NCBI RefSeq assembly: GCF_001429185.1
Contig: NZ_LMIW01000009.1
Location: 186,001 to 250,000, forward strand
Reading direction: 5' to 3'
DNA: 64,000 nucleotides
Source of the DNA: Terrabacter sp. Root85
GTDB taxonomy: Bacteria; Actinomycetota; Actinomycetes; Actinomycetales; Dermatophilaceae
Position numbers and translations under genes: made by a program. The notes below the pieces were generated by a model, which had not been told where the DNA came from, ran no database searches, and saw nothing but the letters and a program-made list of their open reading frames with translations. Shown here piece after piece: positions 1 through 64,000 of the stretch (position 1 is its first letter; the number at the start of each line of letters is the position of its first letter).

Positions 1-755
1 AACGAGACCGACATGAAGAGGCCGATCTTGACGGCCTTGACCGGGACGCCGACGGCACGGGCCGAGTCGGCGTTGCCGCCGACGGCGTAGATCCAGTTGC
101 CGATCTTGGTGCGCTGGAGGATGAACGCCGACAGGGCGACGAAGAGGAACCACCAGAGGACGGTGATCTCGACGGTGACACTGCCGATCTTGAAGCTCGA
201 GGCGAAGATCGCGTCGAGGGTCTTGTAGCCGTCCATCTGGTTGATGTTGGGCGTCGAGACCGAGCCGGTGACGAGCTTCGTGACCCCGAGGTTCGCGCCC
301 TGCAGCACGAAGAACGTGCCCAGGGTGATGAGGAAGCTCGGTATGCCGGTCCTCACCACCAGGTAGCCGTTGAGGAAGCCGATGGCGAGGCAGAAGACGA
401 GCGAGAGCACGGCGCCGACGATGAGGTTGATGCCGAGCTGGTAGCAGAACATCGCGTTGACGAGGCCGGCCGTGGTGACGATGACGCCGGCGGAGAGGTC
501 GAACTCGCCGCCGATCATGAGCATTCCCACGGCCACCGCGACGATGCCGATGGTGGAGGACTGGTAGAGCACGGTGAAGAACGACGCGGGCGACCGGAAG
601 GCCGGCGCGACGATGAGGAAGAAGACGAAGATGACGATCGCCGCGACGAGCGCCCCGACCTCGGGGCGGGCGAGCAGGCGGTTCGACCAGCCGAGCGTGA
701 CCCTGTTCGATGCCTCGGCTGGTGCCGAGGGTGGAGTCTTGGTGGTTTGACTCAT
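1..755 (-). CDS. Sugar (probably inositol) ABC transporter permease, 3' end cut by window edge
   Basis: A partial inner-membrane permease of the RbsC/XylH type (BPD_transp_2 family). About 251 residues are visible from an ATG at 753-755; the C-terminus lies outside the window. Several hydrophobic segments follow a short polar N-terminus, and the family-typical stretch MLMIGGEFDLSAG is near residue 80. It lies downstream of a lipoprotein binding protein on the same strand and opposite an inositol catabolic operon, so inositol is the inferred substrate. The ATPase gene is not in the window and probably lies further left. Ribose or another sugar remains possible from sequence alone. Confidence 0.9.
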   Translation of the reverse strand, partial: MSQTTKTPPSAPAEASNRVTLGWSNRLLARPEVGALVAAIVIFVFFLIVAPAFRSPASFFTVLYQSSTIGIVAVAVGMLMIGGEFDLSAGVIVTTAGLVNAMFCYQLGINLIVGAVLSLVFCLAIGFLNGYLVVRTGIPSFLITLGTFFVLQGANLGVTKLVTGSVSTPNINQMDGYKTLDAIFASSFKIGSVTVEITVLWWFLFVALSAFILQRTKIGNWIYAVGGNADSARAVGVPVKAVKIGLFMSVS

Positions 756-843
756 GGACCTCTCCGATCCGGTTTGACGAGCGAGCAGTGGAGTGCGGGA
801 AGGGCGGCCGGCCCTGGTTGCCCGGGCCGGCCGCCCCGGTGGG

Positions 844-1845
844 TCAGCGCGTGTTGTTCTTGGCGAACGGGAGGATCACGGCGATGTTCTTCGAGTCCAC
901 GAACGACGGTCCGGTCAGGACGGCGAGGCCGCCACCGATGTCGTTGCCGTTCTTCTTGTTGAGGTAGAGCGACTGGATGGCGAGGTAGCCCTGCACGTAG
1001 GGCTGCTGGTCGACCGAGAACTGGATCTTGCCGTCCTGGATCGCCTGCGCGGCGTCGACGTTGAGGTCGAAGGTGGCGAGCTTGGCCTTGCTGCTGGCCG
1101 CGTCCATCGCCTTGAGGGCGTCGAGGGCGATCGGGGCGCCGAGCGTGACGATCCAGTCGATCGAGCTGTCCTGCGCGAGCTTGGCCTGAAGGGCCGAGAC
1201 GACCGACGGGTCGTCGGCGCCGTTGACCTGGATGTTCTCCGTCGCCGGGATGCCCTTCTTGACGCCGGCGCACCGCGCCTCGAGGGCCACCGAGCCGGCG
1301 GCCTGGATGACGCAGAGGACCTTCTTGCCACCGGCGGCGGCGATGCGCTTGCCGGTCGCCTCACCGGCGAGGTTCTCGTCGGAGCCGAAGTACATCTTGG
1401 CGCCGACCTGCTGGTACTGGTCGATGCCGGAGTTGAAGGCGACGACGGGGATGCCGGCGTCGTTGGCCGACTTGACCGCACCGGCGAGGGCGTCGGGCGT
1501 GGCGAGTGTCGTGGCGATGCCGTCGACCTTCGAGTCGACGGCATTCTGGATCAGGGTCGCCTGCTTGGCCGGGTCGGGGTCGTTGGAGTACTTGAGCGTG
1601 ATGCCGCTGTTCTTCGCGGCCTGGGTGGCGCCGGCCTTGATCTTGTCCCAGAAGGTGTCGCCGGGGGTCTCGTGGGTGACCATGGCGAACGTGTAGCCGG
1701 AGTTGTCGCCGGCGCCGCTGCCGCTCCCGGCGTCGGCGGTGCTGGCGGGGGCGCCGCCGCTGCTGCACGCCGCGAGGGCGAGGGCGGCGGCCGTGGCCAT
1801 GCCGGCTGCGACGGTCAGGCTCTTGCGAGTCCGAGTCGGAGTCAT
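844..1845 (-). CDS. Sugar/inositol ABC transporter substrate-binding lipoprotein
   Basis: A 333-residue periplasmic-binding-protein-like receptor (Peripla_BP_4 type, RbsB/IbpA-like). It starts MTPTRTRKS, with a hydrophobic stretch ending in the lipobox ALAAC. Cys27 would be lipidated and the mature protein anchored outside the membrane. The open frame extends further upstream, but the lipoprotein signal and the GAAAGGA ribosome site just before 1845 fix this start. A permease follows on the same strand. The divergent iol operon suggests inositol as ligand; this is inferred from context, not from binding residues. Confidence 0.88.
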   Translation of the reverse strand: MTPTRTRKSLTVAAGMATAAALALAACSSGGAPASTADAGSGSGAGDNSGYTFAMVTHETPGDTFWDKIKAGATQAAKNSGITLKYSNDPDPAKQATLIQNAVDSKVDGIATTLATPDALAGAVKSANDAGIPVVAFNSGIDQYQQVGAKMYFGSDENLAGEATGKRIAAAGGKKVLCVIQAAGSVALEARCAGVKKGIPATENIQVNGADDPSVVSALQAKLAQDSSIDWIVTLGAPIALDALKAMDAASSKAKLATFDLNVDAAQAIQDGKIQFSVDQQPYVQGYLAIQSLYLNKKNGNDIGGGLAVLTGPSFVDSKNIAVILPFAKNNTR

Positions 1846-2233
1846 CGTTGATTCCTTTCGTTGCGTCGCGGTGGCCCGGTCGCCGGAGTGGCGCGACGTT
1901 CTGTGACGGTCGATCCGTCGATCAGGGTGGAGCCCGAATGCCGTGTGCCGCCTGGCACGTGAGGTGCGGGCTGGAGGGGTGTCGGGTCGTGTCGACCCGG
2001 CCGGTGCGCCTGTGGTGCGCGTGGGCTGAGCGGTCTGGCTGCGTCGCGTCCGGTGCGGACGGTGTGGGGCGAGGTCGTCGCCCGGAAGGTGTGCGGGGAT
2101 CTCGGCGAGCTCCGGCGACGTGGTGCGCCTCCGTGCTCGCACTGGCTCCTCCGTCGCGGGCGGACATCGGTGTCGATGTCTGCCGGTCCCGGCGTCGGTG
2201 CCAGCGATTGGAGGATGCTCCTCTTCCTGCATG
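1846..2233. other. Long GC-rich leader region without a convincing gene
   Basis: This stretch lies between the binding-protein start and the divergent promoter. Open frames exist on both strands but have no recognisable protein and no ribosome site. If the inferred leftward promoter is right, it forms a 5' untranslated leader of roughly 350 nucleotides for the transporter mRNA. I found no riboswitch I recognise in it. Confidence 0.4.
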
Positions 2234-2307
2234 CATGTCAAGAGATTGATCAAACATCAGAATGTCCTAACATTTGCTTGACATGGCGACGGCCACGGCA
2301 GGACCAT
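2234..2307. promoter_or_regulatory. Bidirectional iol promoter with back-to-back -35 boxes and IolR-like operator
   Basis: The perfect inverted repeat CATGTCAAG (2234-2242) / CTTGACATG (2277-2285) places a consensus TTGACA pointing outward on each side. Rightward, TTGACA at 2278-2283 is followed after 18 bases by GACCAT (2302-2307), a weak -10. Leftward, TTGACA is followed after about 18 bases by CATCCT. Between the -35 boxes lie TGTCCTAACA (2263-2272), which fits the KGWCHTRACA consensus I recall for Corynebacterium glutamicum IolR, the small palindrome AATGT-CCTA-ACATT (2261-2274), and TTGATCAA (2246-2253). A repressor here could control uptake and catabolism together. No iolR gene is in the window. 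Confidence 0.65.
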
Positions 2308-2411
2308 CGTTCTCGAAGGGACGACGACGTCGAGGCGCTCGCCGTCCGGACCTCACGGCGACCACCCCCACCGGGTCGCCACCCACCGCGATCACCCAAG
2401 GGAGTGTGCAC

Positions 2412-3416
2412 ATGCGCATCGGACTGGCCGGAGTCGGCCGCATCGGGGCGTTCCACGCCGAGACCCTCCGCGACCTGTCCGACGTCGACGAGGTCGTCGT
2501 CTCCGACCTGGACGCCGACGCCGCCCGCGCCGTCGCGGACAAGCTCGAGGTCGGCTTCGCCGCCTCGCCGGCCGAACTGCTCGCCCAGGGCGTCGACGGC
2601 TTCGTCATCGCCACGGCGACGCCGGGACACGCACCCCTCATCCGCCTCGGTCTCGAGGCCGGCGTCCCCACCTTCTGCGAGAAGCCCGTGGCCGCCACGC
2701 TCGACGAGACGCTGGACCTCGCACGGCTCGTCCGCACGACGAGCACGCCCGTCCACGTCGGCTTCCAGCGCCGCTTCGACCGCGGCTACCAGCGCGCCCA
2801 GCAGGCCGTGGCCGGCGGCGAGCTCGGCTTCGTCCACAGCATCCGCGCCCAGACGCACGACCAGGCGCCGCCCCATGCCGCCTACATCCCGACGAGCGGC
2901 GGCCTCTTCCGCGACTGCTCGATCCACGACTTCGACATCATCCGCTTCGTCACCGGTCGCGAGGTCGCCTCGGTCTACGCCACCGGCGCCAACAAGGGCG
3001 CGGCGTTCTTCTCCGAGGCCGGCGACGTCGACACCGCGGCAGCCGTGCTGACGCTCGACGACGGCACGCTCGTCAACCTCTCGGCCACGCGCTACAACGG
3101 CGGGGGCCACGACGTGCGCATGGAGGTCCTCGGCAGCGACGGCACGATCGGCGTCGGCTACGACGACTCGCTCGCCGTCACCTCGGCCGAGCCCGGTGCC
3201 ACCTACCCGGTCGGCCCCCGACACTGGTCGTTCATGGAGCGCTTCCTGCCGGCCTACCGCGCCGAGCTGACGGCCTTCGCGGCCGTCGCCCGCGGGGCGC
3301 TGGCCTCGCCGTGCACCGTCGACGACGCGCTCCAGGCGTTCCGCGTCGCCGATGCCTGCGAGCTCTCGCGGCGCGAGCGTCGCGTCGTCTCGCTCGACGA
3401 GATCCCGAGCCTGTGA
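2412..3416 (+). CDS. iolG: Inositol 2-dehydrogenase (Gfo/Idh/MocA family)
   Basis: A 334-residue NAD-dependent dehydrogenase that would oxidise myo-inositol to 2-keto-myo-inositol (scyllo-inosose) in the cytoplasm. The N-terminal Rossmann motif is GVGRIG (near residue 8), the conserved CEKP motif is near residue 94, and a catalytic-site DCSIHDFD stretch is near residue 173. The ATG at 2412 is preceded by AAGGGAG at good spacing; an upstream in-frame start lacks a ribosome site and would add non-homologous residues. It is the first gene of the rightward inositol operon and overlaps the GTG start of iolC by four bases. Another polyol substrate cannot be excluded. Confidence 0.9.
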   Translation: MRIGLAGVGRIGAFHAETLRDLSDVDEVVVSDLDADAARAVADKLEVGFAASPAELLAQGVDGFVIATATPGHAPLIRLGLEAGVPTFCEKPVAATLDETLDLARLVRTTSTPVHVGFQRRFDRGYQRAQQAVAGGELGFVHSIRAQTHDQAPPHAAYIPTSGGLFRDCSIHDFDIIRFVTGREVASVYATGANKGAAFFSEAGDVDTAAAVLTLDDGTLVNLSATRYNGGGHDVRMEVLGSDGTIGVGYDDSLAVTSAEPGATYPVGPRHWSFMERFLPAYRAELTAFAAVARGALASPCTVDDALQAFRVADACELSRRERRVVSLDEIPSL

Positions 3417-4444
3417 GCGACGTGGACGCCATGGACACCACCACCCCCGCCGCCGGCGACACGGCATACGACGTCGTTGCGATCGGACGCACCGGCGTCG
3501 ACATCTACCCGCTCCAGCACGGCGTGGGGCTCGAGAAGGTCCGCACGTTCGAGAAGTTCCTCGGCGGCAGCGCGACGAACGTCGCGGTGGCGGCAGCCCG
3601 CCACGGGCACCGGACCGCGCTCGTCACGCGGACCGGGCAGGACGCGTTCGGACGCTACATCCACGAGGCGCTGCGCGATTTCGGGGTCGACGACTCCTTC
3701 GTCTCCGCCGTCGCCGGCCCGCCGACCCCCGTCACCTTCTGCGAGGTCTTCCCGCCCGACGACTTCCCGCTGTACTTCTACCGCTACCCGACCGCTCCGG
3801 ACCTCATGATCGAGGCCGACGAGCTGCCGCTCGACGCGATCCGCGACGCCGGCGTCTACTGGGCGACCGTCACGGGGCTGTCGCAGGAGCCGAGCCGGGC
3901 CGCGCACTTCCGCGCCTGGGACGTCCGGGCCCGCCGCACCCACACGGTGCTCGACCTCGACTACCGGCCGATGTTCTGGTCCGACCCGGCCGAGGCGAGC
4001 GTGCAGGTCGGGCGCGCGCTCGACCACGTGACCGTCGCCGTCGGCAACCGCGAGGAGTGCGAGGTCGCCGTCGGCGAGACCGACCCCCAGCGAGCGGCCG
4101 ACGCGCTGCTCGAGCGCGGCGTCGAGCTCGCCGTCGTCAAGCAGGGCCCCAAGGGGGTGCTCGCCGCGACCCGCGACGAGCGGCTCGAGGTCCCGCCCTT
4201 CCCCGTCGACGTCGTCAACGGCCTCGGTGCCGGCGACGCGTTCGGGGGCGCCCTCTGCCACGGCCTGCTCGAGGGCTGGGACCTGCGGCGCGTCCTCGAG
4301 TTCGCGAACGTCGCAGGTGCGATCGTCGCCAGCAAGCTCGAGTGCTCCACCGCGATGCCGACCTCCGCCGAGGTCGACGAGCGCCTGGCCACCGCCGGCC
4401 GGCAGGCCTCACCGTTCGCCACCACCGCCGAGGAGGCGCGATGA
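3413..4444 (+). CDS. iolC: 5-dehydro-2-deoxygluconokinase
   Basis: A PfkB-family sugar kinase of 343 residues that phosphorylates 2-deoxy-5-keto-gluconate in inositol breakdown. Visible are the substrate-binding GGSATNVAVAAARHG stretch and the C-terminal ATP/anion-hole motif GLGAGDAFGG, whose Asp (residue 275) is the expected catalytic base. The GTG start overlaps the iolG stop as GTGA, suggesting translational coupling; an in-frame ATG at 3431 is an alternative. The stop overlaps the next gene as ATGA. Family and operon position make the assignment firm. Confidence 0.92.
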   Translation: MSDVDAMDTTTPAAGDTAYDVVAIGRTGVDIYPLQHGVGLEKVRTFEKFLGGSATNVAVAAARHGHRTALVTRTGQDAFGRYIHEALRDFGVDDSFVSAVAGPPTPVTFCEVFPPDDFPLYFYRYPTAPDLMIEADELPLDAIRDAGVYWATVTGLSQEPSRAAHFRAWDVRARRTHTVLDLDYRPMFWSDPAEASVQVGRALDHVTVAVGNREECEVAVGETDPQRAADALLERGVELAVVKQGPKGVLAATRDERLEVPPFPVDVVNGLGAGDAFGGALCHGLLEGWDLRRVLEFANVAGAIVASKLECSTAMPTSAEVDERLATAGRQASPFATTAEEAR

Positions 4445-5364
4445 CCACCACGCAGCACGAGCCGACCGTCAGCCCCAGCGTCCGGGTCGCCGACCTGACC
4501 GAGATCCGCGTGCGCGAACCCGGGCGCATCGCCGCCGCGTGGGCCGCGCGCCGCCGCCGTCCCCTCGTCCGTGAGGACGGCCGGATGCTCCTCGTCGCCG
4601 CCGACCACCCCGCGCGCGGTGCCCTCGGCGTCCGCGGCGCCGGCGCCGCCATGGCGAGCCGCAGCGACCTGCTCGAGCGCCTCGTCACCGCCCTCCAGCG
4701 TCCCGGCGTCGACGGGGTGCTCGGCACGCCCGACGTCCTCGACGACCTCCTCCTGCTCGGCGCCCTCGACGGCAAGGTCGCCATCGGTTCGATGAACCGC
4801 GGCGGCCTCCAGGGAGCGACCTTCGAGCTCGACGACCGCTTCACCGCCTACACCGCGGCCGAGATCGCGGCGCGCGGCATCGACGGCGGCAAGATGCTGA
4901 CCCGCATCTGCCTCGACGACCCGGGCACGGTGGCCACCCTCGAGGCGAGCGCCAACGCCGTCACCGAGCTCGCCGAGCACCAGGTCATGGCGATGGTCGA
5001 GCCGTTCCTCTCGACGCGCGAGGGCGGTCGGGTCGTCAACCAGCTCGACCCCGACTCGACGATCAAGTCGGTCCACATCGCTGCCGGCCTCGGTGCCTCG
5101 AGCGCCTACACGTGGCTCAAGCTTCCCGTCGTCGACGAGCTCGACCGCGTCATGGACGCGACGACCCTGCCGACGCTCCTCCTCGGCGGGGACCCCCAGG
5201 GCGACCCGCAGGACACGTACGCCTCGTGGGGCCGCGCGCTCGACCTGCCCGCCGTGCGCGGTCTCGTCGTCGGCCGCGCCCTGCTCTTCCCGCCCGACGG
5301 TGACGTCGCCGCGGCCGTCGACATCGCCGCCGGGCTGGTGCACGGGAGCGGGGTCGGCGCGTGA
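4441..5364 (+). CDS. Class I aldolase-like protein, probable 2-deoxy-5-keto-gluconate-6-phosphate aldolase
   Basis: A 307-residue protein resembling the Cgl0158 / deoxyribose-phosphate-aldolase-like proteins found inside actinobacterial iol clusters. It has a beta/alpha-barrel pattern with the segments LLVAADHPARG, GSMNRGG, DGGKMLTRI and TWLKLPVV; a Schiff-base lysine is expected in one of the last two. No separate iolJ is present, so it probably cleaves DKGP to dihydroxyacetone phosphate and malonate semialdehyde. That role is inferred from the missing step and the position between iolC and iolB, with four-base overlaps on both sides. Confidence 0.75.
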   Translation: MTTTQHEPTVSPSVRVADLTEIRVREPGRIAAAWAARRRRPLVREDGRMLLVAADHPARGALGVRGAGAAMASRSDLLERLVTALQRPGVDGVLGTPDVLDDLLLLGALDGKVAIGSMNRGGLQGATFELDDRFTAYTAAEIAARGIDGGKMLTRICLDDPGTVATLEASANAVTELAEHQVMAMVEPFLSTREGGRVVNQLDPDSTIKSVHIAAGLGASSAYTWLKLPVVDELDRVMDATTLPTLLLGGDPQGDPQDTYASWGRALDLPAVRGLVVGRALLFPPDGDVAAAVDIAAGLVHGSGVGA

Positions 5365-6281
5365 GCGACAACGAGCGCTGGGTGCGGCCCCTGGGGAGCG
5401 CCGGCACGGCGGAGTGGTCGGTCGCCATCGACGACGCCGTCGACGGGTGGTCGCACACCCGGTTGTATGCCGCCGCGCTGGCTGCCGGGGAGAGCCGCAC
5501 CGTCGCGGCCGGGGAGTGGGAGCACGTCGTCGTGCCGCTCTCGGGATCCGTCGCCGTCACGGCCGTCGACCCCGAGGGCCTCGAGCACGAGGCCGTCCTC
5601 GCGGGTCGGGCCTCGGTCTTCGCCGGGCCCACCGACGTCGCCTACGCCACGCGCGACTGCGACGTCACGGTGACCGCGGAGGGCGGTCCCGCCACGATCG
5701 CCGTCTGCGGCGCCCGCGCGACGCGACGGCACACGCCGCCGTTCCGTCACGTGGGCGTCGCAGACGTGCCCGTCGAGCTGCGCGGCGCGGGCGTCGCGTC
5801 CCGCGAGGTCCGCAACTTCGGCATCCCCGGCGTCCTCGACGCCGACTCGATCATCGCCTGCGAGGTCATCACCCCCGGCGGCAACTGGAGCTCCTACCCG
5901 CCGCACAAGCACGACGAGGAGCGGCCGGGGGTCGAGACGGAGCTCGAGGAGATCTACTACTTCGAGGTCGCCCCGTCGGCTGGTGCTCCGGAGGCTGCAG
6001 GCACGAGCCCGGTCGGCTACCAGCGGGTCTACGGCACCGACGACCGGCCGATCGACGTGCTCGCCGAGGTGCGCTCGGGCGACGTCGTCCTCGTGCCGCA
6101 CGGCTGGCACGGCCCGGCGATGGCCGCCCCCGGCTACGACCTCTACTACCTCAACGTCATGGCCGGCCCGGGTGCCGAGCGGGCCTGGCTCATCTGCGAC
6201 GACCCCGCACACGGCTGGGTCCGCGACACGTGGTCCGACCAGCCGGTCGACCCCCGACTTCCCCTTGGAGGTGCTCGATGA
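5361..6281 (+). CDS. iolB: 5-deoxy-glucuronate isomerase
   Basis: A 306-residue double-cupin (KduI/IolB family) enzyme converting 5-deoxy-glucuronate to 2-deoxy-5-keto-gluconate. Metal-site residues are visible in SSYPPHKHDEE and, near the C-terminus, in PHGWHGPAMAAPGYDLYYLN, the family hallmark. The GTG start at 5361 overlaps the previous stop (GTGA). The stop overlaps the ATG of iolD. Length matches the family. Confidence 0.93.
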   Translation: MSDNERWVRPLGSAGTAEWSVAIDDAVDGWSHTRLYAAALAAGESRTVAAGEWEHVVVPLSGSVAVTAVDPEGLEHEAVLAGRASVFAGPTDVAYATRDCDVTVTAEGGPATIAVCGARATRRHTPPFRHVGVADVPVELRGAGVASREVRNFGIPGVLDADSIIACEVITPGGNWSSYPPHKHDEERPGVETELEEIYYFEVAPSAGAPEAAGTSPVGYQRVYGTDDRPIDVLAEVRSGDVVLVPHGWHGPAMAAPGYDLYYLNVMAGPGAERAWLICDDPAHGWVRDTWSDQPVDPRLPLGGAR

Positions 6282-8248
6282 CGAGCGACACCCACGCGGC
6301 CGCGACGGTGCGTCTGACCGTGGCCCAGGCCGTGGTGCGCTTCCTCGCCAACCAGTGGAGCGAGCGCGACGGCGAGCGGCAGAAGCTCTTCGCCGGCTGC
6401 TTCGGGATCTTCGGCCACGGCAACGTCGCCGGGATCGGCCAGGCGCTGCTGCAGAACGAGCTCGCCGACGGCGAGGAGCACCTCCCGTACGTGCTCGCCC
6501 GCAACGAGCAGGCGATGGTCCACACGTCCGTCGCATACGCCCGCCAGAAGGACCGCCTGCAGACGTGGGCGTGCACCGCGTCCGTCGGTCCCGGCTCGAC
6601 GAACATGCTGACCGGCGCCGCCCTGGCGACGATCAACCGTCTGCCCGTGCTGCTGCTCCCGTCGGGCACCTTCGCGACGCGAGTGTCCTCCCCGGTGCTC
6701 CAGGAGCTCGAGCTGCCGTGTGCCGCCGACGTGACGGTCAACGACGCCTTCCGCCCGCTGTCGAAGTTCTTCGACCGGGTCAGCCGTCCCGAGCAGCTGC
6801 CGTCGGCGCTGCTCGGTGCGATGCGGGTGCTCACCGACCCCGTCGAGACGGGCGCCGTGACGATCTCGCTGCCGCAGGACGTGCAGGCCGAGGCGCACGA
6901 CTGGCCGCTCGAGCTCTTCGCGCCGCGCACGTGGCGGGTGGCGCGTCCGCTGCCCGAGGCCGTCGACGTCGCCGACGCCGCAGCGGTCATCCGCTCGGCG
7001 AAGCGGCCGCTCGTCGTCGCCGGTGGCGGCGTGCACTACAGCGGCGCCGAGGAGGCGCTCCGCGCGTTCTGCGAGGCCACCGGCATCCCCGTCGGTGAGT
7101 CGCAGGCCGGCAAGGGGTCCCTGCCGCACGGGCACCCGCAGGAGATGGGTGCGGTCGGCTCGACCGGCACGACGGCCGCCAACGCGCTCGCCGCAGAGGC
7201 CGACGTCGTCATCGGCATCGGCACGCGGTGGAGCGACTTCACCACTGCCTCGCGGACAGCCTTCCAGGACAACGGGGTCCGCTTCGTCAACGTCAACGTC
7301 GCGCGCTTCGACGCCGGCAAGCACTCGGGGCTCTCGGTCGTCGCCGACGCCCGGGAGGCGCTCGTCGCGCTCACTGCGGCGCTCGACGGGTATGCCGTCG
7401 ACGACGCCCACCGGTCACGCCAGGCCGCGCTGTGGGCCGAGTGGGACGCCTCGGTCGAGGCGGCCTTCCACCCCGCTCCGGAGGTCACCGACCGGCTGGC
7501 CGATGGCCTGCTCACCCAGGGCCAGGTGCTCGGCGCGGTCAACGAGCTGACCGACCCCCGCGACGTCGTGCTCTGTGCGGCGGGCTCGATGCCCGGCGAC
7601 ATCCACAAGCTGTGGCGGGTGCGCGACCGCAAGGCGTACCACGTCGAGTACGGCTACTCCTGCATGGGTTACGAGGTGCCGGCCTCGCTCGGCATCCGTC
7701 TCGCCGACGAGTCGCGCGACGTCTTCGCCATGGTCGGCGACGGCGGCTACCTCATGATGCCGACCGAGCTCGTCACGGCGGTGCAGGAGCGCATCAAGGT
7801 CATCGTCGTCCTCGTGCAGAACCACGGCTTCCACTCGATCGGATCGCTGTCGGAGTCGCTCGGCTCGCAGCGCTTCGGCACGAGCTACCGCTTCCGTGGT
7901 GAGTCGTCCGGACGCCTCGACGGCGCCGTCCTGCCCGTCGACCTCGCCGCCAACGCGCGCTCGCTCGGCGCGCACGTCATCGAGGTGCACTCGCTCGACG
8001 AGCTGCACCAGGCGATCAAGGAGGCCAAGGCCGCTCCGGCCGACGGCGGGCCCGTCGTCATCCACGTCGAGACCGACCCGCTCGTCCACGCGCCCGACAG
8101 CGCGTCCTGGTGGGACGTGCCGGTCTCGGAGGTCAGCGACCTCGACACGACGCGGACGGCATACGCGGAGTACGTCGACCACAAGGCCACCCAGCGTCCG
8201 CTCATCACTCCCGTCGGCACCACCTCTCACCCGGAGTCCTCGTCATGA
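6278..8248 (+). CDS. iolD: 3D-(3,5/4)-trihydroxycyclohexane-1,2-dione hydrolase
   Basis: A 656-residue thiamine-diphosphate enzyme that opens the inositol-derived ring, giving 5-deoxy-glucuronate. It has the acetolactate-synthase fold: an N-terminal pyrimidine-binding domain with the activating glutamate in RNEQAMVH, a central domain, and a C-terminal diphosphate-binding domain with GDGGYLMMP followed by the paired Asn-His of VQNHGFHS. The frame is open further upstream, but ATG 6278 overlaps the iolB stop (ATGA) and gives normal family length. It is coupled to iolH by another ATGA overlap. Confidence 0.94.
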   Translation: MTSDTHAAATVRLTVAQAVVRFLANQWSERDGERQKLFAGCFGIFGHGNVAGIGQALLQNELADGEEHLPYVLARNEQAMVHTSVAYARQKDRLQTWACTASVGPGSTNMLTGAALATINRLPVLLLPSGTFATRVSSPVLQELELPCAADVTVNDAFRPLSKFFDRVSRPEQLPSALLGAMRVLTDPVETGAVTISLPQDVQAEAHDWPLELFAPRTWRVARPLPEAVDVADAAAVIRSAKRPLVVAGGGVHYSGAEEALRAFCEATGIPVGESQAGKGSLPHGHPQEMGAVGSTGTTAANALAAEADVVIGIGTRWSDFTTASRTAFQDNGVRFVNVNVARFDAGKHSGLSVVADAREALVALTAALDGYAVDDAHRSRQAALWAEWDASVEAAFHPAPEVTDRLADGLLTQGQVLGAVNELTDPRDVVLCAAGSMPGDIHKLWRVRDRKAYHVEYGYSCMGYEVPASLGIRLADESRDVFAMVGDGGYLMMPTELVTAVQERIKVIVVLVQNHGFHSIGSLSESLGSQRFGTSYRFRGESSGRLDGAVLPVDLAANARSLGAHVIEVHSLDELHQAIKEAKAAPADGGPVVIHVETDPLVHAPDSASWWDVPVSEVSDLDTTRTAYAEYVDHKATQRPLITPVGTTSHPESSS

Positions 8249-9126
8249 AGCTCGCCCTCGACCCGTACATGTTCCGTGAGACGCCGCTGCTCGAGCTGCC
8301 CTCCCTCGTGGCCGACCTCGGCTACGAGTGGATCGAGCTGTCGCCGCGCGACGACTTCATCCCCTTCTTCAACCACCCGCGCGTCGACGACGCCGGCGTG
8401 GCCGCGTTCCGGTCGGCGCTGGCGTCTGCGGGGGTCGGGGTGTCGTCGCTCCTGCCACTCTTCCGGTGGTCGGGTCCCGACGAGGACGACCGCAAGGCGG
8501 CCGTGCGCTACTGGACGCGCGCCATCCAGATCGCCAGCGACCTCGGTGTCGACACGATGAACTCCGAGCTCAACGGCAACCCCCGCGAGGCGGCCGTGTG
8601 CGAGCGGATGTTCTGGCAGTCGATGGAGGAGCTGCTGCCCGTCTTCGAGAAGGAGGGGATCCGGCTCGTGCTCGAGCCGCACCCCGACGACTGGGAGGAG
8701 GACGGCAAGCGTGCGGTCGACATCATCAAGGGGATCAACAGCCCCAACGTGTCGTTCCTCTACTGCGCGCCGCACACCTTCCACCAGGGCAACGATCCCG
8801 ACGGGATCATGGACAAGGCCGGCGACCTGCTGAGGATGGTCCACGTCGCCGACGCCTACGACCACACCGCGTCGTCCGGGCTGCGCTACATCGTCAACCC
8901 GCCCGGGTCGCAGGTCACGGTGCACCAGCACCTCGACATCGGGCAGGGCGAGGTCGACTTCGGCCAGTTCTTCGCCGGCCTCGAGCGCATCGGCTTCGAC
9001 GGCATCGTCACCTCCTGCGTCTTCGCCTGGGAGGACCGCGCGCGTGAGTCGAGCACCTACATGCGCGACACGATCCGCTCCTACCTCGACAAGTGGTCGA
9101 CGCCGCCCACGCTCGTCTCGCCCTGA
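8245..9126 (+). CDS. iolH: Sugar phosphate isomerase/epimerase, IolH-like
   Basis: A 293-residue AP-endonuclease-2-type TIM barrel. Its opening (MKLALDPYMF, then YEWIELSPRDDF) and the later LVLEPHPDDW and RYIVNPPGS stretches match the IolH subfamily, not inosose dehydratase, which is present downstream as a separate gene. The precise reaction of IolH is not established; a role in inositol-isomer metabolism is assumed. The start overlaps the iolD stop by four bases. A 97-base gap precedes mmsA. Confidence 0.78.
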   Translation: MKLALDPYMFRETPLLELPSLVADLGYEWIELSPRDDFIPFFNHPRVDDAGVAAFRSALASAGVGVSSLLPLFRWSGPDEDDRKAAVRYWTRAIQIASDLGVDTMNSELNGNPREAAVCERMFWQSMEELLPVFEKEGIRLVLEPHPDDWEEDGKRAVDIIKGINSPNVSFLYCAPHTFHQGNDPDGIMDKAGDLLRMVHVADAYDHTASSGLRYIVNPPGSQVTVHQHLDIGQGEVDFGQFFAGLERIGFDGIVTSCVFAWEDRARESSTYMRDTIRSYLDKWSTPPTLVSP

Positions 9127-9223
9127 GCCACCAGCATCCGAGCCGAACCCACGTGTTCCCTCCTCGAGCCGGCCACCCGGCACACGCCCCCTCCGCCTTG
9201 ATCTGAACCCGAAGGACACTGCC

Positions 9224-10723
9224 ATGAGCACGCCCACCCGCATCACCCACCTCATTGACGGCCAGCCGTGGGCCGGCACCGCCGAGCGCACGTCGCCCGT
9301 CTTCAACCCCGCGACGGGGGAGCAGTCCGGCGTGCTCGACCTCGCCTCGGCCTCGCTCGTCGACGAGGCCGTCACGTCCGCCGCCTCCGCGTGGGAGGAG
9401 TGGGCCGACGCCTCGCTCGCCAAGCGCTCGGGCGTGCTCTTCGCCTTCCGCGAGCTGCTCAACGAGCGCAAGGAGGACGTCGCGGCGCTCATCACGGCCG
9501 AGCACGGCAAGGTGCTCTCCGACGCGCTCGGCGAGGTGACGCGCGGCCTCGAGGTCGCCGAGTTCGCCTGTGGCATCCCGCACCTCATGCGCGGCGGCTT
9601 CTCGGAGAACGCCTCGACGAACGTCGACGTCTACTCGATCCGCCAGCCGCTCGGGGTCGTCGCCGTCATCTCGCCGTTCAACTTCCCGGCGATGGTGCCG
9701 ATGTGGTTCATCCCCATCGCCATCGCGTGCGGCAACGCGGTGATCCTCAAGCCGTCCGAGAAGGACCCCTCGGCCGCGATCGCGGTCGCGGCGCTCTGGA
9801 AGGAGGCCGGCCTGCCCGACGGTGTCATGCAGGTCGTCAACGGCGACAAGGAGGCGGTCGACGCGCTGCTGAGGCACCCCGACGTGAAGTCGGTGTCGTT
9901 CGTCGGCTCGACGCCGATCGCGAAGTACGTCTACGAGACGGGCACCGCGCACGGCAAGCGGGTCCAGGCCCTCGGCGGCGCCAAGAACCACATGCTCGTC
10001 CTGCCGGACGCCGACCTCGACCTCGCCGCGGACGCGGCGGTCAACGCCGGCTTCGGCTCGGCGGGGGAGCGGTGCATGGCGATCTCGGCACTCGTCGCCG
10101 TCGAACCCATCGCGGACGAGCTGATCTCGAAGATCAAGGACCGCATGGGCAAGCTCGTCACCGGTGACGGCACGCGCGGCTGCGACATGGGCCCGCTCGT
10201 CACCTCGCAGCACCGCGACAAGGTGACGTCCTACCTCGACGCCGGGGTGTCCGAAGGTGCGACGCTCGTCGTCGACGGTCGTCAGGACTCCTACGAGTCC
10301 GACGGGGAGGGCTACTTCCTCGCGCCGACCCTCTTCGACCACGTCAAGCCCGGCATGTCGCTCTACGACGACGAGATCTTCGGTCCGGTGCTGTCGGTCG
10401 TTCGCGTCGGCTCCTACGACGAGGGCCTCACGCTCATCAACAGCAACCCCTACGGCAACGGCACGGCGATCTTCACCAACGACGGTGGCGCGGCCCGCAA
10501 GTTCCAGCGCAACGTCGAGGTCGGCATGGTCGGCGTCAACGTGCCGATCCCCGTGCCGGTGTCGTACTACTCCTTCGGCGGGTGGAAGAACTCGCTCTTC
10601 GGCGACACCCACGCCCACGGCATGGAGGGCGTCCACTTCTTCACCCGCGGCAAGGTCGTCACGTCGCGCTGGCTCGACCCGAGCCACGGCGGCCTCAACC
10701 TTGGCTTCCCCCAGAACGACTGA
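9224..10723 (+). CDS. mmsA: Methylmalonate/malonate-semialdehyde dehydrogenase (CoA-acylating)
   Basis: A 499-residue aldehyde dehydrogenase. The catalytic Cys284 sits in GSAGERCMAIS, the glycine motif is FVGSTPIAKYV, and ISPFNFPAMVPMWF is typical of the CoA-acylating MmsA/IolA branch. It would convert malonate semialdehyde, the last inositol-specific intermediate, to acetyl-CoA, CO2 and NADH. The start is ATG 9224 after GAAGGA. The gene is often called iolA in iol clusters. Valine catabolism is an alternative role for this family, but the setting favours inositol. Confidence 0.93.
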   Translation: MSTPTRITHLIDGQPWAGTAERTSPVFNPATGEQSGVLDLASASLVDEAVTSAASAWEEWADASLAKRSGVLFAFRELLNERKEDVAALITAEHGKVLSDALGEVTRGLEVAEFACGIPHLMRGGFSENASTNVDVYSIRQPLGVVAVISPFNFPAMVPMWFIPIAIACGNAVILKPSEKDPSAAIAVAALWKEAGLPDGVMQVVNGDKEAVDALLRHPDVKSVSFVGSTPIAKYVYETGTAHGKRVQALGGAKNHMLVLPDADLDLAADAAVNAGFGSAGERCMAISALVAVEPIADELISKIKDRMGKLVTGDGTRGCDMGPLVTSQHRDKVTSYLDAGVSEGATLVVDGRQDSYESDGEGYFLAPTLFDHVKPGMSLYDDEIFGPVLSVVRVGSYDEGLTLINSNPYGNGTAIFTNDGGAARKFQRNVEVGMVGVNVPIPVPVSYYSFGGWKNSLFGDTHAHGMEGVHFFTRGKVVTSRWLDPSHGGLNLGFPQND

Positions 10724-10755
10724 CCCGCAACACTTTTCGAGAGGAACGAACGACC

Positions 10756-11688
10756 ATGGCCGAGTCCAAGGCCCGCAACACCGACGACCGCTACAGCAAG
10801 CTGACGATCGGTGTCTGTCCTGACCAGTGGGGCGTCTGGTTCCCCGAGGACGAGAAGCAGATCCACTGGGAGACCGCGCTCGACGAGATGGCCGAGGCCG
10901 GCTTCTCGGTCATGGAGACGGGGCCGTTCGGCTACTTCCCCAAGGACCCGAAGCGCCTGCAGGAGGAGATGGACAAGCGAGGCTTCCAGGTCGTCGCCGG
11001 CACGGGCTGGGGCATCCTGCACAAGCCGGAGGCCTGGGCCGACACGGAGAAGACCTTCCGCGAGATCGCCGAGACGCACGCCGCCGTCGGGGCGGAGTAC
11101 ATCGTGCACCTACCGCCCCTCTTCCGCGACGACAAGACGTGGGAGTTCACCGACGACCGCGTGCTGTCGACGGAGGCGTGGAACGCCTACATCTCCAATG
11201 CCGACAAGCTCGGTCGCATCATGAAGGAGGACTACGGCCTCAAGATGGTCCTCCACCCGCACGGCGACAGCCACATCGAGACGCCCGAGGACATCGACCG
11301 CGTCTTCCAGGCGACCGACCCCGACTACGTCGGCTTCTGCCTCGACACCGGCCACATCGTCTACGGCGGTGGGGACCCGATGGAGCTGTGCCGCAAGTAC
11401 CCCGAGCGCATCTCCTACGTCCACATCAAGGCGATGGACGAAGGCCTCGTCAAGCAGGCCCACGACGAGGACTGGCCCTTCGGTCTCGCTGTCGCCAAGG
11501 GCTGCTCCGTCGCACCGCCGGCCGGCGCGCCGGACATGCCGTCGCTCATCGAGGCCCTGGCCGACCTCGACAAGGAGCTCTACGTCGTGTGCGAGCAGGA
11601 CATGTACCCGTGCGAGCCGTCCTACCCGCTGCCCAACGCCATCCAGACCCGCGAGTACCTCGCGTCCATCGGCCTCGGCCTCCGCTGA
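10756..11688 (+). CDS. iolE: myo-inosose-2 dehydratase
   Basis: A 310-residue TIM-barrel dehydratase removing water from 2-keto-myo-inositol to give the diketone substrate of IolD. The IolE-like start (IGVCPDQWGVWFPEDE), the metal-ligand segments LHPHGDSHIE, CLDTGHIVYGG and YVHIKAMD, and a C-terminal CEQDMYP stretch are visible. ATG 10756 is preceded by a GAGAGGAA ribosome site. It lies between mmsA and the second inositol dehydrogenase, in the same operon. Confidence 0.88.
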   Translation: MAESKARNTDDRYSKLTIGVCPDQWGVWFPEDEKQIHWETALDEMAEAGFSVMETGPFGYFPKDPKRLQEEMDKRGFQVVAGTGWGILHKPEAWADTEKTFREIAETHAAVGAEYIVHLPPLFRDDKTWEFTDDRVLSTEAWNAYISNADKLGRIMKEDYGLKMVLHPHGDSHIETPEDIDRVFQATDPDYVGFCLDTGHIVYGGGDPMELCRKYPERISYVHIKAMDEGLVKQAHDEDWPFGLAVAKGCSVAPPAGAPDMPSLIEALADLDKELYVVCEQDMYPCEPSYPLPNAIQTREYLASIGLGLR

Positions 11689-11721
11689 GCCCCTGCTCTC
11701 GCTGACGAAGGAGTCACACCA

Positions 11722-12726
11722 ATGACCGTACGCATCGGCATGATTGGCCCGGGCGGCATGGGCCAGGCTCACATCGACCGGATCCACACCGTCATCGCGG
11801 GCGGGCGGGTCGTCGCCGTCTCCGACGTCGACCCGGCCCGAGCGGCCGAGGTGGCGTCGCGGGTCGACGGGACGGCATACGCGTCCTCGGCCGAGCTCAT
11901 CGCCGCCGACGAGGTCGACGCCGTCATGATCTGCAGCTACGGGCCGGCGCACGAGGTGGACGTGCTCGCGGCCATCGCGGCGGGCAAGCCCGTCTTCTGC
12001 GAGAAGCCGCTGACGCCGACGGCGGAGGCCGCGCTGCGGATCATGGAGGCCGAGCAGGCCGGCGGGCGGCGCCTGGTGACAGTCGGATTCATGCGTCGCT
12101 TCGATCGGAGCTACCGCGAGATGAAGACGCTGCTCGACTCGGGCGAGCTCGGCGAGACGCTCATGGTCCACTGCGCGCACCGCAACCCGACCGTGCCCGA
12201 GCACTACACGTGGGACATGGCCATCAACGACACCGCGATCCACGAGGTCGACACGATGCGCTGGCTGCTCGGCGAGGAGTTCGTCTCGGCGCGGGTCGAC
12301 AAGCCGAAGAAGACGTCGCTGCGCTTCGAGCACCTCCAGGACCCACTCGTGCTCATCCTCGAGACGGAGTCGGGGGTGCGCGTCGACGACGAGATCTTCG
12401 TCAACTGCCAGTTCGGCTACGACATCCGCTGCGAGGCGGTTGCCGAGAAAGGCACGGTGTCGTTGGGCGACCAGAACGCGATCGTCGTGCGCGACGGCGT
12501 CGGGGTGCGCAACGCCATCGCCCGCGACCACAACGACCGCTTCTGGGGCGCCTTCGTCACCGAGGTGCAGGAGTGGATCTCCGCAGTGGCGCGGGGCGAG
12601 CACACCGGGTCGACGTCGTGGGACGGGTATGCCGCCGCGTGCGTCTGTGACGCCGGTGTCCGAGCGCTCACCGACGAGGGCGTCGTCAAGGTCGAGATGA
12701 TCGCGAAGCCCGACTTCTACGCCTGA
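11722..12726 (+). CDS. iolG: Second inositol 2-dehydrogenase-like protein (Gfo/Idh/MocA)
   Basis: A 334-residue paralogue of the first operon gene, with Rossmann motif [16 protein letters not shown] and the active-site stretch [15 protein letters not shown]. It is the last gene of the operon. It probably oxidises another inositol stereoisomer (scyllo- or D-chiro-inositol) or shares myo-inositol oxidation; the two proteins differ enough to suspect different substrates. The start ATG 11722 follows AAGGAG. A strong hairpin follows the stop. Confidence 0.85.
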
Positions 12727-12764
12727 CGTCGGGCGCCGGCCGGCTCACGGCCACACCGATGGAA

Positions 12765-12805
12765 CGCGGTGGATCGCCGGCACCAGGTACCGGCGATCCA
12801 CCGCG
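12765..12805 (+). terminator. Long hairpin terminator ending the iol operon
   Basis: A perfect 16-base stem, 12765-12780 against 12790-12805, encloses a 9-base loop (core GCGGTGGATCGCCGG). It begins 38 bases after the last iol stop. There is no U-tract, as is common in high-GC actinobacteria. Confidence 0.75.
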
Positions 12806-12990
12806 GTGAACGCTCGGATCGCCCTGATCGGCAAGGTTGGACTCGCGTGGACAGATGGTCCGCTCGTGGCTACTTTGGGCAGATCGTCGCGGGGGCGGTC
12901 AGCCTCCTCGGTCCGATCGAGAGGGCTGTCCCATGTCTCGTCACGTGAACCCCTGTCACTGCTCCACCACCATGGATCGGACGGCCTGAC

Positions 12991-14808
12991 GTGGCCGGCG
13001 CGGGGCCGGAGCTCAAGCGGTCGCTCAACCAGCGGCAGCTGACGATGATCGCCATGGGCGGCGTCATCGGGGCGGGCCTGTTCGTCGGCTCGGGCACCGT
13101 CATCCACGACACGGGCCCCGGGGCGTTCATCACCTACGCCCTGTGCGGCGTCCTCATCATCATGGTGATGCGGATGCTGGCCGAGATGGCCGTGGCCAAC
13201 CCGTCGACCGGCTCGTTCGCCGACTACTCCCGCAAGGCGCTCGGTGACTGGGCGGGCTTCTCCGTCGGCTGGCTCTACTGGTACTTCTGGGTCATCGTCG
13301 TGGGCTTCGAGGCCGTCGCCGGCGCCAAGGTCATCAACTTCTGGCTGCCGGGGGTGCCGACGTGGGTGCTGAGCCTGCTGCTCATGCTCCTCATGACGGG
13401 CACCAACCTCATCTCGGTCTCGTCGTTCGGGGAGTTCGAGTTCTGGTTCGCCGGGATCAAGGTCGCGGCGATCATCGTCTTCCTCGCCTGCGGTGCCCTC
13501 TTCGTCTTCGGCATCTGGCCGAACGCCGACCTCGACTTCAGCAACCTCACCGCGCACGGCGGCTTCTTCCCCAACGGCGGACTGGCGGTCACGGCGGGTG
13601 TCGTGACGGTGATCTTCTCGATGGTGGGCGCCGAGATCGCGACCATCGCCGCAGCCGAGTCCGACAACCCGGAGCGGGCCGTGTCCAAGGCCGCGAACTC
13701 CGTCATCACCCGCATCGCCATCTTCTTCGTCGGCTCGATCTTCCTGCTCGCGGTGATCCTGCCGTGGAACTCGGCCACCCTGGAGGCGTCGCCCTACGTC
13801 GCGGCCTTCCAGGAGATGGGCATCCCGTATGCCGACCACGTGATGAACGCGGTCGTGCTGACCGCCGTGCTCAGCTGCCTCAACTCCGGCCTCTACACCG
13901 CGTCCCGGATGCTCTTCGTGCTGGCCGCCCGCCGGGAGGCACCCGCCTCGATGGTCTCGGTCAACTCCCGTGGCGTGCCGATGGTCGCCATCCTGGCCTC
14001 GTCGGTCGTCGGCTTCCTCGCCGTCATCATGGCCGCCGTCTCGCCCGACACCGTCTTCTCGTTCCTGCTCAACTCGTCCGGCGCCGTCATCCTCTTCGTC
14101 TACCTGCTCATCGCCGTCTCGCAGATCATCCTGCGCTACCGGGCTGACGCGTCGACGCTCAAGGTGAAGATGTGGTGGTTCCCCGCCCTGTCGGTCATCA
14201 CGGCGCTCGGCATCGTCCTGGTGCTCGTCCAGATGGGACTCACCGAGGACGTGCGCATCCAGCTCGTGCTGAGCCTCGTGTCGTTCGGCATCGTCCTCGT
14301 CCTCTTCTTCATCAACCGGGCCCGCATCGCCCGCCTGCCCGAGCGTGTCGCGCCCGACCACACCGGTGAGGCACGGCGCGTGCTCGTGCTCGCCAACCAG
14401 ACCCTCGAGGCCGACGAGCTGATGCGCGAGCTCCAGCGCATCGACGCCATGGGCAAGGCGACCTACTACGTCTGCGTCCCCGCCAGCGCCGTCGAGACGG
14501 GCACCGCCTCGACGCACGGCGCCGTGTCCGTCGCCGAGGCGACGACCGAGGCGGCGCAGGCCCGGCTGGACCGGACCCTCGAGGCCCTCACGGCGCACCA
14601 CCTCGACGCGACCGGCGGGCTCGGCGACTACCGGCCCCTGCGTGCCCTCCGGGCGGCGGTGAGCCACTTCGACCCCGACCAGATCGTCATCGTGACGCTG
14701 CCTGCCACGGACTCGATCTGGCAGCGCTTCGAGGTCGTCGACCGGGCCGGCGAGCTCGGTCTGCCGGTGACCCACGTCGAGGCCGCCTCGCTCGTCATGC
14801 AGGCCTGA
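12991..14808 (+). CDS. Amino-acid permease (APC/AAT family) with C-terminal USP-like cytoplasmic domain
   Basis: A 605-residue protein. Residues 1 to about 450 form a 12-segment transporter of the GABA/aromatic amino-acid permease type, with the first-helix motif GGVIGAGLFVGSG and MLAEMAVANPSTGSFADY. Residues from about 465 onward are soluble and look like a universal-stress-protein-type alpha/beta domain (RRVLVLANQTLEADEL ... DQIVIVTLPATDS). The GTG start at 12991 gives the expected N-terminus. It is followed after 3 bases by a two-domain USP gene, so uptake and a nucleotide-sensing module are likely coupled. The substrate is not predictable beyond amino acids. Confidence 0.88.
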   Translation: MAGAGPELKRSLNQRQLTMIAMGGVIGAGLFVGSGTVIHDTGPGAFITYALCGVLIIMVMRMLAEMAVANPSTGSFADYSRKALGDWAGFSVGWLYWYFWVIVVGFEAVAGAKVINFWLPGVPTWVLSLLLMLLMTGTNLISVSSFGEFEFWFAGIKVAAIIVFLACGALFVFGIWPNADLDFSNLTAHGGFFPNGGLAVTAGVVTVIFSMVGAEIATIAAAESDNPERAVSKAANSVITRIAIFFVGSIFLLAVILPWNSATLEASPYVAAFQEMGIPYADHVMNAVVLTAVLSCLNSGLYTASRMLFVLAARREAPASMVSVNSRGVPMVAILASSVVGFLAVIMAAVSPDTVFSFLLNSSGAVILFVYLLIAVSQIILRYRADASTLKVKMWWFPALSVITALGIVLVLVQMGLTEDVRIQLVLSLVSFGIVLVLFFINRARIARLPERVAPDHTGEARRVLVLANQTLEADELMRELQRIDAMGKATYYVCVPASAVETGTASTHGAVSVAEATTEAAQARLDRTLEALTAHHLDATGGLGDYRPLRALRAAVSHFDPDQIVIVTLPATDSIWQRFEVVDRAGELGLPVTHVEAASLVMQA

Positions 14809-14811
14809 GCC

Positions 14812-15708
14812 GTGGCCATCGTCGTCGCCTACACGGCGCAGGACAGCGGCGCGTCGGCGCTCGAGCTGGCCGCCGTGCTGTCACGGTCGACGGGCGAGCC
14901 CCTCACCGTGGCCGTCGTCGTGACGACCCCGCACGCAGCGGGGGCCGCGGAGTTCGTCGACGGGGACTACCTCGGGCCGCTCCGCGACTGGGGCGAGTCG
15001 GTCCTCGAGCAGGCCCGGACGGCGCTGCCTCCTGACGTCGAGGCGAGCTTCGTGGTGCGTGCGGCATCGTCGATCCCCGCCGGCCTGCTCGAGCTGGCGG
15101 CCGAGGTCGACGCGTCCGCCCTCGTGCTCGGCTCGTCGAGCAAGGGCGCGCTGGGTCGCATCTCCTTCGGCAGCGTGACCGACCGGCTCGTGCACTCGGC
15201 GCCCCTCCCGGTGCTCCTGGCCCCCCTCGGATACCGACCCACGCCGGGCTCTCGCATCCGCCGGGTCAGCATCGGCTTCGGCGGGTCTGCGGGCGCGTCG
15301 CACGTGGCGGCCGTGGGGGCCGCGGTCGCCGAAGCCCTCGGTGCGAGCCTGCGGGCGGTGTCGTTCGCCGTCCGGCCGCCCAAGCGGATCTACGGCAGCG
15401 TCGAGGAGTCGGCCGACGACCTCGTCGTCGACCGGTGGGTGGCGCGCACGACGAGCGCTCTCCGGGCCCAGGTGGGAGCCCACGACGCCGCACTGGCCGA
15501 GCGTCTCGCCCGGTCGCTCGTCGTCGGCGAGGGAGTCTCGTGGAGCACGGCGATCTGGGACGTCGAGTGGAGCGACGGCGACCTGCTCGTCGTCGGTCCG
15601 AGCTCGTCGGCCCCGGCCGCCCGGCTCTTCCTCGGCTCGCGCGCCTCGAAGATCATCCGGTCGGCACCGGTGCCCGTCTACCTCGTGCCGGCCCCCCGAG
15701 CAGGCTGA
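14812..15708 (+). CDS. Tandem universal stress protein
   Basis: A 298-residue cytoplasmic protein of two UspA domains. The first carries the ATP-binding signature G-2X-G-9X-GS in GSSSKGALGRISFGSVT (about residue 105); the second has a degenerate version (GPSSSAPAARLFLGSRAS). It starts with GTG three bases after the permease stop, so the two are surely co-transcribed. A role as ATP-dependent modulator of the permease, whose own tail looks USP-like, is inferred. Confidence 0.85.
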   Translation: MAIVVAYTAQDSGASALELAAVLSRSTGEPLTVAVVVTTPHAAGAAEFVDGDYLGPLRDWGESVLEQARTALPPDVEASFVVRAASSIPAGLLELAAEVDASALVLGSSSKGALGRISFGSVTDRLVHSAPLPVLLAPLGYRPTPGSRIRRVSIGFGGSAGASHVAAVGAAVAEALGASLRAVSFAVRPPKRIYGSVEESADDLVVDRWVARTTSALRAQVGAHDAALAERLARSLVVGEGVSWSTAIWDVEWSDGDLLVVGPSSSAPAARLFLGSRASKIIRSAPVPVYLVPAPRAG

Positions 15709-15738
15709 GCCTCCTTCTGCACCAAGCAGATCCGGCCG

Positions 15739-18225
15739 CTACCGGTCCGCGTGAGAGGAGAGCTGGGCGGCGAGATAGGGCGCTGTCGCGCTCCCCTCGA
15801 CGCCCGCGACCTGCTCCGGGGTGCCCGTCGCCACGACACGGCCCCCCGCGTCCCCACCGCCCGGGCCGAGGTCGATGACCCAGTCCGCGCTGACGATGGT
15901 GCCGAGGTCGTGCTCGACGAGCACGACGGTGTTCCCGGCGTCGACCAGCGTGTGGAGCTGGCGCAGCAGCAGGGCGATGTCGGCCGGGTGCAGCCCGGCC
16001 GTGGGCTCGTCGAGGAGGTAGAGGGCGTGCCCGCGCCGGGTCCGCTGCAGCTCGGTCGCCAGCTTGATCCGCTGGGCCTCCCCACCGCTCAGCTCGGTGG
16101 CGGGCTGACCGAGACGCAGGTAGCCGAGCCCCACCTCGCGCAGCGTCGTGAGGCTGCGCGCGGCGGCCGGCACGTCGGCGAGGAAGTCGGCGGCCTCGTC
16201 GACGGAGAGGGCCAGCACGTCGGCGACGTTCTTGCCGCGGTGGGTGATCTCGAGCGTCGCGGCGTTGTAGCGCGCGCCGTGGCAGGTCGGGCACGGCGCA
16301 TACGTCCCGGGCAGGAAGAGCAGCTCGACGGAGACGAAGCCCTCGCCCTGACACGTCTCACAGCGTCCCTCGGCGACGTTGAAGGAGAAGCGGCCCGCGC
16401 CGTAGCCGCGGGCGCGCGCCTCGGGGGTGGCGGCATACAGCTTGCGCACGGCGTCGAAGAGGCCGGTGTACGTGGCGAGGTTCGAGCGCGGGGTGCGCCC
16501 GATGGGCCGCTGGTCGACACGGACGAGCCGGTCGAACGACTCGAGGCCGGTGGCGTCGTCGACGTCGATCTCGAGCTCGGTCTCCTCGGGGTCGTCGGGG
16601 CTCTGGCCGAGGTGGCGGCGGACGAGCTCGGAGAGCACCTGGGTGACGAGCGTCGACTTGCCCGACCCCGAGACTCCGGTGACGGCCGTCAGGACGCAGA
16701 GCGGGACGTCGACGGAGACGTCGTCGAGGTTGTGCCGGCTGATCCCGCGCAGGTGCAGCCAGCCCTGGGGCTCGCGCTGCGGCCGCGGGGGACGCTCGGC
16801 GCGGCCGAAGAGGTGGTGCCCGGTGACCGAGGCCTCGACGTGCTCGAGCCCGTCGACCGGACCCGAGTAGAGCACGTGGCCGCCCTGCTCGCCCGCGCCC
16901 GGACCGATGTCGACGACCCAGTCGGCGCGGCGGACGATGTCGAGGTCGTGCTCGACGACGAAGAGCGAGTTGCCCGAGCGCTTGAGCGCGTCGAGCACCT
17001 CGAGCAGCGGCGCGGCATCGGCCGGGTGCAGCCCCGCGGACGGCTCGTCGAGGACGTAGACGACCCCGAAGAGGCCGGACCGCAGCTGGGACGCGATACG
17101 CAGGCGCTGGGCCTCACCGGGGGAGAGCGTCGTCGAGCTGCGTCCCAGCGAGAGGTAGCCGAGGCCGAGGTCGAGCAGCACCTGGACGCGCGCGAGGAGG
17201 TCGGTGCAGAGACGCACGGCGACTTCGGTGGCCTCGCCCGACGTGGCGGACGACGTCGCCGCGCCGGCCTCGGTCAGCTCGGCGACGGGGCGCACCAGGG
17301 CCGCGAGGTCGGTGAAGGACAACGCGTTGGTATGCGCGATGCTCAGTCCCCGGAAGGTGACGGCAAGGGCGTCCTCCCGCAGTCCCGTGCCGTGGCACGC
17401 CGGGCACCGGACGCTGCGGACGAAGCGCAGGGCCTTGTCGCGCATCATCTGGCTCTTCGTGTCGGCCAGGGTGTGGCGGATGTGCTTGCGGGCGCTCCAG
17501 AAGGTGCCGTGGTAGTCGCGGCCGGTCGTGTCGTCGGCCTCACCGCGCCGGTCGATGAGCACCCGCGGCTGCTCGTCGGTGTAGAGCAACCAGTCGCGGT
17601 CCGTGCGGGAGAGGTCACGCCAAGGTGCGTCGACGTCGATCCCGAGGGTCCTCGTGACGCGCACGAGGTTCTTGCCCTGCCAGGCGCCCGGCCACGCCGC
17701 GATCGCGCCGTCGCGGATGCTCAGGGACGGGTCGGGCACGAGCAGGTCCTCGGCCACGTCGTGCGCCTCGCCCAGCCCGTGGCACTCGGGGCATGCCCCG
17801 GCGGCGGTGTTGGGGGAGAAGGCCTCTGCCTCGAGGCGGGTCGCGCCGACGGGGTAGGTGCCGGCGCGGGAGTAGAGCATCCGCACGAGGTTGGAGAGGG
17901 TCGTCAACGTGCCGACGGTCGAGCGCGAGCTCGGGGCGCCGCGGCGCTGCTGGAGCGCGACGGCCGGCGGCAGGCCGGTGATCTCCTGCACGTGCGGGGC
18001 GCCGACCTGCTGGAGCAGCCGGCGAGCGTAGGGCGCCACCGACTCGAAGTAGCGCCGCTGCGCCTCGGCATAGAGGGTGCCGAAGGCGAGGGAGGACTTG
18101 CCCGAGCCGGAGACGCCGGTGAAGGCCACCATCGCGTCACGCGGCAGGTCGACGTCGACGGTCTTGAGGTTGTGCTCGCTGGCTCCGCGGACGTGGACGA
18201 AGTGGTCGGTCGGGTCGAGGTGCAC
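15739..18225 (-). CDS. Short UvrA-like excinuclease ATPase (UvrA2-type)
   Basis: An 828-residue tandem ABC ATPase, shorter than housekeeping UvrA (about 950). Both Walker A motifs read GVSGSGKS. Signatures are LSPGEAQ in the N-half and LSGGEAQ in the C-half, with LDEPSAGLHP and LDEPTAGLHP as Walker B. Zinc-type CxxC pairs are CPECHG, CPACHG, CETCQG and CPTCHG. The region between the first Walker A and its signature looks reduced, consistent with loss of the UvrB-binding domain. Such proteins occur near drug-resistance genes in Streptomyces, and DNA-damage tolerance or drug self-protection is likely. It is convergent with the USP gene. Confidence 0.88.
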   Translation of the reverse strand: MHLDPTDHFVHVRGASEHNLKTVDVDLPRDAMVAFTGVSGSGKSSLAFGTLYAEAQRRYFESVAPYARRLLQQVGAPHVQEITGLPPAVALQQRRGAPSSRSTVGTLTTLSNLVRMLYSRAGTYPVGATRLEAEAFSPNTAAGACPECHGLGEAHDVAEDLLVPDPSLSIRDGAIAAWPGAWQGKNLVRVTRTLGIDVDAPWRDLSRTDRDWLLYTDEQPRVLIDRRGEADDTTGRDYHGTFWSARKHIRHTLADTKSQMMRDKALRFVRSVRCPACHGTGLREDALAVTFRGLSIAHTNALSFTDLAALVRPVAELTEAGAATSSATSGEATEVAVRLCTDLLARVQVLLDLGLGYLSLGRSSTTLSPGEAQRLRIASQLRSGLFGVVYVLDEPSAGLHPADAAPLLEVLDALKRSGNSLFVVEHDLDIVRRADWVVDIGPGAGEQGGHVLYSGPVDGLEHVEASVTGHHLFGRAERPPRPQREPQGWLHLRGISRHNLDDVSVDVPLCVLTAVTGVSGSGKSTLVTQVLSELVRRHLGQSPDDPEETELEIDVDDATGLESFDRLVRVDQRPIGRTPRSNLATYTGLFDAVRKLYAATPEARARGYGAGRFSFNVAEGRCETCQGEGFVSVELLFLPGTYAPCPTCHGARYNAATLEITHRGKNVADVLALSVDEAADFLADVPAAARSLTTLREVGLGYLRLGQPATELSGGEAQRIKLATELQRTRRGHALYLLDEPTAGLHPADIALLLRQLHTLVDAGNTVVLVEHDLGTIVSADWVIDLGPGGGDAGGRVVATGTPEQVAGVEGSATAPYLAAQLSSHADR

Positions 18226-18281
18226 GTGACCTGTCTAGTCGCTCGGGCCCGGGCGGGCACCATCGGTCGTGGCCGGTCGGG

Positions 18282-18746
18282 TCAGTACTCGCCCTTGATG
18301 ACGAAGTAGGAGCCCCGGATCGTGCCGGCCAGCTTCGACTTCTGACGGGCGAACTTGAACCGGGACGCGAGCTCCTCGGGGACCTCCATGCCGTCGGAGA
18401 GCTTGAAGCCGACGGCGCGCTTGCCCGCCGGGTCGATCGCGTACATGACGTTGATCGACAGGCCGGACTCGTAGAAGACGTAGGCCATCCTGAGCCCGTC
18501 GACCTCGAACGCCGTGGCCTCGAGGGGCCGCGACTCGATCGTGAGGTCACGCTCCTCCGCGAGGATGCGGTGGACGTACTCGACGATCTCGCTCGCGTCT
18601 GCCGCGGGCTCGACGGTGAGGACGTGGTCGTACTTGTTCTTGTAGTAGCGCGCCTCGTTGGCCCGGAGGCCGGCCAGCGCCTCCGCGACGGGGGAGCTCT
18701 CGAGCCCCTCGGTGGACACGTCCACGAAGTCGACGACGTACGACAC
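18282..18746 (-). CDS. Conserved-looking hypothetical protein, 154 aa
   Basis: I do not recognise this family. The protein is soluble and mixed alpha/beta, starting MSYVVDFVDVS (GTG at 18744-18746) behind a GGAGG ribosome site with spacing near 8. It ends IRGSYFVIKGEY. It carries a lysine/tyrosine-rich stretch (ARYYKNKYDHV) and no signal or membrane segment. Codon use is like its neighbours, so it is a real gene. A few more codons upstream are open but would place the start before the ribosome site. Confidence 0.7.
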   Translation of the reverse strand: MSYVVDFVDVSTEGLESSPVAEALAGLRANEARYYKNKYDHVLTVEPAADASEIVEYVHRILAEERDLTIESRPLEATAFEVDGLRMAYVFYESGLSINVMYAIDPAGKRAVGFKLSDGMEVPEELASRFKFARQKSKLAGTIRGSYFVIKGEY

Positions 18747-18804
18747 GGCATACCTCCTGGTCTCGGGGCTTCGTCGCCACAGTAGCGCCGCGCCCACGCG
18801 ATGA

Positions 18805-18835
18805 CCCCTCCACCGGACCGGGGCCGGTGGAGGGG
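18805..18835 (-). terminator. Hairpin terminator of the DUF2383-like gene
   Basis: Stem CCCCTCCACCGG (18805-18816) pairs perfectly with 18824-18835 around a 7-base loop. It lies just past the stop of the gene at 18857 on the minus strand. No U-tract. Confidence 0.7.
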
Positions 18836-18856
18836 CCAGGCCGAGCCCGGGCGCCG

Positions 18857-19300
18857 TCAGTCGGCGACGTGGAGGGCCTTGACCTCGTCGCGGGCAGCCA
18901 CGATCGCGGCGTGCTGGCGGGTCACGACGGCGCGGAAGCCGGCGCTGAGGTCGGCCTTCTCGGCCTTCTCGTACTCGGAGACCGCGTGGTCCTCGCCGGT
19001 CACGGCCGCGCCGAGGACGCTGCCCGCGTCGTCGCCCGTCACGGCGTCCTTGAGCGAGATCCAGCCGCGGTGCACGGTCGCCGCGACCGATCCGCTCTCG
19101 TCGACGTCGTCGCCGTACTCATGGCCCATCTCGACGATCTCGCGGTGGAAGCCGGCGCGCTGCTCGGACAGCCGCTGCAGGGTGGTGGCCCACTCGGCGC
19201 GGTCGCTGTCACGCAGCTTCTCCGCAGCTGAGGCGAAGCCGCGCTCGCCGTCCTTCAGGGTCTCCACGAGGTCCTTGGCGACCTTCTCGTCATCCGACAT
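18857..19300 (-). CDS. PA2169/DUF2383-like four-helix-bundle protein
   Basis: A 147-residue, highly charged all-helical protein of the ferritin-like DUF2383/PA2169 type. Helical segments include KDLVETLKDGERGFASAAEKL, EQRAGFHREIVEM and DHAVSEYEKAEKADL. These proteins are often stress-induced; no metal ligands stand out and the biochemical role is unknown. ATG at 19298-19300 follows AAGGAG. The open frame runs further upstream but without homology. Confidence 0.75.
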   Translation of the reverse strand: MSDDEKVAKDLVETLKDGERGFASAAEKLRDSDRAEWATTLQRLSEQRAGFHREIVEMGHEYGDDVDESGSVAATVHRGWISLKDAVTGDDAGSVLGAAVTGEDHAVSEYEKAEKADLSAGFRAVVTRQHAAIVAARDEVKALHVAD

Positions 19301-19504
19301 GTGCACTCCTTCGATCGGGTTGCTGGTCCCTCGGGTCCTACCCGACGGCGTCACGACCCAATCGTGGGCAGCCCGGATCCGCCCCGCGCCGGGTGCGCCA
19401 CGAGCCGGTGCTCGTGGTCGGCGCTTCACGCGTAGCGATCTGGTGAGCACCGCTCGACGATAGAGTCGAGGAAGGATCGGGGCGTCTGGGAGGAGGCCAC
19501 GGCG

Positions 19505-20623
19505 ATGGCATCGGAATCGGTCGAGGACGAGCGCCAGTGGGCTGCCGAGAAGCGCGACTTCGTCGCCGACCGACGTGACGAGCTGGCGGCTGAGCGCGAC
19601 GCCGTCGCGGACGCGAGGGACGCGATCGCGGACGCGCGACAGGCTCAGCTGGACGAGCGGGAACGGCAGCTGGACGCCCGCGCGGTCGAGCTCGGATCCA
19701 CAGGTGACAGTGTCGAATCGGCTGCTTCACGAGTTGCCGACCGGGTCGGCCGGGCACGGGCGCTCGAGGACCGTGAGGAGATGGCCACCTCCCGCGATGC
19801 CGCCGAGGTCGACCGGGACGAGGTTGCTGAGCGACGGCACGCGGCCACTCCGACGACCAAGCTGGCCGCGGCGTTCGCCGAGGTCGCCGAGCACCTCTAC
19901 GCCGCCGACTCCTTCGACGAGGTCATGTCGCGGATCGCCCAGGCCGCGGTGAGCACCATCGCGGGGTGCCAGATGGCCAGCGTCACGCTCCGGGAGAGCG
20001 GGGCCTTCCAGACCGCAGCGACCACGGCCTCGGCCGCCACGGCCGTCGACGACGCGCAGTACGCGGCACACGAGGGACCCTGCCTGGACGCGGTGGACGA
20101 AGCCATCGTGTATGCGCGGGCCTTCCCCGACACACGCTGGCCGACGCTGGCGTCACGCCCGGTCGACCACGGCGCCGAGTCCGCTGCCTCCTACCGCCTG
20201 GCCGCGCCGAGACTGTGGACCGACGGCGCCGGGGGGTCGCTCAACACCTACGGGGCCGAGCCGGATGCGTTCAGCGACGACGCGCGGGACATCGGGCTCA
20301 TCCTGGCTGCGCACGCGGGGCTGGCCGCGGGAGCAGCCCACGAACGTCGCGACCTCGAGGACCTGGCCGAGGGGCTGAACCAGGCACTCGTGTCCAGGGA
20401 CGTCATCGGCCAGGCCAAGGGGATCCTCATGGAGCGGCTGAAGCTCACCCCGGAGGATGCGTTCGACGCCCTGCGACGGGCGTCCCAGCGGCTCAACGAG
20501 AAGCTCCGGTCGGTGGCTGTCACGGTGGCGCAGACGGGCGAGTTCGACAGCAGCGACGCCCCGCGGGCGGACTCGGGTGCGACCCGGCCGCCTGCGCGAG
20601 CCCGCGACGCGGGCGGGGCGTGA
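19505..20623 (+). CDS. GAF and ANTAR domain regulator with N-terminal coiled coil
   Basis: A 372-residue RNA-binding antiterminator-type regulator. Residues 1-110 are a charged, heptad-like coiled coil rich in Asp, Arg and Ala. Residues about 118-280 form a GAF sensor, with HEGPCLDAV and SYRLAAPRLW as in mycobacterial-type GAF-ANTAR proteins. Residues about 283-340 form the ANTAR helical domain (LNQALVSRDVIGQAKGILME), expected to bind paired hexaloop RNA hairpins in leaders. The ATG at 19505 follows GGAGGAGG. A small palindrome CTCGAC-6-GTCGAG lies at 19453-19470 upstream. The ligand and RNA targets are unknown. Confidence 0.88.
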   Translation: MASESVEDERQWAAEKRDFVADRRDELAAERDAVADARDAIADARQAQLDERERQLDARAVELGSTGDSVESAASRVADRVGRARALEDREEMATSRDAAEVDRDEVAERRHAATPTTKLAAAFAEVAEHLYAADSFDEVMSRIAQAAVSTIAGCQMASVTLRESGAFQTAATTASAATAVDDAQYAAHEGPCLDAVDEAIVYARAFPDTRWPTLASRPVDHGAESAASYRLAAPRLWTDGAGGSLNTYGAEPDAFSDDARDIGLILAAHAGLAAGAAHERRDLEDLAEGLNQALVSRDVIGQAKGILMERLKLTPEDAFDALRRASQRLNEKLRSVAVTVAQTGEFDSSDAPRADSGATRPPARARDAGGA

Positions 20624-20659
20624 GCACCCGGCATACAACGGGTGACGATCACGGGTGCT
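20623..20659. terminator. Possible bidirectional hairpin between convergent genes
   Basis: AGCACCCG (20623-20630) can pair with CGGGTGCT (20652-20659), with a 21-base loop. It sits exactly between two convergent stops. One copy of the CGGCATAC octamer lies inside. Confidence 0.4.
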
Positions 20660-20665
20660 GAGGGG

Positions 20666-21253
20666 TCAGCCGTAGCCACCCGAGCCCGGCCAGCCCCGGG
20701 CCGCGATGTACCAGATCGCCGACGTCAGCACGGCGCCGATGAGCAGCGCGAAGAGCAGACCGCCGGCCACGGGCAGGAACCAGCCGGGTGCGCGCCTGGA
20801 CCGGACCGCGACGACCTTGACGACGACGGCACCGATGACGGCGCACCCGAGGATGCCGTGCACGACGGTGCGCGTGGAGACGGGCTCGCCGTCACGGAGC
20901 GTCCCGGACTCGAGGCCGAGGGCCCAGAGGCAGTGGTAGGCGACGAGGACGATGAGCACGACGGCGACCGCGCCGCAGATGCGGTGGGCGGTGCCGAGCC
21001 AGGACGGCGCGCCGATGCCGAGCCTGCCGTAGAGCCAGAGGGCACCGACGAGCTGGAGCAGCGCGAGCACCCCGATCACGACGGACAGCACGACCTTCAT
21101 GTCGATCACCGTGCGGAAGCCGAACGTCGTCGTGCCGGCGAGCGTCGGGTCGTGGACCTTGCCGAAGACCCCGACGAGCAGAGCGACGACCGCGCCCGCG
21201 GCGAACGCCGTCAGGGGGATCGCCAGGCTCTTCGCAGGCCTGCTGTCAGCCAT
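20666..21253 (-). CDS. DUF6529 family membrane protein
   Basis: A 195-residue integral membrane protein with about five hydrophobic helices. It carries HDPTLAGTTTFGF, the segment LGTAHRICGAVAVVLIVLVAYHC, a conserved HGILGC and PGWFLPVAGG, matching the actinobacterial DUF6529 proteins I know. The spaced histidines in the helices recall cytochrome b561-type haem ligands, but haem binding is inference. ATG at 21251-21253. Confidence 0.75.
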   Translation of the reverse strand: MADSRPAKSLAIPLTAFAAGAVVALLVGVFGKVHDPTLAGTTTFGFRTVIDMKVVLSVVIGVLALLQLVGALWLYGRLGIGAPSWLGTAHRICGAVAVVLIVLVAYHCLWALGLESGTLRDGEPVSTRTVVHGILGCAVIGAVVVKVVAVRSRRAPGWFLPVAGGLLFALLIGAVLTSAIWYIAARGWPGSGGYG

Positions 21254-21407
21254 GGTCTCAGGATCCTCCTGCCCGGCCCGGACGGGAGAGGAACGGCTCA
21301 AGACGGAGCCCGTCGCCTGAGACAGAAGGGTCCCGGGGTGCGCGGGGCCGGTCAGTCCGTGCGGGCTGACCGGCTCCACGCCGAGATGGGCTGCGCCGGC
21401 GAATCGC

Positions 21408-22229
21408 TCAGAGGCCGACGGCCGTGACGCCGTAGGTGGCCTGCGCGGTGGTGAAGCCCTCGAACTTCAGCTGTGAGATGAGCCCCCCGCGGGAGAACGG
21501 CGTCAGGTCGAGGTAGGACTGGGCCTTCTTGGCGGCCTGCTCCTTCCAGTTCACCGTGATGTGGTCGACGGCGAACGTCGCGTCGGCCTTGGAGAACTGC
21601 TCGAACCGCAGCTGCTCGATCAGACCCTTGCGCGAGAACGCCGTGAGCTCGAGGTAGGACTCGGCCTTGGCGACGGCCTGCTCCTGCGACACGGTCATGG
21701 CGTTGGCGGCTTCCTCAGCGGCCGCCTTCGCTGCAGCGGCCTTGGCGGCGGCAGCCTTCGCCGCTGCAGCCTTGGCCGCAGCAACCTTCGCAGCGGCAGC
21801 CTTGGCGGCAGCAACCTTCGCAGCGGCAGCCTTGGCCGCTGCAGCCTTGTCGGCGGCGGTCTTGTCCGCCGCCGCCTTGTCCGCCGCCGCCTTGTCCGCC
21901 GCCGCCTTGTCGGCGGCGGCCTTGTCCGCCGCTGCCGTGTCGACCGTGGCGGCCGGTGAGGCAGCCGGAGTCGTGGCGACGCCCGTCGTGGTCACGCTCG
22001 CGGCGGTGGCGGCGGTCGGAGTGGTCTTGGGGTTGTTGCCGGTCGTGCCGATGGCGATGAGAGCGACGACGAGGCCACCGGCCCACAGGCCGGCCTTCTT
22101 GCCCTTGCCCATCTTCGGCTTCGTCCTCCCGCCCGACTCCGTGAGCGGAGCGCCCTGCGGAGGTGCCCACGTCAACGGCGCGGTCGGCACTCCTTCGGGC
22201 GCGGGGTAGTGGTAGTTGTTGTCGCTCAT
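21408..22229 (-). CDS. Membrane-anchored Ltp-type surface protein with AAADK repeat arm
   Basis: A 273-residue protein. The N-terminal 45 residues are Pro/Gly-rich and end in the basic patch PKMGKGKKAG; one transmembrane helix (about 46-62) follows. Residues 99-173 are 15 consecutive pentapeptides (AAADK, then AAAAK/VAAAK). Two copies of the Ltp/host-cell-surface-exposed-lipoprotein module (PF07553 type) fill about 180-227 and 228-273, each with an A..YL..T.FS..GLI.QL.FE.F pattern. Family members in phages block superinfection and others are surface proteins; the function here is unknown. There is no lipobox cysteine, so anchoring is by the helix. Confidence 0.82.
   Translation of the reverse strand: MSDNNYHYPAPEGVPTAPLTWAPPQGAPLTESGGRTKPKMGKGKKAGLWAGGLVVALIAIGTTGNNPKTTPTAATAASVTTTGVATTPAASPAATVDTAAADKAAADKAAADKAAADKAAADKTAADKAAAAKAAAAKVAAAKAAAAKVAAAKAAAAKAAAAKAAAAKAAAEEAANAMTVSQEQAVAKAESYLELTAFSRKGLIEQLRFEQFSKADATFAVDHITVNWKEQAAKKAQSYLDLTPFSRGGLISQLKFEGFTTAQATYGVTAVGL
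21711..21935 (-). repeat. 15-bp coding tandem repeat (15 units) in the Ltp-type gene
   Basis: Fifteen in-frame 15-base units encode Ala-rich pentapeptides: five AAADK, one TAADK, eight AAAAK/VAAAK and a final AAAEE. Unit number may vary by slippage. A long alpha-helical or spacer arm is likely. Confidence 0.85.
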
Positions 22230-22338
22230 GAATGGCTCTCCCTGTGGATTCCCTGGAACTGCTAGGGAAGTGTCCGGGCCCATTGGCGGTCGTGTCCCGG
22301 TTTCGGAGATATCGGTGGGGACGTGGCCCGGTCTGGAT

Positions 22339-22743
22339 CTAGACGGACGACAGCTCGTGCACGAGCCAGGCGAGGGCCGCGCCGTTGGCGAGGACGGTGA
22401 ACCAGAAGACCGTGCGGAAGGGCTGCTTGATCGTCTTGTGCCGGAAGACGTGTCGCGCGACGAGCGCCCCCGGCCAGCCACCCAGGAGGTCGATCGTGTG
22501 GAGCGTGGACTCCGGCGTACGCCGTTTGCCACTGACCGATGCCGCCGACTTGTCCGCGCGGTACATCGCGAAGGCGACGCCGCTGAGCAAGAGGTAGGCG
22601 ACCGGTAGCCAGACCGGGAGGATGTCCCGCACCAGGAGGACCCCCAAGAGGCCGAAGAAGAGGATCGCGACGGCGACCGCCAGCAGGCTGCCGCGCGCTC
22701 GGCGGCGTCCACGCCGGTCTCCGACGCGGTTGTCTGCGGGCAT
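22339..22743 (-). CDS. DUF1294 family membrane protein
   Basis: A 134-residue small membrane protein. After an Arg-rich start come two closely spaced hydrophobic helices, then the DUF1294 core: MYRADKSAA ... RRTPESTLHTIDLLGGWPG ... RHKTIKQPFR, and a last hydrophobic helix. In other bacteria the domain is sometimes fused to a cold-shock domain, which is absent here. Function unknown. Start ATG 22741-22743; the ribosome site is weak. Confidence 0.82.
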   Translation of the reverse strand: MPADNRVGDRRGRRRARGSLLAVAVAILFFGLLGVLLVRDILPVWLPVAYLLLSGVAFAMYRADKSAASVSGKRRTPESTLHTIDLLGGWPGALVARHVFRHKTIKQPFRTVFWFTVLANGAALAWLVHELSSV

Positions 22744-22904
22744 CTCTTCGGCTCCTCGGCTCGGGATGGTCAGGCGGGACAGCCTGGCTCGAGGGGGAGC
22801 GGGTCGTCCTGACCGGACATTATGCGGCCCGCCCTGCTGCCCGTGGCGAGGATTCGCGAACGACGGTCGGGTCGGCGGCGCGGCCGAGCAGGGGCGAGCT
22901 CGCG

Positions 22905-23510
22905 TCAGGAGGACTGGGCCGGGCGCACCGGGTAGCGCAGGTGCGTCACCCCGACGCCGGCGATGACGGTCGGGTCGCCGAGGACGGCCGGCGTCGTCGC
23001 GAGGTGGTCGAAGAGTCGCACCCCGGAGCCGAGCAGCACTGCGGCGACGTCGATCTGGAGGTGGTCGACCAGTCCGGCGTTGAGCAGCTGCTGGATCGTG
23101 TCGGCGCCGTGGACGCCCACGGACTTCTCGCCGGCGGCGTCCTTGGCCAGGCGCACCGCGCTCTCGATGCCGTCCGTCACGAAGTGGACGGTCGACCCGG
23201 GCCGGGGCCACCCGTCCGGGACGTCGTGAGTGACGACGAAGGCGGGGCCCCACGCGTGGTTGCCGCCCCAGCCCTGGGCGACCTCGAAGGTGCGGCGTCC
23301 GGTGAGGACGGCCCCGAGCTGGGGCGTGAGCTCGCGGAGGTACCGGGCGCTCGGCTCGGACACCCTGAACGTCATGGGGTCCGAGCCTCCGGTGGCGAAC
23401 TCGACGTCACCGGAGGCGAAGTACCAGTCGAAGACCTGCATCACGTCGTCGTCGGGACCGGCGACGAAGCCGTCGAGCGACATGGACATGATGGCGACGA
23501 CGTCAGACAT
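22905..23510 (-). CDS. Dihydrofolate-reductase-like (RibD_C) family protein
   Basis: A 201-residue protein of the RibD C-terminal/DHFR-like fold common in actinobacteria. It has the start IMSMSLDGFVAGPDDD, the GRRTFE motif near residue 70, VHGADTIQQLLNAGLVDHLQID and the end segment HLRYPV. It probably binds NADPH and reduces an unknown substrate. ATG at 23508-23510. The true start fits family length; further upstream codons are open but unrelated. Confidence 0.82.
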   Translation of the reverse strand: MSDVVAIMSMSLDGFVAGPDDDVMQVFDWYFASGDVEFATGGSDPMTFRVSEPSARYLRELTPQLGAVLTGRRTFEVAQGWGGNHAWGPAFVVTHDVPDGWPRPGSTVHFVTDGIESAVRLAKDAAGEKSVGVHGADTIQQLLNAGLVDHLQIDVAAVLLGSGVRLFDHLATTPAVLGDPTVIAGVGVTHLRYPVRPAQSS

Positions 23511-23631
23511 GGTGGTGGTTCCTCTCCACAGTGGGTGCATGTGAACTGCTCTCACTCTGGCAACGAACAGCACCGTCTCGGTCGGACAGCGGTCACCGAA
23601 CGTTCTCGCGGTGCCCCGGGTGGGAGCCCGG

Positions 23632-24606
23632 TCAGGTCCAGAGCTCGACCAGATGCTCCGCGAGGCCGAGGCCCTGGTCGTAGCCTCCTCGCGCGGCCGG
23701 CAGACGCGTCGACGGGTCGAGCGCGTCGGCGCCGAAGACGTCACCCGCTCGGCCGTCCGGGAAGACGGTCTCGACCCTGCTGCCACCGGCCCGCAGGTCC
23801 GCGACCTGGCTGGAGAGGTCCATGCCCCACTCGAGCGGCATGCGCGTCCGGCCGCTGAAGGGGGACAGCACGAGGACCCGCCCGTAGCCGGCTGCCAGAT
23901 CGGCGTTCTCGCTGCGCCGGTAGCCGCCGTTGAGGTAGCGGTGCTCGCCGATCCGATAGGGCGTCATCGCCGAGGTGCTGGCGGCAACGGCGTCCACGAG
24001 GTCGACCCCGCTGTCCCGGTCGAAGACGACGGGCTCCCCGGTGTCCGCATCGACGGCGGTGATGAGGATGCGCTGACGCGGCCAGTCGTGGTGGGGGAGA
24101 CGGGACGCGACGATGCCGCGCCACCGTGTCGGGTCGGACGGGTTGGCCGCCTCCCGCTCCAGCGCGGCCGCGCCCATCCGGCGACGCATGTCGTATGCGT
24201 TCTCCGACGTCGCGATGATCGTGTCCGACCATTCCAGGTAGTTCGCGCCCGAGACGTTCGATCCGCCTCGTCGGTGGGCCCCGCCACCCCGGGACGGAGG
24301 CGGGGGCACCTCAGCGAGGATGGCGGCATACAGCTCCGTCGGGCGTGTCCTGCCGGTGATCTGGGCTGCCACGGTCGACCCGGCCGAGGTCCCGACGACG
24401 AGGTCGGCCTCCGTGAGGTCGACGCCGGCATCCGAGAGCCCGGCGATGAGGCCGAGCTCCCACGCGTTGCCGGCGGCTCCCGCGCCGGCCAGCACGAGGG
24501 CGCGTTGGTCGGTGGAGGCCGATTGGCTTGTGGAGTGGGCTTGCTGGGCGATCGGCCAGTTACCTGGTTGTGGGTCTCGAGGCGTCGAGGCGGGAGTGGT
24601 GTTCAT
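23632..24606 (-). CDS. Patatin-like phospholipase with altered dyad motif
   Basis: A 324-residue patatin-family acyl hydrolase. The oxyanion-hole GAGAAGNAWELG follows a polar N-terminus of about 40 residues, and the nucleophile elbow is GTSAG. In related proteins the catalytic Asp lies in a DGG motif; here the matching place reads YLNGGYRRSENADLAAGY, so the dyad Asp appears replaced by Asn. The protein may therefore be inactive or use another acid. ATG at 24604-24606. No signal peptide. Confidence 0.8.
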   Translation of the reverse strand: MNTTPASTPRDPQPGNWPIAQQAHSTSQSASTDQRALVLAGAGAAGNAWELGLIAGLSDAGVDLTEADLVVGTSAGSTVAAQITGRTRPTELYAAILAEVPPPPSRGGGAHRRGGSNVSGANYLEWSDTIIATSENAYDMRRRMGAAALEREAANPSDPTRWRGIVASRLPHHDWPRQRILITAVDADTGEPVVFDRDSGVDLVDAVAASTSAMTPYRIGEHRYLNGGYRRSENADLAAGYGRVLVLSPFSGRTRMPLEWGMDLSSQVADLRAGGSRVETVFPDGRAGDVFGADALDPSTRLPAARGGYDQGLGLAEHLVELWT

Positions 24607-24833
24607 GGGAGTGCCTTTCGCGGGTTGCGTGGAGGGCCTCCCCGTGGCGACTACGTCGGTCGGGCGATCGTGGACTGCGGGGGAGCACCCAGTGCGGTTG
24701 CTGCGTTCACGGGTCTCACCTCCTGCGGACGGATCACGATCAGTCGGACGCTAGCAGCCCGACAGCCCAGTGCGCATCGTCAGGCGACCACGGGCAGGCC
24801 GCACGTCACCGCGATGTTCCATAGCCTTCATGG

Positions 24834-25199
24834 ATGGACGTGGTGGAGATGCCGCCGACCGGCACCTGCGAGATCAGCACTGTCGGGCGCAGGAGTGGCC
24901 GCGTCACCAGGATCGAGATCTGGTACGTCGTGGTCGACGGACAGATTGTCCTGACCGGCACTCCCGGCTCGAGGCACTGGCTGGCCAACCTGCGCGCACA
25001 CCGCGAGGCCGTGCTGCACCTGCGTGAGCCGCCCGACGATCGTGCAGTCGTGGCAGACGAGGTGACGGATCCGGCCGTGCGGCGACATGTCACCGAAGAG
25101 GCCTGGCGTCTCCAACCGTGGTACGCAGCCCAGCCGTACTCGATGGACGAATGGGTGAGCGGCTCGCCCATGGTCAGGCTGACAGCCCGTGACGAGTAA
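24834..25199 (+). CDS. Nitroreductase/deazaflavin-dependent (DUF385-type) small oxidoreductase
   Basis: A 121-residue split-barrel protein of the F420H2-dependent Ddn-like family. Typical are STVGRRSGRVTRIEIWYVVVDG, TGTPGSRHWLANLRA and the C-terminal AQPYSMDEW segment. Cofactor and substrate are inferred from the family only. The start ATG 24834 has no clear ribosome site; the gene diverges from the patatin gene across 227 bases in which I saw no clear operator. Confidence 0.72.
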   Translation: MDVVEMPPTGTCEISTVGRRSGRVTRIEIWYVVVDGQIVLTGTPGSRHWLANLRAHREAVLHLREPPDDRAVVADEVTDPAVRRHVTEEAWRLQPWYAAQPYSMDEWVSGSPMVRLTARDE

Positions 25200-25301
25200 T
25201 GTGTCCGCCCGGAACGCGCGACCATCGCCCTGGGCCGCTCATCGTTCGGGCAGGGTCCAACGGCCCTACCCGTTCACGACCACGTCAGCCACGATCGAAT
25301 C

Positions 25302-25991
25302 ATGCTGATCGCCGAGGATCTGTTGCTGTTGCTCACCGATGACGACACCGGAAAGCTGGCTGCTTCCAGCACCACGGTGGACATCGCACTGGGGGGTGCC
25401 CTGCTGGTCGAGCTCGCACTCATCGAACGTGTCGACGTCGCGGGTCCCGCGCAGGAGGTGGCGCCGGGACGCCTCGTCGTCCATGACCCAGGGCCCACCG
25501 GTGACGAGATCCTCGATGAGGCACTCGCAACGGTCACGAGCAAGGAAGGCAAGAAGCCCCAGACCGTGGTGACTGCCCTGGGCAGGGGCACCCGCCTCCG
25601 ACTCTACGAGCGCCTCGCTGAGGGCGGTGTGCTCCGGGAGAAGGAGGGCCGGGTCCTTGGCGTCTTCCCTACTCACCGCTGGCCCGCCCAGGACGCCAGT
25701 CACGAGGCGGCGGTCCGGGCCGCGCTCGAGTCCGCCCTGCGGCACGGCGCGGCCACCGACTCCCGGACCGGCGCACTCGTCTCCCCGCTGTCCGCGCTCA
25801 ACGCCGTCGCGGACGTCGTGGATCCGAGGGCAGTCGGCCTCTCGAAGCGGGAGCTGAACGCGAACGCTCGCAGGGTCGCCGAAGGCGACTGGGCAGCCGC
25901 CGCTGTTCGATCGGCCATCGGGAGCATGATGGCGGCCGTCGCTGCAGCGATCGCGTCCGCCGTCGTCGTTGCCGGAAGTGGCGGCTCCTGA
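25302..25991 (+). CDS. GOLPH3/VPS74 (GPP34) family protein
   Basis: A 229-residue member of the GOLPH3 family, which is common in actinobacteria and binds phosphoinositides in eukaryotes. It starts with the family-typical LIAEDLLLLLTDDDTGKL and has LGGALLVELAL near residue 30. The Ala/Val-rich C-terminal stretch may be a membrane-associating helix. The bacterial role is unknown. No ribosome site is visible before ATG 25302, so the mRNA may be leaderless. Confidence 0.85.
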   Translation: MLIAEDLLLLLTDDDTGKLAASSTTVDIALGGALLVELALIERVDVAGPAQEVAPGRLVVHDPGPTGDEILDEALATVTSKEGKKPQTVVTALGRGTRLRLYERLAEGGVLREKEGRVLGVFPTHRWPAQDASHEAAVRAALESALRHGAATDSRTGALVSPLSALNAVADVVDPRAVGLSKRELNANARRVAEGDWAAAAVRSAIGSMMAAVAAAIASAVVVAGSGGS

Positions 25992-26167
25992 GCTGCTGCG
26001 CCAGTCGTCGCCGCTGCCGCTGCCGCTGCGAAGACGGCTCCCTGGGTCGGGATGACCGTCGTGGGCGACCTGTTGATCGCTGCCGGATGTGCGAAACGGT
26101 GTCAGACCGGGCCATTCCGGCGCTAACGTCTTGAGGTCGGAAAAGTCTTCGGCCCTGAGGGGGAGCC

Positions 26168-27691
26168 GTGCGTGCTACCGGGTGGCGAGCTGTTGCATGG
26201 GTGACGGCGCCGATCGTCGGAGCGTTGTCCTTTGCCCCAATCGGTTCGGCGTCGACGCAGCTGAATCCGAAGGTGGAGCACGTGCTGCTGCTCAGCCTCG
26301 ACGGGTTTCACGACGTCGATCTGACGAACTATGTCGCGGCGCATCCCACATCCGCGCTGGCGGAGGTCGTGGCACGAGGACGTCGCTACTCGAACGCGTC
26401 AGCCCAGACACCGTCGGACTCGTTTCCCGGCACGCTCGCCATGGCGACAGGCGGGTCACCGCGGTCGACCGGGGTCTACTACGACGTGTCCTGGGACAGC
26501 AGCCTCTCGCCGGCCGGCTCGGACTGCAGTACGCGGGGCGCGCTCGTTCCGTTCAACCAGACGATCAACGTCAACGCCAACACGGGCGACAGCGTGGCCG
26601 ACATCAACCCGGCCAAGCTGCCGCGTGACCCGGACCACGGGTGCAGCGTCGTCTACCCGCATCAGTTCCTCAAGGTGAACACGATCTACGAGGTGGCGCA
26701 CGCGGCAGGGCTGCGCACGGCCGTCGCCGACAAGCACCCGAGCTACGAGATCCTGTCCGGTCCCTCCGGGACAGGCATCGACGACTTCTACGGCCCCGAG
26801 TTCAACGCGGCCAAGGCCGACATCACGAAGATCATGGCCAACGACGAGCTCAAGGTCAGGGCAGTGCTGAACGAGATCGACGGGCTCGACCACGACGGCA
26901 CCGCGGTCGTCGGCGTCCCCGCCATCTTCGGCATGAACTTCCAGGCACCGAACATCGGGCAGAAGTTCTCCGGCTACGTCGACGGTGCCGGCACGATCCC
27001 CCAGAGCGTCACCACCATCGGCCCCCTCGCCGGGAGCGCCCCCGGGCTCGCGCAGGCGCTCGACTACGTGGACGGCGCGGTGGGCCGGATGCTGAGCCGG
27101 GTCGGGGCCAACGGCCTGAACGGCGACACGATGATCATCCTGACCGCCAAGCACGCCAACAGCCCGGTCGACCGCTCCACCCTGCGGTGGATAGACCCAG
27201 CCGGCTTCGCTCCGCTCATCAACAGCGTCCAGCCCGGGCTGACCGCGCAGGTGACGGCGGACACGATGGCGCTCGTCTGGCTCACGGATCGCACCCGTGC
27301 AGCCGACGTGGCGGCCGTGCTCGAGGCGAACGCCGCGACGGTCGGGGCCAGCACCGTCACCAGCGGTGCCGCAGTCGCGGAGCTCTTCGCCGGACAGCTC
27401 GGCGGCAACGCGAGCCGGATCCCCGACGTCGTCGTGCAGCCGGCGACCGGGGTCGTCTATGCCGCGCCGAATGCGAAGCTGGTCGACCACGGAAGCGGTA
27501 GCGCCGAAGACACCCACGTCCCCTTGGTCATCATCGAACCCGGTCGCAAGGGCGGTCGCACCCTCGTCTGTCCTGTCTCGCTGCGACAGATCGCGCCGAC
27601 CGTCCTCCGCGCCCTCGGGCTCAGGGAAGACACGCTCGACGCGGTCCGACTGGAAGGCACGCAGCGGCTGACGAACGGGGACGAGTGTTGA
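26168..27691 (+). CDS. Secreted type I phosphodiesterase / alkaline-phosphatase superfamily protein
   Basis: A 507-residue exported enzyme. A basic N-terminus and hydrophobic stretch end in an AxA-like signal-peptide site (about residue 27). The phosphodiesterase/nucleotide pyrophosphatase fold shows metal-binding LLLSLDGFHDVDL, the nucleophile region SDSFPGTLAMATGG, NEIDGLDHDG and the C-terminal HVPLVI. GTG 26168 is chosen because of the GGGGGAG site upstream. The substrate is unknown, perhaps extracellular nucleotides or phospholipid headgroups. Confidence 0.8.
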   Translation: MRATGWRAVAWVTAPIVGALSFAPIGSASTQLNPKVEHVLLLSLDGFHDVDLTNYVAAHPTSALAEVVARGRRYSNASAQTPSDSFPGTLAMATGGSPRSTGVYYDVSWDSSLSPAGSDCSTRGALVPFNQTINVNANTGDSVADINPAKLPRDPDHGCSVVYPHQFLKVNTIYEVAHAAGLRTAVADKHPSYEILSGPSGTGIDDFYGPEFNAAKADITKIMANDELKVRAVLNEIDGLDHDGTAVVGVPAIFGMNFQAPNIGQKFSGYVDGAGTIPQSVTTIGPLAGSAPGLAQALDYVDGAVGRMLSRVGANGLNGDTMIILTAKHANSPVDRSTLRWIDPAGFAPLINSVQPGLTAQVTADTMALVWLTDRTRAADVAAVLEANAATVGASTVTSGAAVAELFAGQLGGNASRIPDVVVQPATGVVYAAPNAKLVDHGSGSAEDTHVPLVIIEPGRKGGRTLVCPVSLRQIAPTVLRALGLREDTLDAVRLEGTQRLTNGDEC

Positions 27692-27740
27692 GTTGGTCTG
27701 CCGTGGGCTGTCCGGCCCTGCCGAGGGCGTCCGGTGAGCG

Positions 27741-27941
27741 ATGACGTACTTCTGGGTCGGCATCGGCGTGCTGCTCGTGGTCGGCCTCGGCATGATCGTG
27801 TGGGCCTCCCAGTCGGGGCCGGACCCGTCCGGGCGTGACGTCTCGGCCCGGCGGAGCAGGCAGACGCAGATCGGTGCCCTCCTGGTGGCGGTCTCGCTCG
27901 GCGTCCTCGTGGTCGCCTATCTCACGGCCGCCTGGCCCTAG
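27741..27941 (+). CDS. Small two-helix membrane protein
   Basis: A 66-residue protein with two clear hydrophobic helices (about 2-23 and 43-64) joined by a polar, Arg-rich loop. No family recognised. Codon bias is like that of its neighbours and it fits snugly between two plus-strand genes, so it is probably real. Confidence 0.6.
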   Translation: MTYFWVGIGVLLVVGLGMIVWASQSGPDPSGRDVSARRSRQTQIGALLVAVSLGVLVVAYLTAAWP

Positions 27942-28001
27942 GCCGCTGCCCGCTTCGCTGGGCGGAGTTGCGAGAGCGGTGGGGGACGTAGGCTCCATCC
28001 C

Positions 28002-28562
28002 ATGGCTGAGACTCCCCGCGTCACGTACGTCCTCATCGACGGGGAGAACATCGACGCCACCCTCGGGACCTCGATCCTGGGACGGCGTCCGCGCCCCGAG
28101 GAGCGCCCGAGGTGGGAACGGCTGCTCCAGTTCGCGCAGGAGCTGTGGAACCAGCCGGCCGCCGGGCTCTTCTTCCTCGCGGCCAACAACGAGCTGCCGA
28201 TGCCGTTCGTCCAGGCGCTGATGGCCATCGGCTACCGGCCCGTCCCGCTCTCCGGCGCGCCGGGCGAGAAGGTCGTCGACATCGCCATCCAGCGGACGCT
28301 CGTCGAGATCCGTCAACGCCGGGCCGACGTGCTCCTCGTCAGCAACGACGGGGACTTCGTCGACCAGGTGGGCGACCTGCTGGACGGCCGGCGGGTGGGG
28401 GTCGTCGGTTTCCAGGAGTTCCGCAGCAACGCGTTTCTCGAGCTGACGGCCCAGGGTCTGGCCACCTTCGACCTCGAGTACGACGTGCAAGCCTTCCGGG
28501 AGTCGCTGCCGCGGATCCGTGTCATCGCGATCGAGGACTTCGACCCGGCCGACTTCCTCTAG
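28002..28562 (+). CDS. NYN domain (PIN-like) putative ribonuclease
   Basis: A 186-residue NYN/LabA-type protein. Conserved acidic residues of the metal-dependent nuclease site are seen in VLIDGENID (near residue 13), EKVVDIAIQRTL and LLVSNDGDF. Family members are RNases or RNA-binding effectors. It is not next to any known toxin-antitoxin partner. ATG 28002 begins the conserved region at once. Confidence 0.85.
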   Translation: MAETPRVTYVLIDGENIDATLGTSILGRRPRPEERPRWERLLQFAQELWNQPAAGLFFLAANNELPMPFVQALMAIGYRPVPLSGAPGEKVVDIAIQRTLVEIRQRRADVLLVSNDGDFVDQVGDLLDGRRVGVVGFQEFRSNAFLELTAQGLATFDLEYDVQAFRESLPRIRVIAIEDFDPADFL

Positions 28563-28577
28563 ACCCGCCTCGCGCCG

Positions 28578-28988
28578 TCACTGGTCCAGTCGGCGCCTCA
28601 GCGTGTGGGGCGCGCAGAACCGGTAGCTCTCGGTCACCAGCTCGGCGACCTCGTCCCAGTCGGTGTCGTCGTCGAGCACCATGCCGACGACGGTCGGCGA
28701 CCACGGCGGCCGGTAGAACGGCGGACCTGCGTTGACCAGCGCCGACAGCTCGTCTCCGGATGAGCGGAAGGTCAGCACCGTGGTCGGCTCGGTCACGCCC
28801 GTCACGTCGCGGTATGCCGAGGTGTACCCCTCCTGGGCCACGAGGACGTGGGCGAAGGTCTTGCTCCGCACCCGCCACCGTATGCCGGTCCAGGCGTCCT
28901 CCTCGTAGGCGTCGGGCAGGGCCAGCGCAGTGGACCCGAGGCGCGCGACGACATCGCCGGAGGGCTCGATGCGCGGCGGCCTGGACAC
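28578..28988 (-). CDS. MmcQ/YjbR-like DNA-binding protein
   Basis: A 136-residue YjbR-fold protein with the usual ALALPDAYEEDAWTGIRWRV, FRSSGDELSAL, FYRPPW and ESYRFCAPHTLRRRL segments. Function is poorly known; DNA binding is inferred from structural relatives. The start GTG at 28986-28988 gives normal family length. An octamer copy at 28880 forces a rare ATA codon in WTGIRW. Confidence 0.75.
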   Translation of the reverse strand: MSRPPRIEPSGDVVARLGSTALALPDAYEEDAWTGIRWRVRSKTFAHVLVAQEGYTSAYRDVTGVTEPTTVLTFRSSGDELSALVNAGPPFYRPPWSPTVVGMVLDDDTDWDEVAELVTESYRFCAPHTLRRRLDQ

Positions 28989-29066
28989 GCGCCGAGTCTG
29001 CCAGCGCACGCCGACAGGTGGTCGCTCGTCCGGGCGCGTCCCCACCGCCACCACTAGTCTCGAGGT

Positions 29067-29660
29067 GTGCCCGAGTTCAGCTGGCGACCGGCCAACGACG
29101 CGATGATCGCGGACGTCGAGGCCGTGTTCGATGCCGGTGGCGCCGCCAAGTGCCGCTGCCAGGCGCTCAAGGTCCCGGGCTGGATCTGGCGCGACACGAC
29201 TCAGGACGAGCGTGACGCTGCGCTCCTGGAGCAGGCCGGCTGCGGCACGAGCGGCCCGACATCCGGCCTCGTCGGCTACGTCGACGGCGAGCCGGCCGGC
29301 TGGGTCGCGGTCGAGCCTCGGGAGAACTATCCGAGGATCTGGGCCCGGCAGAAGGCGTGGATGCGGATGGACCCCGAGCTCGAGGGCGTCTGGTCGGTCA
29401 CCTGCTTCGTCGTGCGCAAGGGCTTCCGGCGACAGGGCCTGATGTACGAGCTCGCCGCCGCCACCGTCGAGCACGGCAGGAAGGTCGGCGCTCGCGTCCT
29501 CGAGGGCTACCCCACCGAGCCGCCGCCCGGGAAGACGGTGATCTGGGACGAGGCGTCGGTCGGGCTGCTCCAGGTCTTCCTCGACGCCGGCTACGAGGTC
29601 GAGGCGTCGCCCACTCTGCGTCGGAGGGTCGTGCGACACCGGCTCGGCGCATCGTCCTGA
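29067..29660 (+). CDS. GNAT family N-acetyltransferase
   Basis: A 197-residue acetyltransferase. The acetyl-CoA site is seen in VTCFVVRKGFRRQGLMYEL (V..F.V...FR.QG pattern). Before it lies a Cys-containing segment (AAKCRCQALKV) also seen in other actinobacterial GNATs of this type. The substrate is unknown. GTG start 29067; it diverges from the YjbR-like gene with 78 bases between. Confidence 0.82.
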   Translation: MPEFSWRPANDAMIADVEAVFDAGGAAKCRCQALKVPGWIWRDTTQDERDAALLEQAGCGTSGPTSGLVGYVDGEPAGWVAVEPRENYPRIWARQKAWMRMDPELEGVWSVTCFVVRKGFRRQGLMYELAAATVEHGRKVGARVLEGYPTEPPPGKTVIWDEASVGLLQVFLDAGYEVEASPTLRRRVVRHRLGASS

Positions 29661-29700
29661 CGGTCGGCTCCGTCAGGGCCATCTCTGGCTCGAGGTGGCG

Positions 29701-30378
29701 TCAGCGGTCACGAGGGAAGTGCTTCCAGTTCCCTTCTGTCACAACCTCGACGGTGCCATCGGCCACCTTGATCGCCGTCTGGTCGTCCATGGCATACGCA
29801 GGATGGGAGATGCCGGCCACCCACTGCTCCGCCTCGGCCATGGAGTTGCCCGGCATGCCGTCCGGAGCCAGATGGGGACAGATCGAGAAGTCAACGATGC
29901 CCAGCGTGCGGTCGTCGCCGGTCGGCGGTCTCCACTGGATGAAGTCTTCCCCGACCTCGGGGGTCATCACCATGCTCCCGGCGCTCAGCCCCACCCAGAC
30001 CGTCTCGGTCAGGGATGGAAGCAGGTCCGCCAGCCCAGACTCCCGCATCCAGTAGCAGAGATAGAGAACGTCGCCCCCGGCCACCAAGAGCACGTCGGTT
30101 TCCCGGACCAGCGGCACCCAGCGCTCCTCACCGATGCTGGGGAGCGCGGTCAGCTCCAGCACGCCGACGGACTTCCAGCCCAGGTCGACCATGGGATTCT
30201 GGGAGTTTCCACTGATGAACTGCCACGCCTTGACGCCAGGACCGACATGGGGATGTCCGTACTGGGCGGTCGGGATGCACAGAGCGCTCGAGTCTGCGAT
30301 CGGCTTGCCCAGCAGATCGACCAACGCGTCGCGGATGCTCGAGTTCGTGACTCCGCCAGAGGTGAGGAGAAGACGCAT
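29701..30378 (-). CDS. Peptidase E-like (S51) / type 1 glutamine amidotransferase-like protein
   Basis: A 225-residue protein of the S51 dipeptidase group. It starts MRLLLTSGG. The nucleophile Ser lies in VGLSAGSMVM and a probable histidine in ICPHL; DVLLVAGGDVLYL is the family turn. Aspartyl-dipeptidase activity is the family role, but actinobacterial members are uncharacterised. The start ATG 30376-30378 is chosen because homology begins there; the longer open frame carries an unrelated Cys-containing stretch. Confidence 0.8.
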   Translation of the reverse strand: MRLLLTSGGVTNSSIRDALVDLLGKPIADSSALCIPTAQYGHPHVGPGVKAWQFISGNSQNPMVDLGWKSVGVLELTALPSIGEERWVPLVRETDVLLVAGGDVLYLCYWMRESGLADLLPSLTETVWVGLSAGSMVMTPEVGEDFIQWRPPTGDDRTLGIVDFSICPHLAPDGMPGNSMAEAEQWVAGISHPAYAMDDQTAIKVADGTVEVVTEGNWKHFPRDR

Positions 30379-30448
30379 TGCCTTGGCTCCGTCAGTCGTG
30401 CCGTCCCTGAGGACGAGCGTGGTCAACCTCGAAGCGGGAAGGCCCGAG

Positions 30449-30471
30449 GCGTGTGCACACCGTACACACGC
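30449..30471. repeat. Short inverted repeat in divergent spacer
   Basis: GCGTGTG (30449-30455) and CACACGC (30465-30471) flank nine bases within the 266-base gap between the S51 peptidase and the kinase. It could be an operator. The rest of the gap holds no gene I can support. Confidence 0.3.
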
Positions 30472-30644
30472 GGACGCCTGGGCAGGGTTCTTGACTGTCG
30501 GACCCATCTCGGAGGTCCTGTCGGCAGATCCGGTGACGCCTGTGCTCGGAAGGCCGAGGTTGCGCCTTTCTCGACCGCGCGCCGTCCGAGGGGAGGAAAC
30601 TGCAGGGTGGAGCGCATCGAGGCACCAAGGATGGGGAGCCGCGC

Positions 30645-33368
30645 ATGGTCAGGTCCGGAGAGGCGCCGGAGGACAGCATTGCCGTGATGTCGCGGCAGGC
30701 GCTCGTGGGGCGTCTTGCGCAGGTCAAGGAGCAGTTCCGGGCCACGAGCGACATCCTCAAGGTGTTGACGAGCTCGTCGGGAGACCCCGACAAGGTCTTC
30801 GACGCCGTCGTCGAGAACGCCCGGACGCTGCTCAACGCGGCCGTCGCGCAGATCTACCTCGTCAAGGGCGCGACGTACGTCATCGCGCGCCAGAGCGGCA
30901 TGACGGAGGAACACCGCCGACTCCTCGAGCAACACCCGATCAAGCGCGACCGCGGCACCCTCGTCGGCCGCGTGACCATCGACCGCCGGATCCACCACAT
31001 CACCGACGCCGTCGCCGACCCGGACTACAGCCGGTCCGACCTCCAACGGATGGCCGGCTTCCGGTCGATGATCGGCGCGCCGCTCATCGTGGGAGACGAG
31101 GTGGTCGGGGCGCTCAACGTGATGCGGAACCGCGTCGCCCCCTTCGACGACGTCGACGAGCGCGTGCTCGCGACGTTCGCCGAGCAGGCGGCGCTCGCGC
31201 TACGCCACGTCGACCTGTTCGCCGCGCTCGAGAGCAGGTCAGCCGCCCTCGAGAACAGGTCCGCCGAGCTGGCACGAAAGGTCGAGCAGCTGGAGGGCCT
31301 CGCCGACGTCGGCGCCGCGATCAGCTCGACGCTCGTCCCGGACGAGATGCTCGCCACGATCGTGTCGCACGCAGTCGAGCTGTCCGGCACCGACGGTGGT
31401 TCGCTGATGGAGTACGACGAGGCGACCGGGCTCTTCCGGGTGCGAACCGTGTACGGCACGAGCGACGACACGGTCTCTGCCCTTCGGGCCGCCGAGATCC
31501 ACATCGACCGGACGTGGGTCGGCAAGGCGGCTCGGACCCGCCGCGTCCTGCAGATCCCCGACCTGGACGAGGCGCAGCTCGACGAGCACCTGGCCGTCCT
31601 GCACGCGGACGGCTGGAAGTCGCTCGTCGCCGTCCCGCTCGCCAGCCCTGACCGGGTCGTCGGCGTCCTGGTCGTCCGGCGAAAGAGAACTGGCTCCTTC
31701 AGTGGTGAGACGTGCGACCTGCTCGACACGTTCGCCAGCCAGTCCGCGGTGGCACTGACGAACGCCCGCCTCTACCAGCAGCTCGAGCTCCAGAGCGCCG
31801 ACCTGGCCGAGGCGAGCAGGCACAAGTCCGAGTTCCTCGCGAGCATGTCGCACGAGCTGCGCACCCCGCTCAACGCCGTGATCGGGTTCTCCGAGGTGCT
31901 CCTCGAGCGGATGTTCGGTGACCTCAACGAGCGGCAGGAGGACTACCTCAAGGACATCCATGATGCCGGCCGTCACCTGCTCGCGCTGCTCGGCGACATC
32001 CTCGACCTGTCGAAGATCGAGGCGGGGCGGATGGAGCTCGACCTCACCACGTTCCTGGTGGACGACATCATCGGCCAGGCCCTCTCGCTGGTGCGCGAGC
32101 GGGCGGCACTGCACGGCATCGAGCTCACGCTCGAAGCCCAGCAGGGCCTCGGGCTCGTCACCGCCGACGAGCTGCGCCTCAAGCAGGTGCTGCTCAACCT
32201 GCTCAGCAACGCCGTCAAGTTCACGCCGGACGGGGGCTCCGTCGGGGTCCACGCCCGTCGCGACGCAGGCGACCTCGTCGTGACGGTCACCGACACGGGC
32301 ATCGGCATCTCGCGAGAGGACCAGGCCCGCATCTTCGACTCGTTCCAGCAGGGCAGCAGGTCTGCGTCGACGACGGAGGGCACGGGCCTCGGGCTCACGC
32401 TGAGCAAGCAGATCGTCGAGCTGCACGGGGGCGCGATGTGGGTGCGGAGCGCTCTCGGGGAGGGCAGCACGTTCGGCCTCAGGATCCCGCAGGCGGTGGT
32501 GCCTCCGAAGGTGCGAGACGAGCAGTGGCCGGCCGACGACCTCTCGAACTCCGGACCGACCGTGGTGGTCATCGAGGACGACCAGAGATCGGCCGAGCTC
32601 GTCGCGCTGCACCTTCGCGCCGCCGGCCTGAACCCTGTGACAGTCGGCACCGGTGAGGCGGGCCTCGAGGCCGTCCGCCACCTGTCGCCGGCTGCGGTCG
32701 TCCTCGACATCCACCTGCCGGGAATGACGGGATGGGACGTGCTGGAGACCCTGAAGGCGGACCCCTCCACGGCGTCCGTGCCCGTCGTGATCGTCAGTGT
32801 CGAACCCGAGCGCGGCCGCGGATTCGCTCTGGGCGCAACGGAGTACCTCGTCAAGCCGGTCGCCGGGGAGCACCTCCTCGCAGCCGTCAGCCGAGCTTTG
32901 CCACAGACTCGGAATCCCGTCCCGGTGGGGACCCTTCCCGAAGGTCGTAGCGTCGTCGTCGTCGACGACGACCCGCTCGCACTCAAGCTCGTGCGAAGCA
33001 CTCTGGAGCCGCTCCGCTGGACGGTCCACACATGCTCGGGCGGCCTCAACGCTGCGGATGTGGTCCGCACGGTGAACCCGTCGGTCGTCATCATGGACCT
33101 GCTCATGCCGGAGGTGGACGGGTTCGCCGTCATCGACGAGCTGCGGGCCGACGGCACAGACAGCGGCCCACCCATCGTCGTCCTCACGGCGAAGTCGCTG
33201 ACGTCAGAGGACCTGCGGCGACTCGAGGGTCGGATCGCCTTCGTCGCGGAGAAGGCAGGGCTCGACCTGGCGAGCCTGGCACGGCGGCTGGCCCAGATCG
33301 CCGCTGCGGACGAGGCCGAGACCGGGAGCGGGACCAGCCACGAGACGGGCGACGGAGGGGCGTCATGA
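30645..33368 (+). CDS. Hybrid histidine kinase: GAF-GAF-HisKA-HATPase-REC-REC
   Basis: A 907-residue cytoplasmic signalling protein. Two GAF domains (about 40-195 and 220-375) are joined by a short coiled coil. HisKA carries the phospho-acceptor His403 in SHELRTPLN; HATPase_c (about 500-620) has NLLSNAVKFT, DTGIGI and GTGLGLT. Two receiver domains follow, with phospho-acceptors Asp688 (LDIHLPGM) and Asp818 (MDLLMPE). There is no transmembrane segment and no DNA-binding response regulator nearby, so output probably goes to a remote partner. The ATG 30645 follows GGGGAG. Confidence 0.92.
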   Translation: MVRSGEAPEDSIAVMSRQALVGRLAQVKEQFRATSDILKVLTSSSGDPDKVFDAVVENARTLLNAAVAQIYLVKGATYVIARQSGMTEEHRRLLEQHPIKRDRGTLVGRVTIDRRIHHITDAVADPDYSRSDLQRMAGFRSMIGAPLIVGDEVVGALNVMRNRVAPFDDVDERVLATFAEQAALALRHVDLFAALESRSAALENRSAELARKVEQLEGLADVGAAISSTLVPDEMLATIVSHAVELSGTDGGSLMEYDEATGLFRVRTVYGTSDDTVSALRAAEIHIDRTWVGKAARTRRVLQIPDLDEAQLDEHLAVLHADGWKSLVAVPLASPDRVVGVLVVRRKRTGSFSGETCDLLDTFASQSAVALTNARLYQQLELQSADLAEASRHKSEFLASMSHELRTPLNAVIGFSEVLLERMFGDLNERQEDYLKDIHDAGRHLLALLGDILDLSKIEAGRMELDLTTFLVDDIIGQALSLVRERAALHGIELTLEAQQGLGLVTADELRLKQVLLNLLSNAVKFTPDGGSVGVHARRDAGDLVVTVTDTGIGISREDQARIFDSFQQGSRSASTTEGTGLGLTLSKQIVELHGGAMWVRSALGEGSTFGLRIPQAVVPPKVRDEQWPADDLSNSGPTVVVIEDDQRSAELVALHLRAAGLNPVTVGTGEAGLEAVRHLSPAAVVLDIHLPGMTGWDVLETLKADPSTASVPVVIVSVEPERGRGFALGATEYLVKPVAGEHLLAAVSRALPQTRNPVPVGTLPEGRSVVVVDDDPLALKLVRSTLEPLRWTVHTCSGGLNAADVVRTVNPSVVIMDLLMPEVDGFAVIDELRADGTDSGPPIVVLTAKSLTSEDLRRLEGRIAFVAEKAGLDLASLARRLAQIAAADEAETGSGTSHETGDGGAS

Positions 33369-33474
33369 GCGACCGGCCGCTGGTCCTCTCGCGGAGGACC
33401 ACCTCGTCGATCGGCGACGAAAGGCCGGGCTGCGCTACGGGTGTGGTCGGGCCACCCCGCGTAGCCTGACGGGC

Positions 33475-33891
33475 ATGAGCGACTGGAATGACAAGGTCAT
33501 TGCCGAGTTCCGGGACAACGGCGGGAAGGTCGGCGGCAACTTCGCGGGCGCGCCGCTCCTCCTGCTCCACACCACCGGCGCCAAGTCGGGGGAGACGCGC
33601 GTCAACCCGATGATGTACCAGGCCGTCGACGGAGGCTGGGCCGTCTTCGCGTCCTACGCCGGCCTCGACGTGAACCCGGCGTGGTTCCACAACCTCAAAG
33701 CCCACCCCGACGTGGCGATCGAGGTGGGCGCCGAGGGTGAGGTCGAGACGATCGACGTGCACGGGAGGGTCCTGACCCCCGACGAGCGCGACCCGGTCTG
33801 GGAGGAGCAGAAGCGCCGCTACCCGGGCTTCGCCCAGTACGAGCAGAAGACCGACCGCGTCATCCCGGTCGTCCTCCTGACGCGCCGCTGA
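33475..33891 (+). CDS. F420-dependent (Ddn-like) nitroreductase family protein
   Basis: A 138-residue split-barrel deazaflavin-dependent oxidoreductase. Typical are LLLHTTGAKSGETRVNPMMY, FASYAGLDVNPAWFHNLKAHP and YEQKTDRVIPVVLLTRR. It probably uses reduced F420 to reduce quinones or nitro-compounds. Its last codons already belong to an 11-base tandem repeat that continues past the stop. ATG 33475. Confidence 0.88.
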   Translation: MSDWNDKVIAEFRDNGGKVGGNFAGAPLLLLHTTGAKSGETRVNPMMYQAVDGGWAVFASYAGLDVNPAWFHNLKAHPDVAIEVGAEGEVETIDVHGRVLTPDERDPVWEEQKRRYPGFAQYEQKTDRVIPVVLLTRR

Positions 33892-33953
33892 CGCGGCCCT
33901 GACGCGGCGCTGACGCGCCCCTGACGCGGCGCCGACGCGCGCCTGACGCCCAG
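33877..33953. repeat. Seven tandem copies of an 11-bp unit
   Basis: Copies of CTGACGCGSCS begin at 33877, 33888, 33899, 33910, 33921, 33932 and 33943 with an exact 11-base period. The first runs through the stop codon of the F420 gene; the last lies just before the stop of the convergent aldo/keto reductase gene. No hairpin terminator is visible in this gap. Confidence 0.85.
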
Positions 33954-33959
33954 CCCCGG

Positions 33960-34829
33960 TCAGGCGGCGACCGCCGCCAGCTCGGCCAGGTCGTCGTCGG
34001 TCAGCTCGAGGTCGGCGACCGCCATGTTCTCCTCGAGGTGCGCGACCGACGATGTGCCCGGAATGAGCAGCACGTTGTCGGCGCGGCCGAGCAGCCAGGC
34101 CAGGCCGACCCGCGCCGCGGGTACGCCGCGACGAGCGCCGACCGCCTGCACCGCAGCCTGGTCGACGACCTTCGGCAGGTGCGGGAAGGCCGAGCCGAGC
34201 GGGAAGTACGGCACGTAGGCGATCCCGGCCGACGTGCACGCGTCGAGGACGTCTGCGTCCGTCTGGTCGACCAGGCTGAAGGGGTTTTGCACGCACACGA
34301 TCTCCGTGATCGCTTGCGCCGCAGCGAGATCCGCAGCCGACACGGTCGAGAGGCCGACCCCGGCGATCTTGCCCTCGTCGCGCAGGGCGGCGAGCTCGGC
34401 GACCTGGTCCTCGAGCGGCACCTCACCGGCGCCGGGCGCGTCGGCGTCCATCCGACGCAGGTTCACTGCCGTCAGGCGGTCGACCCCGAGAGCGCGCAGA
34501 TTCGCCTCCACGTCGGCGCGCAGCTCTGCAGGCTTCTGGGCAGGCAGCCACGCGCCGGCCGAGTCGCGCCGCGCCCCCACCTTGGAGACGAGAGCCAGGT
34601 CGGCGGCATACGGGTGGAGGGCCTCGCGGATCAGCTCGTTGCTGACGTCGGGCCCGTAGAACTGGGCGGTGTCGATGTGGTCGACGCCGAGCTCGACGGC
34701 TCGGCGCAGCACGCGCAGCGCCTCGTCGCGGTCGCGCGGCGGGCCCATGACCCGGGGGCCGGGGAGCTGCATGGCGCCGAAGCCCACGCGTCGGACGGTG
34801 CGGTCTGCCAGGGGGAAGGTGTCGGTCAT
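33960..34829 (-). CDS. Aldo/keto reductase
   Basis: A 289-residue NADPH-dependent oxidoreductase. The AKR barrel shows HIDTAQFYGP (catalytic Asp and Tyr), LVSKVG (Lys), and the C-terminal cofactor motif LLIPGTSSVAHLEEN. The usual catalytic His region reads VNLRRMD, so His may be replaced. The ATG at 34827-34829 has no ribosome site and lies a few bases after a -10-like TAGCGT, so translation is probably leaderless. A MerR-type operator precedes it. Confidence 0.87.
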   Translation of the reverse strand: MTDTFPLADRTVRRVGFGAMQLPGPRVMGPPRDRDEALRVLRRAVELGVDHIDTAQFYGPDVSNELIREALHPYAADLALVSKVGARRDSAGAWLPAQKPAELRADVEANLRALGVDRLTAVNLRRMDADAPGAGEVPLEDQVAELAALRDEGKIAGVGLSTVSAADLAAAQAITEIVCVQNPFSLVDQTDADVLDACTSAGIAYVPYFPLGSAFPHLPKVVDQAAVQAVGARRGVPAARVGLAWLLGRADNVLLIPGTSSVAHLEENMAVADLELTDDDLAELAAVAA

Positions 34830-34836
34830 CCCATCG

Positions 34837-34867
34837 ACGCTAGGTGTTGGAGTGCGCTCCAACGCAA
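34837..34867 (-). promoter_or_regulatory. MerR-type promoter/operator of the aldo/keto reductase gene
   Basis: On the minus strand TTGCGT (34862-34867) and TAGCGT (34837-34842) are separated by 19 bases, the over-long spacing typical of MerR-activated promoters. GTTGGAG-TGCG-CTCCAAC (34846-34863), an inverted repeat with 7-base arms, overlaps the spacer. No merR gene is nearby. Confidence 0.6.
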
Positions 34868-34879
34868 GACCGCCGGCCC

Positions 34880-35395
34880 CGACCGACGACCCACCCTCGA
34901 CACGTGGCTCCGGATCCCGGTCGTCATTGCCACCACAACCTGCGAAATCGCGCTCTCCAACCCGCTCTTCGGCAAGACCCGGCTGCGGTCCGTCCCCCAG
35001 ATCTGCTGCAACGGCCTGTTCGCCTGCCCTGCAACCGGACCCAAGCACACGTTCGCCTACGTCGACGACGTCGCCACGGCCGGTAGCGGCTTCGACACCG
35101 CCGCCAAGTGGGACACCGGCGCCAACCCGAGCAGCGGTGGCACGGCCGCCTACACCAACCAGGAGCTCAGCGGTCTCGGCTCCTCGATGACCGACGCCGG
35201 AGACGGCAAGATCTACGTCGGCTTCAACATCGCCGACCGTGGAGACAGCGGCAAATCGACGTCGGCCGCCACGACGACGGACCCGACGACCTCGGTTGCC
35301 GACACGGCTTCCGCGTCGGGCTCGACCAGGCGGTGACCAAGCCGGCGACGTCGGCCGGAGGCCAGCCGGTGACCTCGGAGGGCGCCACCAAGTAG
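34880..35395 (+). pseudogene. Damaged gene fragment of unknown family
   Basis: About 450 bases in one plus-strand frame look truly coding, with strongly GC-rich third positions and a varied protein (NPLFGKTRLRSVPQ ... CCNGLFACPATGP ... HTFAYVDDVATAGSGFD ... KIYVGFNIADRGDSG). No start codon with a ribosome site exists. The frame degenerates into an Ser/Thr/Ala stretch and stops at 35336, while another frame supplies a natural tail (VTKPATSAGGQPVTSEGATK) ending at 35395, just before a terminator hairpin. I read it as a gene that lost its 5' end and took a frameshift near 35250-35320. Family not recognised; possibly a secreted protein. Confidence 0.45.
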
Positions 35396-35409
35396 CCGTA
35401 GACCCCGGG

Positions 35410-35450
35410 CGAGGCGCTCGGCGCGCAGGATCTGCGGGCCGAGCGCCTCG
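35410..35450. terminator. Strong hairpin terminator
   Basis: CGAGGCGCTCGGC (35410-35422) pairs perfectly with 35438-35450; an inner CGCAG-GAT-CTGCG extends the stem after one mismatch. It follows the tail of the damaged fragment and precedes the stop of the convergent flavoprotein gene. Confidence 0.75.
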
Positions 35451-35472
35451 ACCGAGGGAGGCTCGGGCGCGC

Positions 35473-36840
35473 TCAGCGCAGGTTGTAGAACTCGCGGTGG
35501 ACGTTGGCCGGGCCGACACCCGCGCGCACGAGCCCGCGCTGGAGCGTGCTCACCATCTGCTCCGGTCCACAGAGGAAGGCCGAGAGGAGGCGAGGCTCGG
35601 CGCCCACCGTGGCGAGCACCTGCTCGACCGTGAGCCGCGGGTCGGTCTCGGTGTCGACGAGGTGGAGGTGCAGCTCCTCGTGGTGCCCCACCAGGTGCGC
35701 GACCTCGTCGGCGAGGGGCGCCGGACCTCGCGCTGTGTAGAAGAAGTCGACGCGGTGCGGCAGCTCACCGGGCCTGACGGAGCGGAGCCAGCTGAGCATC
35801 GGCGAGACCCCGATCCCGCCCGCGACCCACACCTGGTGCTCGGTGCCCCGCGTGAAGTCGAAATGCCCCTGTGGGCTGCTGATGACGGCCGGCATGCCCG
35901 GCGCGACGAGATCGCCGATGCTCGACGTGAAGTCGCCGAGGGCGCGGACCGTGATCCGGACCTCCTTCTCCTGCGGGCCGCTGGCGATCGTGAAGGGGTG
36001 GCGGTGCCAGCGGTCGCGGGCCTCGAGGTTGACGAGGGCGAACTGGCCGGGGCGGAAGGCGAAGCGGTCACCGAGCGGGCGCAGCCAGATCTCGTACGAC
36101 GCGTCGTCGATGGGCTCCACCGACGACACCTCGTAGTCATGGGTCCGGGCGACGCGCCGGGCCAGCAGCTCGCGGTAGAGGTAGAAGGCGAGACCGACGC
36201 CACCGACCGCGACGTAGGACCACCGCAGCAGCTGCGAGCCGAAGACGGTCGCGTCCATGAGGCCGTGGACGAACCCGAGTCCCAGAAAGATCCCGGTCAG
36301 GCGATGGAAGCCGCGCCAGAGCCCGTAGCGGCCGATCCACCTGCCGACGAACCGGATCGGCGGCGCCGCCATGAAACGCTCCACGAGCGGGCGCGCCGGT
36401 CGCGGTGTGATGGAGCGCCAACGCGGGGCGATGGCCCACACGGTGAGGGTCGCGAGCCCGACGATGCCGATCGTGCCCAGGGTCGGACCGAGCTGGGTGG
36501 GGTTGGGGTTGCCCGTCGACGCGATGTGCACGCCGATGAGGGCCGTGCCCGCCATCGCGACCCGGCGGTGCCACACCGCGGCCTTGTCGACGCCGTCGAA
36601 GAACTGCTCGACCCAGCGCAGTGTGCTGATGAGGACGAGGCCGACCGACAGGAGCAGGACCCCCTCCGCGCCGATGAGCTGACCGATGAACTGGCCCGCG
36701 TCGCCGACTGGTCGGGCCAGCAGCCAGAGCAGCGCGAAGGCGACGACGAGGGCGCCGATCGTCGCCGGCCCGACGAGGCGGGTGACGAGGTGCGCGCCGC
36801 GGTAGGGGCGTCGCTGGCGCAGCTGGGTCTCGAGGGCCAT
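35473..36840 (-). CDS. Ferric-reductase-like transmembrane flavoprotein (ferredoxin reductase family)
   Basis: A 455-residue membrane oxidoreductase. About six hydrophobic helices in residues 20-225 carry spaced histidines (VWHRRVAMAG, VHIAS, FHRLTG, FVHGLMD), as in haem-binding ferric reductases. A FAD domain (FRPGQFALVNL, RHPFTIAS) and a NAD domain (VAGGIGVSPMLSWL, FLCGPEQM) follow. It would move electrons from NAD(P)H across the membrane, to metals or oxygen. ATG 36838-36840 is used; a GTG at 36862-36864 would add eight residues. Confidence 0.87.
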   Translation of the reverse strand: MALETQLRQRRPYRGAHLVTRLVGPATIGALVVAFALLWLLARPVGDAGQFIGQLIGAEGVLLLSVGLVLISTLRWVEQFFDGVDKAAVWHRRVAMAGTALIGVHIASTGNPNPTQLGPTLGTIGIVGLATLTVWAIAPRWRSITPRPARPLVERFMAAPPIRFVGRWIGRYGLWRGFHRLTGIFLGLGFVHGLMDATVFGSQLLRWSYVAVGGVGLAFYLYRELLARRVARTHDYEVSSVEPIDDASYEIWLRPLGDRFAFRPGQFALVNLEARDRWHRHPFTIASGPQEKEVRITVRALGDFTSSIGDLVAPGMPAVISSPQGHFDFTRGTEHQVWVAGGIGVSPMLSWLRSVRPGELPHRVDFFYTARGPAPLADEVAHLVGHHEELHLHLVDTETDPRLTVEQVLATVGAEPRLLSAFLCGPEQMVSTLQRGLVRAGVGPANVHREFYNLR

Positions 36841-37111
36841 CGGGGTCTCGGCTTTCGGCGGCACGCGGCGATGCGTGCGGGGACATGGCGTCGGCCTGTG
36901 TCGCGCTCCCCGAGCAGGCCATCCCCAGACACGTACCCCGTCCGCCAGTGGCCGCGTCCGGGCGGTCGTCGAGACTTCACCCGCTCGTCGGCGCGATCTT
37001 CCACGCCGTTCACGGGATCCGAAGGGTTCTCCCAGACTCCGCCGAAAGTGTGGAGCGGTCTCAGCTCACCCACCCCGGGCACTCACACCGGGGCCCACGA
37101 GAGGCTTCTCC

Positions 37112-38707
37112 GTGCACACTCCCACCATCCTCAAGGCGGGGCTCGTCGGCACCCTCGCCGCAGCCGCCGCCTTCGCCCTCGGCGGCTCCTCCGCCGACGC
37201 CCACGGCGGCCTGCCCGTCGTGGGCGTGCCGCACGCCAACCCGAAGTTCGGCGTGCAGAACAACGTCCTCACCCCGTCGGCCAGCCAGACGTCCGTCGCC
37301 TGGGGCAACCTGCCGCTGACGAACCCCGACACCGCCAACGGCGTGACCCACTACGGCTTCAACACCCTCGACGGTGCGCCTCTGACGCAGACGAAGAACG
37401 AGGCCCACAAGACCGAGCCCGACAAGAACGTCTACCTCGTCCTCGGCGGCAGGCACTACCTCTACCAGGGCCACGAGATCGGTCCGCGCGGCTATGTCAC
37501 GCGCATCAACCTCGACGAGACCGATCCCCTCAAGCGGGTCACGCTGATCTCCGACACCGACGTCGCGGGCAACGCCTACCCGACGATCGACGGCATCACG
37601 TGGGACCCGTTCACCCGCCAGCTCCTCCTCACGGCCGAGTCGAGCGCCCCCAAGGGTGGCGTGTTCGGGGTCGGCCTCGACGCGAAGGGCGACCCGGTCG
37701 ACGGCGGCAGGGCGACGCGGCTCGCGGCGCTCGGCTCCGGTGGCTTCGAGGGCATCCAGAACGACGCTGCCGGCAACGTCTGGATGCTCGAGGACATCGG
37801 CGGTGCCGGGGCGAGCGGCGGCAAGGTGCCCAACAGCTTCGTCTACCGCTTCGTGCCGAACGACAAGAGCGACCTCACCCGGGGCGGCACGCTCCAGGCG
37901 TTGCAGATCAGGCGCGCCGACGGCACGCCGGCCACGACGTCACAGCTCCAGTCCAACCCTTCGGACCCGTTCATCGGTGCGCTGCACACGTACGGCTCGT
38001 CCTTCGCGACGGCGTGGGTCACGATCCACACCGGCACGACCGAGGCGTTCGACGCCACCGCCGCTGCCAAGGCAGCGAACGCAACGCCGCTCAAGCGTCC
38101 CGAGAACGGCGTCTTCCGGCCCGGCACGGGATTCAAGGAGTTCTACTTCACCGAGACGGGTGACACGAGCACCTCGAGCACCCTCCCCGGCGCGTACGGC
38201 GGCGTCTTCCGCATCTCGCAGGCGAGCCCGACCTCCGACACCGGTCGCATCTCGATCGCCGCGGTCGGCGACGTCGAGCACACCGGCTTCGACAACATCA
38301 CCTTCGCGACGAAGGACGACCTGCTCGTCGTCGAGGACGCCGGCGACGGCCTGCACACCCAGCGCAACGCGCTCGACTCCGGCTACGTCTTCAACCTCGC
38401 CGACGGCCGCGAGCAGGAGGGGTCGTATGCCGCCGGGCCGGGTCGCGCTCCGAAGCCGGTCCGCTTCCTGGCGGAAGGCCGCGACGCGTCCGCGACGTTC
38501 GACTCGATGAGCGGCCCGTCGTACAACGACGGCGACAACGAGATCACCGGCATCCACGTCTCCGACGGCGACCCGACGGTCGGCGGTCTCCTCGGCGCCA
38601 AGCTGCCCCAGCCCACGACGTCGGCCTCCTGGCGGACGTTCTGGACCCAGCAGCACGGCGACAACACGACCTGGGAGATCAGCTGGAACGGCGACCGCCA
38701 GAACTGA
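37112..38707 (+). CDS. Secreted DUF839/PhoX-like protein
   Basis: A 531-residue exported protein. A signal peptide with an ADA-type cleavage site ends near residue 30. The mature part resembles the DUF839/PhoX beta-propeller group: HYLYQGHEIGPRGYVTRINL, GFEGIQNDAAGNVWMLEDIGG, GTGFKEFYFTETGD and FDNITFATKDDLLVVEDAGDG. PhoX relatives are calcium/iron phosphatases; catalysis here is inferred. The GTG start lies downstream of GAGAGG and of a small CCCCGG/CCGGGG hairpin (37073-37093). Confidence 0.8.
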   Translation: MHTPTILKAGLVGTLAAAAAFALGGSSADAHGGLPVVGVPHANPKFGVQNNVLTPSASQTSVAWGNLPLTNPDTANGVTHYGFNTLDGAPLTQTKNEAHKTEPDKNVYLVLGGRHYLYQGHEIGPRGYVTRINLDETDPLKRVTLISDTDVAGNAYPTIDGITWDPFTRQLLLTAESSAPKGGVFGVGLDAKGDPVDGGRATRLAALGSGGFEGIQNDAAGNVWMLEDIGGAGASGGKVPNSFVYRFVPNDKSDLTRGGTLQALQIRRADGTPATTSQLQSNPSDPFIGALHTYGSSFATAWVTIHTGTTEAFDATAAAKAANATPLKRPENGVFRPGTGFKEFYFTETGDTSTSSTLPGAYGGVFRISQASPTSDTGRISIAAVGDVEHTGFDNITFATKDDLLVVEDAGDGLHTQRNALDSGYVFNLADGREQEGSYAAGPGRAPKPVRFLAEGRDASATFDSMSGPSYNDGDNEITGIHVSDGDPTVGGLLGAKLPQPTTSASWRTFWTQQHGDNTTWEISWNGDRQN

Positions 38708-38725
38708 CGGGCCGCTGACCGACCG

Positions 38726-38778
38726 CCCGGTTGAGGTATCGCCGCCGCAGAACCTGCGGCGCGCCTACCTCAACCGGG
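38726..38778. terminator. Bidirectional terminator hairpin
   Basis: CCCGGTTGAGGTA (38726-38738) pairs with its exact complement at 38766-38778. Inside, CGCCGCAG-AAC-CTGCGGCG forms a second stem. It lies between convergent stops at 38707 and 38792. Confidence 0.75.
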
Positions 38779-38791
38779 TGGCGGCGCGGCG

Positions 38792-39778
38792 TCAGATGCC
38801 CTTCGCGGCCTCGATGAGGGTGTTGGCGGCGAAGCGCAGCCCCTCGAGCTGGTCGAGCTCCTGGTCCTCGTGCTCGATGTTGACGGGCATGTCGGGGTCG
38901 ACCTTGTGCAGGGCGCGGAGGAACTCGGTCCAGTAGGCCGTGTCGTGCCCGCGGCCGACGGCGACGAAGTCCCAGGAAGGGCTCTTGGGCCAGCCGCTCA
39001 GGGTCGTGCCGCCACCCAGCGGCAGGTAGCCGGGCTCGCCCTGGGCGACGCGGTAGAAGGAGTCGTCGATGACGCCGTTGACCTTCGCGGCGTCATTGAT
39101 GCGCGTGTCCTTGGCCGCGGCGACGAAGACGAGCTCGCCGAGGTCGGCCACGGCGAGGACGGGGTCGATGCCCTGCCAGAAGAGGTGGCTCGGGTCCATC
39201 TCGGCACCGACGTGGGTCGCTCCGGTCTCCTCGACGAGGCGGTGCAGGGTGCGCGGGTTGAAGACGATGTTGCCCGGGTGCATCTCGATGGCGACGCGGA
39301 CGTCCGCCGCGGCGGCCCGGGCCTGGATGTTCTTCCAGTAGGGCACGGCGACGCTCCACTGATGGTCCTGCACGTCGAGGAAGGGGCTCCACCACGGGAG
39401 CGGGTTCCACACGGGGACATCGGTGCCCGGCTCGCCGCCCGGAGCGCCGGACATCGTGATGACGCGCGGGACGCCGAGGAGCGCGGCGAGCTCGATCGAG
39501 TCGACGAGGTCCTGAGAGTGCGGGAAGCCGGCGGCCGGGTGCAGCGGGTTGCCGTTGCAGTTGAGGGCGGTCAGGGTCAGGCCGCGCGAGGTGAACTCGC
39601 CGAGGTAGTCCTGCCGGGCCTGCTCGCTCGCCCGGAGGTCGTCGACGGGCAGGTGGATGGGCGGCAGGAAGCCGCCGGAGTTGATCTCGACGCTCGTGAG
39701 TCCGAGGCTCGCGATCATGTCGAGGGCCTCGCCGAGGGGCTTGTCGCCGAGGCAGGCGTTGTAGGCGCCGAGCTGCAT
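38792..39778 (-). CDS. Sugar phosphate isomerase/epimerase (TIM barrel)
   Basis: A 328-residue AP-endonuclease-2-like barrel. It begins MQLGAYNACLGDKP; probable metal ligands are in ALNCNGNPLHPA, VAIEMHPGN, AEMDPSHLFW and VNIEHEDQELD. It lies 49 bases downstream of a Gfo/Idh dehydrogenase on the same strand, a pairing typical of polyol or keto-sugar catabolism. The exact substrate is unknown. ATG at 39776-39778 with AAAGG upstream. Probably controlled by the divergent LacI. Confidence 0.85.
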   Translation of the reverse strand: MQLGAYNACLGDKPLGEALDMIASLGLTSVEINSGGFLPPIHLPVDDLRASEQARQDYLGEFTSRGLTLTALNCNGNPLHPAAGFPHSQDLVDSIELAALLGVPRVITMSGAPGGEPGTDVPVWNPLPWWSPFLDVQDHQWSVAVPYWKNIQARAAAADVRVAIEMHPGNIVFNPRTLHRLVEETGATHVGAEMDPSHLFWQGIDPVLAVADLGELVFVAAAKDTRINDAAKVNGVIDDSFYRVAQGEPGYLPLGGGTTLSGWPKSPSWDFVAVGRGHDTAYWTEFLRALHKVDPDMPVNIEHEDQELDQLEGLRFAANTLIEAAKGI

Positions 39779-39827
39779 GGTCGTACCTTTCGAAAGTGTC
39801 TGGGGTGGTGAGGGATTCGAGCGCGCG

Positions 39828-41006
39828 TCAGGCGAGCGAGACGGACGATCCGTCGGCCGCGGCTGAGCGGGTGACCGCATCGATGATGGTGAGGTCGCGC
39901 AGGCCGTCCTCGAAGGTCGCGACGGGCGGCAGACCCTCGATGCCGGCGACCTGCTCGAGGAAGGCGCGGCACTGGTAGCCGAAGAGGTCGCCGACACCGA
40001 AGGAGACGCCGGGGAAGTCCATCGGCAGGCCGCCCTTGACGTAGGGGTGGGCCGGGCCGGCGAGCACCTGGTTGTAGCCGTCGAGGCCGTCGTCGCGCAG
40101 CTTGCGGATGACGGAGAACTCGGCGGGTCGGTCCATGTCCCACTTCGCGGCGCCGTGCTCGGCCATGAGGTCGAAGGCGAGCGAGTTCGCGTGGCCCGGC
40201 GCGATGCGCGAGATCGAGAAGGTGCCGACGGCGCCCGACTCGAAGTGCGCGGTGAAGGTCGCGACGTCGTCGTTCTCGACCGGCTCGCGCACGTCGGACA
40301 GCTCGGCCCGGGCGTGGCCGTAGGTCGTGCCGAGCGGCACGGCGCGCTCCGTGACCTTCGTAGTGAACGTCGCGCCGCTCACGGAGTCCATCGGCCCGCA
40401 GAGGAACTCGGCGAGGTCGATGAGGTGGCTGCCGATGTCGGCGAGGGCACCGGTGCCCGGGCCGCCCTTGTAGCGCCATGCCATCGGCGTCTCGGTGCTG
40501 CGGGCGTAGTCGCACCAGTAGCGGCCGTTGAAGTGGCTCACCTCGCCGAGCTCGTCGTGCAGCAGGTCGCGGATCGCGGCGACGGCGGGCTGGCGACGGT
40601 AGACGAAAGCCGTGCCGGTCGTGAGGTCCGGGTGCTTCTCGGCGGCGGCGATCATGGCGCGGGCGTCGTCGATGCTCGCGGCGATCGGCTTCTCGCAGAG
40701 CACGTGCTTGCCGGCGTCGAGGAGGGCCTCGACGATCTCGCGGTGCAGGTGGTTGGCGACGACGACGCTGACGACCTGGACGTCGTCGGCCGTCAGCAGC
40801 TCGCGCCAGTCGGTGCCGTGGCGTTCGTAGCCGTAGCGGGCGGCAGCGTCCTTGGCGACGGCTTCGTTCGCGTCGACGACGGCGGCATACCGGATGGGCG
40901 GCAGCGGCGGGTCGAAGAGCGTGGGGGCGGTGCGGTAGCCGGCGCAGTGCGCCCGTCCCGCCATGCCGGCGCCGATGACGGCGACGCCGATGGGTGACTG
41001 CGTCAT
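39828..41006 (-). CDS. Gfo/Idh/MocA family oxidoreductase
   Basis: A 392-residue NAD(P)-dependent dehydrogenase, longer than IolG. The Rossmann motif GAGMAGRAH is at about 12-20, CEKPIAAS is near residue 104, and the active-site stretch is GALADIGSHLIDLAEF. It oxidises a cyclic polyol or sugar by family; the substrate is unknown. It is the first gene of a two-gene operon reading away from the LacI gene, with a perfect palindromic operator 49 bases upstream of its start. Confidence 0.87.
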   Translation of the reverse strand: MTQSPIGVAVIGAGMAGRAHCAGYRTAPTLFDPPLPPIRYAAVVDANEAVAKDAAARYGYERHGTDWRELLTADDVQVVSVVVANHLHREIVEALLDAGKHVLCEKPIAASIDDARAMIAAAEKHPDLTTGTAFVYRRQPAVAAIRDLLHDELGEVSHFNGRYWCDYARSTETPMAWRYKGGPGTGALADIGSHLIDLAEFLCGPMDSVSGATFTTKVTERAVPLGTTYGHARAELSDVREPVENDDVATFTAHFESGAVGTFSISRIAPGHANSLAFDLMAEHGAAKWDMDRPAEFSVIRKLRDDGLDGYNQVLAGPAHPYVKGGLPMDFPGVSFGVGDLFGYQCRAFLEQVAGIEGLPPVATFEDGLRDLTIIDAVTRSAAADGSSVSLA

Positions 41007-41054
41007 GGGATGTACCTCTCTGGACATCTCGGTCAGGGTTGCGCAACGAGCGTT

Positions 41055-41068
41055 TTAAAGCGCTTTAA
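41055..41068. promoter_or_regulatory. LacI-type operator, perfect 14-bp palindrome
   Basis: TTAAAGCGCTTTAA is a perfect palindrome with the central CG step typical of LacI-family sites, in the spacer between the dehydrogenase and the LacI gene. On the minus strand a consensus TTGACA lies upstream (41107-41112), so bound repressor would block the dehydrogenase promoter. The LacI gene next door is the obvious ligand. Confidence 0.75.
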
Positions 41069-41195
41069 GTTACGATGGCTCCAGTGTGCGGAGCGCCGCC
41101 CACGCCTGTCAACACTTTGTTCTGACAATCTGTCCTGAGTCCCTCCCGACGCCGCCACCGACGCCGCCACCCGAGCCGCCACCCGAAGGAGCCGT

Positions 41196-42299
41196 ATGCC
41201 GTCCCGCCCCGCGCGCCCCCGCCTCGAGGACGTCGCCTCCCGGGCCGGCGTCAGCACCGCCTCGGCGTCCCTCGTCCTGCGTGGACGCCCGGGGCCGGGT
41301 GCCGCGACGCGCGAGGCCGTCCTCGACGCCGCCCGCGAGCTCGGCTACCGCGCCGACCGCACCGCGAGCCTCCTCGCCCGGCGGCGCACCCAGCTCCTCG
41401 GCGTGACGATGGACGTCAGCAGCACCTTCCACGCCGAGCTGCTCGAGGACCTCCAGACCGCCGCCGACGAGCGCGGCTACGACATCGTCGTCAGCCCGCT
41501 GACACGCACCCGCGACGAGCGCCGCGCCGTCGAGTCGCTCCTCGACTTCCGCTGCGAGGCCTTGCTGCTGCTCGGTCCCCGGCTGCCCGACGCCGAGCTC
41601 GCGGCGCTGGCCGAGGAGCACCACGTCGTGGCCATCGGCCGCCGGGCGCAGGCGGCCGGCGTCGACGTCGTGCGCGCGGCCGACGACGTCGGCGTCGGCC
41701 TCGCCGTCGAGCACCTCGTCGGGCTGGGTCACCGCGACATCGCCTTCGTCGACGGGCCGCGCGGGCCGATCGCCACGCTGCGCCGACAGGGCTACCGCAG
41801 CGCCATGAAACGCCTCGGTCTCGCGGACGCGGCCGTCGTCGTCGACGGCGGGGGAGACGAGGAGTCCGGCGCCCGCGCCGCCGCAGCCCTCCACCTCCCC
41901 TCTGAACCGTCGAAGGGCCGTGAACCGGAGCCCGCCGACGATCGGGCGGCCCGACGTGGCCGCGTGCGTATGCCGTCCGCCGTCGTCGCGTTCAACGACC
42001 GGGCCGCGCTCGGCCTCCTCGACCGCCTGCGGCGCGACGGTGTCGACGTGCCGGGGGACGTCTCGGTCGTCGGCTACGACGACAGCCTCATCGCCCGGCT
42101 CGCGACCGTCGACCTGACGAGCGTCAGCCAGATTCCCGAGGCGATGGCGACGGCCGCGGTCGAGGCGGCGACGCAGCGCCTCGACGAGGGGCGCACCGAG
42201 CCCGTCGAGCTCGTCCTGGAGCCGCAGCTCGTGGTCCGCGGCACGACGGCGCCGCGCGGTGACCCGACGACCCGGCGCGGCGGCATACGCGAGCCGTGA
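41196..42299 (+). CDS. LacI family transcriptional regulator
   Basis: A 367-residue repressor. The N-terminal helix-turn-helix is LEDVASRAGVSTASASLVLRG, followed by the hinge region (GYRADRTASLLARRRT) and a periplasmic-binding-like effector domain ending in PQLVVRGTT. Between about residues 230 and 260 there is an unusual charged insertion (PSKGREPEPADDRAARRGR). The ATG lies inside a GTATGCCG octamer. It probably represses the divergent dehydrogenase-isomerase pair and itself. Confidence 0.9.
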   Translation: MPSRPARPRLEDVASRAGVSTASASLVLRGRPGPGAATREAVLDAARELGYRADRTASLLARRRTQLLGVTMDVSSTFHAELLEDLQTAADERGYDIVVSPLTRTRDERRAVESLLDFRCEALLLLGPRLPDAELAALAEEHHVVAIGRRAQAAGVDVVRAADDVGVGLAVEHLVGLGHRDIAFVDGPRGPIATLRRQGYRSAMKRLGLADAAVVVDGGGDEESGARAAAALHLPSEPSKGREPEPADDRAARRGRVRMPSAVVAFNDRAALGLLDRLRRDGVDVPGDVSVVGYDDSLIARLATVDLTSVSQIPEAMATAAVEAATQRLDEGRTEPVELVLEPQLVVRGTTAPRGDPTTRRGGIREP

Positions 42300-42336
42300 G
42301 GGACCGGGCGTCGGCGCAGCGGACTACGGTCGGGTC

Positions 42337-42993
42337 ATGGCCGACAAGCTGACCCGACAGGCGGCGTCCGACGCCCTCCCCACGTGGCGGTTCCTGCTCC
42401 AGCGGATGCACCTCACGGTGCGGGCGCCCGACGTCGCCACGGCCTTCGACTTCGTCGCGCGGGTCGGCGCCGTGGCGACGCCCCTGGGCCGGCAGCCCGA
42501 CCTCGACGTCCGGGGCATCCTCGTGCACCTGGCCGTGTCGACCGAGCCGGCCGGTGGCGTCAGCGACGCCGACATCGCGGTCGGCCGGGCCGTCGACTCC
42601 GTGGTCGCCGAGATGGGGCTGACCTCGCAACCGGGGACCCTCACGGTCGTCGAGATCGCCATCGACGCCATGGACATCGACGCCGTCCGGCCCTTCTGGG
42701 ACGCCGTCCTCGGGTGGGACGTCATCGCCCGCGACGACGTGCAGGACCCGCTCCGCCTCGGCCCGGCCGTGTGGTTCCAGCAGATGGACGAGCCTCGGCC
42801 GCAGCGCAACCGGATCCACCTCGACGTCACCGTCGCCCACGACGAGGCGCCCGGACGCATCGAGCGGGCACTGGCCGCCGGCGGGCACCTCGTGTCCGAC
42901 TCGAGGGCCCCGGCCTTCTGGATCCTCGCCGACCCCGAGGGCAACGAGGCGTGCGTCTGCACGTGGCAGGGCCGCGACCCCGTCCCGGGCTGA
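42337..42993 (+). CDS. Degenerate pterin dehydratase-like domain fused to a VOC (glyoxalase-like) domain
   Basis: A 218-residue two-domain protein. Residues about 8-100 follow the pterin-4a-carbinolamine dehydratase pattern (FDFVARVGAVAT ... PDLDVRG ... GGVSDADIAVGRAVDS), but the catalytic His-His-Pro reads Arg-Gln-Pro and the later His is lost, so this half is probably inactive. Residues about 108-212 are a VOC fold (VEIAIDAMDIDAVRPFWDAVLGW, RIHLDVTV, WILADPEGNEACVC). The architecture occurs in actinobacteria, function unknown. ATG 42337 starts the family region. Confidence 0.75.
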   Translation: MADKLTRQAASDALPTWRFLLQRMHLTVRAPDVATAFDFVARVGAVATPLGRQPDLDVRGILVHLAVSTEPAGGVSDADIAVGRAVDSVVAEMGLTSQPGTLTVVEIAIDAMDIDAVRPFWDAVLGWDVIARDDVQDPLRLGPAVWFQQMDEPRPQRNRIHLDVTVAHDEAPGRIERALAAGGHLVSDSRAPAFWILADPEGNEACVCTWQGRDPVPG

Positions 42994-42999
42994 CGCTCC

Positions 43000-43836
43000 T
43001 CAGTCCTCCAGTGCGGCCGACACCAGGCGCGCGAAGCGGCCCGGGTCGTCGACCCAGGGGAAGTGGCCGGCGCCGGGCTGCACGACGGAGCGGCCGTCGA
43101 CGAAGAGCGCGGCGAGCTCCGCGCCGAGCTCCGGGCCCGGCATGAGGTCGAGCTCGCCGACGATGACGCGCACCGGGGCGGTCAGTGACCCGAGTGCCGC
43201 CCGCGTCGTGGCCGTGTCGACGGCCTCGGCGCGGAAGGCCAGGGTGCCCCCGCGGTTGCGCTGGGCCTCGTCCGTCGCGGCGTGCCGCCGTGCGGCCTCG
43301 GTCCACCGCCCGTAGAGGAAGGGTGACATCGCCTGCCGCGTCGCCGGGGAGTCGTCGTCGGAGTCGAGAGCGACCCTGGCCGCCGCGAACCACGGCTCGC
43401 CGGAGCGCAGCGCGACGCGCTCCTCCCAGTCGTCGTCGCTGATGTCGAGGCCCACCGCCGAGGTGCCGGGGGCGACGAGCACGAGGCGACCGACGCGTGC
43501 AGGGTGGCGTGCGGCGTACAGCAGGCACACGGATGCCCCGGCGGAATGGCCGAGGAGGTCGAAGCGCTCGAGCCCGAGGTGGGCGCGGAGCGCGTCGAGG
43601 TCGTCGGCGAGCTGCGACGGGCCGTATGCCGTCGGGTCGGCCGGCTCCGGGGAGGCGCCGGTGCCGCGCGGGTCCGGGACGACGAGCGTGCGCCCGGCCA
43701 CTCGCGCGAGTCCGCCGAGGTCCCCGAGGTATGCCGCGTCACGGGCGGGGCCGCCGGGCCAGACGACGAGCGGGTCGCCGGTGCCCTCGGTGCGGTAGGC
43801 GAGCTCGGTGCCGTCATCGGACAGGTAGGTCGGCAT
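43000..43836 (-). CDS. Alpha/beta hydrolase (proline iminopeptidase-like)
   Basis: A 278-residue alpha/beta-fold hydrolase. The oxyanion region is VVWPGGPARDAAYL, the nucleophile elbow GHSAGAS (Ser near 97), the acid in VGELDLMPGPE and the His in GAGHFPWVDDP. Substrate unknown. It is convergent with the VOC-fusion gene with only six bases between stops. ATG at 43834-43836. Confidence 0.85.
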   Translation of the reverse strand: MPTYLSDDGTELAYRTEGTGDPLVVWPGGPARDAAYLGDLGGLARVAGRTLVVPDPRGTGASPEPADPTAYGPSQLADDLDALRAHLGLERFDLLGHSAGASVCLLYAARHPARVGRLVLVAPGTSAVGLDISDDDWEERVALRSGEPWFAAARVALDSDDDSPATRQAMSPFLYGRWTEAARRHAATDEAQRNRGGTLAFRAEAVDTATTRAALGSLTAPVRVIVGELDLMPGPELGAELAALFVDGRSVVQPGAGHFPWVDDPGRFARLVSAALED

Positions 43837-43862
43837 GGGTCCACCCTGCCAGTCCGGACGGC

Positions 43863-44675
43863 TCAGACGGCGGCCGCGGCCGCCGCGTCGGCGGCCGCCC
43901 GCACGACGAGCCCGGCGATCTCCTCCGGGTGCGTGAAGAGGTTGTTGTGCGAGCCGCCGAGCAGCGACGTGCGCACGCTCGGCGCGCTGTGGGCGGACGA
44001 GGCGAGCTGGTCGAGCCACGTGACCGGCACGAAGGCGTCGTGCACCCCCGCGGTCACCGTCACGGGCACGGGCAGGTGCGCGATCCGCTCCTCGGGGGCG
44101 TCGTGGATCCCCGACTGGAGCATCGTGATGATGCCGGTGCGACCCCGGTAGAGCTCCATCGCGTCGACCTGGTCGAGGCGGTCGTCGCGGTAGGCGAAGG
44201 GGGTGGCCCGGGCCAGACGGTGCAGGCGGCGTTGCTCGGGGGCGAAGGTCGTCCCGGCGAGCACGAGCGAGAAGTCCCGGCGGCGGGCACTGAGGGCGAG
44301 GGCGGCGGTCAGCGCTGCTTGCCCGCCCGTCGAGTGGCCGAGCACGACGACGGGGTGCCCGGCGGCCTGGGCCTCGATCCAGCGCGCCGCGGTGAGGCCC
44401 GTGGCGTGGATCGAGGGGCTCGTCGGACGTGGCAGGTCGGAGCCGGAGCCGGGCAGGTCGAGCACCGTGCAGGCCAGGCCGCGGGCGACGAGGGCTCGCG
44501 CGGTCGGGATCGTGTAGAACGGCAGACCGAGCCCGGGGAGGACGACGACGAGCGGCGTCGTGCGGGGCGCGTCGCCCCCGAGGGCCAACGACCGCACGAC
44601 CCGGCCCCGGAGGCTCGTGAACTGCACGCGCACGTCCGTCCCGACGTCACGGCCGAGCACGTGGTGCGGCTTCAC
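43863..44675 (-). CDS. Alpha/beta hydrolase co-transcribed with a LacI regulator
   Basis: A 270-residue hydrolase with the nucleophile elbow GHSTGGQ, oxyanion region VLPGLGLPFY, acid region AGVHDAFVP and His in GGSHNNLFTHPEE. Its GTG start overlaps the stop of the upstream LacI gene as GTGA, so the two are translationally coupled. Substrate unknown, perhaps an ester related to the sugar sensed by LacI (inference). Confidence 0.83.
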   Translation of the reverse strand: MKPHHVLGRDVGTDVRVQFTSLRGRVVRSLALGGDAPRTTPLVVVLPGLGLPFYTIPTARALVARGLACTVLDLPGSGSDLPRPTSPSIHATGLTAARWIEAQAAGHPVVVLGHSTGGQAALTAALALSARRRDFSLVLAGTTFAPEQRRLHRLARATPFAYRDDRLDQVDAMELYRGRTGIITMLQSGIHDAPEERIAHLPVPVTVTAGVHDAFVPVTWLDQLASSAHSAPSVRTSLLGGSHNNLFTHPEEIAGLVVRAAADAAAAAAV

Positions 44676-45712
44676 GAGCGCACGCCGCGGCGCGTGGCCG
44701 GAGCCGTGCTGGCACGCACGACCATTTCGGGCTCGATGACCACCGGGGCGGGCGGTGTCGTGCCCGAACCCCCGTCCGGGGACCCGCCGTCGAGCCGGTC
44801 GGCGAGGGTGCGCACGGTCTCGGCACCGAGCCGCTCGGCGTCCTGGCGCACCGTCGTCAGGGCCACGTGCGGGTAGCCGGCCTCGGTGATGTCGTCGAAG
44901 CCGACGACGGACACGTCGCCGGGCACGTGGAGCCCGGCCTGCCGCACCACGTCGACGAAGCCGATCGCGCAGCGGTCGTTGAAGGCCGCGACGGCCGTGG
45001 GTCGTTCGCGCGCGCCGAGCCGGAGGAAGGCGCGGGCCGCCTCGGCACCCTCGAGCTCGGTGACGCCGCCGGGCAGGATCATCTCGGTCAGGGCCGGCGA
45101 GCGGCGCATCGCCGTGCGGTAGCCGCGTCGCCGCTCGGCCGCGCCCGCGGTGCGACCGCCGTCGAGCAAGGCGACCCGGCGGTGGCCGAGGCCACGGAGG
45201 TGCTCGACCGACAGGCGCAGCCCGGCGGCGTCGTCGGTGCGCACGACGCCGACCCCGCCACCGGGGACGGGCCGCAGGACGCTGACGACCGGAAGGTGTG
45301 CGGCGAGTCGCTCGAGCTGCGCCGTCTCCTGGCTGCTGCCGAGCAGGATGATGCCCTCGCACCGCTCGGCGAGCAGGGTCTCGACCGCGGCCGCCTCCGA
45401 GCGCGACGGCGTGACGCCGCTCAGGACGAGCTCGTAGGCCGCCGCGTCGGCGTGCGTGTAGAGGCTCTCCAGCAGGTCGCCGTGGAAGGCGTGACCGACG
45501 GCGAACGTCACGCCGAGCGTGCGGGTGCGGCTGCTGCCGAGACGGCTGGCGCGGGTGTCCGGGCGGTAGTCGAGCTCGCGTGCGGCGGCGAGGACGCGCT
45601 CGCGGGTCGCCTCGGACGCGCCGGCGACACCGCGGAAGACGATCGAGACGAGGGCGCGCGAGACGCCCGCACGTGCGGCGACGTGCTCCATCGTGACTCT
45701 CTCGCTGCCCAC
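44672..45712 (-). CDS. LacI family transcriptional regulator
   Basis: A 346-residue repressor with the helix-turn-helix TMEHVAARAGVSRALVSIVF, hinge-helix region DYRPDTRASRLGSSRT and a sugar-binding-like effector domain. The start is GTG at 45710-45712; ATG 45689-45691 with a GAGAGA site is an alternative. It diverges from a Gfo/Idh dehydrogenase; two related operators lie in the 117-base gap. Autoregulation and repression of the dehydrogenase-isomerase pair are likely. Confidence 0.9.
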   Translation of the reverse strand: MGSERVTMEHVAARAGVSRALVSIVFRGVAGASEATRERVLAAARELDYRPDTRASRLGSSRTRTLGVTFAVGHAFHGDLLESLYTHADAAAYELVLSGVTPSRSEAAAVETLLAERCEGIILLGSSQETAQLERLAAHLPVVSVLRPVPGGGVGVVRTDDAAGLRLSVEHLRGLGHRRVALLDGGRTAGAAERRRGYRTAMRRSPALTEMILPGGVTELEGAEAARAFLRLGARERPTAVAAFNDRCAIGFVDVVRQAGLHVPGDVSVVGFDDITEAGYPHVALTTVRQDAERLGAETVRTLADRLDGGSPDGGSGTTPPAPVVIEPEMVVRASTAPATRRGVRS

Positions 45713-45721
45713 GTCGCGACT

Positions 45722-45735
45722 CTAGAGCGCTCCAT
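45722..45735. promoter_or_regulatory. Secondary LacI operator (imperfect)
   Basis: CTAGAGCGCTCCAT matches 12 of 14 bases of the palindrome core of the second site. It sits ten bases upstream of the LacI start codon, so it could serve autoregulation. Its centre is 70 bases from that of the perfect site. Confidence 0.6.
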
Positions 45736-45751
45736 GAATGTCGGCCAGCCC

Positions 45752-45806
45752 TTGACCGGCGTGGCGGTGGGGCGCTTCAATGAGTCACGAACTAGAGCGC
45801 TCTAGT
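45752..45806 (+). promoter_or_regulatory. Promoter and perfect LacI operator before the dehydrogenase gene
   Basis: TTGACC (45752-45757) and TTCAAT (45776-45781), spaced 18, form a plausible promoter. Just downstream lies ACTAGAGCGCTCTAGT (45791-45806), a perfect 16-base palindrome at the expected transcription start, ending 23 bases before the ATG. Repression by steric block is expected. Confidence 0.7.
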
Positions 45807-45829
45807 CACCATCTGCGAAGGAGCAGCCC

Positions 45830-46870
45830 ATGACGCGCATCGACCCGGTCCGGATCGGTCTCATCGGAGCCGGCCGCATCGGCACCCACCACGCCACGAC
45901 ACTGGCTCGGAGGCTCGGGGAGGCCGAGCTCGTCGCCGTCGCCGACCCCCGGGCGGCCGCGGCCGAGCGGCTCGGCGAGGAGCTCGGCGTCGACTGGCTC
46001 ACCGACCCGCAGGCCCTCATCGACGACCCACGGGTCGAGGCCGTCGCCATCACGTGCGCCAGCACCGCGCACGCCGACCTCGTCGTCGCGGCTGCGGAGG
46101 CCGGCAAGGCCGTCTTCGTCGAGAAGCCGATGGCGATGACCCTCGCCGACGCCGACCGCGCCGTCGCCGCGGCCCGAGCTGCCGGCACACCCCTGCAGGT
46201 GGGCTTCAACCGTCGCTTCGCCCGCGACTTCGCCGCCGCCCACGAGACGGTCGCCGCCGGGGGCATCGGGACGCCCCAGCTGCTCCGCTCGCTCACCCGC
46301 GACCCCGACCTCGCCGACCCGGCCGGCGTGCCGCCGTGGACGATCTTCACCCAGACGCTGATCCACGACTTCGACGCGCTCAACTGGTTCAACGCCGGCG
46401 CGACAGCCGTCGAGGTCTCCGTCATGGCCGACGCCCTCGTCGCACCCGACTTCAAGGACGCGGGCCTGCTCGACACCGCCGTCGTGACCATCCGCTACGA
46501 CAACGGCGCGATCGCCGTCGCCGAGGCGAGCTTCTCGGCCGCCTACGGCTATGACGTGCGCGCCGAGGTCTTCGGCTCGGCCGGCATGGTCACCGCCGGC
46601 AGCCCGGCCCACCTCCGCACGGCGCACTGGAGCGCGGCCGGGGTGGCGAGCCCGACGGCCCGCGCCGACACCGACCTCTTCACCGACGCGTATGCCGCCG
46701 AGCTCGCCGCCTTCTGCGCCGCGGCTCGCACCGGTGGGCCCACGCAGGTCGGTGGTGAGGACGCCCGTGCCGCGCTGCGGATCGCACTCGCCTGCATCGA
46801 GGCCGTCGAGACCGGTGGCACCGTGACGGTCCGCGACGCCGACCGCGTGGCGACCGGAGTGGGTGCCTGA
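45830..46870 (+). CDS. Inositol-dehydrogenase-like Gfo/Idh/MocA oxidoreductase
   Basis: A 346-residue IolG-like dehydrogenase: Rossmann GAGRIGTHH, VEKPMAMT, active-site TQTLIHDFDALNWF. ATG 45830 follows GAAGGAG. It overlaps by one base a hydroxypyruvate-isomerase-like gene. It resembles the iolG genes in the left part of the window, so it may oxidise an inositol or a related cyclitol; the substrate is not certain. Confidence 0.85.
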   Translation: MTRIDPVRIGLIGAGRIGTHHATTLARRLGEAELVAVADPRAAAAERLGEELGVDWLTDPQALIDDPRVEAVAITCASTAHADLVVAAAEAGKAVFVEKPMAMTLADADRAVAAARAAGTPLQVGFNRRFARDFAAAHETVAAGGIGTPQLLRSLTRDPDLADPAGVPPWTIFTQTLIHDFDALNWFNAGATAVEVSVMADALVAPDFKDAGLLDTAVVTIRYDNGAIAVAEASFSAAYGYDVRAEVFGSAGMVTAGSPAHLRTAHWSAAGVASPTARADTDLFTDAYAAELAAFCAAARTGGPTQVGGEDARAALRIALACIEAVETGGTVTVRDADRVATGVGA

Positions 46871-47661
46871 TGGCGAGCCCGTTCCCGCTCGCGGTGAGCG
46901 CCGAGATGGTCTACCTCGACCTGCCCTTCGCCGAGCGCGTGCGCCGCATCCACGCGCTCGGCTTCCAGGTCGAGATCTGGGACTGGACGCGCCACGACGT
47001 CGACGAGCTCGTCGCCCTGCGTGACGAGGGGGTCGTCTACTCGTCGATGACGGGCTACGTCCGCGGCCGGCTCGGCGACACGGAGGGGGCGGACGAGCTG
47101 CTCGCGACCGCCGCCGAGTCGGTGCCGGTGGCGCAGCGGCTCGGCATCCCGCGGCTCAACCTCCACGGCACCGGCCTCGACGACCGCGGCCTGCCCGTGC
47201 GGCCCGAGCCGGTCGCGACCGGCCCGATGTGGCTGACGGCCCAGCGCACGCTCGGGCGCCTCGCCGAGCTGGGGCAGCGCGAGGGGGTCATGTTCGTGCT
47301 CGAGAACCTCAACACCGCGGTCGACCACCCCGGCGTGCCCTTCGCGACCGCCGCCGACTGCCTCGCCCTCGTCGCGGCCGTCGACAGCCCGCACCTCAAG
47401 CTGATGCTCGACCTCTACCACGCCCAGATCGGCGAGGGGAACCTCATCGAGCTCTGCCGCCGGGCCCTGCCGCACATCGGCGAGATCCAGGTGGCCGACG
47501 TGCCCGGCCGTCGGGAGCCCGGCACCGGCGAGATCGCCTATCCGGCCATCGCGCGGGCCCTCGTCGAGATGGGCTACTCCGGTCCGGTCGGTCTCGAGGG
47601 CTTCGCGTCGGGCGACGACGAGCAAGCGCTGCAAGGCTTTCGCGACGCCTTCACCCCCTGA
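46870..47661 (+). CDS. Hydroxypyruvate isomerase-like TIM-barrel protein
   Basis: A 263-residue barrel of the Hyi family. VSAEMVYLDLPFAERVRRIHALGF opens the protein; metal-site residues are in FVLENLNTAVDHPG, LMLDLYHAQIGEGN, IGEIQVADVPGRREPGTGEI and VGLEGFASG. It interconverts hydroxypyruvate and tartronate semialdehyde or acts on a related keto-sugar. ATG overlaps the stop of the dehydrogenase (TGATG). A hairpin terminator follows. Confidence 0.85.
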   Translation: MASPFPLAVSAEMVYLDLPFAERVRRIHALGFQVEIWDWTRHDVDELVALRDEGVVYSSMTGYVRGRLGDTEGADELLATAAESVPVAQRLGIPRLNLHGTGLDDRGLPVRPEPVATGPMWLTAQRTLGRLAELGQREGVMFVLENLNTAVDHPGVPFATAADCLALVAAVDSPHLKLMLDLYHAQIGEGNLIELCRRALPHIGEIQVADVPGRREPGTGEIAYPAIARALVEMGYSGPVGLEGFASGDDEQALQGFRDAFTP

Positions 47662-47693
47662 CGGTCGGCTCGAACCCGCGGGGGCACAGGCTC

Positions 47694-47741
47694 GTTCGAG
47701 GTGATCCGGACACCGACGTGCGTCGCAGGATCACCTCGAAC
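47694..47741. terminator. Hairpin terminator between convergent genes
   Basis: GTTCGAGGTGATCC (47694-47707) pairs exactly with 47728-47741 over a 20-base loop. It lies between stops at 47661 and 47756 and can serve both strands. Confidence 0.7.
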
Positions 47742-47755
47742 CGCGGTGGGGGAGG

Positions 47756-48607
47756 TCAGCCGCGAGAGCTGATCCAGTCGGGGAGGATGCCGCTGCCGAG
47801 CGCGGCCGCCCGCAGCGGCGCGGCCAGCTCGGCGACCCTTCGCGTGCCCTCGAGCCCCAGGTGCGCCCAGCCCTCGAGGGCCATCCGGTCCGTCTCGCGC
47901 TCGAGGTCCTTGCGGAACGCGAGCCCCTCCTCCGTGAGCGCGTCGCCGTCGACGAGCCCCCGCTCGGTGAGCCGCGCGACGCCGGCCGCCCACTCGTCGT
48001 CCGACCAGCCGCGGCTCGACCGCATGAATCCGGTGTTGCCGGAGAAGAGGCCGCCGATGACGATCGACTCGACCGGGTCGAGCCCGGCGCGGAGCAGCGC
48101 TGCCACGTGGCCGTCCCCGCGGTGCTCGCGGATGAGGGTCGCGGCGTGCCAGAGCGCGAGGCGCGGCTCGTCCGGCCATTCGAGCCCGGCGTGGGCGGCA
48201 TACAACGGGCGGCCGGGGGCCGTGAGGCCCGCGCAGACGGTACGGGCGAGGTCGAGCAGCTCGGTGACGTCGGTGTCGCCGACGACGCGGTCGAGCACGA
48301 CGGTCATGCCGTCGCGACGGGCCTGCTGCACCTGCTCGGGGCTCGCAGCAGCCCACGACGCGGGCAGGGCCTTGGCGTGCAGCCACGGTGCGAAGACGTA
48401 GAACGTCGCGGTCGGGACCTCGGGCCCGACCGCACCGAAGGCGGCCGACCGTGCGGCGAAGTAGCTGAGGCGCGGGTGCAGGCCGAGGGCGACATAGGCG
48501 TCGCGCACGTCGTCGGCGAAGTAGCCGAGCACGTGGAGCGTCTCGAGACCTCCCCAGGCCTGTCGGGAGGCGCGGATGAGATCGAGGTCGTCGGCGGCGC
48601 GGCTCAT
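47756..48607 (-). CDS. SCO6745 family protein
   Basis: A 283-residue soluble helical protein matching the actinobacterial SCO6745 group. It shows the N-terminal LETLHVLGYFADDVRDAYVALG, then the family's YFAARSAAFGAV, and a C-terminal winged-helix-like part (RLTERGLVDGDALTEEGLAFRKDLE) reminiscent of MarR proteins. Regulatory function is possible but unproven. ATG at 48605-48607. Confidence 0.78.
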   Translation of the reverse strand: MSRAADDLDLIRASRQAWGGLETLHVLGYFADDVRDAYVALGLHPRLSYFAARSAAFGAVGPEVPTATFYVFAPWLHAKALPASWAAASPEQVQQARRDGMTVVLDRVVGDTDVTELLDLARTVCAGLTAPGRPLYAAHAGLEWPDEPRLALWHAATLIREHRGDGHVAALLRAGLDPVESIVIGGLFSGNTGFMRSSRGWSDDEWAAGVARLTERGLVDGDALTEEGLAFRKDLERETDRMALEGWAHLGLEGTRRVAELAAPLRAAALGSGILPDWISSRG

Positions 48608-48651
48608 GACGAGCACCCTAGGCGGCGAACCGCGGTGAACGTCGATGAGCC

Positions 48652-49386
48652 TCAGCGGACGACGAGCGCGAGTGCCGAGACGATGGTCGCGGCGAGCACG
48701 AGCTGGTCGAAGCGGGTCTGGCTGAGGCGCCGTGCCGTGTGCAGCCCCAGCCAGGTGCCGACGAGCACGAGCGGAGCGAGCAGGACTGTGCGCCAAAGGG
48801 TCTCCACGCTGAAGAGGCCGAGTCCGATGCTGAAGGGCAGCTTGCAGAGGTTGACGCCGAAGAAGAAGAGCGCTCCGGTGCCGAGGAAGCGGCGCTTCTC
48901 GACGCCCTGCGCGACGAGGTAGAGCGTCATGACCGGGCCGGCAGCGTTCGCCGTCATCGTCGCGAAGCCCGCGGCCGCCCCCGTGCCGAGCGCGGCGGCG
49001 CGCGAGGAGCCGACCCGGGCCGTGTCGGGGGAGCGCCACGTGAGGACGAGCTGGAGCGCCGCGAGGACGAGGAGGAGGCCGCCGATGGCGCGACGCAGCG
49101 TCGTGTCGTCGACCCACGAGAGGAAGAGGGCGCCGAGGGCGAGTCCGGGCAGCACGGCCGGGATGAGCCGCTTGAGCAGGCCGGTGTCGGCGTCGCGGCG
49201 GTAGTGCCAGACGGCGACGACGTCACCGATGAGGAGCAGCAGCAGGATCGCCGCCGTCGACTCCTTCGTCGGAAGCACGAAGGCGAAGATCGCGATGGAG
49301 ATGCTCGCGACCCCACCGATGGCCGTCTTGGCGAAGCCGATGAGCAGCGCGGCGACGCCGAGCAGCACCAGCGACGTGACGGTCAT
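48652..49386 (-). CDS. TauE/SafE family sulfite/anion exporter
   Basis: A 244-residue membrane protein with about eight hydrophobic segments. GFAKTAIGGVASISIAIFAF and the repeat GFATMTANAAGPVMTLYLVAQG are the two family signatures. It exports or imports small organosulfur or carboxylate anions; the substrate is unknown. ATG at 49384-49386. It ends 44 bases before the start of the SCO6745-like gene; the two are probably co-transcribed. Confidence 0.87.
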   Translation of the reverse strand: MTVTSLVLLGVAALLIGFAKTAIGGVASISIAIFAFVLPTKESTAAILLLLLIGDVVAVWHYRRDADTGLLKRLIPAVLPGLALGALFLSWVDDTTLRRAIGGLLLVLAALQLVLTWRSPDTARVGSSRAAALGTGAAAGFATMTANAAGPVMTLYLVAQGVEKRRFLGTGALFFFGVNLCKLPFSIGLGLFSVETLWRTVLLAPLVLVGTWLGLHTARRLSQTRFDQLVLAATIVSALALVVR

Positions 49387-49461
49387 GGAATCGGAGCGTA
49401 GGCCGCGGCGGCCGGGCGCGTCCGTCCGTCCACGGCATCCGGCCTCGGGTCAGACGCCGCG

Positions 49462-49959
49462 TCAGACCCCGAGCGAGGCGCCGAGCTTGCCGAGCAGGCG
49501 AGCGAGGGTGGCGCGCTCCGACGCGCTGAGTGGCTCGAGCAGGCGCGCCTCGTTGGCGAAGTGCTCGGGCGCCGCGCGATCGATGCGCTCGCGCCCCTTC
49601 TCGGTGAGCACGACGATGCGGCTGCGGCGGTCGCCGCCTGCGACACGGCGCTCGACGAGCCCGGCGCCCTCGAGCCGGTCGAGCCGCTTGGTCACCGCGC
49701 CCGAGGTCACCATCGTCTGGTCCATCAGCTCGGTCGGGGTCAGCTCGTGCGGCTCACCGGTGCGGCGCAGGGTGGCGAGCACGTCGAAGTCGCCCTCGCC
49801 GAGACCGTGCGCGTTGTAGACCTTGACGAGCTCGGTCGTCAGGGCCAGGGCGACGCGGTGCAGCCGGCCGATGACGAGCACCGGGGTGACGTCGAGCTCG
49901 GGGCGGACGGCGGCCCACTGGTCGACGACGTGCTGGGCGTGGTCCTCGTGGTGCTCCAT
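49462..49959 (-). CDS. MarR family transcriptional regulator
   Basis: A 165-residue winged-helix repressor. The DNA-binding region is ELTPTELMDQTMVTSGAVTKRLDRLEGAGLVERR, with wing GGDRRSRIVVLTEKG. It diverges from an EamA transporter gene with only 39 bases between start codons, which contain two related operator-like sites. It probably represses both genes and is relieved by a small molecule exported by the transporter (inference). Confidence 0.9.
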   Translation of the reverse strand: MEHHEDHAQHVVDQWAAVRPELDVTPVLVIGRLHRVALALTTELVKVYNAHGLGEGDFDVLATLRRTGEPHELTPTELMDQTMVTSGAVTKRLDRLEGAGLVERRVAGGDRRSRIVVLTEKGRERIDRAAPEHFANEARLLEPLSASERATLARLLGKLGASLGV

Positions 49960-49968
49960 GGGTGGAAT

Positions 49969-50005
49969 ATATCTTCTCCGGAAGGTATTTTATCTTCCAT
50001 GGAAG
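49969..50005. promoter_or_regulatory. Two MarR-type operator sites between marR and eamA
   Basis: ATATCTTC-TCCG-GAAGGTAT (49969-49988) is a palindrome with 7 of 8 arm bases matching. CTTCCATGGAAG (49994-50005) is a perfect 12-base palindrome holding the EamA start codon. Both share the half-site TATCTTC, about one and a half to two helical turns apart. Confidence 0.6.
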
Positions 50006-51054
50006 GCAATCGAGCGAGCTGGACGAACGTCGCGCTGACGGCGCTCCCCGCCGCCATCTGGGGATCCACGTATGCCGTCACGCAGCAGTGGCTCCCACCC
50101 GGCCGTCCGCTCTTCGCCGCCACCGTGCGGGCCCTACCCGTCGGCCTGCTCATGCTCCTGTGGCTCCGGCGCCTGCCTCGGGGCGACTGGTGGTGGCGCT
50201 CGCTCGTCCTCGGCTCGCTCAACATCGGGCTCTTCTACGCGCTCCTCTTCTTCGCGGCCTACCGCCTCCCGAGCGGCCTCGGCACCACGCTCGTCGCCAC
50301 CGCTCCCATGGTGACGATGGGTGTCTCGTGGTTGCTCCTGGACCAGCGACCTGCCCGGGTCTCGGTGGCGGCCGGGCTGGTCGGCCTCGTCGGGGTCGCG
50401 ATGCTCGTGCTCCAGAACGGCCTCGACCAACCTCTCGACCCGGTCGGCCTCGGGGCCGGGCTCCTCGCCGTCGTGCTGTCGTCGTGCGGCTTCGTCCTCA
50501 CGAGGAAGTGGGCGCCCACCGACGACGTCGTCACCATGACGTCGTGGCAGCTCGTCGCGGGTGGCCTCGTGCTCCTGCCGATCGGGCTCGTCGTCGAGGG
50601 CGCGCCGCCGGCCCTCGACCTGCCGGCCGTGGGGGCGCTCGTCTTCCTCGGTCTTCTCGGCAGCGGCGTCGCCTACGTCCTGTGGTTCCGCGGTCTGGCG
50701 ATCCTCGGCCCGACCTCCGCCTCGATCATCGGCCTCGTCAACCCGGTGGTCGGCGTCCTGCTCGGCGTCGCGCTCCTCGGTGAGCGCTTCGGTCCGGTGC
50801 ACCTCGTCGCCATGGTCCTCGTCATCGGCAGCGTCCTCGCAGCGCAGGAGCCGGTCCGGGCCCGCCTCGCCCCTCGCCAGGCGAGGCCCTGGTCGCCCAG
50901 AAGAGCAGCACGGGATCGGTGTTTCCCTGTGCCACGTGCCGACCCTGGCCGCCGAGGGCGACCGCGGCGCACGGCATACCGCCTCGGAGGCGCACGGTTG
51001 CGAGCAGACACGAGGAGCGCAACGCGAGCTCGGGCAGGCAGCGTGCGCCCCTAG
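49999..51054 (+). CDS. EamA/DMT family exporter with atypical Arg-rich tail
   Basis: A 351-residue drug/metabolite transporter with ten hydrophobic helices in residues 8-282 (AAIWGSTYAVTQQWLPPGRP; GPTSASIIGLVNPVVGVLLG). Typical family length is near 300. The last 60 or so residues are Arg/Pro/Ala-rich, unlike any transporter tail. A short perfect inverted repeat CCTCGCC-A-GGCGAGG (50872-50886) lies where they begin, so the natural stop may have been lost. ATG 49999 lies inside an operator palindrome. Confidence 0.85.
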   Translation: MEGNRASWTNVALTALPAAIWGSTYAVTQQWLPPGRPLFAATVRALPVGLLMLLWLRRLPRGDWWWRSLVLGSLNIGLFYALLFFAAYRLPSGLGTTLVATAPMVTMGVSWLLLDQRPARVSVAAGLVGLVGVAMLVLQNGLDQPLDPVGLGAGLLAVVLSSCGFVLTRKWAPTDDVVTMTSWQLVAGGLVLLPIGLVVEGAPPALDLPAVGALVFLGLLGSGVAYVLWFRGLAILGPTSASIIGLVNPVVGVLLGVALLGERFGPVHLVAMVLVIGSVLAAQEPVRARLAPRQARPWSPRRAARDRCFPVPRADPGRRGRPRRTAYRLGGARLRADTRSATRARAGSVRP

Positions 51055-51128
51055 GGTGCGCCTCAGTCGGTCTCGTCGAGAGCGCGCCGCGGCCCCCGTG
51101 CCGCGTGACAGGGGATGAGGAGTGCGCG

Positions 51129-53363
51129 ATGCGTGGATCCCAGCCGGAGCGCGACGACGAGATCGCCCGGGTCCGGGCCCGCCGCACACGACCGCGTGGG
51201 ACCGGTCGGTCGATGCGAGGGCGTGTCGGGCAGCGGGCCCCCGTCGTCCGGGCTGCCCTCGTGGCCCTCTGTGCCCTCGTGGCGGTCCTGACCGTGTCCG
51301 GCGGCGCCACGGCCCTCGAGCGTCCGGATTCGCTCGGCCTCGAGCAGTCGCCGCCCACGGTCACGGTGGTCGGCGCGGCGCAGGTCGGGGGAGACCTGAC
51401 GGCCGAGCCGGCCGACTTCGCCGTCGGCGACGTCATGATGTACGCGTGGTCCGCCGACGGCGTGCCGCTCACGGGCGCCGACGCTGCCCGACTCCCGCTG
51501 ACGCCCGACCTCGTCGGCGCCATGCTCACCGTGACGGCGACCGGCCGGCAGGACGGCCGGCCGGACGAGATGGCCACGGCCACCGTCGGTCCCGTCACGC
51601 CCGGCGTCATCGCACCGGTCGGCACGCCGCTCATCACGGGGACGCCGCGGGTCGATGCCGTGCTGTCGGGGAGCGCCGGGACGTGGGACCCGGCCGCCAC
51701 GCTGACCTACGCCTGGCTCGCCGACGGAAGCCCGGTCACGGGAGCCACCTCCCTGACGTTCACGCCGCGCGCCGAGCAGGTCACCGCCGTCCTGTCCCTG
51801 CGGGTCACAGCCGTCCGCGACGGCTACGCGACCCGCTCTGCGACCAGCGCCGTCACGCTCCCTGTCGGGTCCGCCACCTTCACCACGTCACCCACTCCGA
51901 CGATCAGCGGCACGCTCCGTGTGGGTCGGGTGCTCACGGCCGACCCGGGGGCCTGGTCGCCGAGTGCCACGCTGACCTACCAGTGGCGGGCCGGCGGGGT
52001 CGCGATCGCCGGAGCGACCGCCCGCACGTACGTGCTGCAGGCCGCCGACCGGACCAGGCAGATGTCGGTCCAGGTGCGGGGCGGCCGCCCCGGCTACGTG
52101 CCGGTGACGCGGACCTCCGCGGCCACGGCCGCCGTCGACTACGGCCTCTTCACCGCCTCGCCGACGCCGACGATCGGCGGCGTCGTGCAGATCGGCTCGA
52201 CCGTCCGGGCGGCCCCGGGCACGTGGTCACCGTCGGCCGTGCTGAGCTACCAGTGGCGGGTCGGCGGCGTGGCGATCACGGGAGCGACCGGCGCGTCCTA
52301 CGTGATCCCCTCGGGCTACCTCGGCAGGTCCCTCTCCGTCACGGTCACGGGGCGCCGGACGGGCTACCTCACCGTCTCTCGCACCAGCACGGCGCGGACG
52401 GTGACCCAGCCCTTCACGGCGGCGCCGACCCCGAAGATCTCGGCCCAGCTCACCCGCGTGGGGTGGGTGCAGCGAGCCACGGCCGGCGCCTGGTCGCCCG
52501 CGGCGACGCTCAGTGTCCAGTGGCGGCGCAACGGCGCCGCCATCACCGGCGCGACCGGGTGGAGCTACCGGCTGACCACCGCCGACCTCGGCAAGCGCAT
52601 CACCGTGACGGTGACGGGGCGCCGGTCCGGCTACACGACGACGACCCGCACGAGCGCGGCCACCGCGACCGTGCTCGCTGCCCCCTACGGCTTCACCAGC
52701 TCCGGCACGCCGGCCGCCCCACCCACCGCGGCCTACGCGCCGTCGGTCATCCGCACCCTGACCGATGCGCAGTGGTCGGCCATCACCGTGGCCGGTGTGT
52801 GGCGTGCGGGAGACTGCCCCGGCGGACGCTCGACCTTCCGCCGCGTCGACGTGCCCTACTGGGGTCTCGACGGCAAGGTCCACCGTGGCTACGTGGTCGT
52901 CAACGCCGACGTCGCCCGCAGCACGGCCAAGATCTTCGACGCCCTCTACGCCAAGCGCTTCCCCCTGCACCGGGTCGAGGGCATCGAGAACTGGGGCGGC
53001 TGGGAGTGGCTCGCCTCGAAGGCCAACGCCTCGACCGCCATGAACTGCCGCAAGCCGTCCGAGGCCAACTCCAGCAACGCGTACTCGCCCCACGCCTGGG
53101 GTCGCGCCCTCGACTTCAACCCCGTCCAGAACCCCTACGTCAACCCACACACCGGCAGCTGGGACCCCAACCCGCCGCCCTCGGCCTCGACCCCGGGGAC
53201 GATCCGCTACGGCGGCGTGGCCTGGACGGTCGTCACCTCGTTCGGGTGGTACTGGTCGGGCAACGACTCGTGGCACGACTACATGCACTTCGACACCGGC
53301 TACCCGTCCACGCCGCGCAGCGGCTTGCGGGTCGTCGACGGGGCGGTCGGTCACGACCGCTGA
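51129..53363 (+). CDS. Secreted M15-family D-Ala-D-Ala carboxypeptidase-like protein with five Ig-like repeats
   Basis: A 744-residue exported protein. A long basic N-terminus and hydrophobic stretch (about 38-62) form the signal. About five repeats of 80-90 residues (75-600) follow, each with P.I.G...G..L.A..G.W.P.A.L.Y.W...G..I.GAT and a T..R.GY end. The C-terminal peptidase has SPHAWGRALDFNP and DYMHFD, supplying the His-Asp-His zinc site. It probably trims peptidoglycan at the surface, the repeats spacing or anchoring it. ATG 51129 follows GAGGAG. Confidence 0.87.
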   Translation: MRGSQPERDDEIARVRARRTRPRGTGRSMRGRVGQRAPVVRAALVALCALVAVLTVSGGATALERPDSLGLEQSPPTVTVVGAAQVGGDLTAEPADFAVGDVMMYAWSADGVPLTGADAARLPLTPDLVGAMLTVTATGRQDGRPDEMATATVGPVTPGVIAPVGTPLITGTPRVDAVLSGSAGTWDPAATLTYAWLADGSPVTGATSLTFTPRAEQVTAVLSLRVTAVRDGYATRSATSAVTLPVGSATFTTSPTPTISGTLRVGRVLTADPGAWSPSATLTYQWRAGGVAIAGATARTYVLQAADRTRQMSVQVRGGRPGYVPVTRTSAATAAVDYGLFTASPTPTIGGVVQIGSTVRAAPGTWSPSAVLSYQWRVGGVAITGATGASYVIPSGYLGRSLSVTVTGRRTGYLTVSRTSTARTVTQPFTAAPTPKISAQLTRVGWVQRATAGAWSPAATLSVQWRRNGAAITGATGWSYRLTTADLGKRITVTVTGRRSGYTTTTRTSAATATVLAAPYGFTSSGTPAAPPTAAYAPSVIRTLTDAQWSAITVAGVWRAGDCPGGRSTFRRVDVPYWGLDGKVHRGYVVVNADVARSTAKIFDALYAKRFPLHRVEGIENWGGWEWLASKANASTAMNCRKPSEANSSNAYSPHAWGRALDFNPVQNPYVNPHTGSWDPNPPPSASTPGTIRYGGVAWTVVTSFGWYWSGNDSWHDYMHFDTGYPSTPRSGLRVVDGAVGHDR

Positions 53364-53454
53364 CCGGCCGGCAGCGCGCCGCGTTCGCCACGGGCCGGGC
53401 GGACGGCAGGCGGCCGCCTCTTCCCAGCGGGGCCCGAGCGGGTAAGGCTGTGGC

Positions 53455-54822
53455 ATGGCCACCGACACCGACCACACCTTCGACGTCATCGTCATCGGGC
53501 TCGGACCGGGCGGTGAGCACGTCGCCGGGAGCCTTGCCGAGCGCGGCCTGCGCGTGCTCGGTGTCGACCGCAGACTCGTGGGGGGCGAGTGCCCCTACTG
53601 GGGCTGCATCCCGTCGAAGATGATGATCCGCGCCGCTGACGCGCTCGCCGAGGCCCGTCGTGTCGACGGGCTGGCCGGGTCGGTCGGCGACGTCGTGCCC
53701 GACTGGTCGGTCGTCGCCACGCGCATCCGCGAGGAGGCCACCGACGACTGGGACGACAGGGTCGCCGTCGAGCGACTCACCGGCAAGGGCGCGACCTTCG
53801 TCCGCGGCACGGCCCGCATCGCGGGGCCGGGACGCGTCGACGTCGACGGCACCGCCTACACGGCGACGACGGGCATCGTCGTCAACACCGGCACGACGGC
53901 TGCGATCCCACCCGTCGACGGCCTCGCGGACACGCCCTACTGGACCAACCACGACATCGTCGAGGCCACCGAGCTGCCCGGGTCGATCGTCGTGCTCGGC
54001 GGCGGCGCCATCGGCTGCGAGCTGAGCCAGGTCATGGCCCGATTCGGCGTCGACGTGACGGTCGTCGAGGCTGCCGACCGCATCCTCGCGCTCGAGGAGC
54101 CGGAGGCCTCCGACCACCTCGAGAGTGCGCTCGAGGCGGACGGCATCACCGTCCGCGTGGGTGTCGGCGCCGAGAAGGTGACCCACGACGGCTCGACGTT
54201 CACGGTCACGCTCGCCGACGGCTCGACGCTGGCGGCTGAGAAGCTCCTCGTCGCGACCGGCCGCCGCGCCGGCCCCGCCGCCGTCGGGCTCGACACGGTC
54301 GGCGTCGCCAAGGACTCGCGCACTGCGCCCGTCGACGACCGCTGCCGCGTCGCCGACGGCGTCTGGGCCGTCGGCGACATCACCGGCAAGGGCGCCTTCA
54401 CGCACGTCTCGATGTACCAGGCGGGTGTCGTCATCCGTGACGTCCTCGGCGACGACGGCCCACCGGCGGAGTATGCCGCCCTCCCGCGCGTGACGTTCAC
54501 CGATCCCGAGGTCGGTGCCGTCGGGATGACGGAGGCCCAGGCTCGCGAGAAGCTCGCGAACGTCCAGGTGGGCGTGACCCCGCTCGGCGAGACGACCCGC
54601 GGCTGGATCGCCAAGGCGGACGGTCTCATCAAGGTCGTCGCCGACGCCGACCGCGGCGTCCTCGTCGGCGCCACGACGATGGGTCCGGCCGGGGGAGAGG
54701 TGCTCGGCGCGCTCGCCGTCGCCGTGCACGGCGAGGTCCCGATCGAGCGGCTCCGCTCGATGATCTACGCCTACCCGACGCTCCACCGCGGCATCGAGGA
54801 CGCGCTCGGTCGCCTCGCCTGA
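53455..54822 (+). CDS. Pyridine nucleotide-disulfide oxidoreductase (dihydrolipoyl dehydrogenase / mycothione reductase-like)
   Basis: A 455-residue FAD enzyme. The FAD motif is IGLGPGGEHVAGSLA; the redox-active disulfide is GGECPYWGCIPSK (CxxxxC); the NAD motif is VVLGGGAIGCELSQV; WAVGDITGKGAFTHV and the C-terminal YPTLHRGIED (catalytic His) complete it. The CPYWGC form, in place of CLNVGC, marks an actinobacterial subgroup of unsettled substrate. It is not next to E2 or glycine-cleavage genes. Confidence 0.87.
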   Translation: MATDTDHTFDVIVIGLGPGGEHVAGSLAERGLRVLGVDRRLVGGECPYWGCIPSKMMIRAADALAEARRVDGLAGSVGDVVPDWSVVATRIREEATDDWDDRVAVERLTGKGATFVRGTARIAGPGRVDVDGTAYTATTGIVVNTGTTAAIPPVDGLADTPYWTNHDIVEATELPGSIVVLGGGAIGCELSQVMARFGVDVTVVEAADRILALEEPEASDHLESALEADGITVRVGVGAEKVTHDGSTFTVTLADGSTLAAEKLLVATGRRAGPAAVGLDTVGVAKDSRTAPVDDRCRVADGVWAVGDITGKGAFTHVSMYQAGVVIRDVLGDDGPPAEYAALPRVTFTDPEVGAVGMTEAQAREKLANVQVGVTPLGETTRGWIAKADGLIKVVADADRGVLVGATTMGPAGGEVLGALAVAVHGEVPIERLRSMIYAYPTLHRGIEDALGRLA

Positions 54823-54990
54823 GGCCGCGGGTCGCGCCGCCCTCTGCGGGCCGCGCCCGTGCCGGTGCGCCGTGTGGGGAGCAGTGACCTGGCGACATTC
54901 GGGCGACGGGGCGGTGACGGATGCGCGGCGCGCGGGTGACGGGTGTCCGGGCCTGCATGGGCGACTCGGGCCGGGCGATACGGTGAGCGC

Positions 54991-55848
54991 ATGGCACAGC
55001 GACTGCTCGCCCTCGACCTCGACGGCACGACTCTCAACCACATGGGCGAGCTCTCCGACCGCGTCCGCGACGCCGTCCAGGCCCTGCCCGACGACGTCGC
55101 CGTCGTCATCGCGACGGGCCGGTCGATCATCGCGACGACGCCGATCCTCGAGGCTCTCGGTCTGCGCCAGGGCTACGCCATCTGCTCCAACGGTGCGCTG
55201 ACGCTCCGCCTCGACCCGTCTGCGGCAGAGGGCTACTCGATCATCGACATGGTGACCTTCGACCCCCAGGCGGTGCTCGAGAAGATGCGCGTCGCCCTCC
55301 CCGACGCGCTCATCGCCGTCGAGGAGCCCGGCGTCGGCTTCAAGGTGAGCAAGCACTTCCCCGACGGCGAGCTGATGGGTGAGTCGCGCGAGGTCGACTG
55401 GGACGAGCTCATCGCCCACCCCGTCACGCGCGTCACCCTGCGCCAGCCCGAGGCCACGGCCGAGGAGTTCATGGAGATGGTCGAGCGAGCCGGTCTGCAC
55501 GGGGTGTCGTATGCCGTCGGCTGGTCCGCGTGGCTCGACATCAACCCGGAGGGCGTGTCCAAGGCGAGTGCGCTCGAGCTCGTCCGTCGCCAGCTGCGCG
55601 TCGAGCCGATCCACACCGTCGCGTGCGGCGACCAGCGCAACGACCTCGAGATGTTGCACTGGGCCGCGTGGGGCGTCGCCATGGGCAACGCCCCCGACCA
55701 GGTCAAGGCCGTCGCCGACGAGGTCACCGGCCACGTCGACGACGACGGCCTCGTCCCGGTGCTCGAGGCCGTCGCGCAGGCGGCGCGGGCAGGCGTCGCC
55801 TTCCGCGACGGCGTCGAGTCGGCCGCGACCGCGCGGCTCGAGCTCTAG
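54991..55848 (+). CDS. HAD family hydrolase (Cof/IIB type)
   Basis: A 285-residue phosphatase. Motif I is LLALDLDGTTLN (nucleophile Asp), motif II VVIATGRS, motif III the Lys of GVSKASALE and motif IV VACGDQRNDLEML. A type-IIB cap lies between about 85 and 190. Substrate unknown, probably a sugar phosphate. ATG 54991. Confidence 0.9.
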   Translation: MAQRLLALDLDGTTLNHMGELSDRVRDAVQALPDDVAVVIATGRSIIATTPILEALGLRQGYAICSNGALTLRLDPSAAEGYSIIDMVTFDPQAVLEKMRVALPDALIAVEEPGVGFKVSKHFPDGELMGESREVDWDELIAHPVTRVTLRQPEATAEEFMEMVERAGLHGVSYAVGWSAWLDINPEGVSKASALELVRRQLRVEPIHTVACGDQRNDLEMLHWAAWGVAMGNAPDQVKAVADEVTGHVDDDGLVPVLEAVAQAARAGVAFRDGVESAATARLEL

Positions 55849-55869
55849 ACCCGGACGACGGGCCCTCGC

Positions 55870-56796
55870 GTGCCGATCGTCTTCGTCCACGGCGTCGCGG
55901 TCCGCGACGAGGACCCCACCCTCGCGCGGGCGACGCGGGCCTTCGGCGAGGTCCCGTGGCCCACGATCGAGGCGCACCTGCGCGAGCACGTCGCGCCTGC
56001 CGTCTCGGACGACCCCACCGGGGTGCCGATCATGCGGATCTACTGGGGCGACCTCGGCGCCCACTTCGCGTTCGGCGGCCGGTCCCTGGTCTCGCGCCCG
56101 CTCGACCTGCCGGAGGCGGCCGAGCACGCTGCAGGCGCCGTGGCGGAGGCAGCCGACGAGCTCGTCGACGACGTCATCCCCGAGCCGCGACGCATCCGTC
56201 GGCTGCGCGGGGCGGCCACGTCGCTGCGCCGGCCGCTCGAGGACTTCGTACCGGTCTTCCTCGGCGACGTCCTGACCTACGTCTCGACGCGAGGCAGTGC
56301 CGAGGCTCCGGGACCGATCGTCGAACGTGTCCTCGCCGGCCTCGACGCGGCGGCCTTCGCTGCCGAGAGCCGGGACGAGCCGCTCGTCGTGCTCACCCAC
56401 AGCATGGGCGGGCAGATCGTCTACGACCTCGTCACCCACTTCCTGCCCCGGATGCCGGAGCACCGGGGGATCCGCATCGACTACTGGTGCGCGGCTGCGT
56501 CGCAGGTCGGCCTCTTCGAGGAGCTCGGGCTCTTCCTCGAGAGCGCGCCCGACCGCGGACCCGGCCCGGCGGCACGCCCCCCTCGCGAGCACCTCGGTGG
56601 CTGGTGGAACGTGTGGGACCACGCCGACCTGCTGAGCTTCCGCGCGGAGGGCATCGTCGAGGGCGTCGACGACTCGGCGTTCTTCGCGGCGGGCAGCCTC
56701 GCGACCGACCACTACCGCTATCTCGCGAACGCCGACTTCTACCGCGCCCTCGCCGGCCGCGTCCGTGCCAGCATCGGACGACCGGACCGCCACTGA
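55870..56796 (+). CDS. Alpha/beta-fold serine hydrolase (PGAP1/lipase-like)
   Basis: A 308-residue protein starting MPIVFVHGVAVRDEDP, the oxyanion turn. The nucleophile elbow is LTHSMGGQIVYDL, and WNVWDHADLLSF near the C-terminus probably carries the acid/His pair. Similar proteins are annotated as hypothetical hydrolases in actinobacteria. GTG 55870, 21 bases after the HAD gene stop, so the two may share a transcript. Confidence 0.75.
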   Translation: MPIVFVHGVAVRDEDPTLARATRAFGEVPWPTIEAHLREHVAPAVSDDPTGVPIMRIYWGDLGAHFAFGGRSLVSRPLDLPEAAEHAAGAVAEAADELVDDVIPEPRRIRRLRGAATSLRRPLEDFVPVFLGDVLTYVSTRGSAEAPGPIVERVLAGLDAAAFAAESRDEPLVVLTHSMGGQIVYDLVTHFLPRMPEHRGIRIDYWCAAASQVGLFEELGLFLESAPDRGPGPAARPPREHLGGWWNVWDHADLLSFRAEGIVEGVDDSAFFAAGSLATDHYRYLANADFYRALAGRVRASIGRPDRH

Positions 56797-56904
56797 GCCG
56801 TCGCCGAAGGATTCTCGGGTCTCGTGTCGAGAAGCGTCCGACGCGTTCGACGTAGAGGTGAGCAGGGTCCGACGACCGTGCACCGACCGCAGGAGGAGAC
56901 CGCC

Positions 56905-57345
56905 ATGCGCTTCATGATCATCGTCCACAGCACCCCCGAGACCGAGCAGGGCACGACCGGCACCGAGCAGCAGTTCGCCGACATGCAGGCCTACAACGAG
57001 GAGATGCTCAAGGCCGGCGTCTTCGTCGACGGGCAGGGGCTCCACCCGACCGCCAAGGGTGCGCGCGTCACGTACGAGGACGGCGACTGGGTCGTCACCG
57101 ACGGGCCGTTCGCCGAGGCGAAGGAGCTCGTCGCCGGCTTCTCGATCATCGATGTCAGCTCCCGCGAGGAGGCGCTCGAGTGGCTCCGGAAGTGGCCGGT
57201 GTCGTGCGCCCCCGACCCCGGTCAGGCACTCGAGCTGCGCCAGGTGTTCGCCGCCGAGGACTTCGGCGACGCCTTCTCACCCGAGCTGCGCGAGCGCGAG
57301 GAGCAGATGCGCGCCGAGGCCGCTCGCAACGCCGCCCAGGGCTGA
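56905..57345 (+). CDS. YCII/DGPF domain protein
   Basis: A 146-residue YCII-related protein. It starts MRFMIIVHSTPETEQG; the DGPF motif is present in VVTDGPFAEAKELVAGF. This is the subfamily whose genes accompany ECF42 sigma factors, and the next gene encodes one. A perfect AGGAGG ribosome site precedes ATG 56905. The function of DGPF proteins is unknown; they resemble small ferredoxin-like dimeric enzymes. Confidence 0.88.
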   Translation: MRFMIIVHSTPETEQGTTGTEQQFADMQAYNEEMLKAGVFVDGQGLHPTAKGARVTYEDGDWVVTDGPFAEAKELVAGFSIIDVSSREEALEWLRKWPVSCAPDPGQALELRQVFAAEDFGDAFSPELREREEQMRAEAARNAAQG

Positions 57346-57375
57346 ACCGACACCGGTTCGTGCCACAGTGTCGGG

Positions 57376-58698
57376 GTGTCATCCACCGCCGACCAGACCG
57401 ACGAGACCACGTCACAGGCCACCCGGGCATCGCACGACGACGTCCAGCGCACTCTCGAGGCCGTGTGGCGCATGGAGGCCGCCAAGGTGACGGCCGTCGT
57501 CGCCCGCGTCGTCGGCGACGTCGGGCTCGCCGAGGACCTCGCGCAGGACGCGTTCGTGCAGGCGCTCGAGCAGTGGCCCCGCGACGGCATCCCGACGAAG
57601 CCGGGTGCCTGGCTGACGGCGACCGCGAGGCGGCGGGCCATCGACCGCATCCGGCGCGACGTCAACCTCGCGAGCAAGCTGCAGCAGGTGGGACACATGG
57701 AGGAGCTGCGCGTGGCCGAGCTGGCCGAGGGCGACTTCGACGCCGCGCTCGAGGACATCGACGACGACGTCCTCGGCCTCGTCTTCGCCGCGTGCCATCC
57801 CGCCCTGACCGCCCAGGCGCGAATCTCCTTGACGCTGAGGATGATCGGTGGCCTGACGACGCGCGAGATCGCCCGTGCCTTCCTCACCACCGAGCCGACC
57901 ATCGCCCAGCGCATCTCGCGGGCGAAGAAGACCCTGAGCCAGGACGGCATCACCATCGAGGTGCCGTCGGGCGCCGAGCTGGCAACACGTCTCGCGTCGG
58001 TCCTCGAGGTCGTCTACCTCATCTTCAACGAGGGGTATGCCGCCACGTCAGGTCGCGACTGGGTGCGTGGCGACCTCATGGAGGAGGCCATCCGGCTCGG
58101 TCGGGTGCTCTCGGCCCTCGCGCCCGGGGAGCCCGAGGTGCACGGCCTGCTCGCCCTCATGGAGATCCAGGCCTCGCGCACGCGGGCCCGCATCGGTCGC
58201 GACGGCGAGCCCGTCCTGCTCCTCGACCAGGACCGCACGAAGTGGGACTGGGCCCTCATCCGCCACGCGCTCGCCGCCCTCGAGCGCGCCGTGTCTCTCG
58301 TCGACCCCGGCCGCGGGGCGACCGGCCCGTACGTGCTGCAGGCCGCCATCGCCGCCTGCCACGCCCGCGCCCGCACGGCCGACGCCACCGACTGGGCGCG
58401 CATCGTCGCGCTCTACTCCCAGCTCGGAGCCAACCGCCCGTCGCCCGTCATCGACCTCAACCGTGCGGTGGCCCTGTCCTACGCCGACGGGCCGGCCGCG
58501 GCGCTCGAGGTCGTCGACGGGCTCGTGGCTTCAGGCGCGCTCGCCGACTACCACCTGCTGCCGAGCGTCCGTGGCGACCTGCTCGCCCGCCTCGGCCGCG
58601 ACGAGGAGGCCCGCGCCGAGTTCGCCCGCGCGGCCGGGATGACGCAGAACGACGCCGAGAGGGCGCTCCTGCTGCGCCGCGCGGCCGGCGAGGACTGA
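57376..58698 (+). CDS. ECF42-group RNA polymerase sigma factor with C-terminal TPR-like extension
   Basis: A 440-residue sigma-70 family factor. Sigma2 (about 28-100) has DVGLAEDLAQDAFVQALEQWP and a -10-binding region; sigma4 (about 135-185) has GGLTTREIARAFLTTEPTIAQRISRAKK. The roughly 230-residue C-terminal extension contains the DLNRAVA motif of ECF42 proteins and takes the place of an anti-sigma factor. It lies 30 bases after the DGPF gene, the typical pairing, and is expected to drive that gene. GTG start 57376. Confidence 0.9.
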   Translation: MSSTADQTDETTSQATRASHDDVQRTLEAVWRMEAAKVTAVVARVVGDVGLAEDLAQDAFVQALEQWPRDGIPTKPGAWLTATARRRAIDRIRRDVNLASKLQQVGHMEELRVAELAEGDFDAALEDIDDDVLGLVFAACHPALTAQARISLTLRMIGGLTTREIARAFLTTEPTIAQRISRAKKTLSQDGITIEVPSGAELATRLASVLEVVYLIFNEGYAATSGRDWVRGDLMEEAIRLGRVLSALAPGEPEVHGLLALMEIQASRTRARIGRDGEPVLLLDQDRTKWDWALIRHALAALERAVSLVDPGRGATGPYVLQAAIAACHARARTADATDWARIVALYSQLGANRPSPVIDLNRAVALSYADGPAAALEVVDGLVASGALADYHLLPSVRGDLLARLGRDEEARAEFARAAGMTQNDAERALLLRRAAGED

Positions 58699-58796
58699 CC
58701 TCCACCGGCACGAAAGCGCCGACGGGGTCGATGTATCAGGACTACCGTCGAGAGACCCTGCACTGACAACGGCTGTCGATCGGGTGGAGGTCTGCC

Positions 58797-59630
58797 ATGG
58801 CCGTGGTGCACCAGAGCTGTGTCGGCTACGGCGCCGAGCCCTTCGCGTCGCTCGTCGCCGACTACCCCGGTGACGACGTCTACCCGTCGGCCGACTTCCG
58901 CACCGAGTGGGGGCCTGTCTTCCACCGTGGCCGGCTCGACGGCAGCGCGCGCGTGCTCGTCCTCGGCCAGGATCCGGCGACGCACGAGGCGATCTCGCGC
59001 CGCATCCTCGTCGGTGAGGCCGGCCAGCGCGTCCAGGGGCTGCTGGCCAAGATCGGCGTCCACACGGCATACGCCATGGTCAACGTCTACCTCTACAGCG
59101 TCTTCGGGCAGGCGGCCGGGAGCCGCCACGCCAAGGACGCCGCCATCGCGGCCTACCGGCACCGCTGGCTCGACGCCCTTCTCGTCGGCACCGACGTCAC
59201 CGCCGTCGTCGCGCTCGGCGACCTCGCGGCGACGGCGTATGCCGCGTGGGCACGGACCCAGCCCGCCACCGCTGGGTCGCTGCACCTGGCAGCGATCCGG
59301 CACCCTACGTACGCGGAGGGATTCGCTCGTGCGTCGGGCAAGCCGCTCGCCGAGACGACCGCCTCGCAGCTTGCGAACTGGAACGACCACCTCGGCGACC
59401 TCGCCGCGCACGTGACCCCCGAGGGACCCACCGACCTGACGCCGTATGCCGCCACGTGGGGTCCCACGGACCTCGCACCCATCCCGGAGGTCGACCTCCC
59501 ACCCGGCGCGCCCGCGTGGTGGCGCGACGTCGACGCGTGGGCGACCCGCACCGGCGACGACAAGCAGACGAAGCGCGCGACGATCAGCGTCGTCGTCCCG
59601 AAGGGAGCCCGCACATGGCCAGCTCTGTGA
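58797..59630 (+). CDS. Uracil-DNA glycosylase family protein
   Basis: A 277-residue UDG-superfamily protein. Motif A is VLVLGQDPATHE (catalytic water-activating region) and motif B is LAAIRHPTYAEGF. The N-terminus carries ADYPGDDVYPSADFRTEWGPVFHRGR. No Fe-S cysteines are visible, unlike family 4 and 5 enzymes. The C-terminal 60 residues are extra. Base excision of deaminated bases is inferred. Its last 16 bases overlap the next gene. Confidence 0.8.
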   Translation: MAVVHQSCVGYGAEPFASLVADYPGDDVYPSADFRTEWGPVFHRGRLDGSARVLVLGQDPATHEAISRRILVGEAGQRVQGLLAKIGVHTAYAMVNVYLYSVFGQAAGSRHAKDAAIAAYRHRWLDALLVGTDVTAVVALGDLAATAYAAWARTQPATAGSLHLAAIRHPTYAEGFARASGKPLAETTASQLANWNDHLGDLAAHVTPEGPTDLTPYAATWGPTDLAPIPEVDLPPGAPAWWRDVDAWATRTGDDKQTKRATISVVVPKGARTWPAL

Positions 59631-61057
59631 CCCGGCCGGCACGACCCAGCGCCGGCACGACGTCCGCCCGCGAGCACTGGGATCCGGGCGGGTCCGGCGG
59701 TGGCTCGGGCCCGTTCGCCAAGGCGTACGCCCGCGGCATCACCGAGGAGCTGCCCGAGCCGACGCGCCGCTCCCGGGCGCTTCCTCCGGCGCCCTTCGCG
59801 CTGCACGGCGCCGTCATCACCCCCGACGGGGCGTGGTCGAGCGGCTACGTCACGGTCTCCGGCGGGGTCATCGACCGAGTCTCGAAGAGCAAGCCGACCG
59901 ACGTCACCGTGCTCGAGACCGACGGGGTCATCCTGCCCGGGCTGCTCGACCTCCACGGCCACCCGGAGTTCAACGTCTTCGCCGCGTGGGAGCCGCCGAA
60001 GCTCTACGACAACCGCTACGCGTGGCGGCGGTCCAAGCCCTACCAGGCCCTCGTCCGCGACCCGCAGAACCTCCTGCTCACGCAGGTGCCGCCCAAGACG
60101 CAGACCCGCTACGCCGAGGTGCGCGCGCTCGTGGGCGGCGTCACCGGCATCCAGGGCGCGTCGGGTGCGAGCAGCGCGTCGTCCGAGCCGCTCGTGCGCA
60201 ACCTCGACCAGTGGGCCTTCGGCGCGCACCGCGCGCGCTCGATGATCGACCTGCCGTCAGGGTCGTTCGGGCTGCCGAGCTTCGAGGCCGTCATGGCGCG
60301 GATCACGGCCGGCGACGTCAACGCCTTCTACCTGCACCTGTGCGAGGGGAAGCGCGGGGATGCCGTGAGCGCCAAGGAGTTCCAGCGTTTCATGACGCTC
60401 GGCGGGGCGACGTCGGCGACGAACATCATCCACGGCAGCGCCCTGACCGCCGACGACCTCCACACCGTCGCAGAGCTCGGGTGCCGGCTCGTGTGGTCGC
60501 CGCAGTCCAACCTGCGCCTCTACGGCGAGACGACCCTCGCGGGCGAGGCCGTCGCGGCCGGGATGCCTGTCGCCCTCGGCGCCGACTGGCTGCCCTCCGG
60601 CTCGACGAGCCTGCTCGCCGAGATGAAGGTCGCCCGCCGTGAGCTCGCCCGCCAGGGTCACCCGATCGCCGCAGCCGACCTCGTCGCCATGGTGACCTCC
60701 GTCGCTGCGCGGCTCGCCGGGCTGGACGACCATCTCGGCGCCGTCGCGGAGGGCCGCCCCGCCGACCTCGTCGTGCTCGAGCGGCACCACCCGGACCCCT
60801 ACGAGAACGTGTGCCTCGCCGACCCCTCATGGGTCGACCTCGTCTGCATCGGGGGCGACGTCACGTACGGCCGCGCCGACTGGTTCGGGCAGCTGTCCGG
60901 TGCCGCGACCGGCACGACGATCGAGGACCTCACCGCGTGGGGCAAGCCGATGCGGCTCGACACCGGCTACCAGGGCGGCACGGACGTCCCGTCACTGACC
61001 GCCGTGCGCACCGCCCTCACCGCCGCGTACCCCGCCGTGGGCCCGATCTTCGCCTGA
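59615..61057 (+). CDS. Amidohydrolase family protein
   Basis: A 480-residue metal-dependent hydrolase. The metal-binding start is GVILPGLLDLHGHPEFN; HLCEGKRGD, IIHGSALTADDL, LVWSPQSNLRLYG and ALGADWLPSGS are the later ligands, all as in TRZ/ATZ-type deaminases. A C-terminal sandwich domain has GRPADLVVLE. Substrate unknown. ATG 59615 with AAGGGAG lies inside the end of the glycosylase gene, so the two are translated together. Confidence 0.85.
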   Translation: MASSVTRPARPSAGTTSAREHWDPGGSGGGSGPFAKAYARGITEELPEPTRRSRALPPAPFALHGAVITPDGAWSSGYVTVSGGVIDRVSKSKPTDVTVLETDGVILPGLLDLHGHPEFNVFAAWEPPKLYDNRYAWRRSKPYQALVRDPQNLLLTQVPPKTQTRYAEVRALVGGVTGIQGASGASSASSEPLVRNLDQWAFGAHRARSMIDLPSGSFGLPSFEAVMARITAGDVNAFYLHLCEGKRGDAVSAKEFQRFMTLGGATSATNIIHGSALTADDLHTVAELGCRLVWSPQSNLRLYGETTLAGEAVAAGMPVALGADWLPSGSTSLLAEMKVARRELARQGHPIAAADLVAMVTSVAARLAGLDDHLGAVAEGRPADLVVLERHHPDPYENVCLADPSWVDLVCIGGDVTYGRADWFGQLSGAATGTTIEDLTAWGKPMRLDTGYQGGTDVPSLTAVRTALTAAYPAVGPIFA

Positions 61058-61244
61058 CGGCACACGCCCGCCTCGGCGCGCCCTCCGCTCGCGGCGGCAC
61101 AGCGTGGAGCCAGCCGCCCAGCGCCTCCTGTGTGTCGCTGACCCCGACGGGTGCGGCTGCGCTCGGGCCCAGCGGCCGCCGCCCGAACACGATCCGAACA
61201 CGACCCGGACCGAGGCTTCACCTGGGTGCGCGAACGTAGGGGCC

Positions 61245-61865
61245 ATGAACACCGACACCCGCCGGACGACCGGCCTCAAGCGCTCCTCCACCGCCCTCGG
61301 TGCGGCGGTCCTCGTCCTCGGCAGCCTCGCGCTCGGCGCCTGCTCGAAGACCGACTCGACCGGCACCGCCGCCAGTGCCATCGGTGCCGCGTCAGGGCAG
61401 GACTCGGCAGCCGGCGACGGCGACACCATCGACCTCGTCTCGGCAGCCGTAGACACCCCGGCCGTCGACGACTCGACCCAGGGGGCGGCCGCCGCCGCGA
61501 AGGGTGACCGCAAGGGTCTGCGCGCCCGGATGCTCCGGGCGCTGCACGGCACGTGGGTCACCGAGGGCACGTCCGGTCCGGTCACCCACCAGGCGATCCG
61601 CGGCGACGTCACCGCGGTCTCGAAGGGCTCGATCACGGTCAAGGCCAAGGACGGCTTCTCGCAGACCTTCGCCATCGCAACGGACACGAAAGTCCGGGTC
61701 CGTTCCAACGGCAAGGGCGCCGACTCGACCATCGGGGCCGTCACGATCGGTGCCAAGGCGCTCGTCTCCGGCGTCGGCGCGACGAACCCGACGGCCCGTC
61801 TCGTCGTCTTCAAGGTCACGACGTCCCAGCCCGGCGGCTCTCCCTCCCCGAGCGCGACGAGCTGA
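61245..61865 (+). CDS. Lipoprotein with DUF5666-like domain
   Basis: A 206-residue exported lipoprotein. The signal ends in LALGAC with Cys33 as lipidation site. A flexible acidic/Ala-rich linker (35-90) leads to an OB-like beta domain with GDVTAVSKGSITVKAKDGFSQTFAI ATDTKVRV typical of DUF5666. Function unknown. The ATG 61245 gives the signal peptide directly. Confidence 0.8.
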   Translation: MNTDTRRTTGLKRSSTALGAAVLVLGSLALGACSKTDSTGTAASAIGAASGQDSAAGDGDTIDLVSAAVDTPAVDDSTQGAAAAAKGDRKGLRARMLRALHGTWVTEGTSGPVTHQAIRGDVTAVSKGSITVKAKDGFSQTFAIATDTKVRVRSNGKGADSTIGAVTIGAKALVSGVGATNPTARLVVFKVTTSQPGGSPSPSATS

Positions 61866-61871
61866 GACGCG

Positions 61872-61947
61872 GCACCCCGTCCGGGGACGGGCCGGACGGG
61901 GTGCACAGACGAGGGAGGCGCCCCGCACCCAGCGGGACGCCTCCCTC
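61872..61947 (+). terminator. Two tandem terminator hairpins
   Basis: Stem 1: GCACCCCGTCCGG (61872-61884) with 61892-61904, loop 7. Stem 2: GAGGGAGGCG (61911-61920) with CGCCTCCCTC (61938-61947). Both follow the lipoprotein gene. Confidence 0.75.
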
Positions 61948-61959
61948 ATTGACGGTCGG

Positions 61960-61986
61960 CACGGCATACGACCCGGGTATGCCGTG
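61960..61986. repeat. Inverted pair of the CGGCATAC octamer
   Basis: CACGGCATAC (61960-61969) and GTATGCCGTG (61977-61986) form a perfect 10-base inverted repeat with a 7-base loop between convergent genes. It is the only place in the window where two copies face each other closely. Confidence 0.7.
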
Positions 61987-62011
61987 TGGCCGGCCGGACG
62001 CCCACGTCCCG

Positions 62012-63070
62012 TCAGGCGTGCGGCAGCGAGGACGCCTCGTCCTCGGGCTCGGCAGCCGGGTCCGGGGCGGCGTCGGCCCGCTTGTTGGCCGCCACGCTCG
62101 TCACGGTGACGACCGCGAGGATGCCGATGATGACGCCGAGCGAGAGCAGCGTCGGGATCTCCGGGACGCCCGGCCACACCCCGTGGGCCCAGTGCAGGAC
62201 GAGCTTGACGCCGATGAAGGCGAGGATGAGCGACAGGCCGTGGCCGAGGTGCACGAGCTTGGCCAGGGCGCCCTCGAGGACGAAGTAGAGCGCCCGGAGG
62301 CCGAGGAGGGCGAAGGCGTTCGTCGCGAAGACGAGGTAGGGGTCGCCGGTGATGCCGTAGACGGCCGGCACGGAGTCGATGGCGAAGACGATGTCGGTGC
62401 CGAGGATCGCGACGGCGACGAGAGCCAGCGGCGTGAGGGCCCGCGTGCGACCCTGGCGGACCGTGAGGCTGGTGCCCGCGTAGGTGTCGGTGACGGGGTA
62501 GAAGCGGCGGATCAACCTGACGCTGCGCACCTGGTCGACGTCGATGCTGTGGTCGGTGTGCGACAGGGCGTCGCGGCCGACCTTGACCGCTGTTGCGAGC
62601 AGGATCGCGCCGAAGAGCAGGAAGGTCCAGGCGAAGCTCGCGATCATCTGCGCGCCGAGCGCGATGAAGATGCCACGGAGCACGAGGGCGCCGCCGACGC
62701 CGATGAGCAGCACCCGCTGGCGCAGCTCGCGCGGCACGGCGAACGCCGAGAGCAGGATGATGAAGACGAAGAGGTTGTCGACGGACAGCGACTTCTCGAC
62801 GATGTAGCCGGTGTAGTACTCGACGCCCTGCTGGGAGCCGTACTGCCACCACAGCCAGCCGCCGAAGACGACCGGGATCGCGATGTAGAAGGCCGACCAG
62901 CCGATCGCCTCGCGCATGCTCGGGTCATGGGGGCGGCGGGTGATGAGGAAGTCGATGACGAAGAGGGCGACGATGCCGGCGATCGTCGCGATCCACAGCG
63001 TCGGCGAGCCGATCGACTCGGCCGATCCAGCGGGCGGCGCCGGGGTGGCGGCGGACAGGGCAGTGAGCAT
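62012..63070 (-). CDS. TerC family membrane protein, probable manganese exporter
   Basis: A 352-residue integral membrane protein with about nine helices. The family hallmarks are GYIVEKSLSVDNLFVFIILLSAF and ILGTDIVFAIDSVPAVYGITGDPYLVFATNAFALLGLRALYF, whose intramembrane Asp/Asn residues are thought to bind metal. TerC proteins (MeeF/MeeY) export Mn2+. A yybP-ykoY-like leader and a GAGGAG ribosome site precede the ATG at 63068-63070, which supports manganese control. Confidence 0.92.
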   Translation of the reverse strand: MLTALSAATPAPPAGSAESIGSPTLWIATIAGIVALFVIDFLITRRPHDPSMREAIGWSAFYIAIPVVFGGWLWWQYGSQQGVEYYTGYIVEKSLSVDNLFVFIILLSAFAVPRELRQRVLLIGVGGALVLRGIFIALGAQMIASFAWTFLLFGAILLATAVKVGRDALSHTDHSIDVDQVRSVRLIRRFYPVTDTYAGTSLTVRQGRTRALTPLALVAVAILGTDIVFAIDSVPAVYGITGDPYLVFATNAFALLGLRALYFVLEGALAKLVHLGHGLSLILAFIGVKLVLHWAHGVWPGVPEIPTLLSLGVIIGILAVVTVTSVAANKRADAAPDPAAEPEDEASSLPHA

Positions 63071-63076
63071 GGGTCT

Positions 63077-63190
63077 CCTCAGAACGTGATGTCTGAGGTC
63101 TCCTTCACCGACTGCCGTCGGCCACGAACCGGGGTGGTCGTCGGACCACCGTACTGACCGGAGCGCGCGAGGAAGTACTCCCCTCGAGGA
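63077..63190 (-). ncRNA. yybP-ykoY (manganese) riboswitch with Shine-Dalgarno hairpin
   Basis: Read on the minus strand, the leader of the TerC gene begins with GAGGGGAGTA, continues with a hairpin of form CGGTGGT-loop-ACCACCCCGG, a long-range GGTCA/TGGCC pairing, a small GACGGCAGTC hairpin and the 3' signature GGAGACCTC, as in yybP-ykoY aptamers. Downstream, CCTCAGA (63098-63092) can pair with TCTGAGG (63083-63077), hiding the ribosome site GAGGAG. The same CCTC bases belong to the aptamer closing stem, so metal binding should free the ribosome site and turn expression on. Confidence 0.78.
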
Positions 63191-63244
63191 TGATTCTACG
63201 GGCGGCGCGGTCGCCGCCCAAACGGCCTGTCGAGGGTTGCGGCC

Positions 63245-63937
63245 TCAGGCCTCGCGGGTGGCTCGCACCGCGCGGCCGGCGAGCTCGTCGGAGCTGACCG
63301 GGCGGGCCCCGGCGGTCCAGTCGGCCTCGTCCTTGGCGTACTGGAGCCCGTAGGCCGGCTGGCCGGGCTGGGTGCGCCAGCCCTCGGCGAGCGGGCCGAG
63401 GTCGAGGGTGTCGTAGCCGATGGCGTCGAAGGCGCGGCGCACGGCGTCCTTCGCGGCGGCGTCGTCGCCGGCGATGGCGAGGGCGCTGCGGCCGTCCGCG
63501 CCGGCGTGCAGCAGGGGCTGGGCGAGGTCGCGCAGGTGCTGGACGTAGATGTTGTTGAAGCCCTTGACGACGTGTGACTGCGGCAGGTGCGCCTGGAGCA
63601 GCTCGGAGCTCGTCGTGGAGCCGTCGTCGAGGGCCTCGATCTGGCCGTCGCGCTGGGGGTAGTAGTTCATCGTGTCGATGACGACCGTACCGGCGAGCTC
63701 GTCGACCGGCACGTCGCGGTAGGCCTTGAGCGGGATCGTCACGACGACGAGGTCGCCGGCCGCTGCCGCCTCCTGCGTCGTGGCGGCTCGGGCGTGCGGG
63801 CCGAGCTCGGTCACGAGGTCCGCGAGGGTCTCGGGACCCCTGCTGTTGCTCAGCACGACGTCGTGTCCGGCCGCGATCGCGAGCCGGGCGACGGTGCTGC
63901 CGATGTTGCCGCTGCCGATGAAGCCCCAGGTGGTCAT
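63245..63937 (-). CDS. NADPH-dependent F420 reductase-like (NADP oxidoreductase, F420-dependent)
   Basis: A 230-residue Rossmann protein. The nucleotide motif GFIGSGNIGSTVARLAIAAGH, then LSNSRGPETL, VVTIPLKAYRDVP, VIDTMNYYPQRDG and VVKGFNNIYVQHL define the F420-dependent NADP reductase/NAD-binding_2 family. It would balance F420 and NADP pools, in keeping with the F420-type reductases elsewhere in the window. Some members act on other substrates. ATG at 63935-63937. Confidence 0.85.
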   Translation of the reverse strand: MTTWGFIGSGNIGSTVARLAIAAGHDVVLSNSRGPETLADLVTELGPHARAATTQEAAAAGDLVVVTIPLKAYRDVPVDELAGTVVIDTMNYYPQRDGQIEALDDGSTTSSELLQAHLPQSHVVKGFNNIYVQHLRDLAQPLLHAGADGRSALAIAGDDAAAKDAVRRAFDAIGYDTLDLGPLAEGWRTQPGQPAYGLQYAKDEADWTAGARPVSSDELAGRAVRATREA

Positions 63938-64000
63938 GCCTCGTCAACCGCCGGAGTGCCCGGCCCATTCCGAGGGCCAGGTGGTCCTGCCGATGGTGCG
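63938..64000. other. Right edge, nothing supportable
   Basis: The last 63 bases contain no complete feature; a gene may begin or end beyond the window. Confidence 0.4.

Follow-up and report, generated by a model that had tools for sequence, protein, structure and literature searches.

The octamer GTATGCCG is a dense, genome-wide word in Terrabacter sp. Root85 that is kept by selection acting on DNA, not protein. Based on its likeness to known systems, we regard it as acting like a DNA uptake sequence, a putative assignment with a slightly better than even chance of being correct. The broader proposal, that this is the first DNA uptake sequence (DUS) outside the Gram-negatives, with family-wide words marking own DNA, a putative Flp/Tad reading system, at least four dialects switchable by a single base, and exchange groups, has an even chance of holding.

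In the window, i.e. the entire 64,000-nucleotide stretch analyzed here, GTATGCCG has 34 matches on both strands (20 +, 14 -; Table 1). Dinucleotide shuffles of the window gave a mean of 0.68 and a maximum of 3, and 34 was reached in 0/100. A sequence-only reading of the same DNA had counted about 35 copies of GTATGCC, all but one extending to the octamer; the window contains 35, of which 34 extend to GTATGCCG. Near neighbors are as rare as that reading stated (GTATGCG 5, GTATGCA 0, GTATGCT 0), and its 24 example coordinates are correct to within 3 bases. Ten sites were absent from its examples (20629, 24324, 34604, 40883, 43729, 46690, 48196, 50070, 50972 and 55509). The frames it named are correct for GGC-ATA (341, 28880 and 42281) and for ATG-CCG at 41968; at its other ATG-CCG site, 41196, the octamer at 41194 overlaps the called start codon. 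The octamer does occur in various frames, as had been claimed, but these are unequally used: among the 29 sites wholly within called genes, 17 encode Tyr-Ala (TAT GCC) and 8 Ala-Tyr (GCA TAC). Spacer copies also exist (5/34 not wholly genic), yet 3.9 are expected, and an intergenic excess, absent in the window alone, appears only in a larger 400-kb sample.

Table 1 GTATGCCG sites in the window, with the reading derived from the called genes of the window and conservation given as the number of aligned congeners in which the site is kept
Position	Strand	Reading or context	Kept/aligned congeners
341..348	+	antisense to gene 3-755 (-), Gly-Ile (GGC ATA)	
3462..3469	-	antisense, Ala-Tyr	1/1
5465..5472	+	Tyr-Ala	2/2
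7390..7397	+	Tyr-Ala	2/2
8157..8164	-	antisense, Ala-Tyr	2/2
11873..11880	-	antisense, Ala-Tyr	1/3
12627..12634	+	Tyr-Ala	3/3
13827..13834	+	Tyr-Ala	none aligned
16431..16438	-	Tyr-Ala	none aligned
18746..18753	-	edge of called gene (end 18746)	1/1
20629..20636	-	between convergent genes 19781-20623 (+) and 20666-21253 (-)	0/1
24324..24331	-	Tyr-Ala	3/3
28812..28819	+	antisense, Ala-Tyr	0/1
28880..28887	+	antisense, Gly-Ile	1/1
34604..34611	-	Tyr-Ala	3/3
38425..38432	+	Tyr-Ala	3/4
40883..40890	-	Tyr-Ala	3/6
41194..41201	+	overlaps start codon called at 41196	6/6
41968..41975	+	Met-Pro	4/5
42281..42288	-	antisense, Gly-Ile	6/7
43624..43631	+	antisense, Ala-Tyr	2/2
43729..43736	+	antisense, Ala-Tyr	0/2
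46690..46697	+	Tyr-Ala	6/6
48196..48203	-	Tyr-Ala	4/5
50070..50077	+	Tyr-Ala	5/5
50972..50979	-	antisense, Ala-Tyr	none aligned
54471..54478	+	Tyr-Ala	7/7
55509..55516	+	Tyr-Ala	5/7
58035..58042	+	Tyr-Ala	6/7
59065..59072	-	antisense, Ala-Tyr	6/7
59237..59244	+	Tyr-Ala	1/7
59444..59451	+	Tyr-Ala	4/7
61962..61969	-	left arm of inverted pair, terminator-like	3/3
61977..61984	+	right arm of inverted pair 61962-61984	2/3

The whole genome (4,865,335 bases) carries 2300 copies (1168 + and 1132 -), or roughly one per 2 kb (about 2.1 kb apart). The reversed pattern, GCCGTATG, was used as a control and occurs 237 times (112 + and 125 -), although it overstates the background in some genomes because it can overlap the motif (GCCGTATGCCG). 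In 464 kb of the window’s genome, 216 copies were found versus 6.6 expected under a second-order Markov model, a corrected count far above expectation that leaves the enrichment noted by eye intact. Spacing is more even than chance, with 21.9% of gaps below 1 kb versus 32.4% in control samples drawn from 436 perfect or one-mismatch sites (0/2000 as low as 21.9%). Octamers with one mismatch show no excess (304 observed, 327 expected). The flanks are little conserved, with only a preceding C and a following T or C; outside the codon rhythm, a clear preference extends one base before and one or two bases after GTATGCCG.

Motifs of chromosome segregation, such as KOPS and AIMS, display strand skew along the replichores. 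Such skew was looked for in GTATGCCG and not seen; in one closed genome, the best ori/ter split reached 53.5% of 170 copies (origin not mapped) and was equaled by 93% of random strand assignments. A nucleoid, segregation or chromosome-organizing role would suit the even spacing and many copies, but the lack of strand bias in both the whole genome and the closed genome speaks against it, the terminator-like pairs described below are unexplained by it, and the switching and loss of dialects among close relatives would be unlikely for a core function. We therefore consider this role improbable.

Selection on the DNA, as the sequence-only reading had proposed, is borne out by synonymous codon choice, intergenic and antisense copies, and conservation between species. 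Tyr is encoded by TAT in 82/106 cases (77%) in the context xxG-TAY-GCC-Gxx, compared with 184/2669 (7%) across all Tyr codons. Similarly, the Ala codon before TAC is GCA in 39/81 cases after nCG and in 6/250 otherwise, and each of three dialect words strongly skews its own codons. Between congeners, 92/119 GTATGCCG sites are kept, above both controls, of which one-mismatch octamers reach 61/145 and random ones 36-63%. These counts are not independent because sites recur across genomes. An explanation by codon or dipeptide preference, or else by a dispersed mobile repeat, could draw on the 65 of 113 genic copies in the 400-kb sample that read Tyr-Ala in sense. However, Tyr-Ala dipeptides are scarcely over-represented (374 versus 345 expected), codon choice depends on the bases flanking the dipeptide and so tracks the motif context, 63 of 182 copies in the sample are intergenic versus 20 expected (~3-fold enrichment), and the flanks lack the conservation of a repeat. 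On the codon-context and intergenic results, we rejected both variants, which retain a negligible probability.

Placement relative to genes is strongly structured in 400 kb of genome G000, where GTATGCCG occurs at 3.65 copies per kb in convergent gaps, 1.56 in tandem gaps and 0.42 in divergent gaps. Close pairs in opposite orientation are all intergenic in the 400-kb sample (11/11), lie within 95 bases of a gene’s 3' end, and form hairpins behind those ends; none of the 11 is in a divergent gap. The window’s own pair, at 61962-61984, sits between convergent genes 61245-61865 (+) and 62012-63070 (-). Such hairpin pairs could double as transcription terminators. Some samples of other dialects show the intergenic excess and gene-end pairs less clearly or not at all: G541 does not show the hairpin pattern (close pairs 2 -+, 2 ++ and 1 +-), and convergent gaps are not the densest in the g9 sample.

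Among 396 genomes of the order, strong enrichment of GTATGCCG is confined to a single family, where 105 of 186 genomes carry at least 500 copies. These 105 bearers represent one genome per species, and their lowest ratio of GTATGCCG to reversed control is 2.5. Loss of the word is patchy within genera. In some members without it, a different word is dense, namely GGATGCCG, CGTACGCC or CGAAGGGG(G), which brings the words known in the family to four; two of these three differ from GTATGCCG by one base. In other GTATGCCG-free relatives searched, no dense word was found. The GGATGCCG genome nests inside a GTATGCCG clade in a TadA tree. In G474, CGTACGCC is raised (71 versus 20), yet its intergenic copies number 7 versus 7.8 expected, and the genus was not counted as a bearer because of this missing intergenic excess.

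Alternate words invite comparison with the HIP words of cyanobacteria, which are described as abundant octamers, with alternates in some genomes, each with a methyltransferase (PMC4390886). In a system of this kind, an orphan methyltransferase with methylation-directed repair, or some other sequence-specific repair bias, would make and keep the word. The over-represented octamer, its alternates in relatives and its patchy loss within genera all resemble HIP. In contrast to the palindromic HIP1 with its associated methyltransferases, the words here, GTATGCCG included, are non-palindromic, although CGTACGCC contains CGTACG. Moreover, pure repair bias predicts neither hairpins at gene ends nor an 8.7-fold higher density in convergent than in divergent gaps. 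We judge this origin unlikely.

Chi sites are abundant, octamer-sized and strictly read. The lack of a one-mismatch excess of GTATGCCG fits such strict reading, and a Chi-like site, at which an end-resecting helicase-nuclease of the AdnAB/AddAB type stops degrading and starts recombination, is a doubtful alternative, if the least unlikely one. Chi words, which are linked to recombination, also differ between species (PMC3630211), as do the words here. On the other hand, GTATGCCG has no strand bias in the closed genome, and a Chi role gives no reason for the hairpin pairs behind genes or the convergent-gap excess. Of the 13 GTATGCCG genomes tested for RecC, 12 yielded none, including that of the window, for which RecBCD-Chi is therefore excluded. 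Because G252 has RecC plus the same word, the word does not follow the RecC enzyme.

Among the three functions that the sequence-only reading had named without choosing, an uptake-like signal fits best because of the even spacing, the terminator-type inverted pairs and the dialects of related genomes. Balanced strands leave the segregation motif unsupported. Under the uptake reading, a competence system built from a Flp/Tad pilus and ComEA-ComEC would have a DNA receptor at the cell surface that binds octamer-bearing fragments better, and DNA from close relatives would thereby be taken up and recombined more often. This bias would slowly write the octamer into the genome and maintain it, yielding about one copy per 2 kb, evenly spread on both strands, at places of low cost to coding and frequently in hairpin pairs. 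Relatives with a changed receptor taste would use another of the four words.

Neisserial DUS occur as inverted pairs at gene ends, in dialects and with dialect-free relatives, and their one-change forms outnumber perfect copies (PMC3630211). GTATGCCG shares the thousands of exact copies, the gene-end inverted pairs, the dialects among genera and the relatives without any word. It differs from these 10-12-mers, whose hosts have a type IVa pilus, in being an octamer of Gram-positive hosts with Tad genes, in having no one-mismatch excess, and in that no ComP-like receptor was found. The uptake signal sequences (USS) of Haemophilus influenzae lie ~1 kb apart, form opposite close pairs at gene ends that are terminators, and extend over 31 bases in total in the model of one study (PMC7811141). 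GTATGCCG is likewise dense across the genome (about 2.1 kb apart) and paired at gene ends, whereas its clear preference outside the codon rhythm covers only the preceding base and the next one or two. As of 2020, strong uptake preference among competent bacteria tested was reported from species of two Gram-negative families only (PMC7811141), which counts against the uptake reading. Among the papers listed by literature searches, judged by title and abstract opening, none was recognized as describing this octamer or an uptake word of actinobacteria; absence from print is not implied.

Genome G000 contains comEA-comEC. ComEC is present in 33/33 family genomes tested, equally common in genomes without the word, and TadA of the tad locus (gene order tadA, B, C, flp, E, F) in 38/40 other genomes tested. 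PilM_2 was found in 0/33 family genomes; a type IVa pilus was therefore rejected as the uptake machine, and the Tad system is the candidate. Transformation of Micrococcus luteus requires tad genes (PMC4322843), and its Flp/Tad competence genes resemble those present here in comprising comEA-comEC plus a tad locus of this gene order, with the difference that two tad loci are needed; no report of a sequence preference was found for it, and the term ‘uptake sequence’ does not occur in that paper. We looked for competence genes that vary together with the word and found none, and since comEC and the tad locus also occur at the same frequency in word-free genomes, no gene is tied to the word. An apparent loss of TadF in two word-free genera was dismissed, as the gene is present but was missed by gene calling. 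In G469, G497 and G407, the tad loci were short or poorly called, which limits what they show about flp, tadE and tadF. A scan of genome contigs with TadA matched mostly Streptomyces. When seven tad-locus proteins of the GGATGCCG genome were compared with those of GTATGCCG kin, none stood out, so no receptor was found among the Tad subunits. Together with the lack of covariation, the lack of a one-mismatch excess and the hairpin pattern missing in some samples, this counts against uptake.

If uptake is not the cause, GTATGCCG would be an unexplained, strongly selected genome-wide signal with at least 500 copies in each of 105 genomes. If it is, these bacteria would provide a second, unrelated case of dialect-forming uptake words, in cells that have a single membrane and another type of pilus, and would allow the origin, switching and loss of such words to be studied. 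It would also suggest a simple transformation route for such actinobacteria, in which the octamer is placed on the DNA.

The window contains 34 copies of GTATGCCG, 20 of them on the plus strand and 14 on the minus strand, vs 0.68 expected from dinucleotide shuffles. The genome to which it belongs (4,865,335 bases in 15 contigs) contains 1168 + 1132 copies, vs 112 + 125 for the control, the same pattern read backwards. It is the top octamer of a 464-kb sample made up of the window and 400 kb from one contig, with 216 copies vs 6.6, 11.5, 58 and 149 expected under Markov models of order 2, 3, 4 and 5, of which the higher orders already include much of GTATGCCG itself. Among these 216 copies, 137 are preceded by C and 184 are followed by T or C; the remaining flank signal is mainly a three-base rhythm tied to codon frame. 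GTATGCCGTC, the more frequent extended form (67 of 216 copies), has ATGCCGTC in common with the neisserial DNA uptake sequence (DUS) variant AT-DUS (core GCCGTCTGAA), a comparison for which the leading AT was taken from the variant's name and not from the core, and the likeness is probably due to chance. A second word, TTGGCCTT, is also over-represented in stretches of the window's genome (29 copies vs 3.2 expected).

Strong enrichment was found in the window's family only, in an even draw of 396 genomes from 19 families of the order. Twenty-two of the 35 family genomes surveyed carry 625-3277 copies; the maximum among the other 361 is 180, in a genome with 195 controls, and some of these reach up to ~fourfold over control at counts below 150. 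Among 186 genomes of the family (53 genera), copy numbers are 617-4724 in 105 genomes from 30 genera, 150-499 in 15 and below 150 in 66. Low counts also occur inside genera with bearers (genomes with at least 500 copies): G469 has 19 copies vs 3681 and 1062 in two congeners, G497 has 50 vs 394-1901 in thirty congeners, and G407 (89% complete) has 37 vs 1251-1660 in four congeners. Counts at named loci, which are TadA flanks of about 17-21 kb each, are tabulated below; 59 loci from other taxa (mostly Streptomyces, 1.13 Mb) hold 16 copies in total and 17 of the reversed control. The family searched thus includes Intrasporangiaceae and kin, a group named Dermatophilaceae in GTDB, on the inference that it is where the named records fall.

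Inverted GTATGCCG pair of the window and GTATGCCG counts at named TadA loci
Feature	Window position	Strand	Details
Inverted GTATGCCG pair	61962-61984	both	between convergent genes; only such pair in window
GTATGCCG-rich TadA loci			Intrasporangium oryzae 15; Intrasporangium chromatireducens 8
GTATGCCG-rich TadA loci			Knoellia koreensis 17; Knoellia subterranea 14; Knoellia sinensis 19
GTATGCCG-rich TadA loci			Lapillicoccus MAG 12; Flexivirga endophytica 21; Leekyejoonella antrihumi 10
GTATGCCG-poor TadA loci			Phycicoccus 1 and 0; Mobilicoccus 0; Ornithinimicrobium MAG 2; Luteipulveratus 0

The selected entity is DNA, not protein. A simple custom gene caller was used for gene calls throughout. 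Genic copies in the 400-kb stretch read as Tyr-Ala in 65 of 113 cases and, antisense, as Ala-Tyr in 31. Within xxG-TAY-GCC-Gxx, the Tyr codon is TAT in 82 of 106 cases vs 184 of 2669 overall. GCA is the Ala codon preceding TAC in 39 of 81 cases after nCG vs 6 of 250 otherwise, and the Tyr-Ala dipeptide count is close to expected (374 vs 345). Sixty-three of the 182 copies in the 400 kb are entirely intergenic (20 expected) and 6 span a gene edge; in the window alone, 5 of 34 are not wholly genic vs 3.9 expected. Copies per kb number 3.65 in convergent gaps, 1.56 in tandem gaps and 0.42 in divergent gaps of the 400 kb, and without paired copies there are 10 in 4.9 kb, 25 in 24.9 kb and 6 in 14.1 kb, respectively. 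Neighbours less than 60 bases apart form 12 pairs (10 +-, 1 -+ and 1 ++). All 11 opposite pairs are intergenic, lie at most 95 bases from some gene's 3' end and fold as hairpins, and none is in a divergent gap. A ribosomal protein operon accounts for the longest GTATGCCG-free gap in the 400 kb (10.3 kb).

The copies are more evenly spaced than expected. With pairs merged, gaps below 1 kb make up 21.9% of 169 vs 32.4% in random draws from 436 perfect or one-mismatch octamer sites (none of 2000 draws gave so low a share); for gaps below 500 bases the same test gave P = 0.06 only. When 7 congeners were aligned to the window (19-35 kb each, 85-93% identity), GTATGCCG was preserved in full in 92 of 119 site-by-genome comparisons, which are not independent since the same sites recur across genomes. 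One-mismatch octamers were unchanged in 61 of 145 comparisons with these congeners and random octamers in 36-63%, varying with genome; GTACGCCG is the replacement in 11 of 27 lost copies. Taken together, one-mismatch octamers do not exceed background (304 vs 327.4 expected; 33 vs 41.2 for mismatches at positions 1 and 5-8), although one form, GGATGCCG, is raised (99 vs 47.5 expected). Under a selection-mutation balance, hardly anything except the perfect octamer is then favoured. GTATGCCG is thus stricter than the neisserial DUS, for which one-change forms are described as exceeding perfect ones in number (PMC3630211), an excess absent here.

Some relatives carry other dense words, or dialects. 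Seven low-count genera were sampled for words of their own. In a further sample, the top octamer of G541 is GGATGCCG (106 in 100 kb vs 11.5 expected; intergenic 34 vs 11.2), and GTATGCCG is absent from that sample. CGAAGGGG(G) is the word of two genera, where close pairs are +- in 7 of 7 cases for one sample and in 2 of 3 for the second. Of 38 genomes counted in full for CGAAGGGGG, the four tested from these genera hold 1939, 1317, 1666 and 1311 copies, and none of the remaining 34 has more than 72. CGTACGCC has 2281 copies in one of 38 genomes and 52-567 in each of the remaining 37. A single base separates GGATGCCG from GTATGCCG, and likewise CGTACGCC from CGTATGCC. In an alignment led by the preferred C, all four words have C-G-x-A-x-G, although the match of CGAAGGGG could be chance. 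CGTACGCC, whose core CGTACG is palindromic, is dense in G140, and its count may be raised in a locus from Luteipulveratus (12 copies within 21 kb vs ~5 expected from 59 other loci), though it is not among the top octamers there.

Three dialects (GTATGCCG, GGATGCCG and CGAAGGGG) each skew synonymous codons in their own context. TAT within xxG-TAY-GCC-Gxx reaches 81/105 and 65/79 in two genomes with GTATGCCG; the figures for the seven other samples are 0/14, 1/10, 0/9, 0/4, 1/8, 0/7 and 0/13. GAT within xxG-GAY-GCC-Gxx accounts for 23/42 in G541 and does not exceed 18% in other samples, being slightly raised in G000, the genome of the 400-kb stretch (9/72 vs 3% otherwise). GAA within xxC-GAR-GGG stands at 16/40 and 9/16 in samples with CGAAGGGG and stays at or below 9% in the others, with one exception (4/19) in a word-free genome in which GAA is commonly used (19%). 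Intergenic copies number 12 vs 4.4 expected in G140, 17 vs 3.8 in G070/G192, 9 vs 3.7 in genus g9 and 58 vs 20.4 in G380. The +- share of close pairs is 7/7 in G070/G192, 8/12 in G380, 2/3 in g9 and 1/5 in G541; five pairs in G140 are -+, which may reflect self-overlap of its palindromic core. The gap type with the most copies per kb is convergent in G541, G140, G070/G192 and G380, and not in g9. No clear word appeared in 40-100 kb samples of g4, g6, g11, g15, g109, g118, G469, G497 and G407, a scale at which weak words could escape. In G474, 40 kb contain 11 copies of ACTTGTTT vs 0.14 expected, a strong repetition that is perhaps a tandem repeat.

On a TadA tree (one gene, 35 rows), Intrasporangium oryzae is the sister of the window's genome and G541 is nested within a GTATGCCG clade. 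The GTATGCCG label requires 8 changes, and 75 of 500 shuffles need no more, so that it is not clearly clustered on this tree. The pattern would be explained if the word is old and was lost or switched several times.

Words of this kind fall into three classes according to Elhai 2015 (PMC4390886), namely Chi, uptake sequences and HIP. The main rival to an uptake-like role is a Chi site with AdnAB or AddAB as its reader. A search of 25 genomes found RecC in 11, and in only 1 of 13 GTATGCCG genomes. The forward-strand share is 47-53% across the 105 genomes with at least 500 copies. For the closed genome G380, every possible ori/ter split was tried on 19 readable 20-kb stretches (170 copies), and the best placed 53.5% on one side, which 93% of random assignments matched.

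ComEC is present in all 33 family genomes searched (20 bearers and 13 non-bearers), and PilM_2 (type IVa pili) in 0 of 33. G000 has comEA-comEC and, as in relatives whose locus was read, a tad locus (ssd-like, tadA, B, C, flp, E, F; designations assigned from gene order and motifs). By E-value, TadA of this locus is present in 38 of 40 further genomes, the exceptions being G460 (a fragment) and G466 (weaker, paralogue-like matches only). None of seven tad-locus proteins compared is specially changed in the GGATGCCG genome. One genome has three kinds of Tad ATPase locus (L096, L097, L098), and the third kind (L098, two Flp pilins) occurs in some genera only, with a distribution unlike that of the word. 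Which genomes carry a word is not explained by uptake parts. Transformation of M. luteus requires its tad genes (PMC4322843). Given ComEC, comEA-comEC and the tad locus, the family is equipped with uptake parts. In its strand balance, evenly spaced and well-kept sites, terminator-like hairpins, dialects and patchy loss, GTATGCCG comes closest to uptake sequences, and because of this closeness we hold it slightly better than an even chance that it works like a DNA uptake sequence, without being classed as a member.
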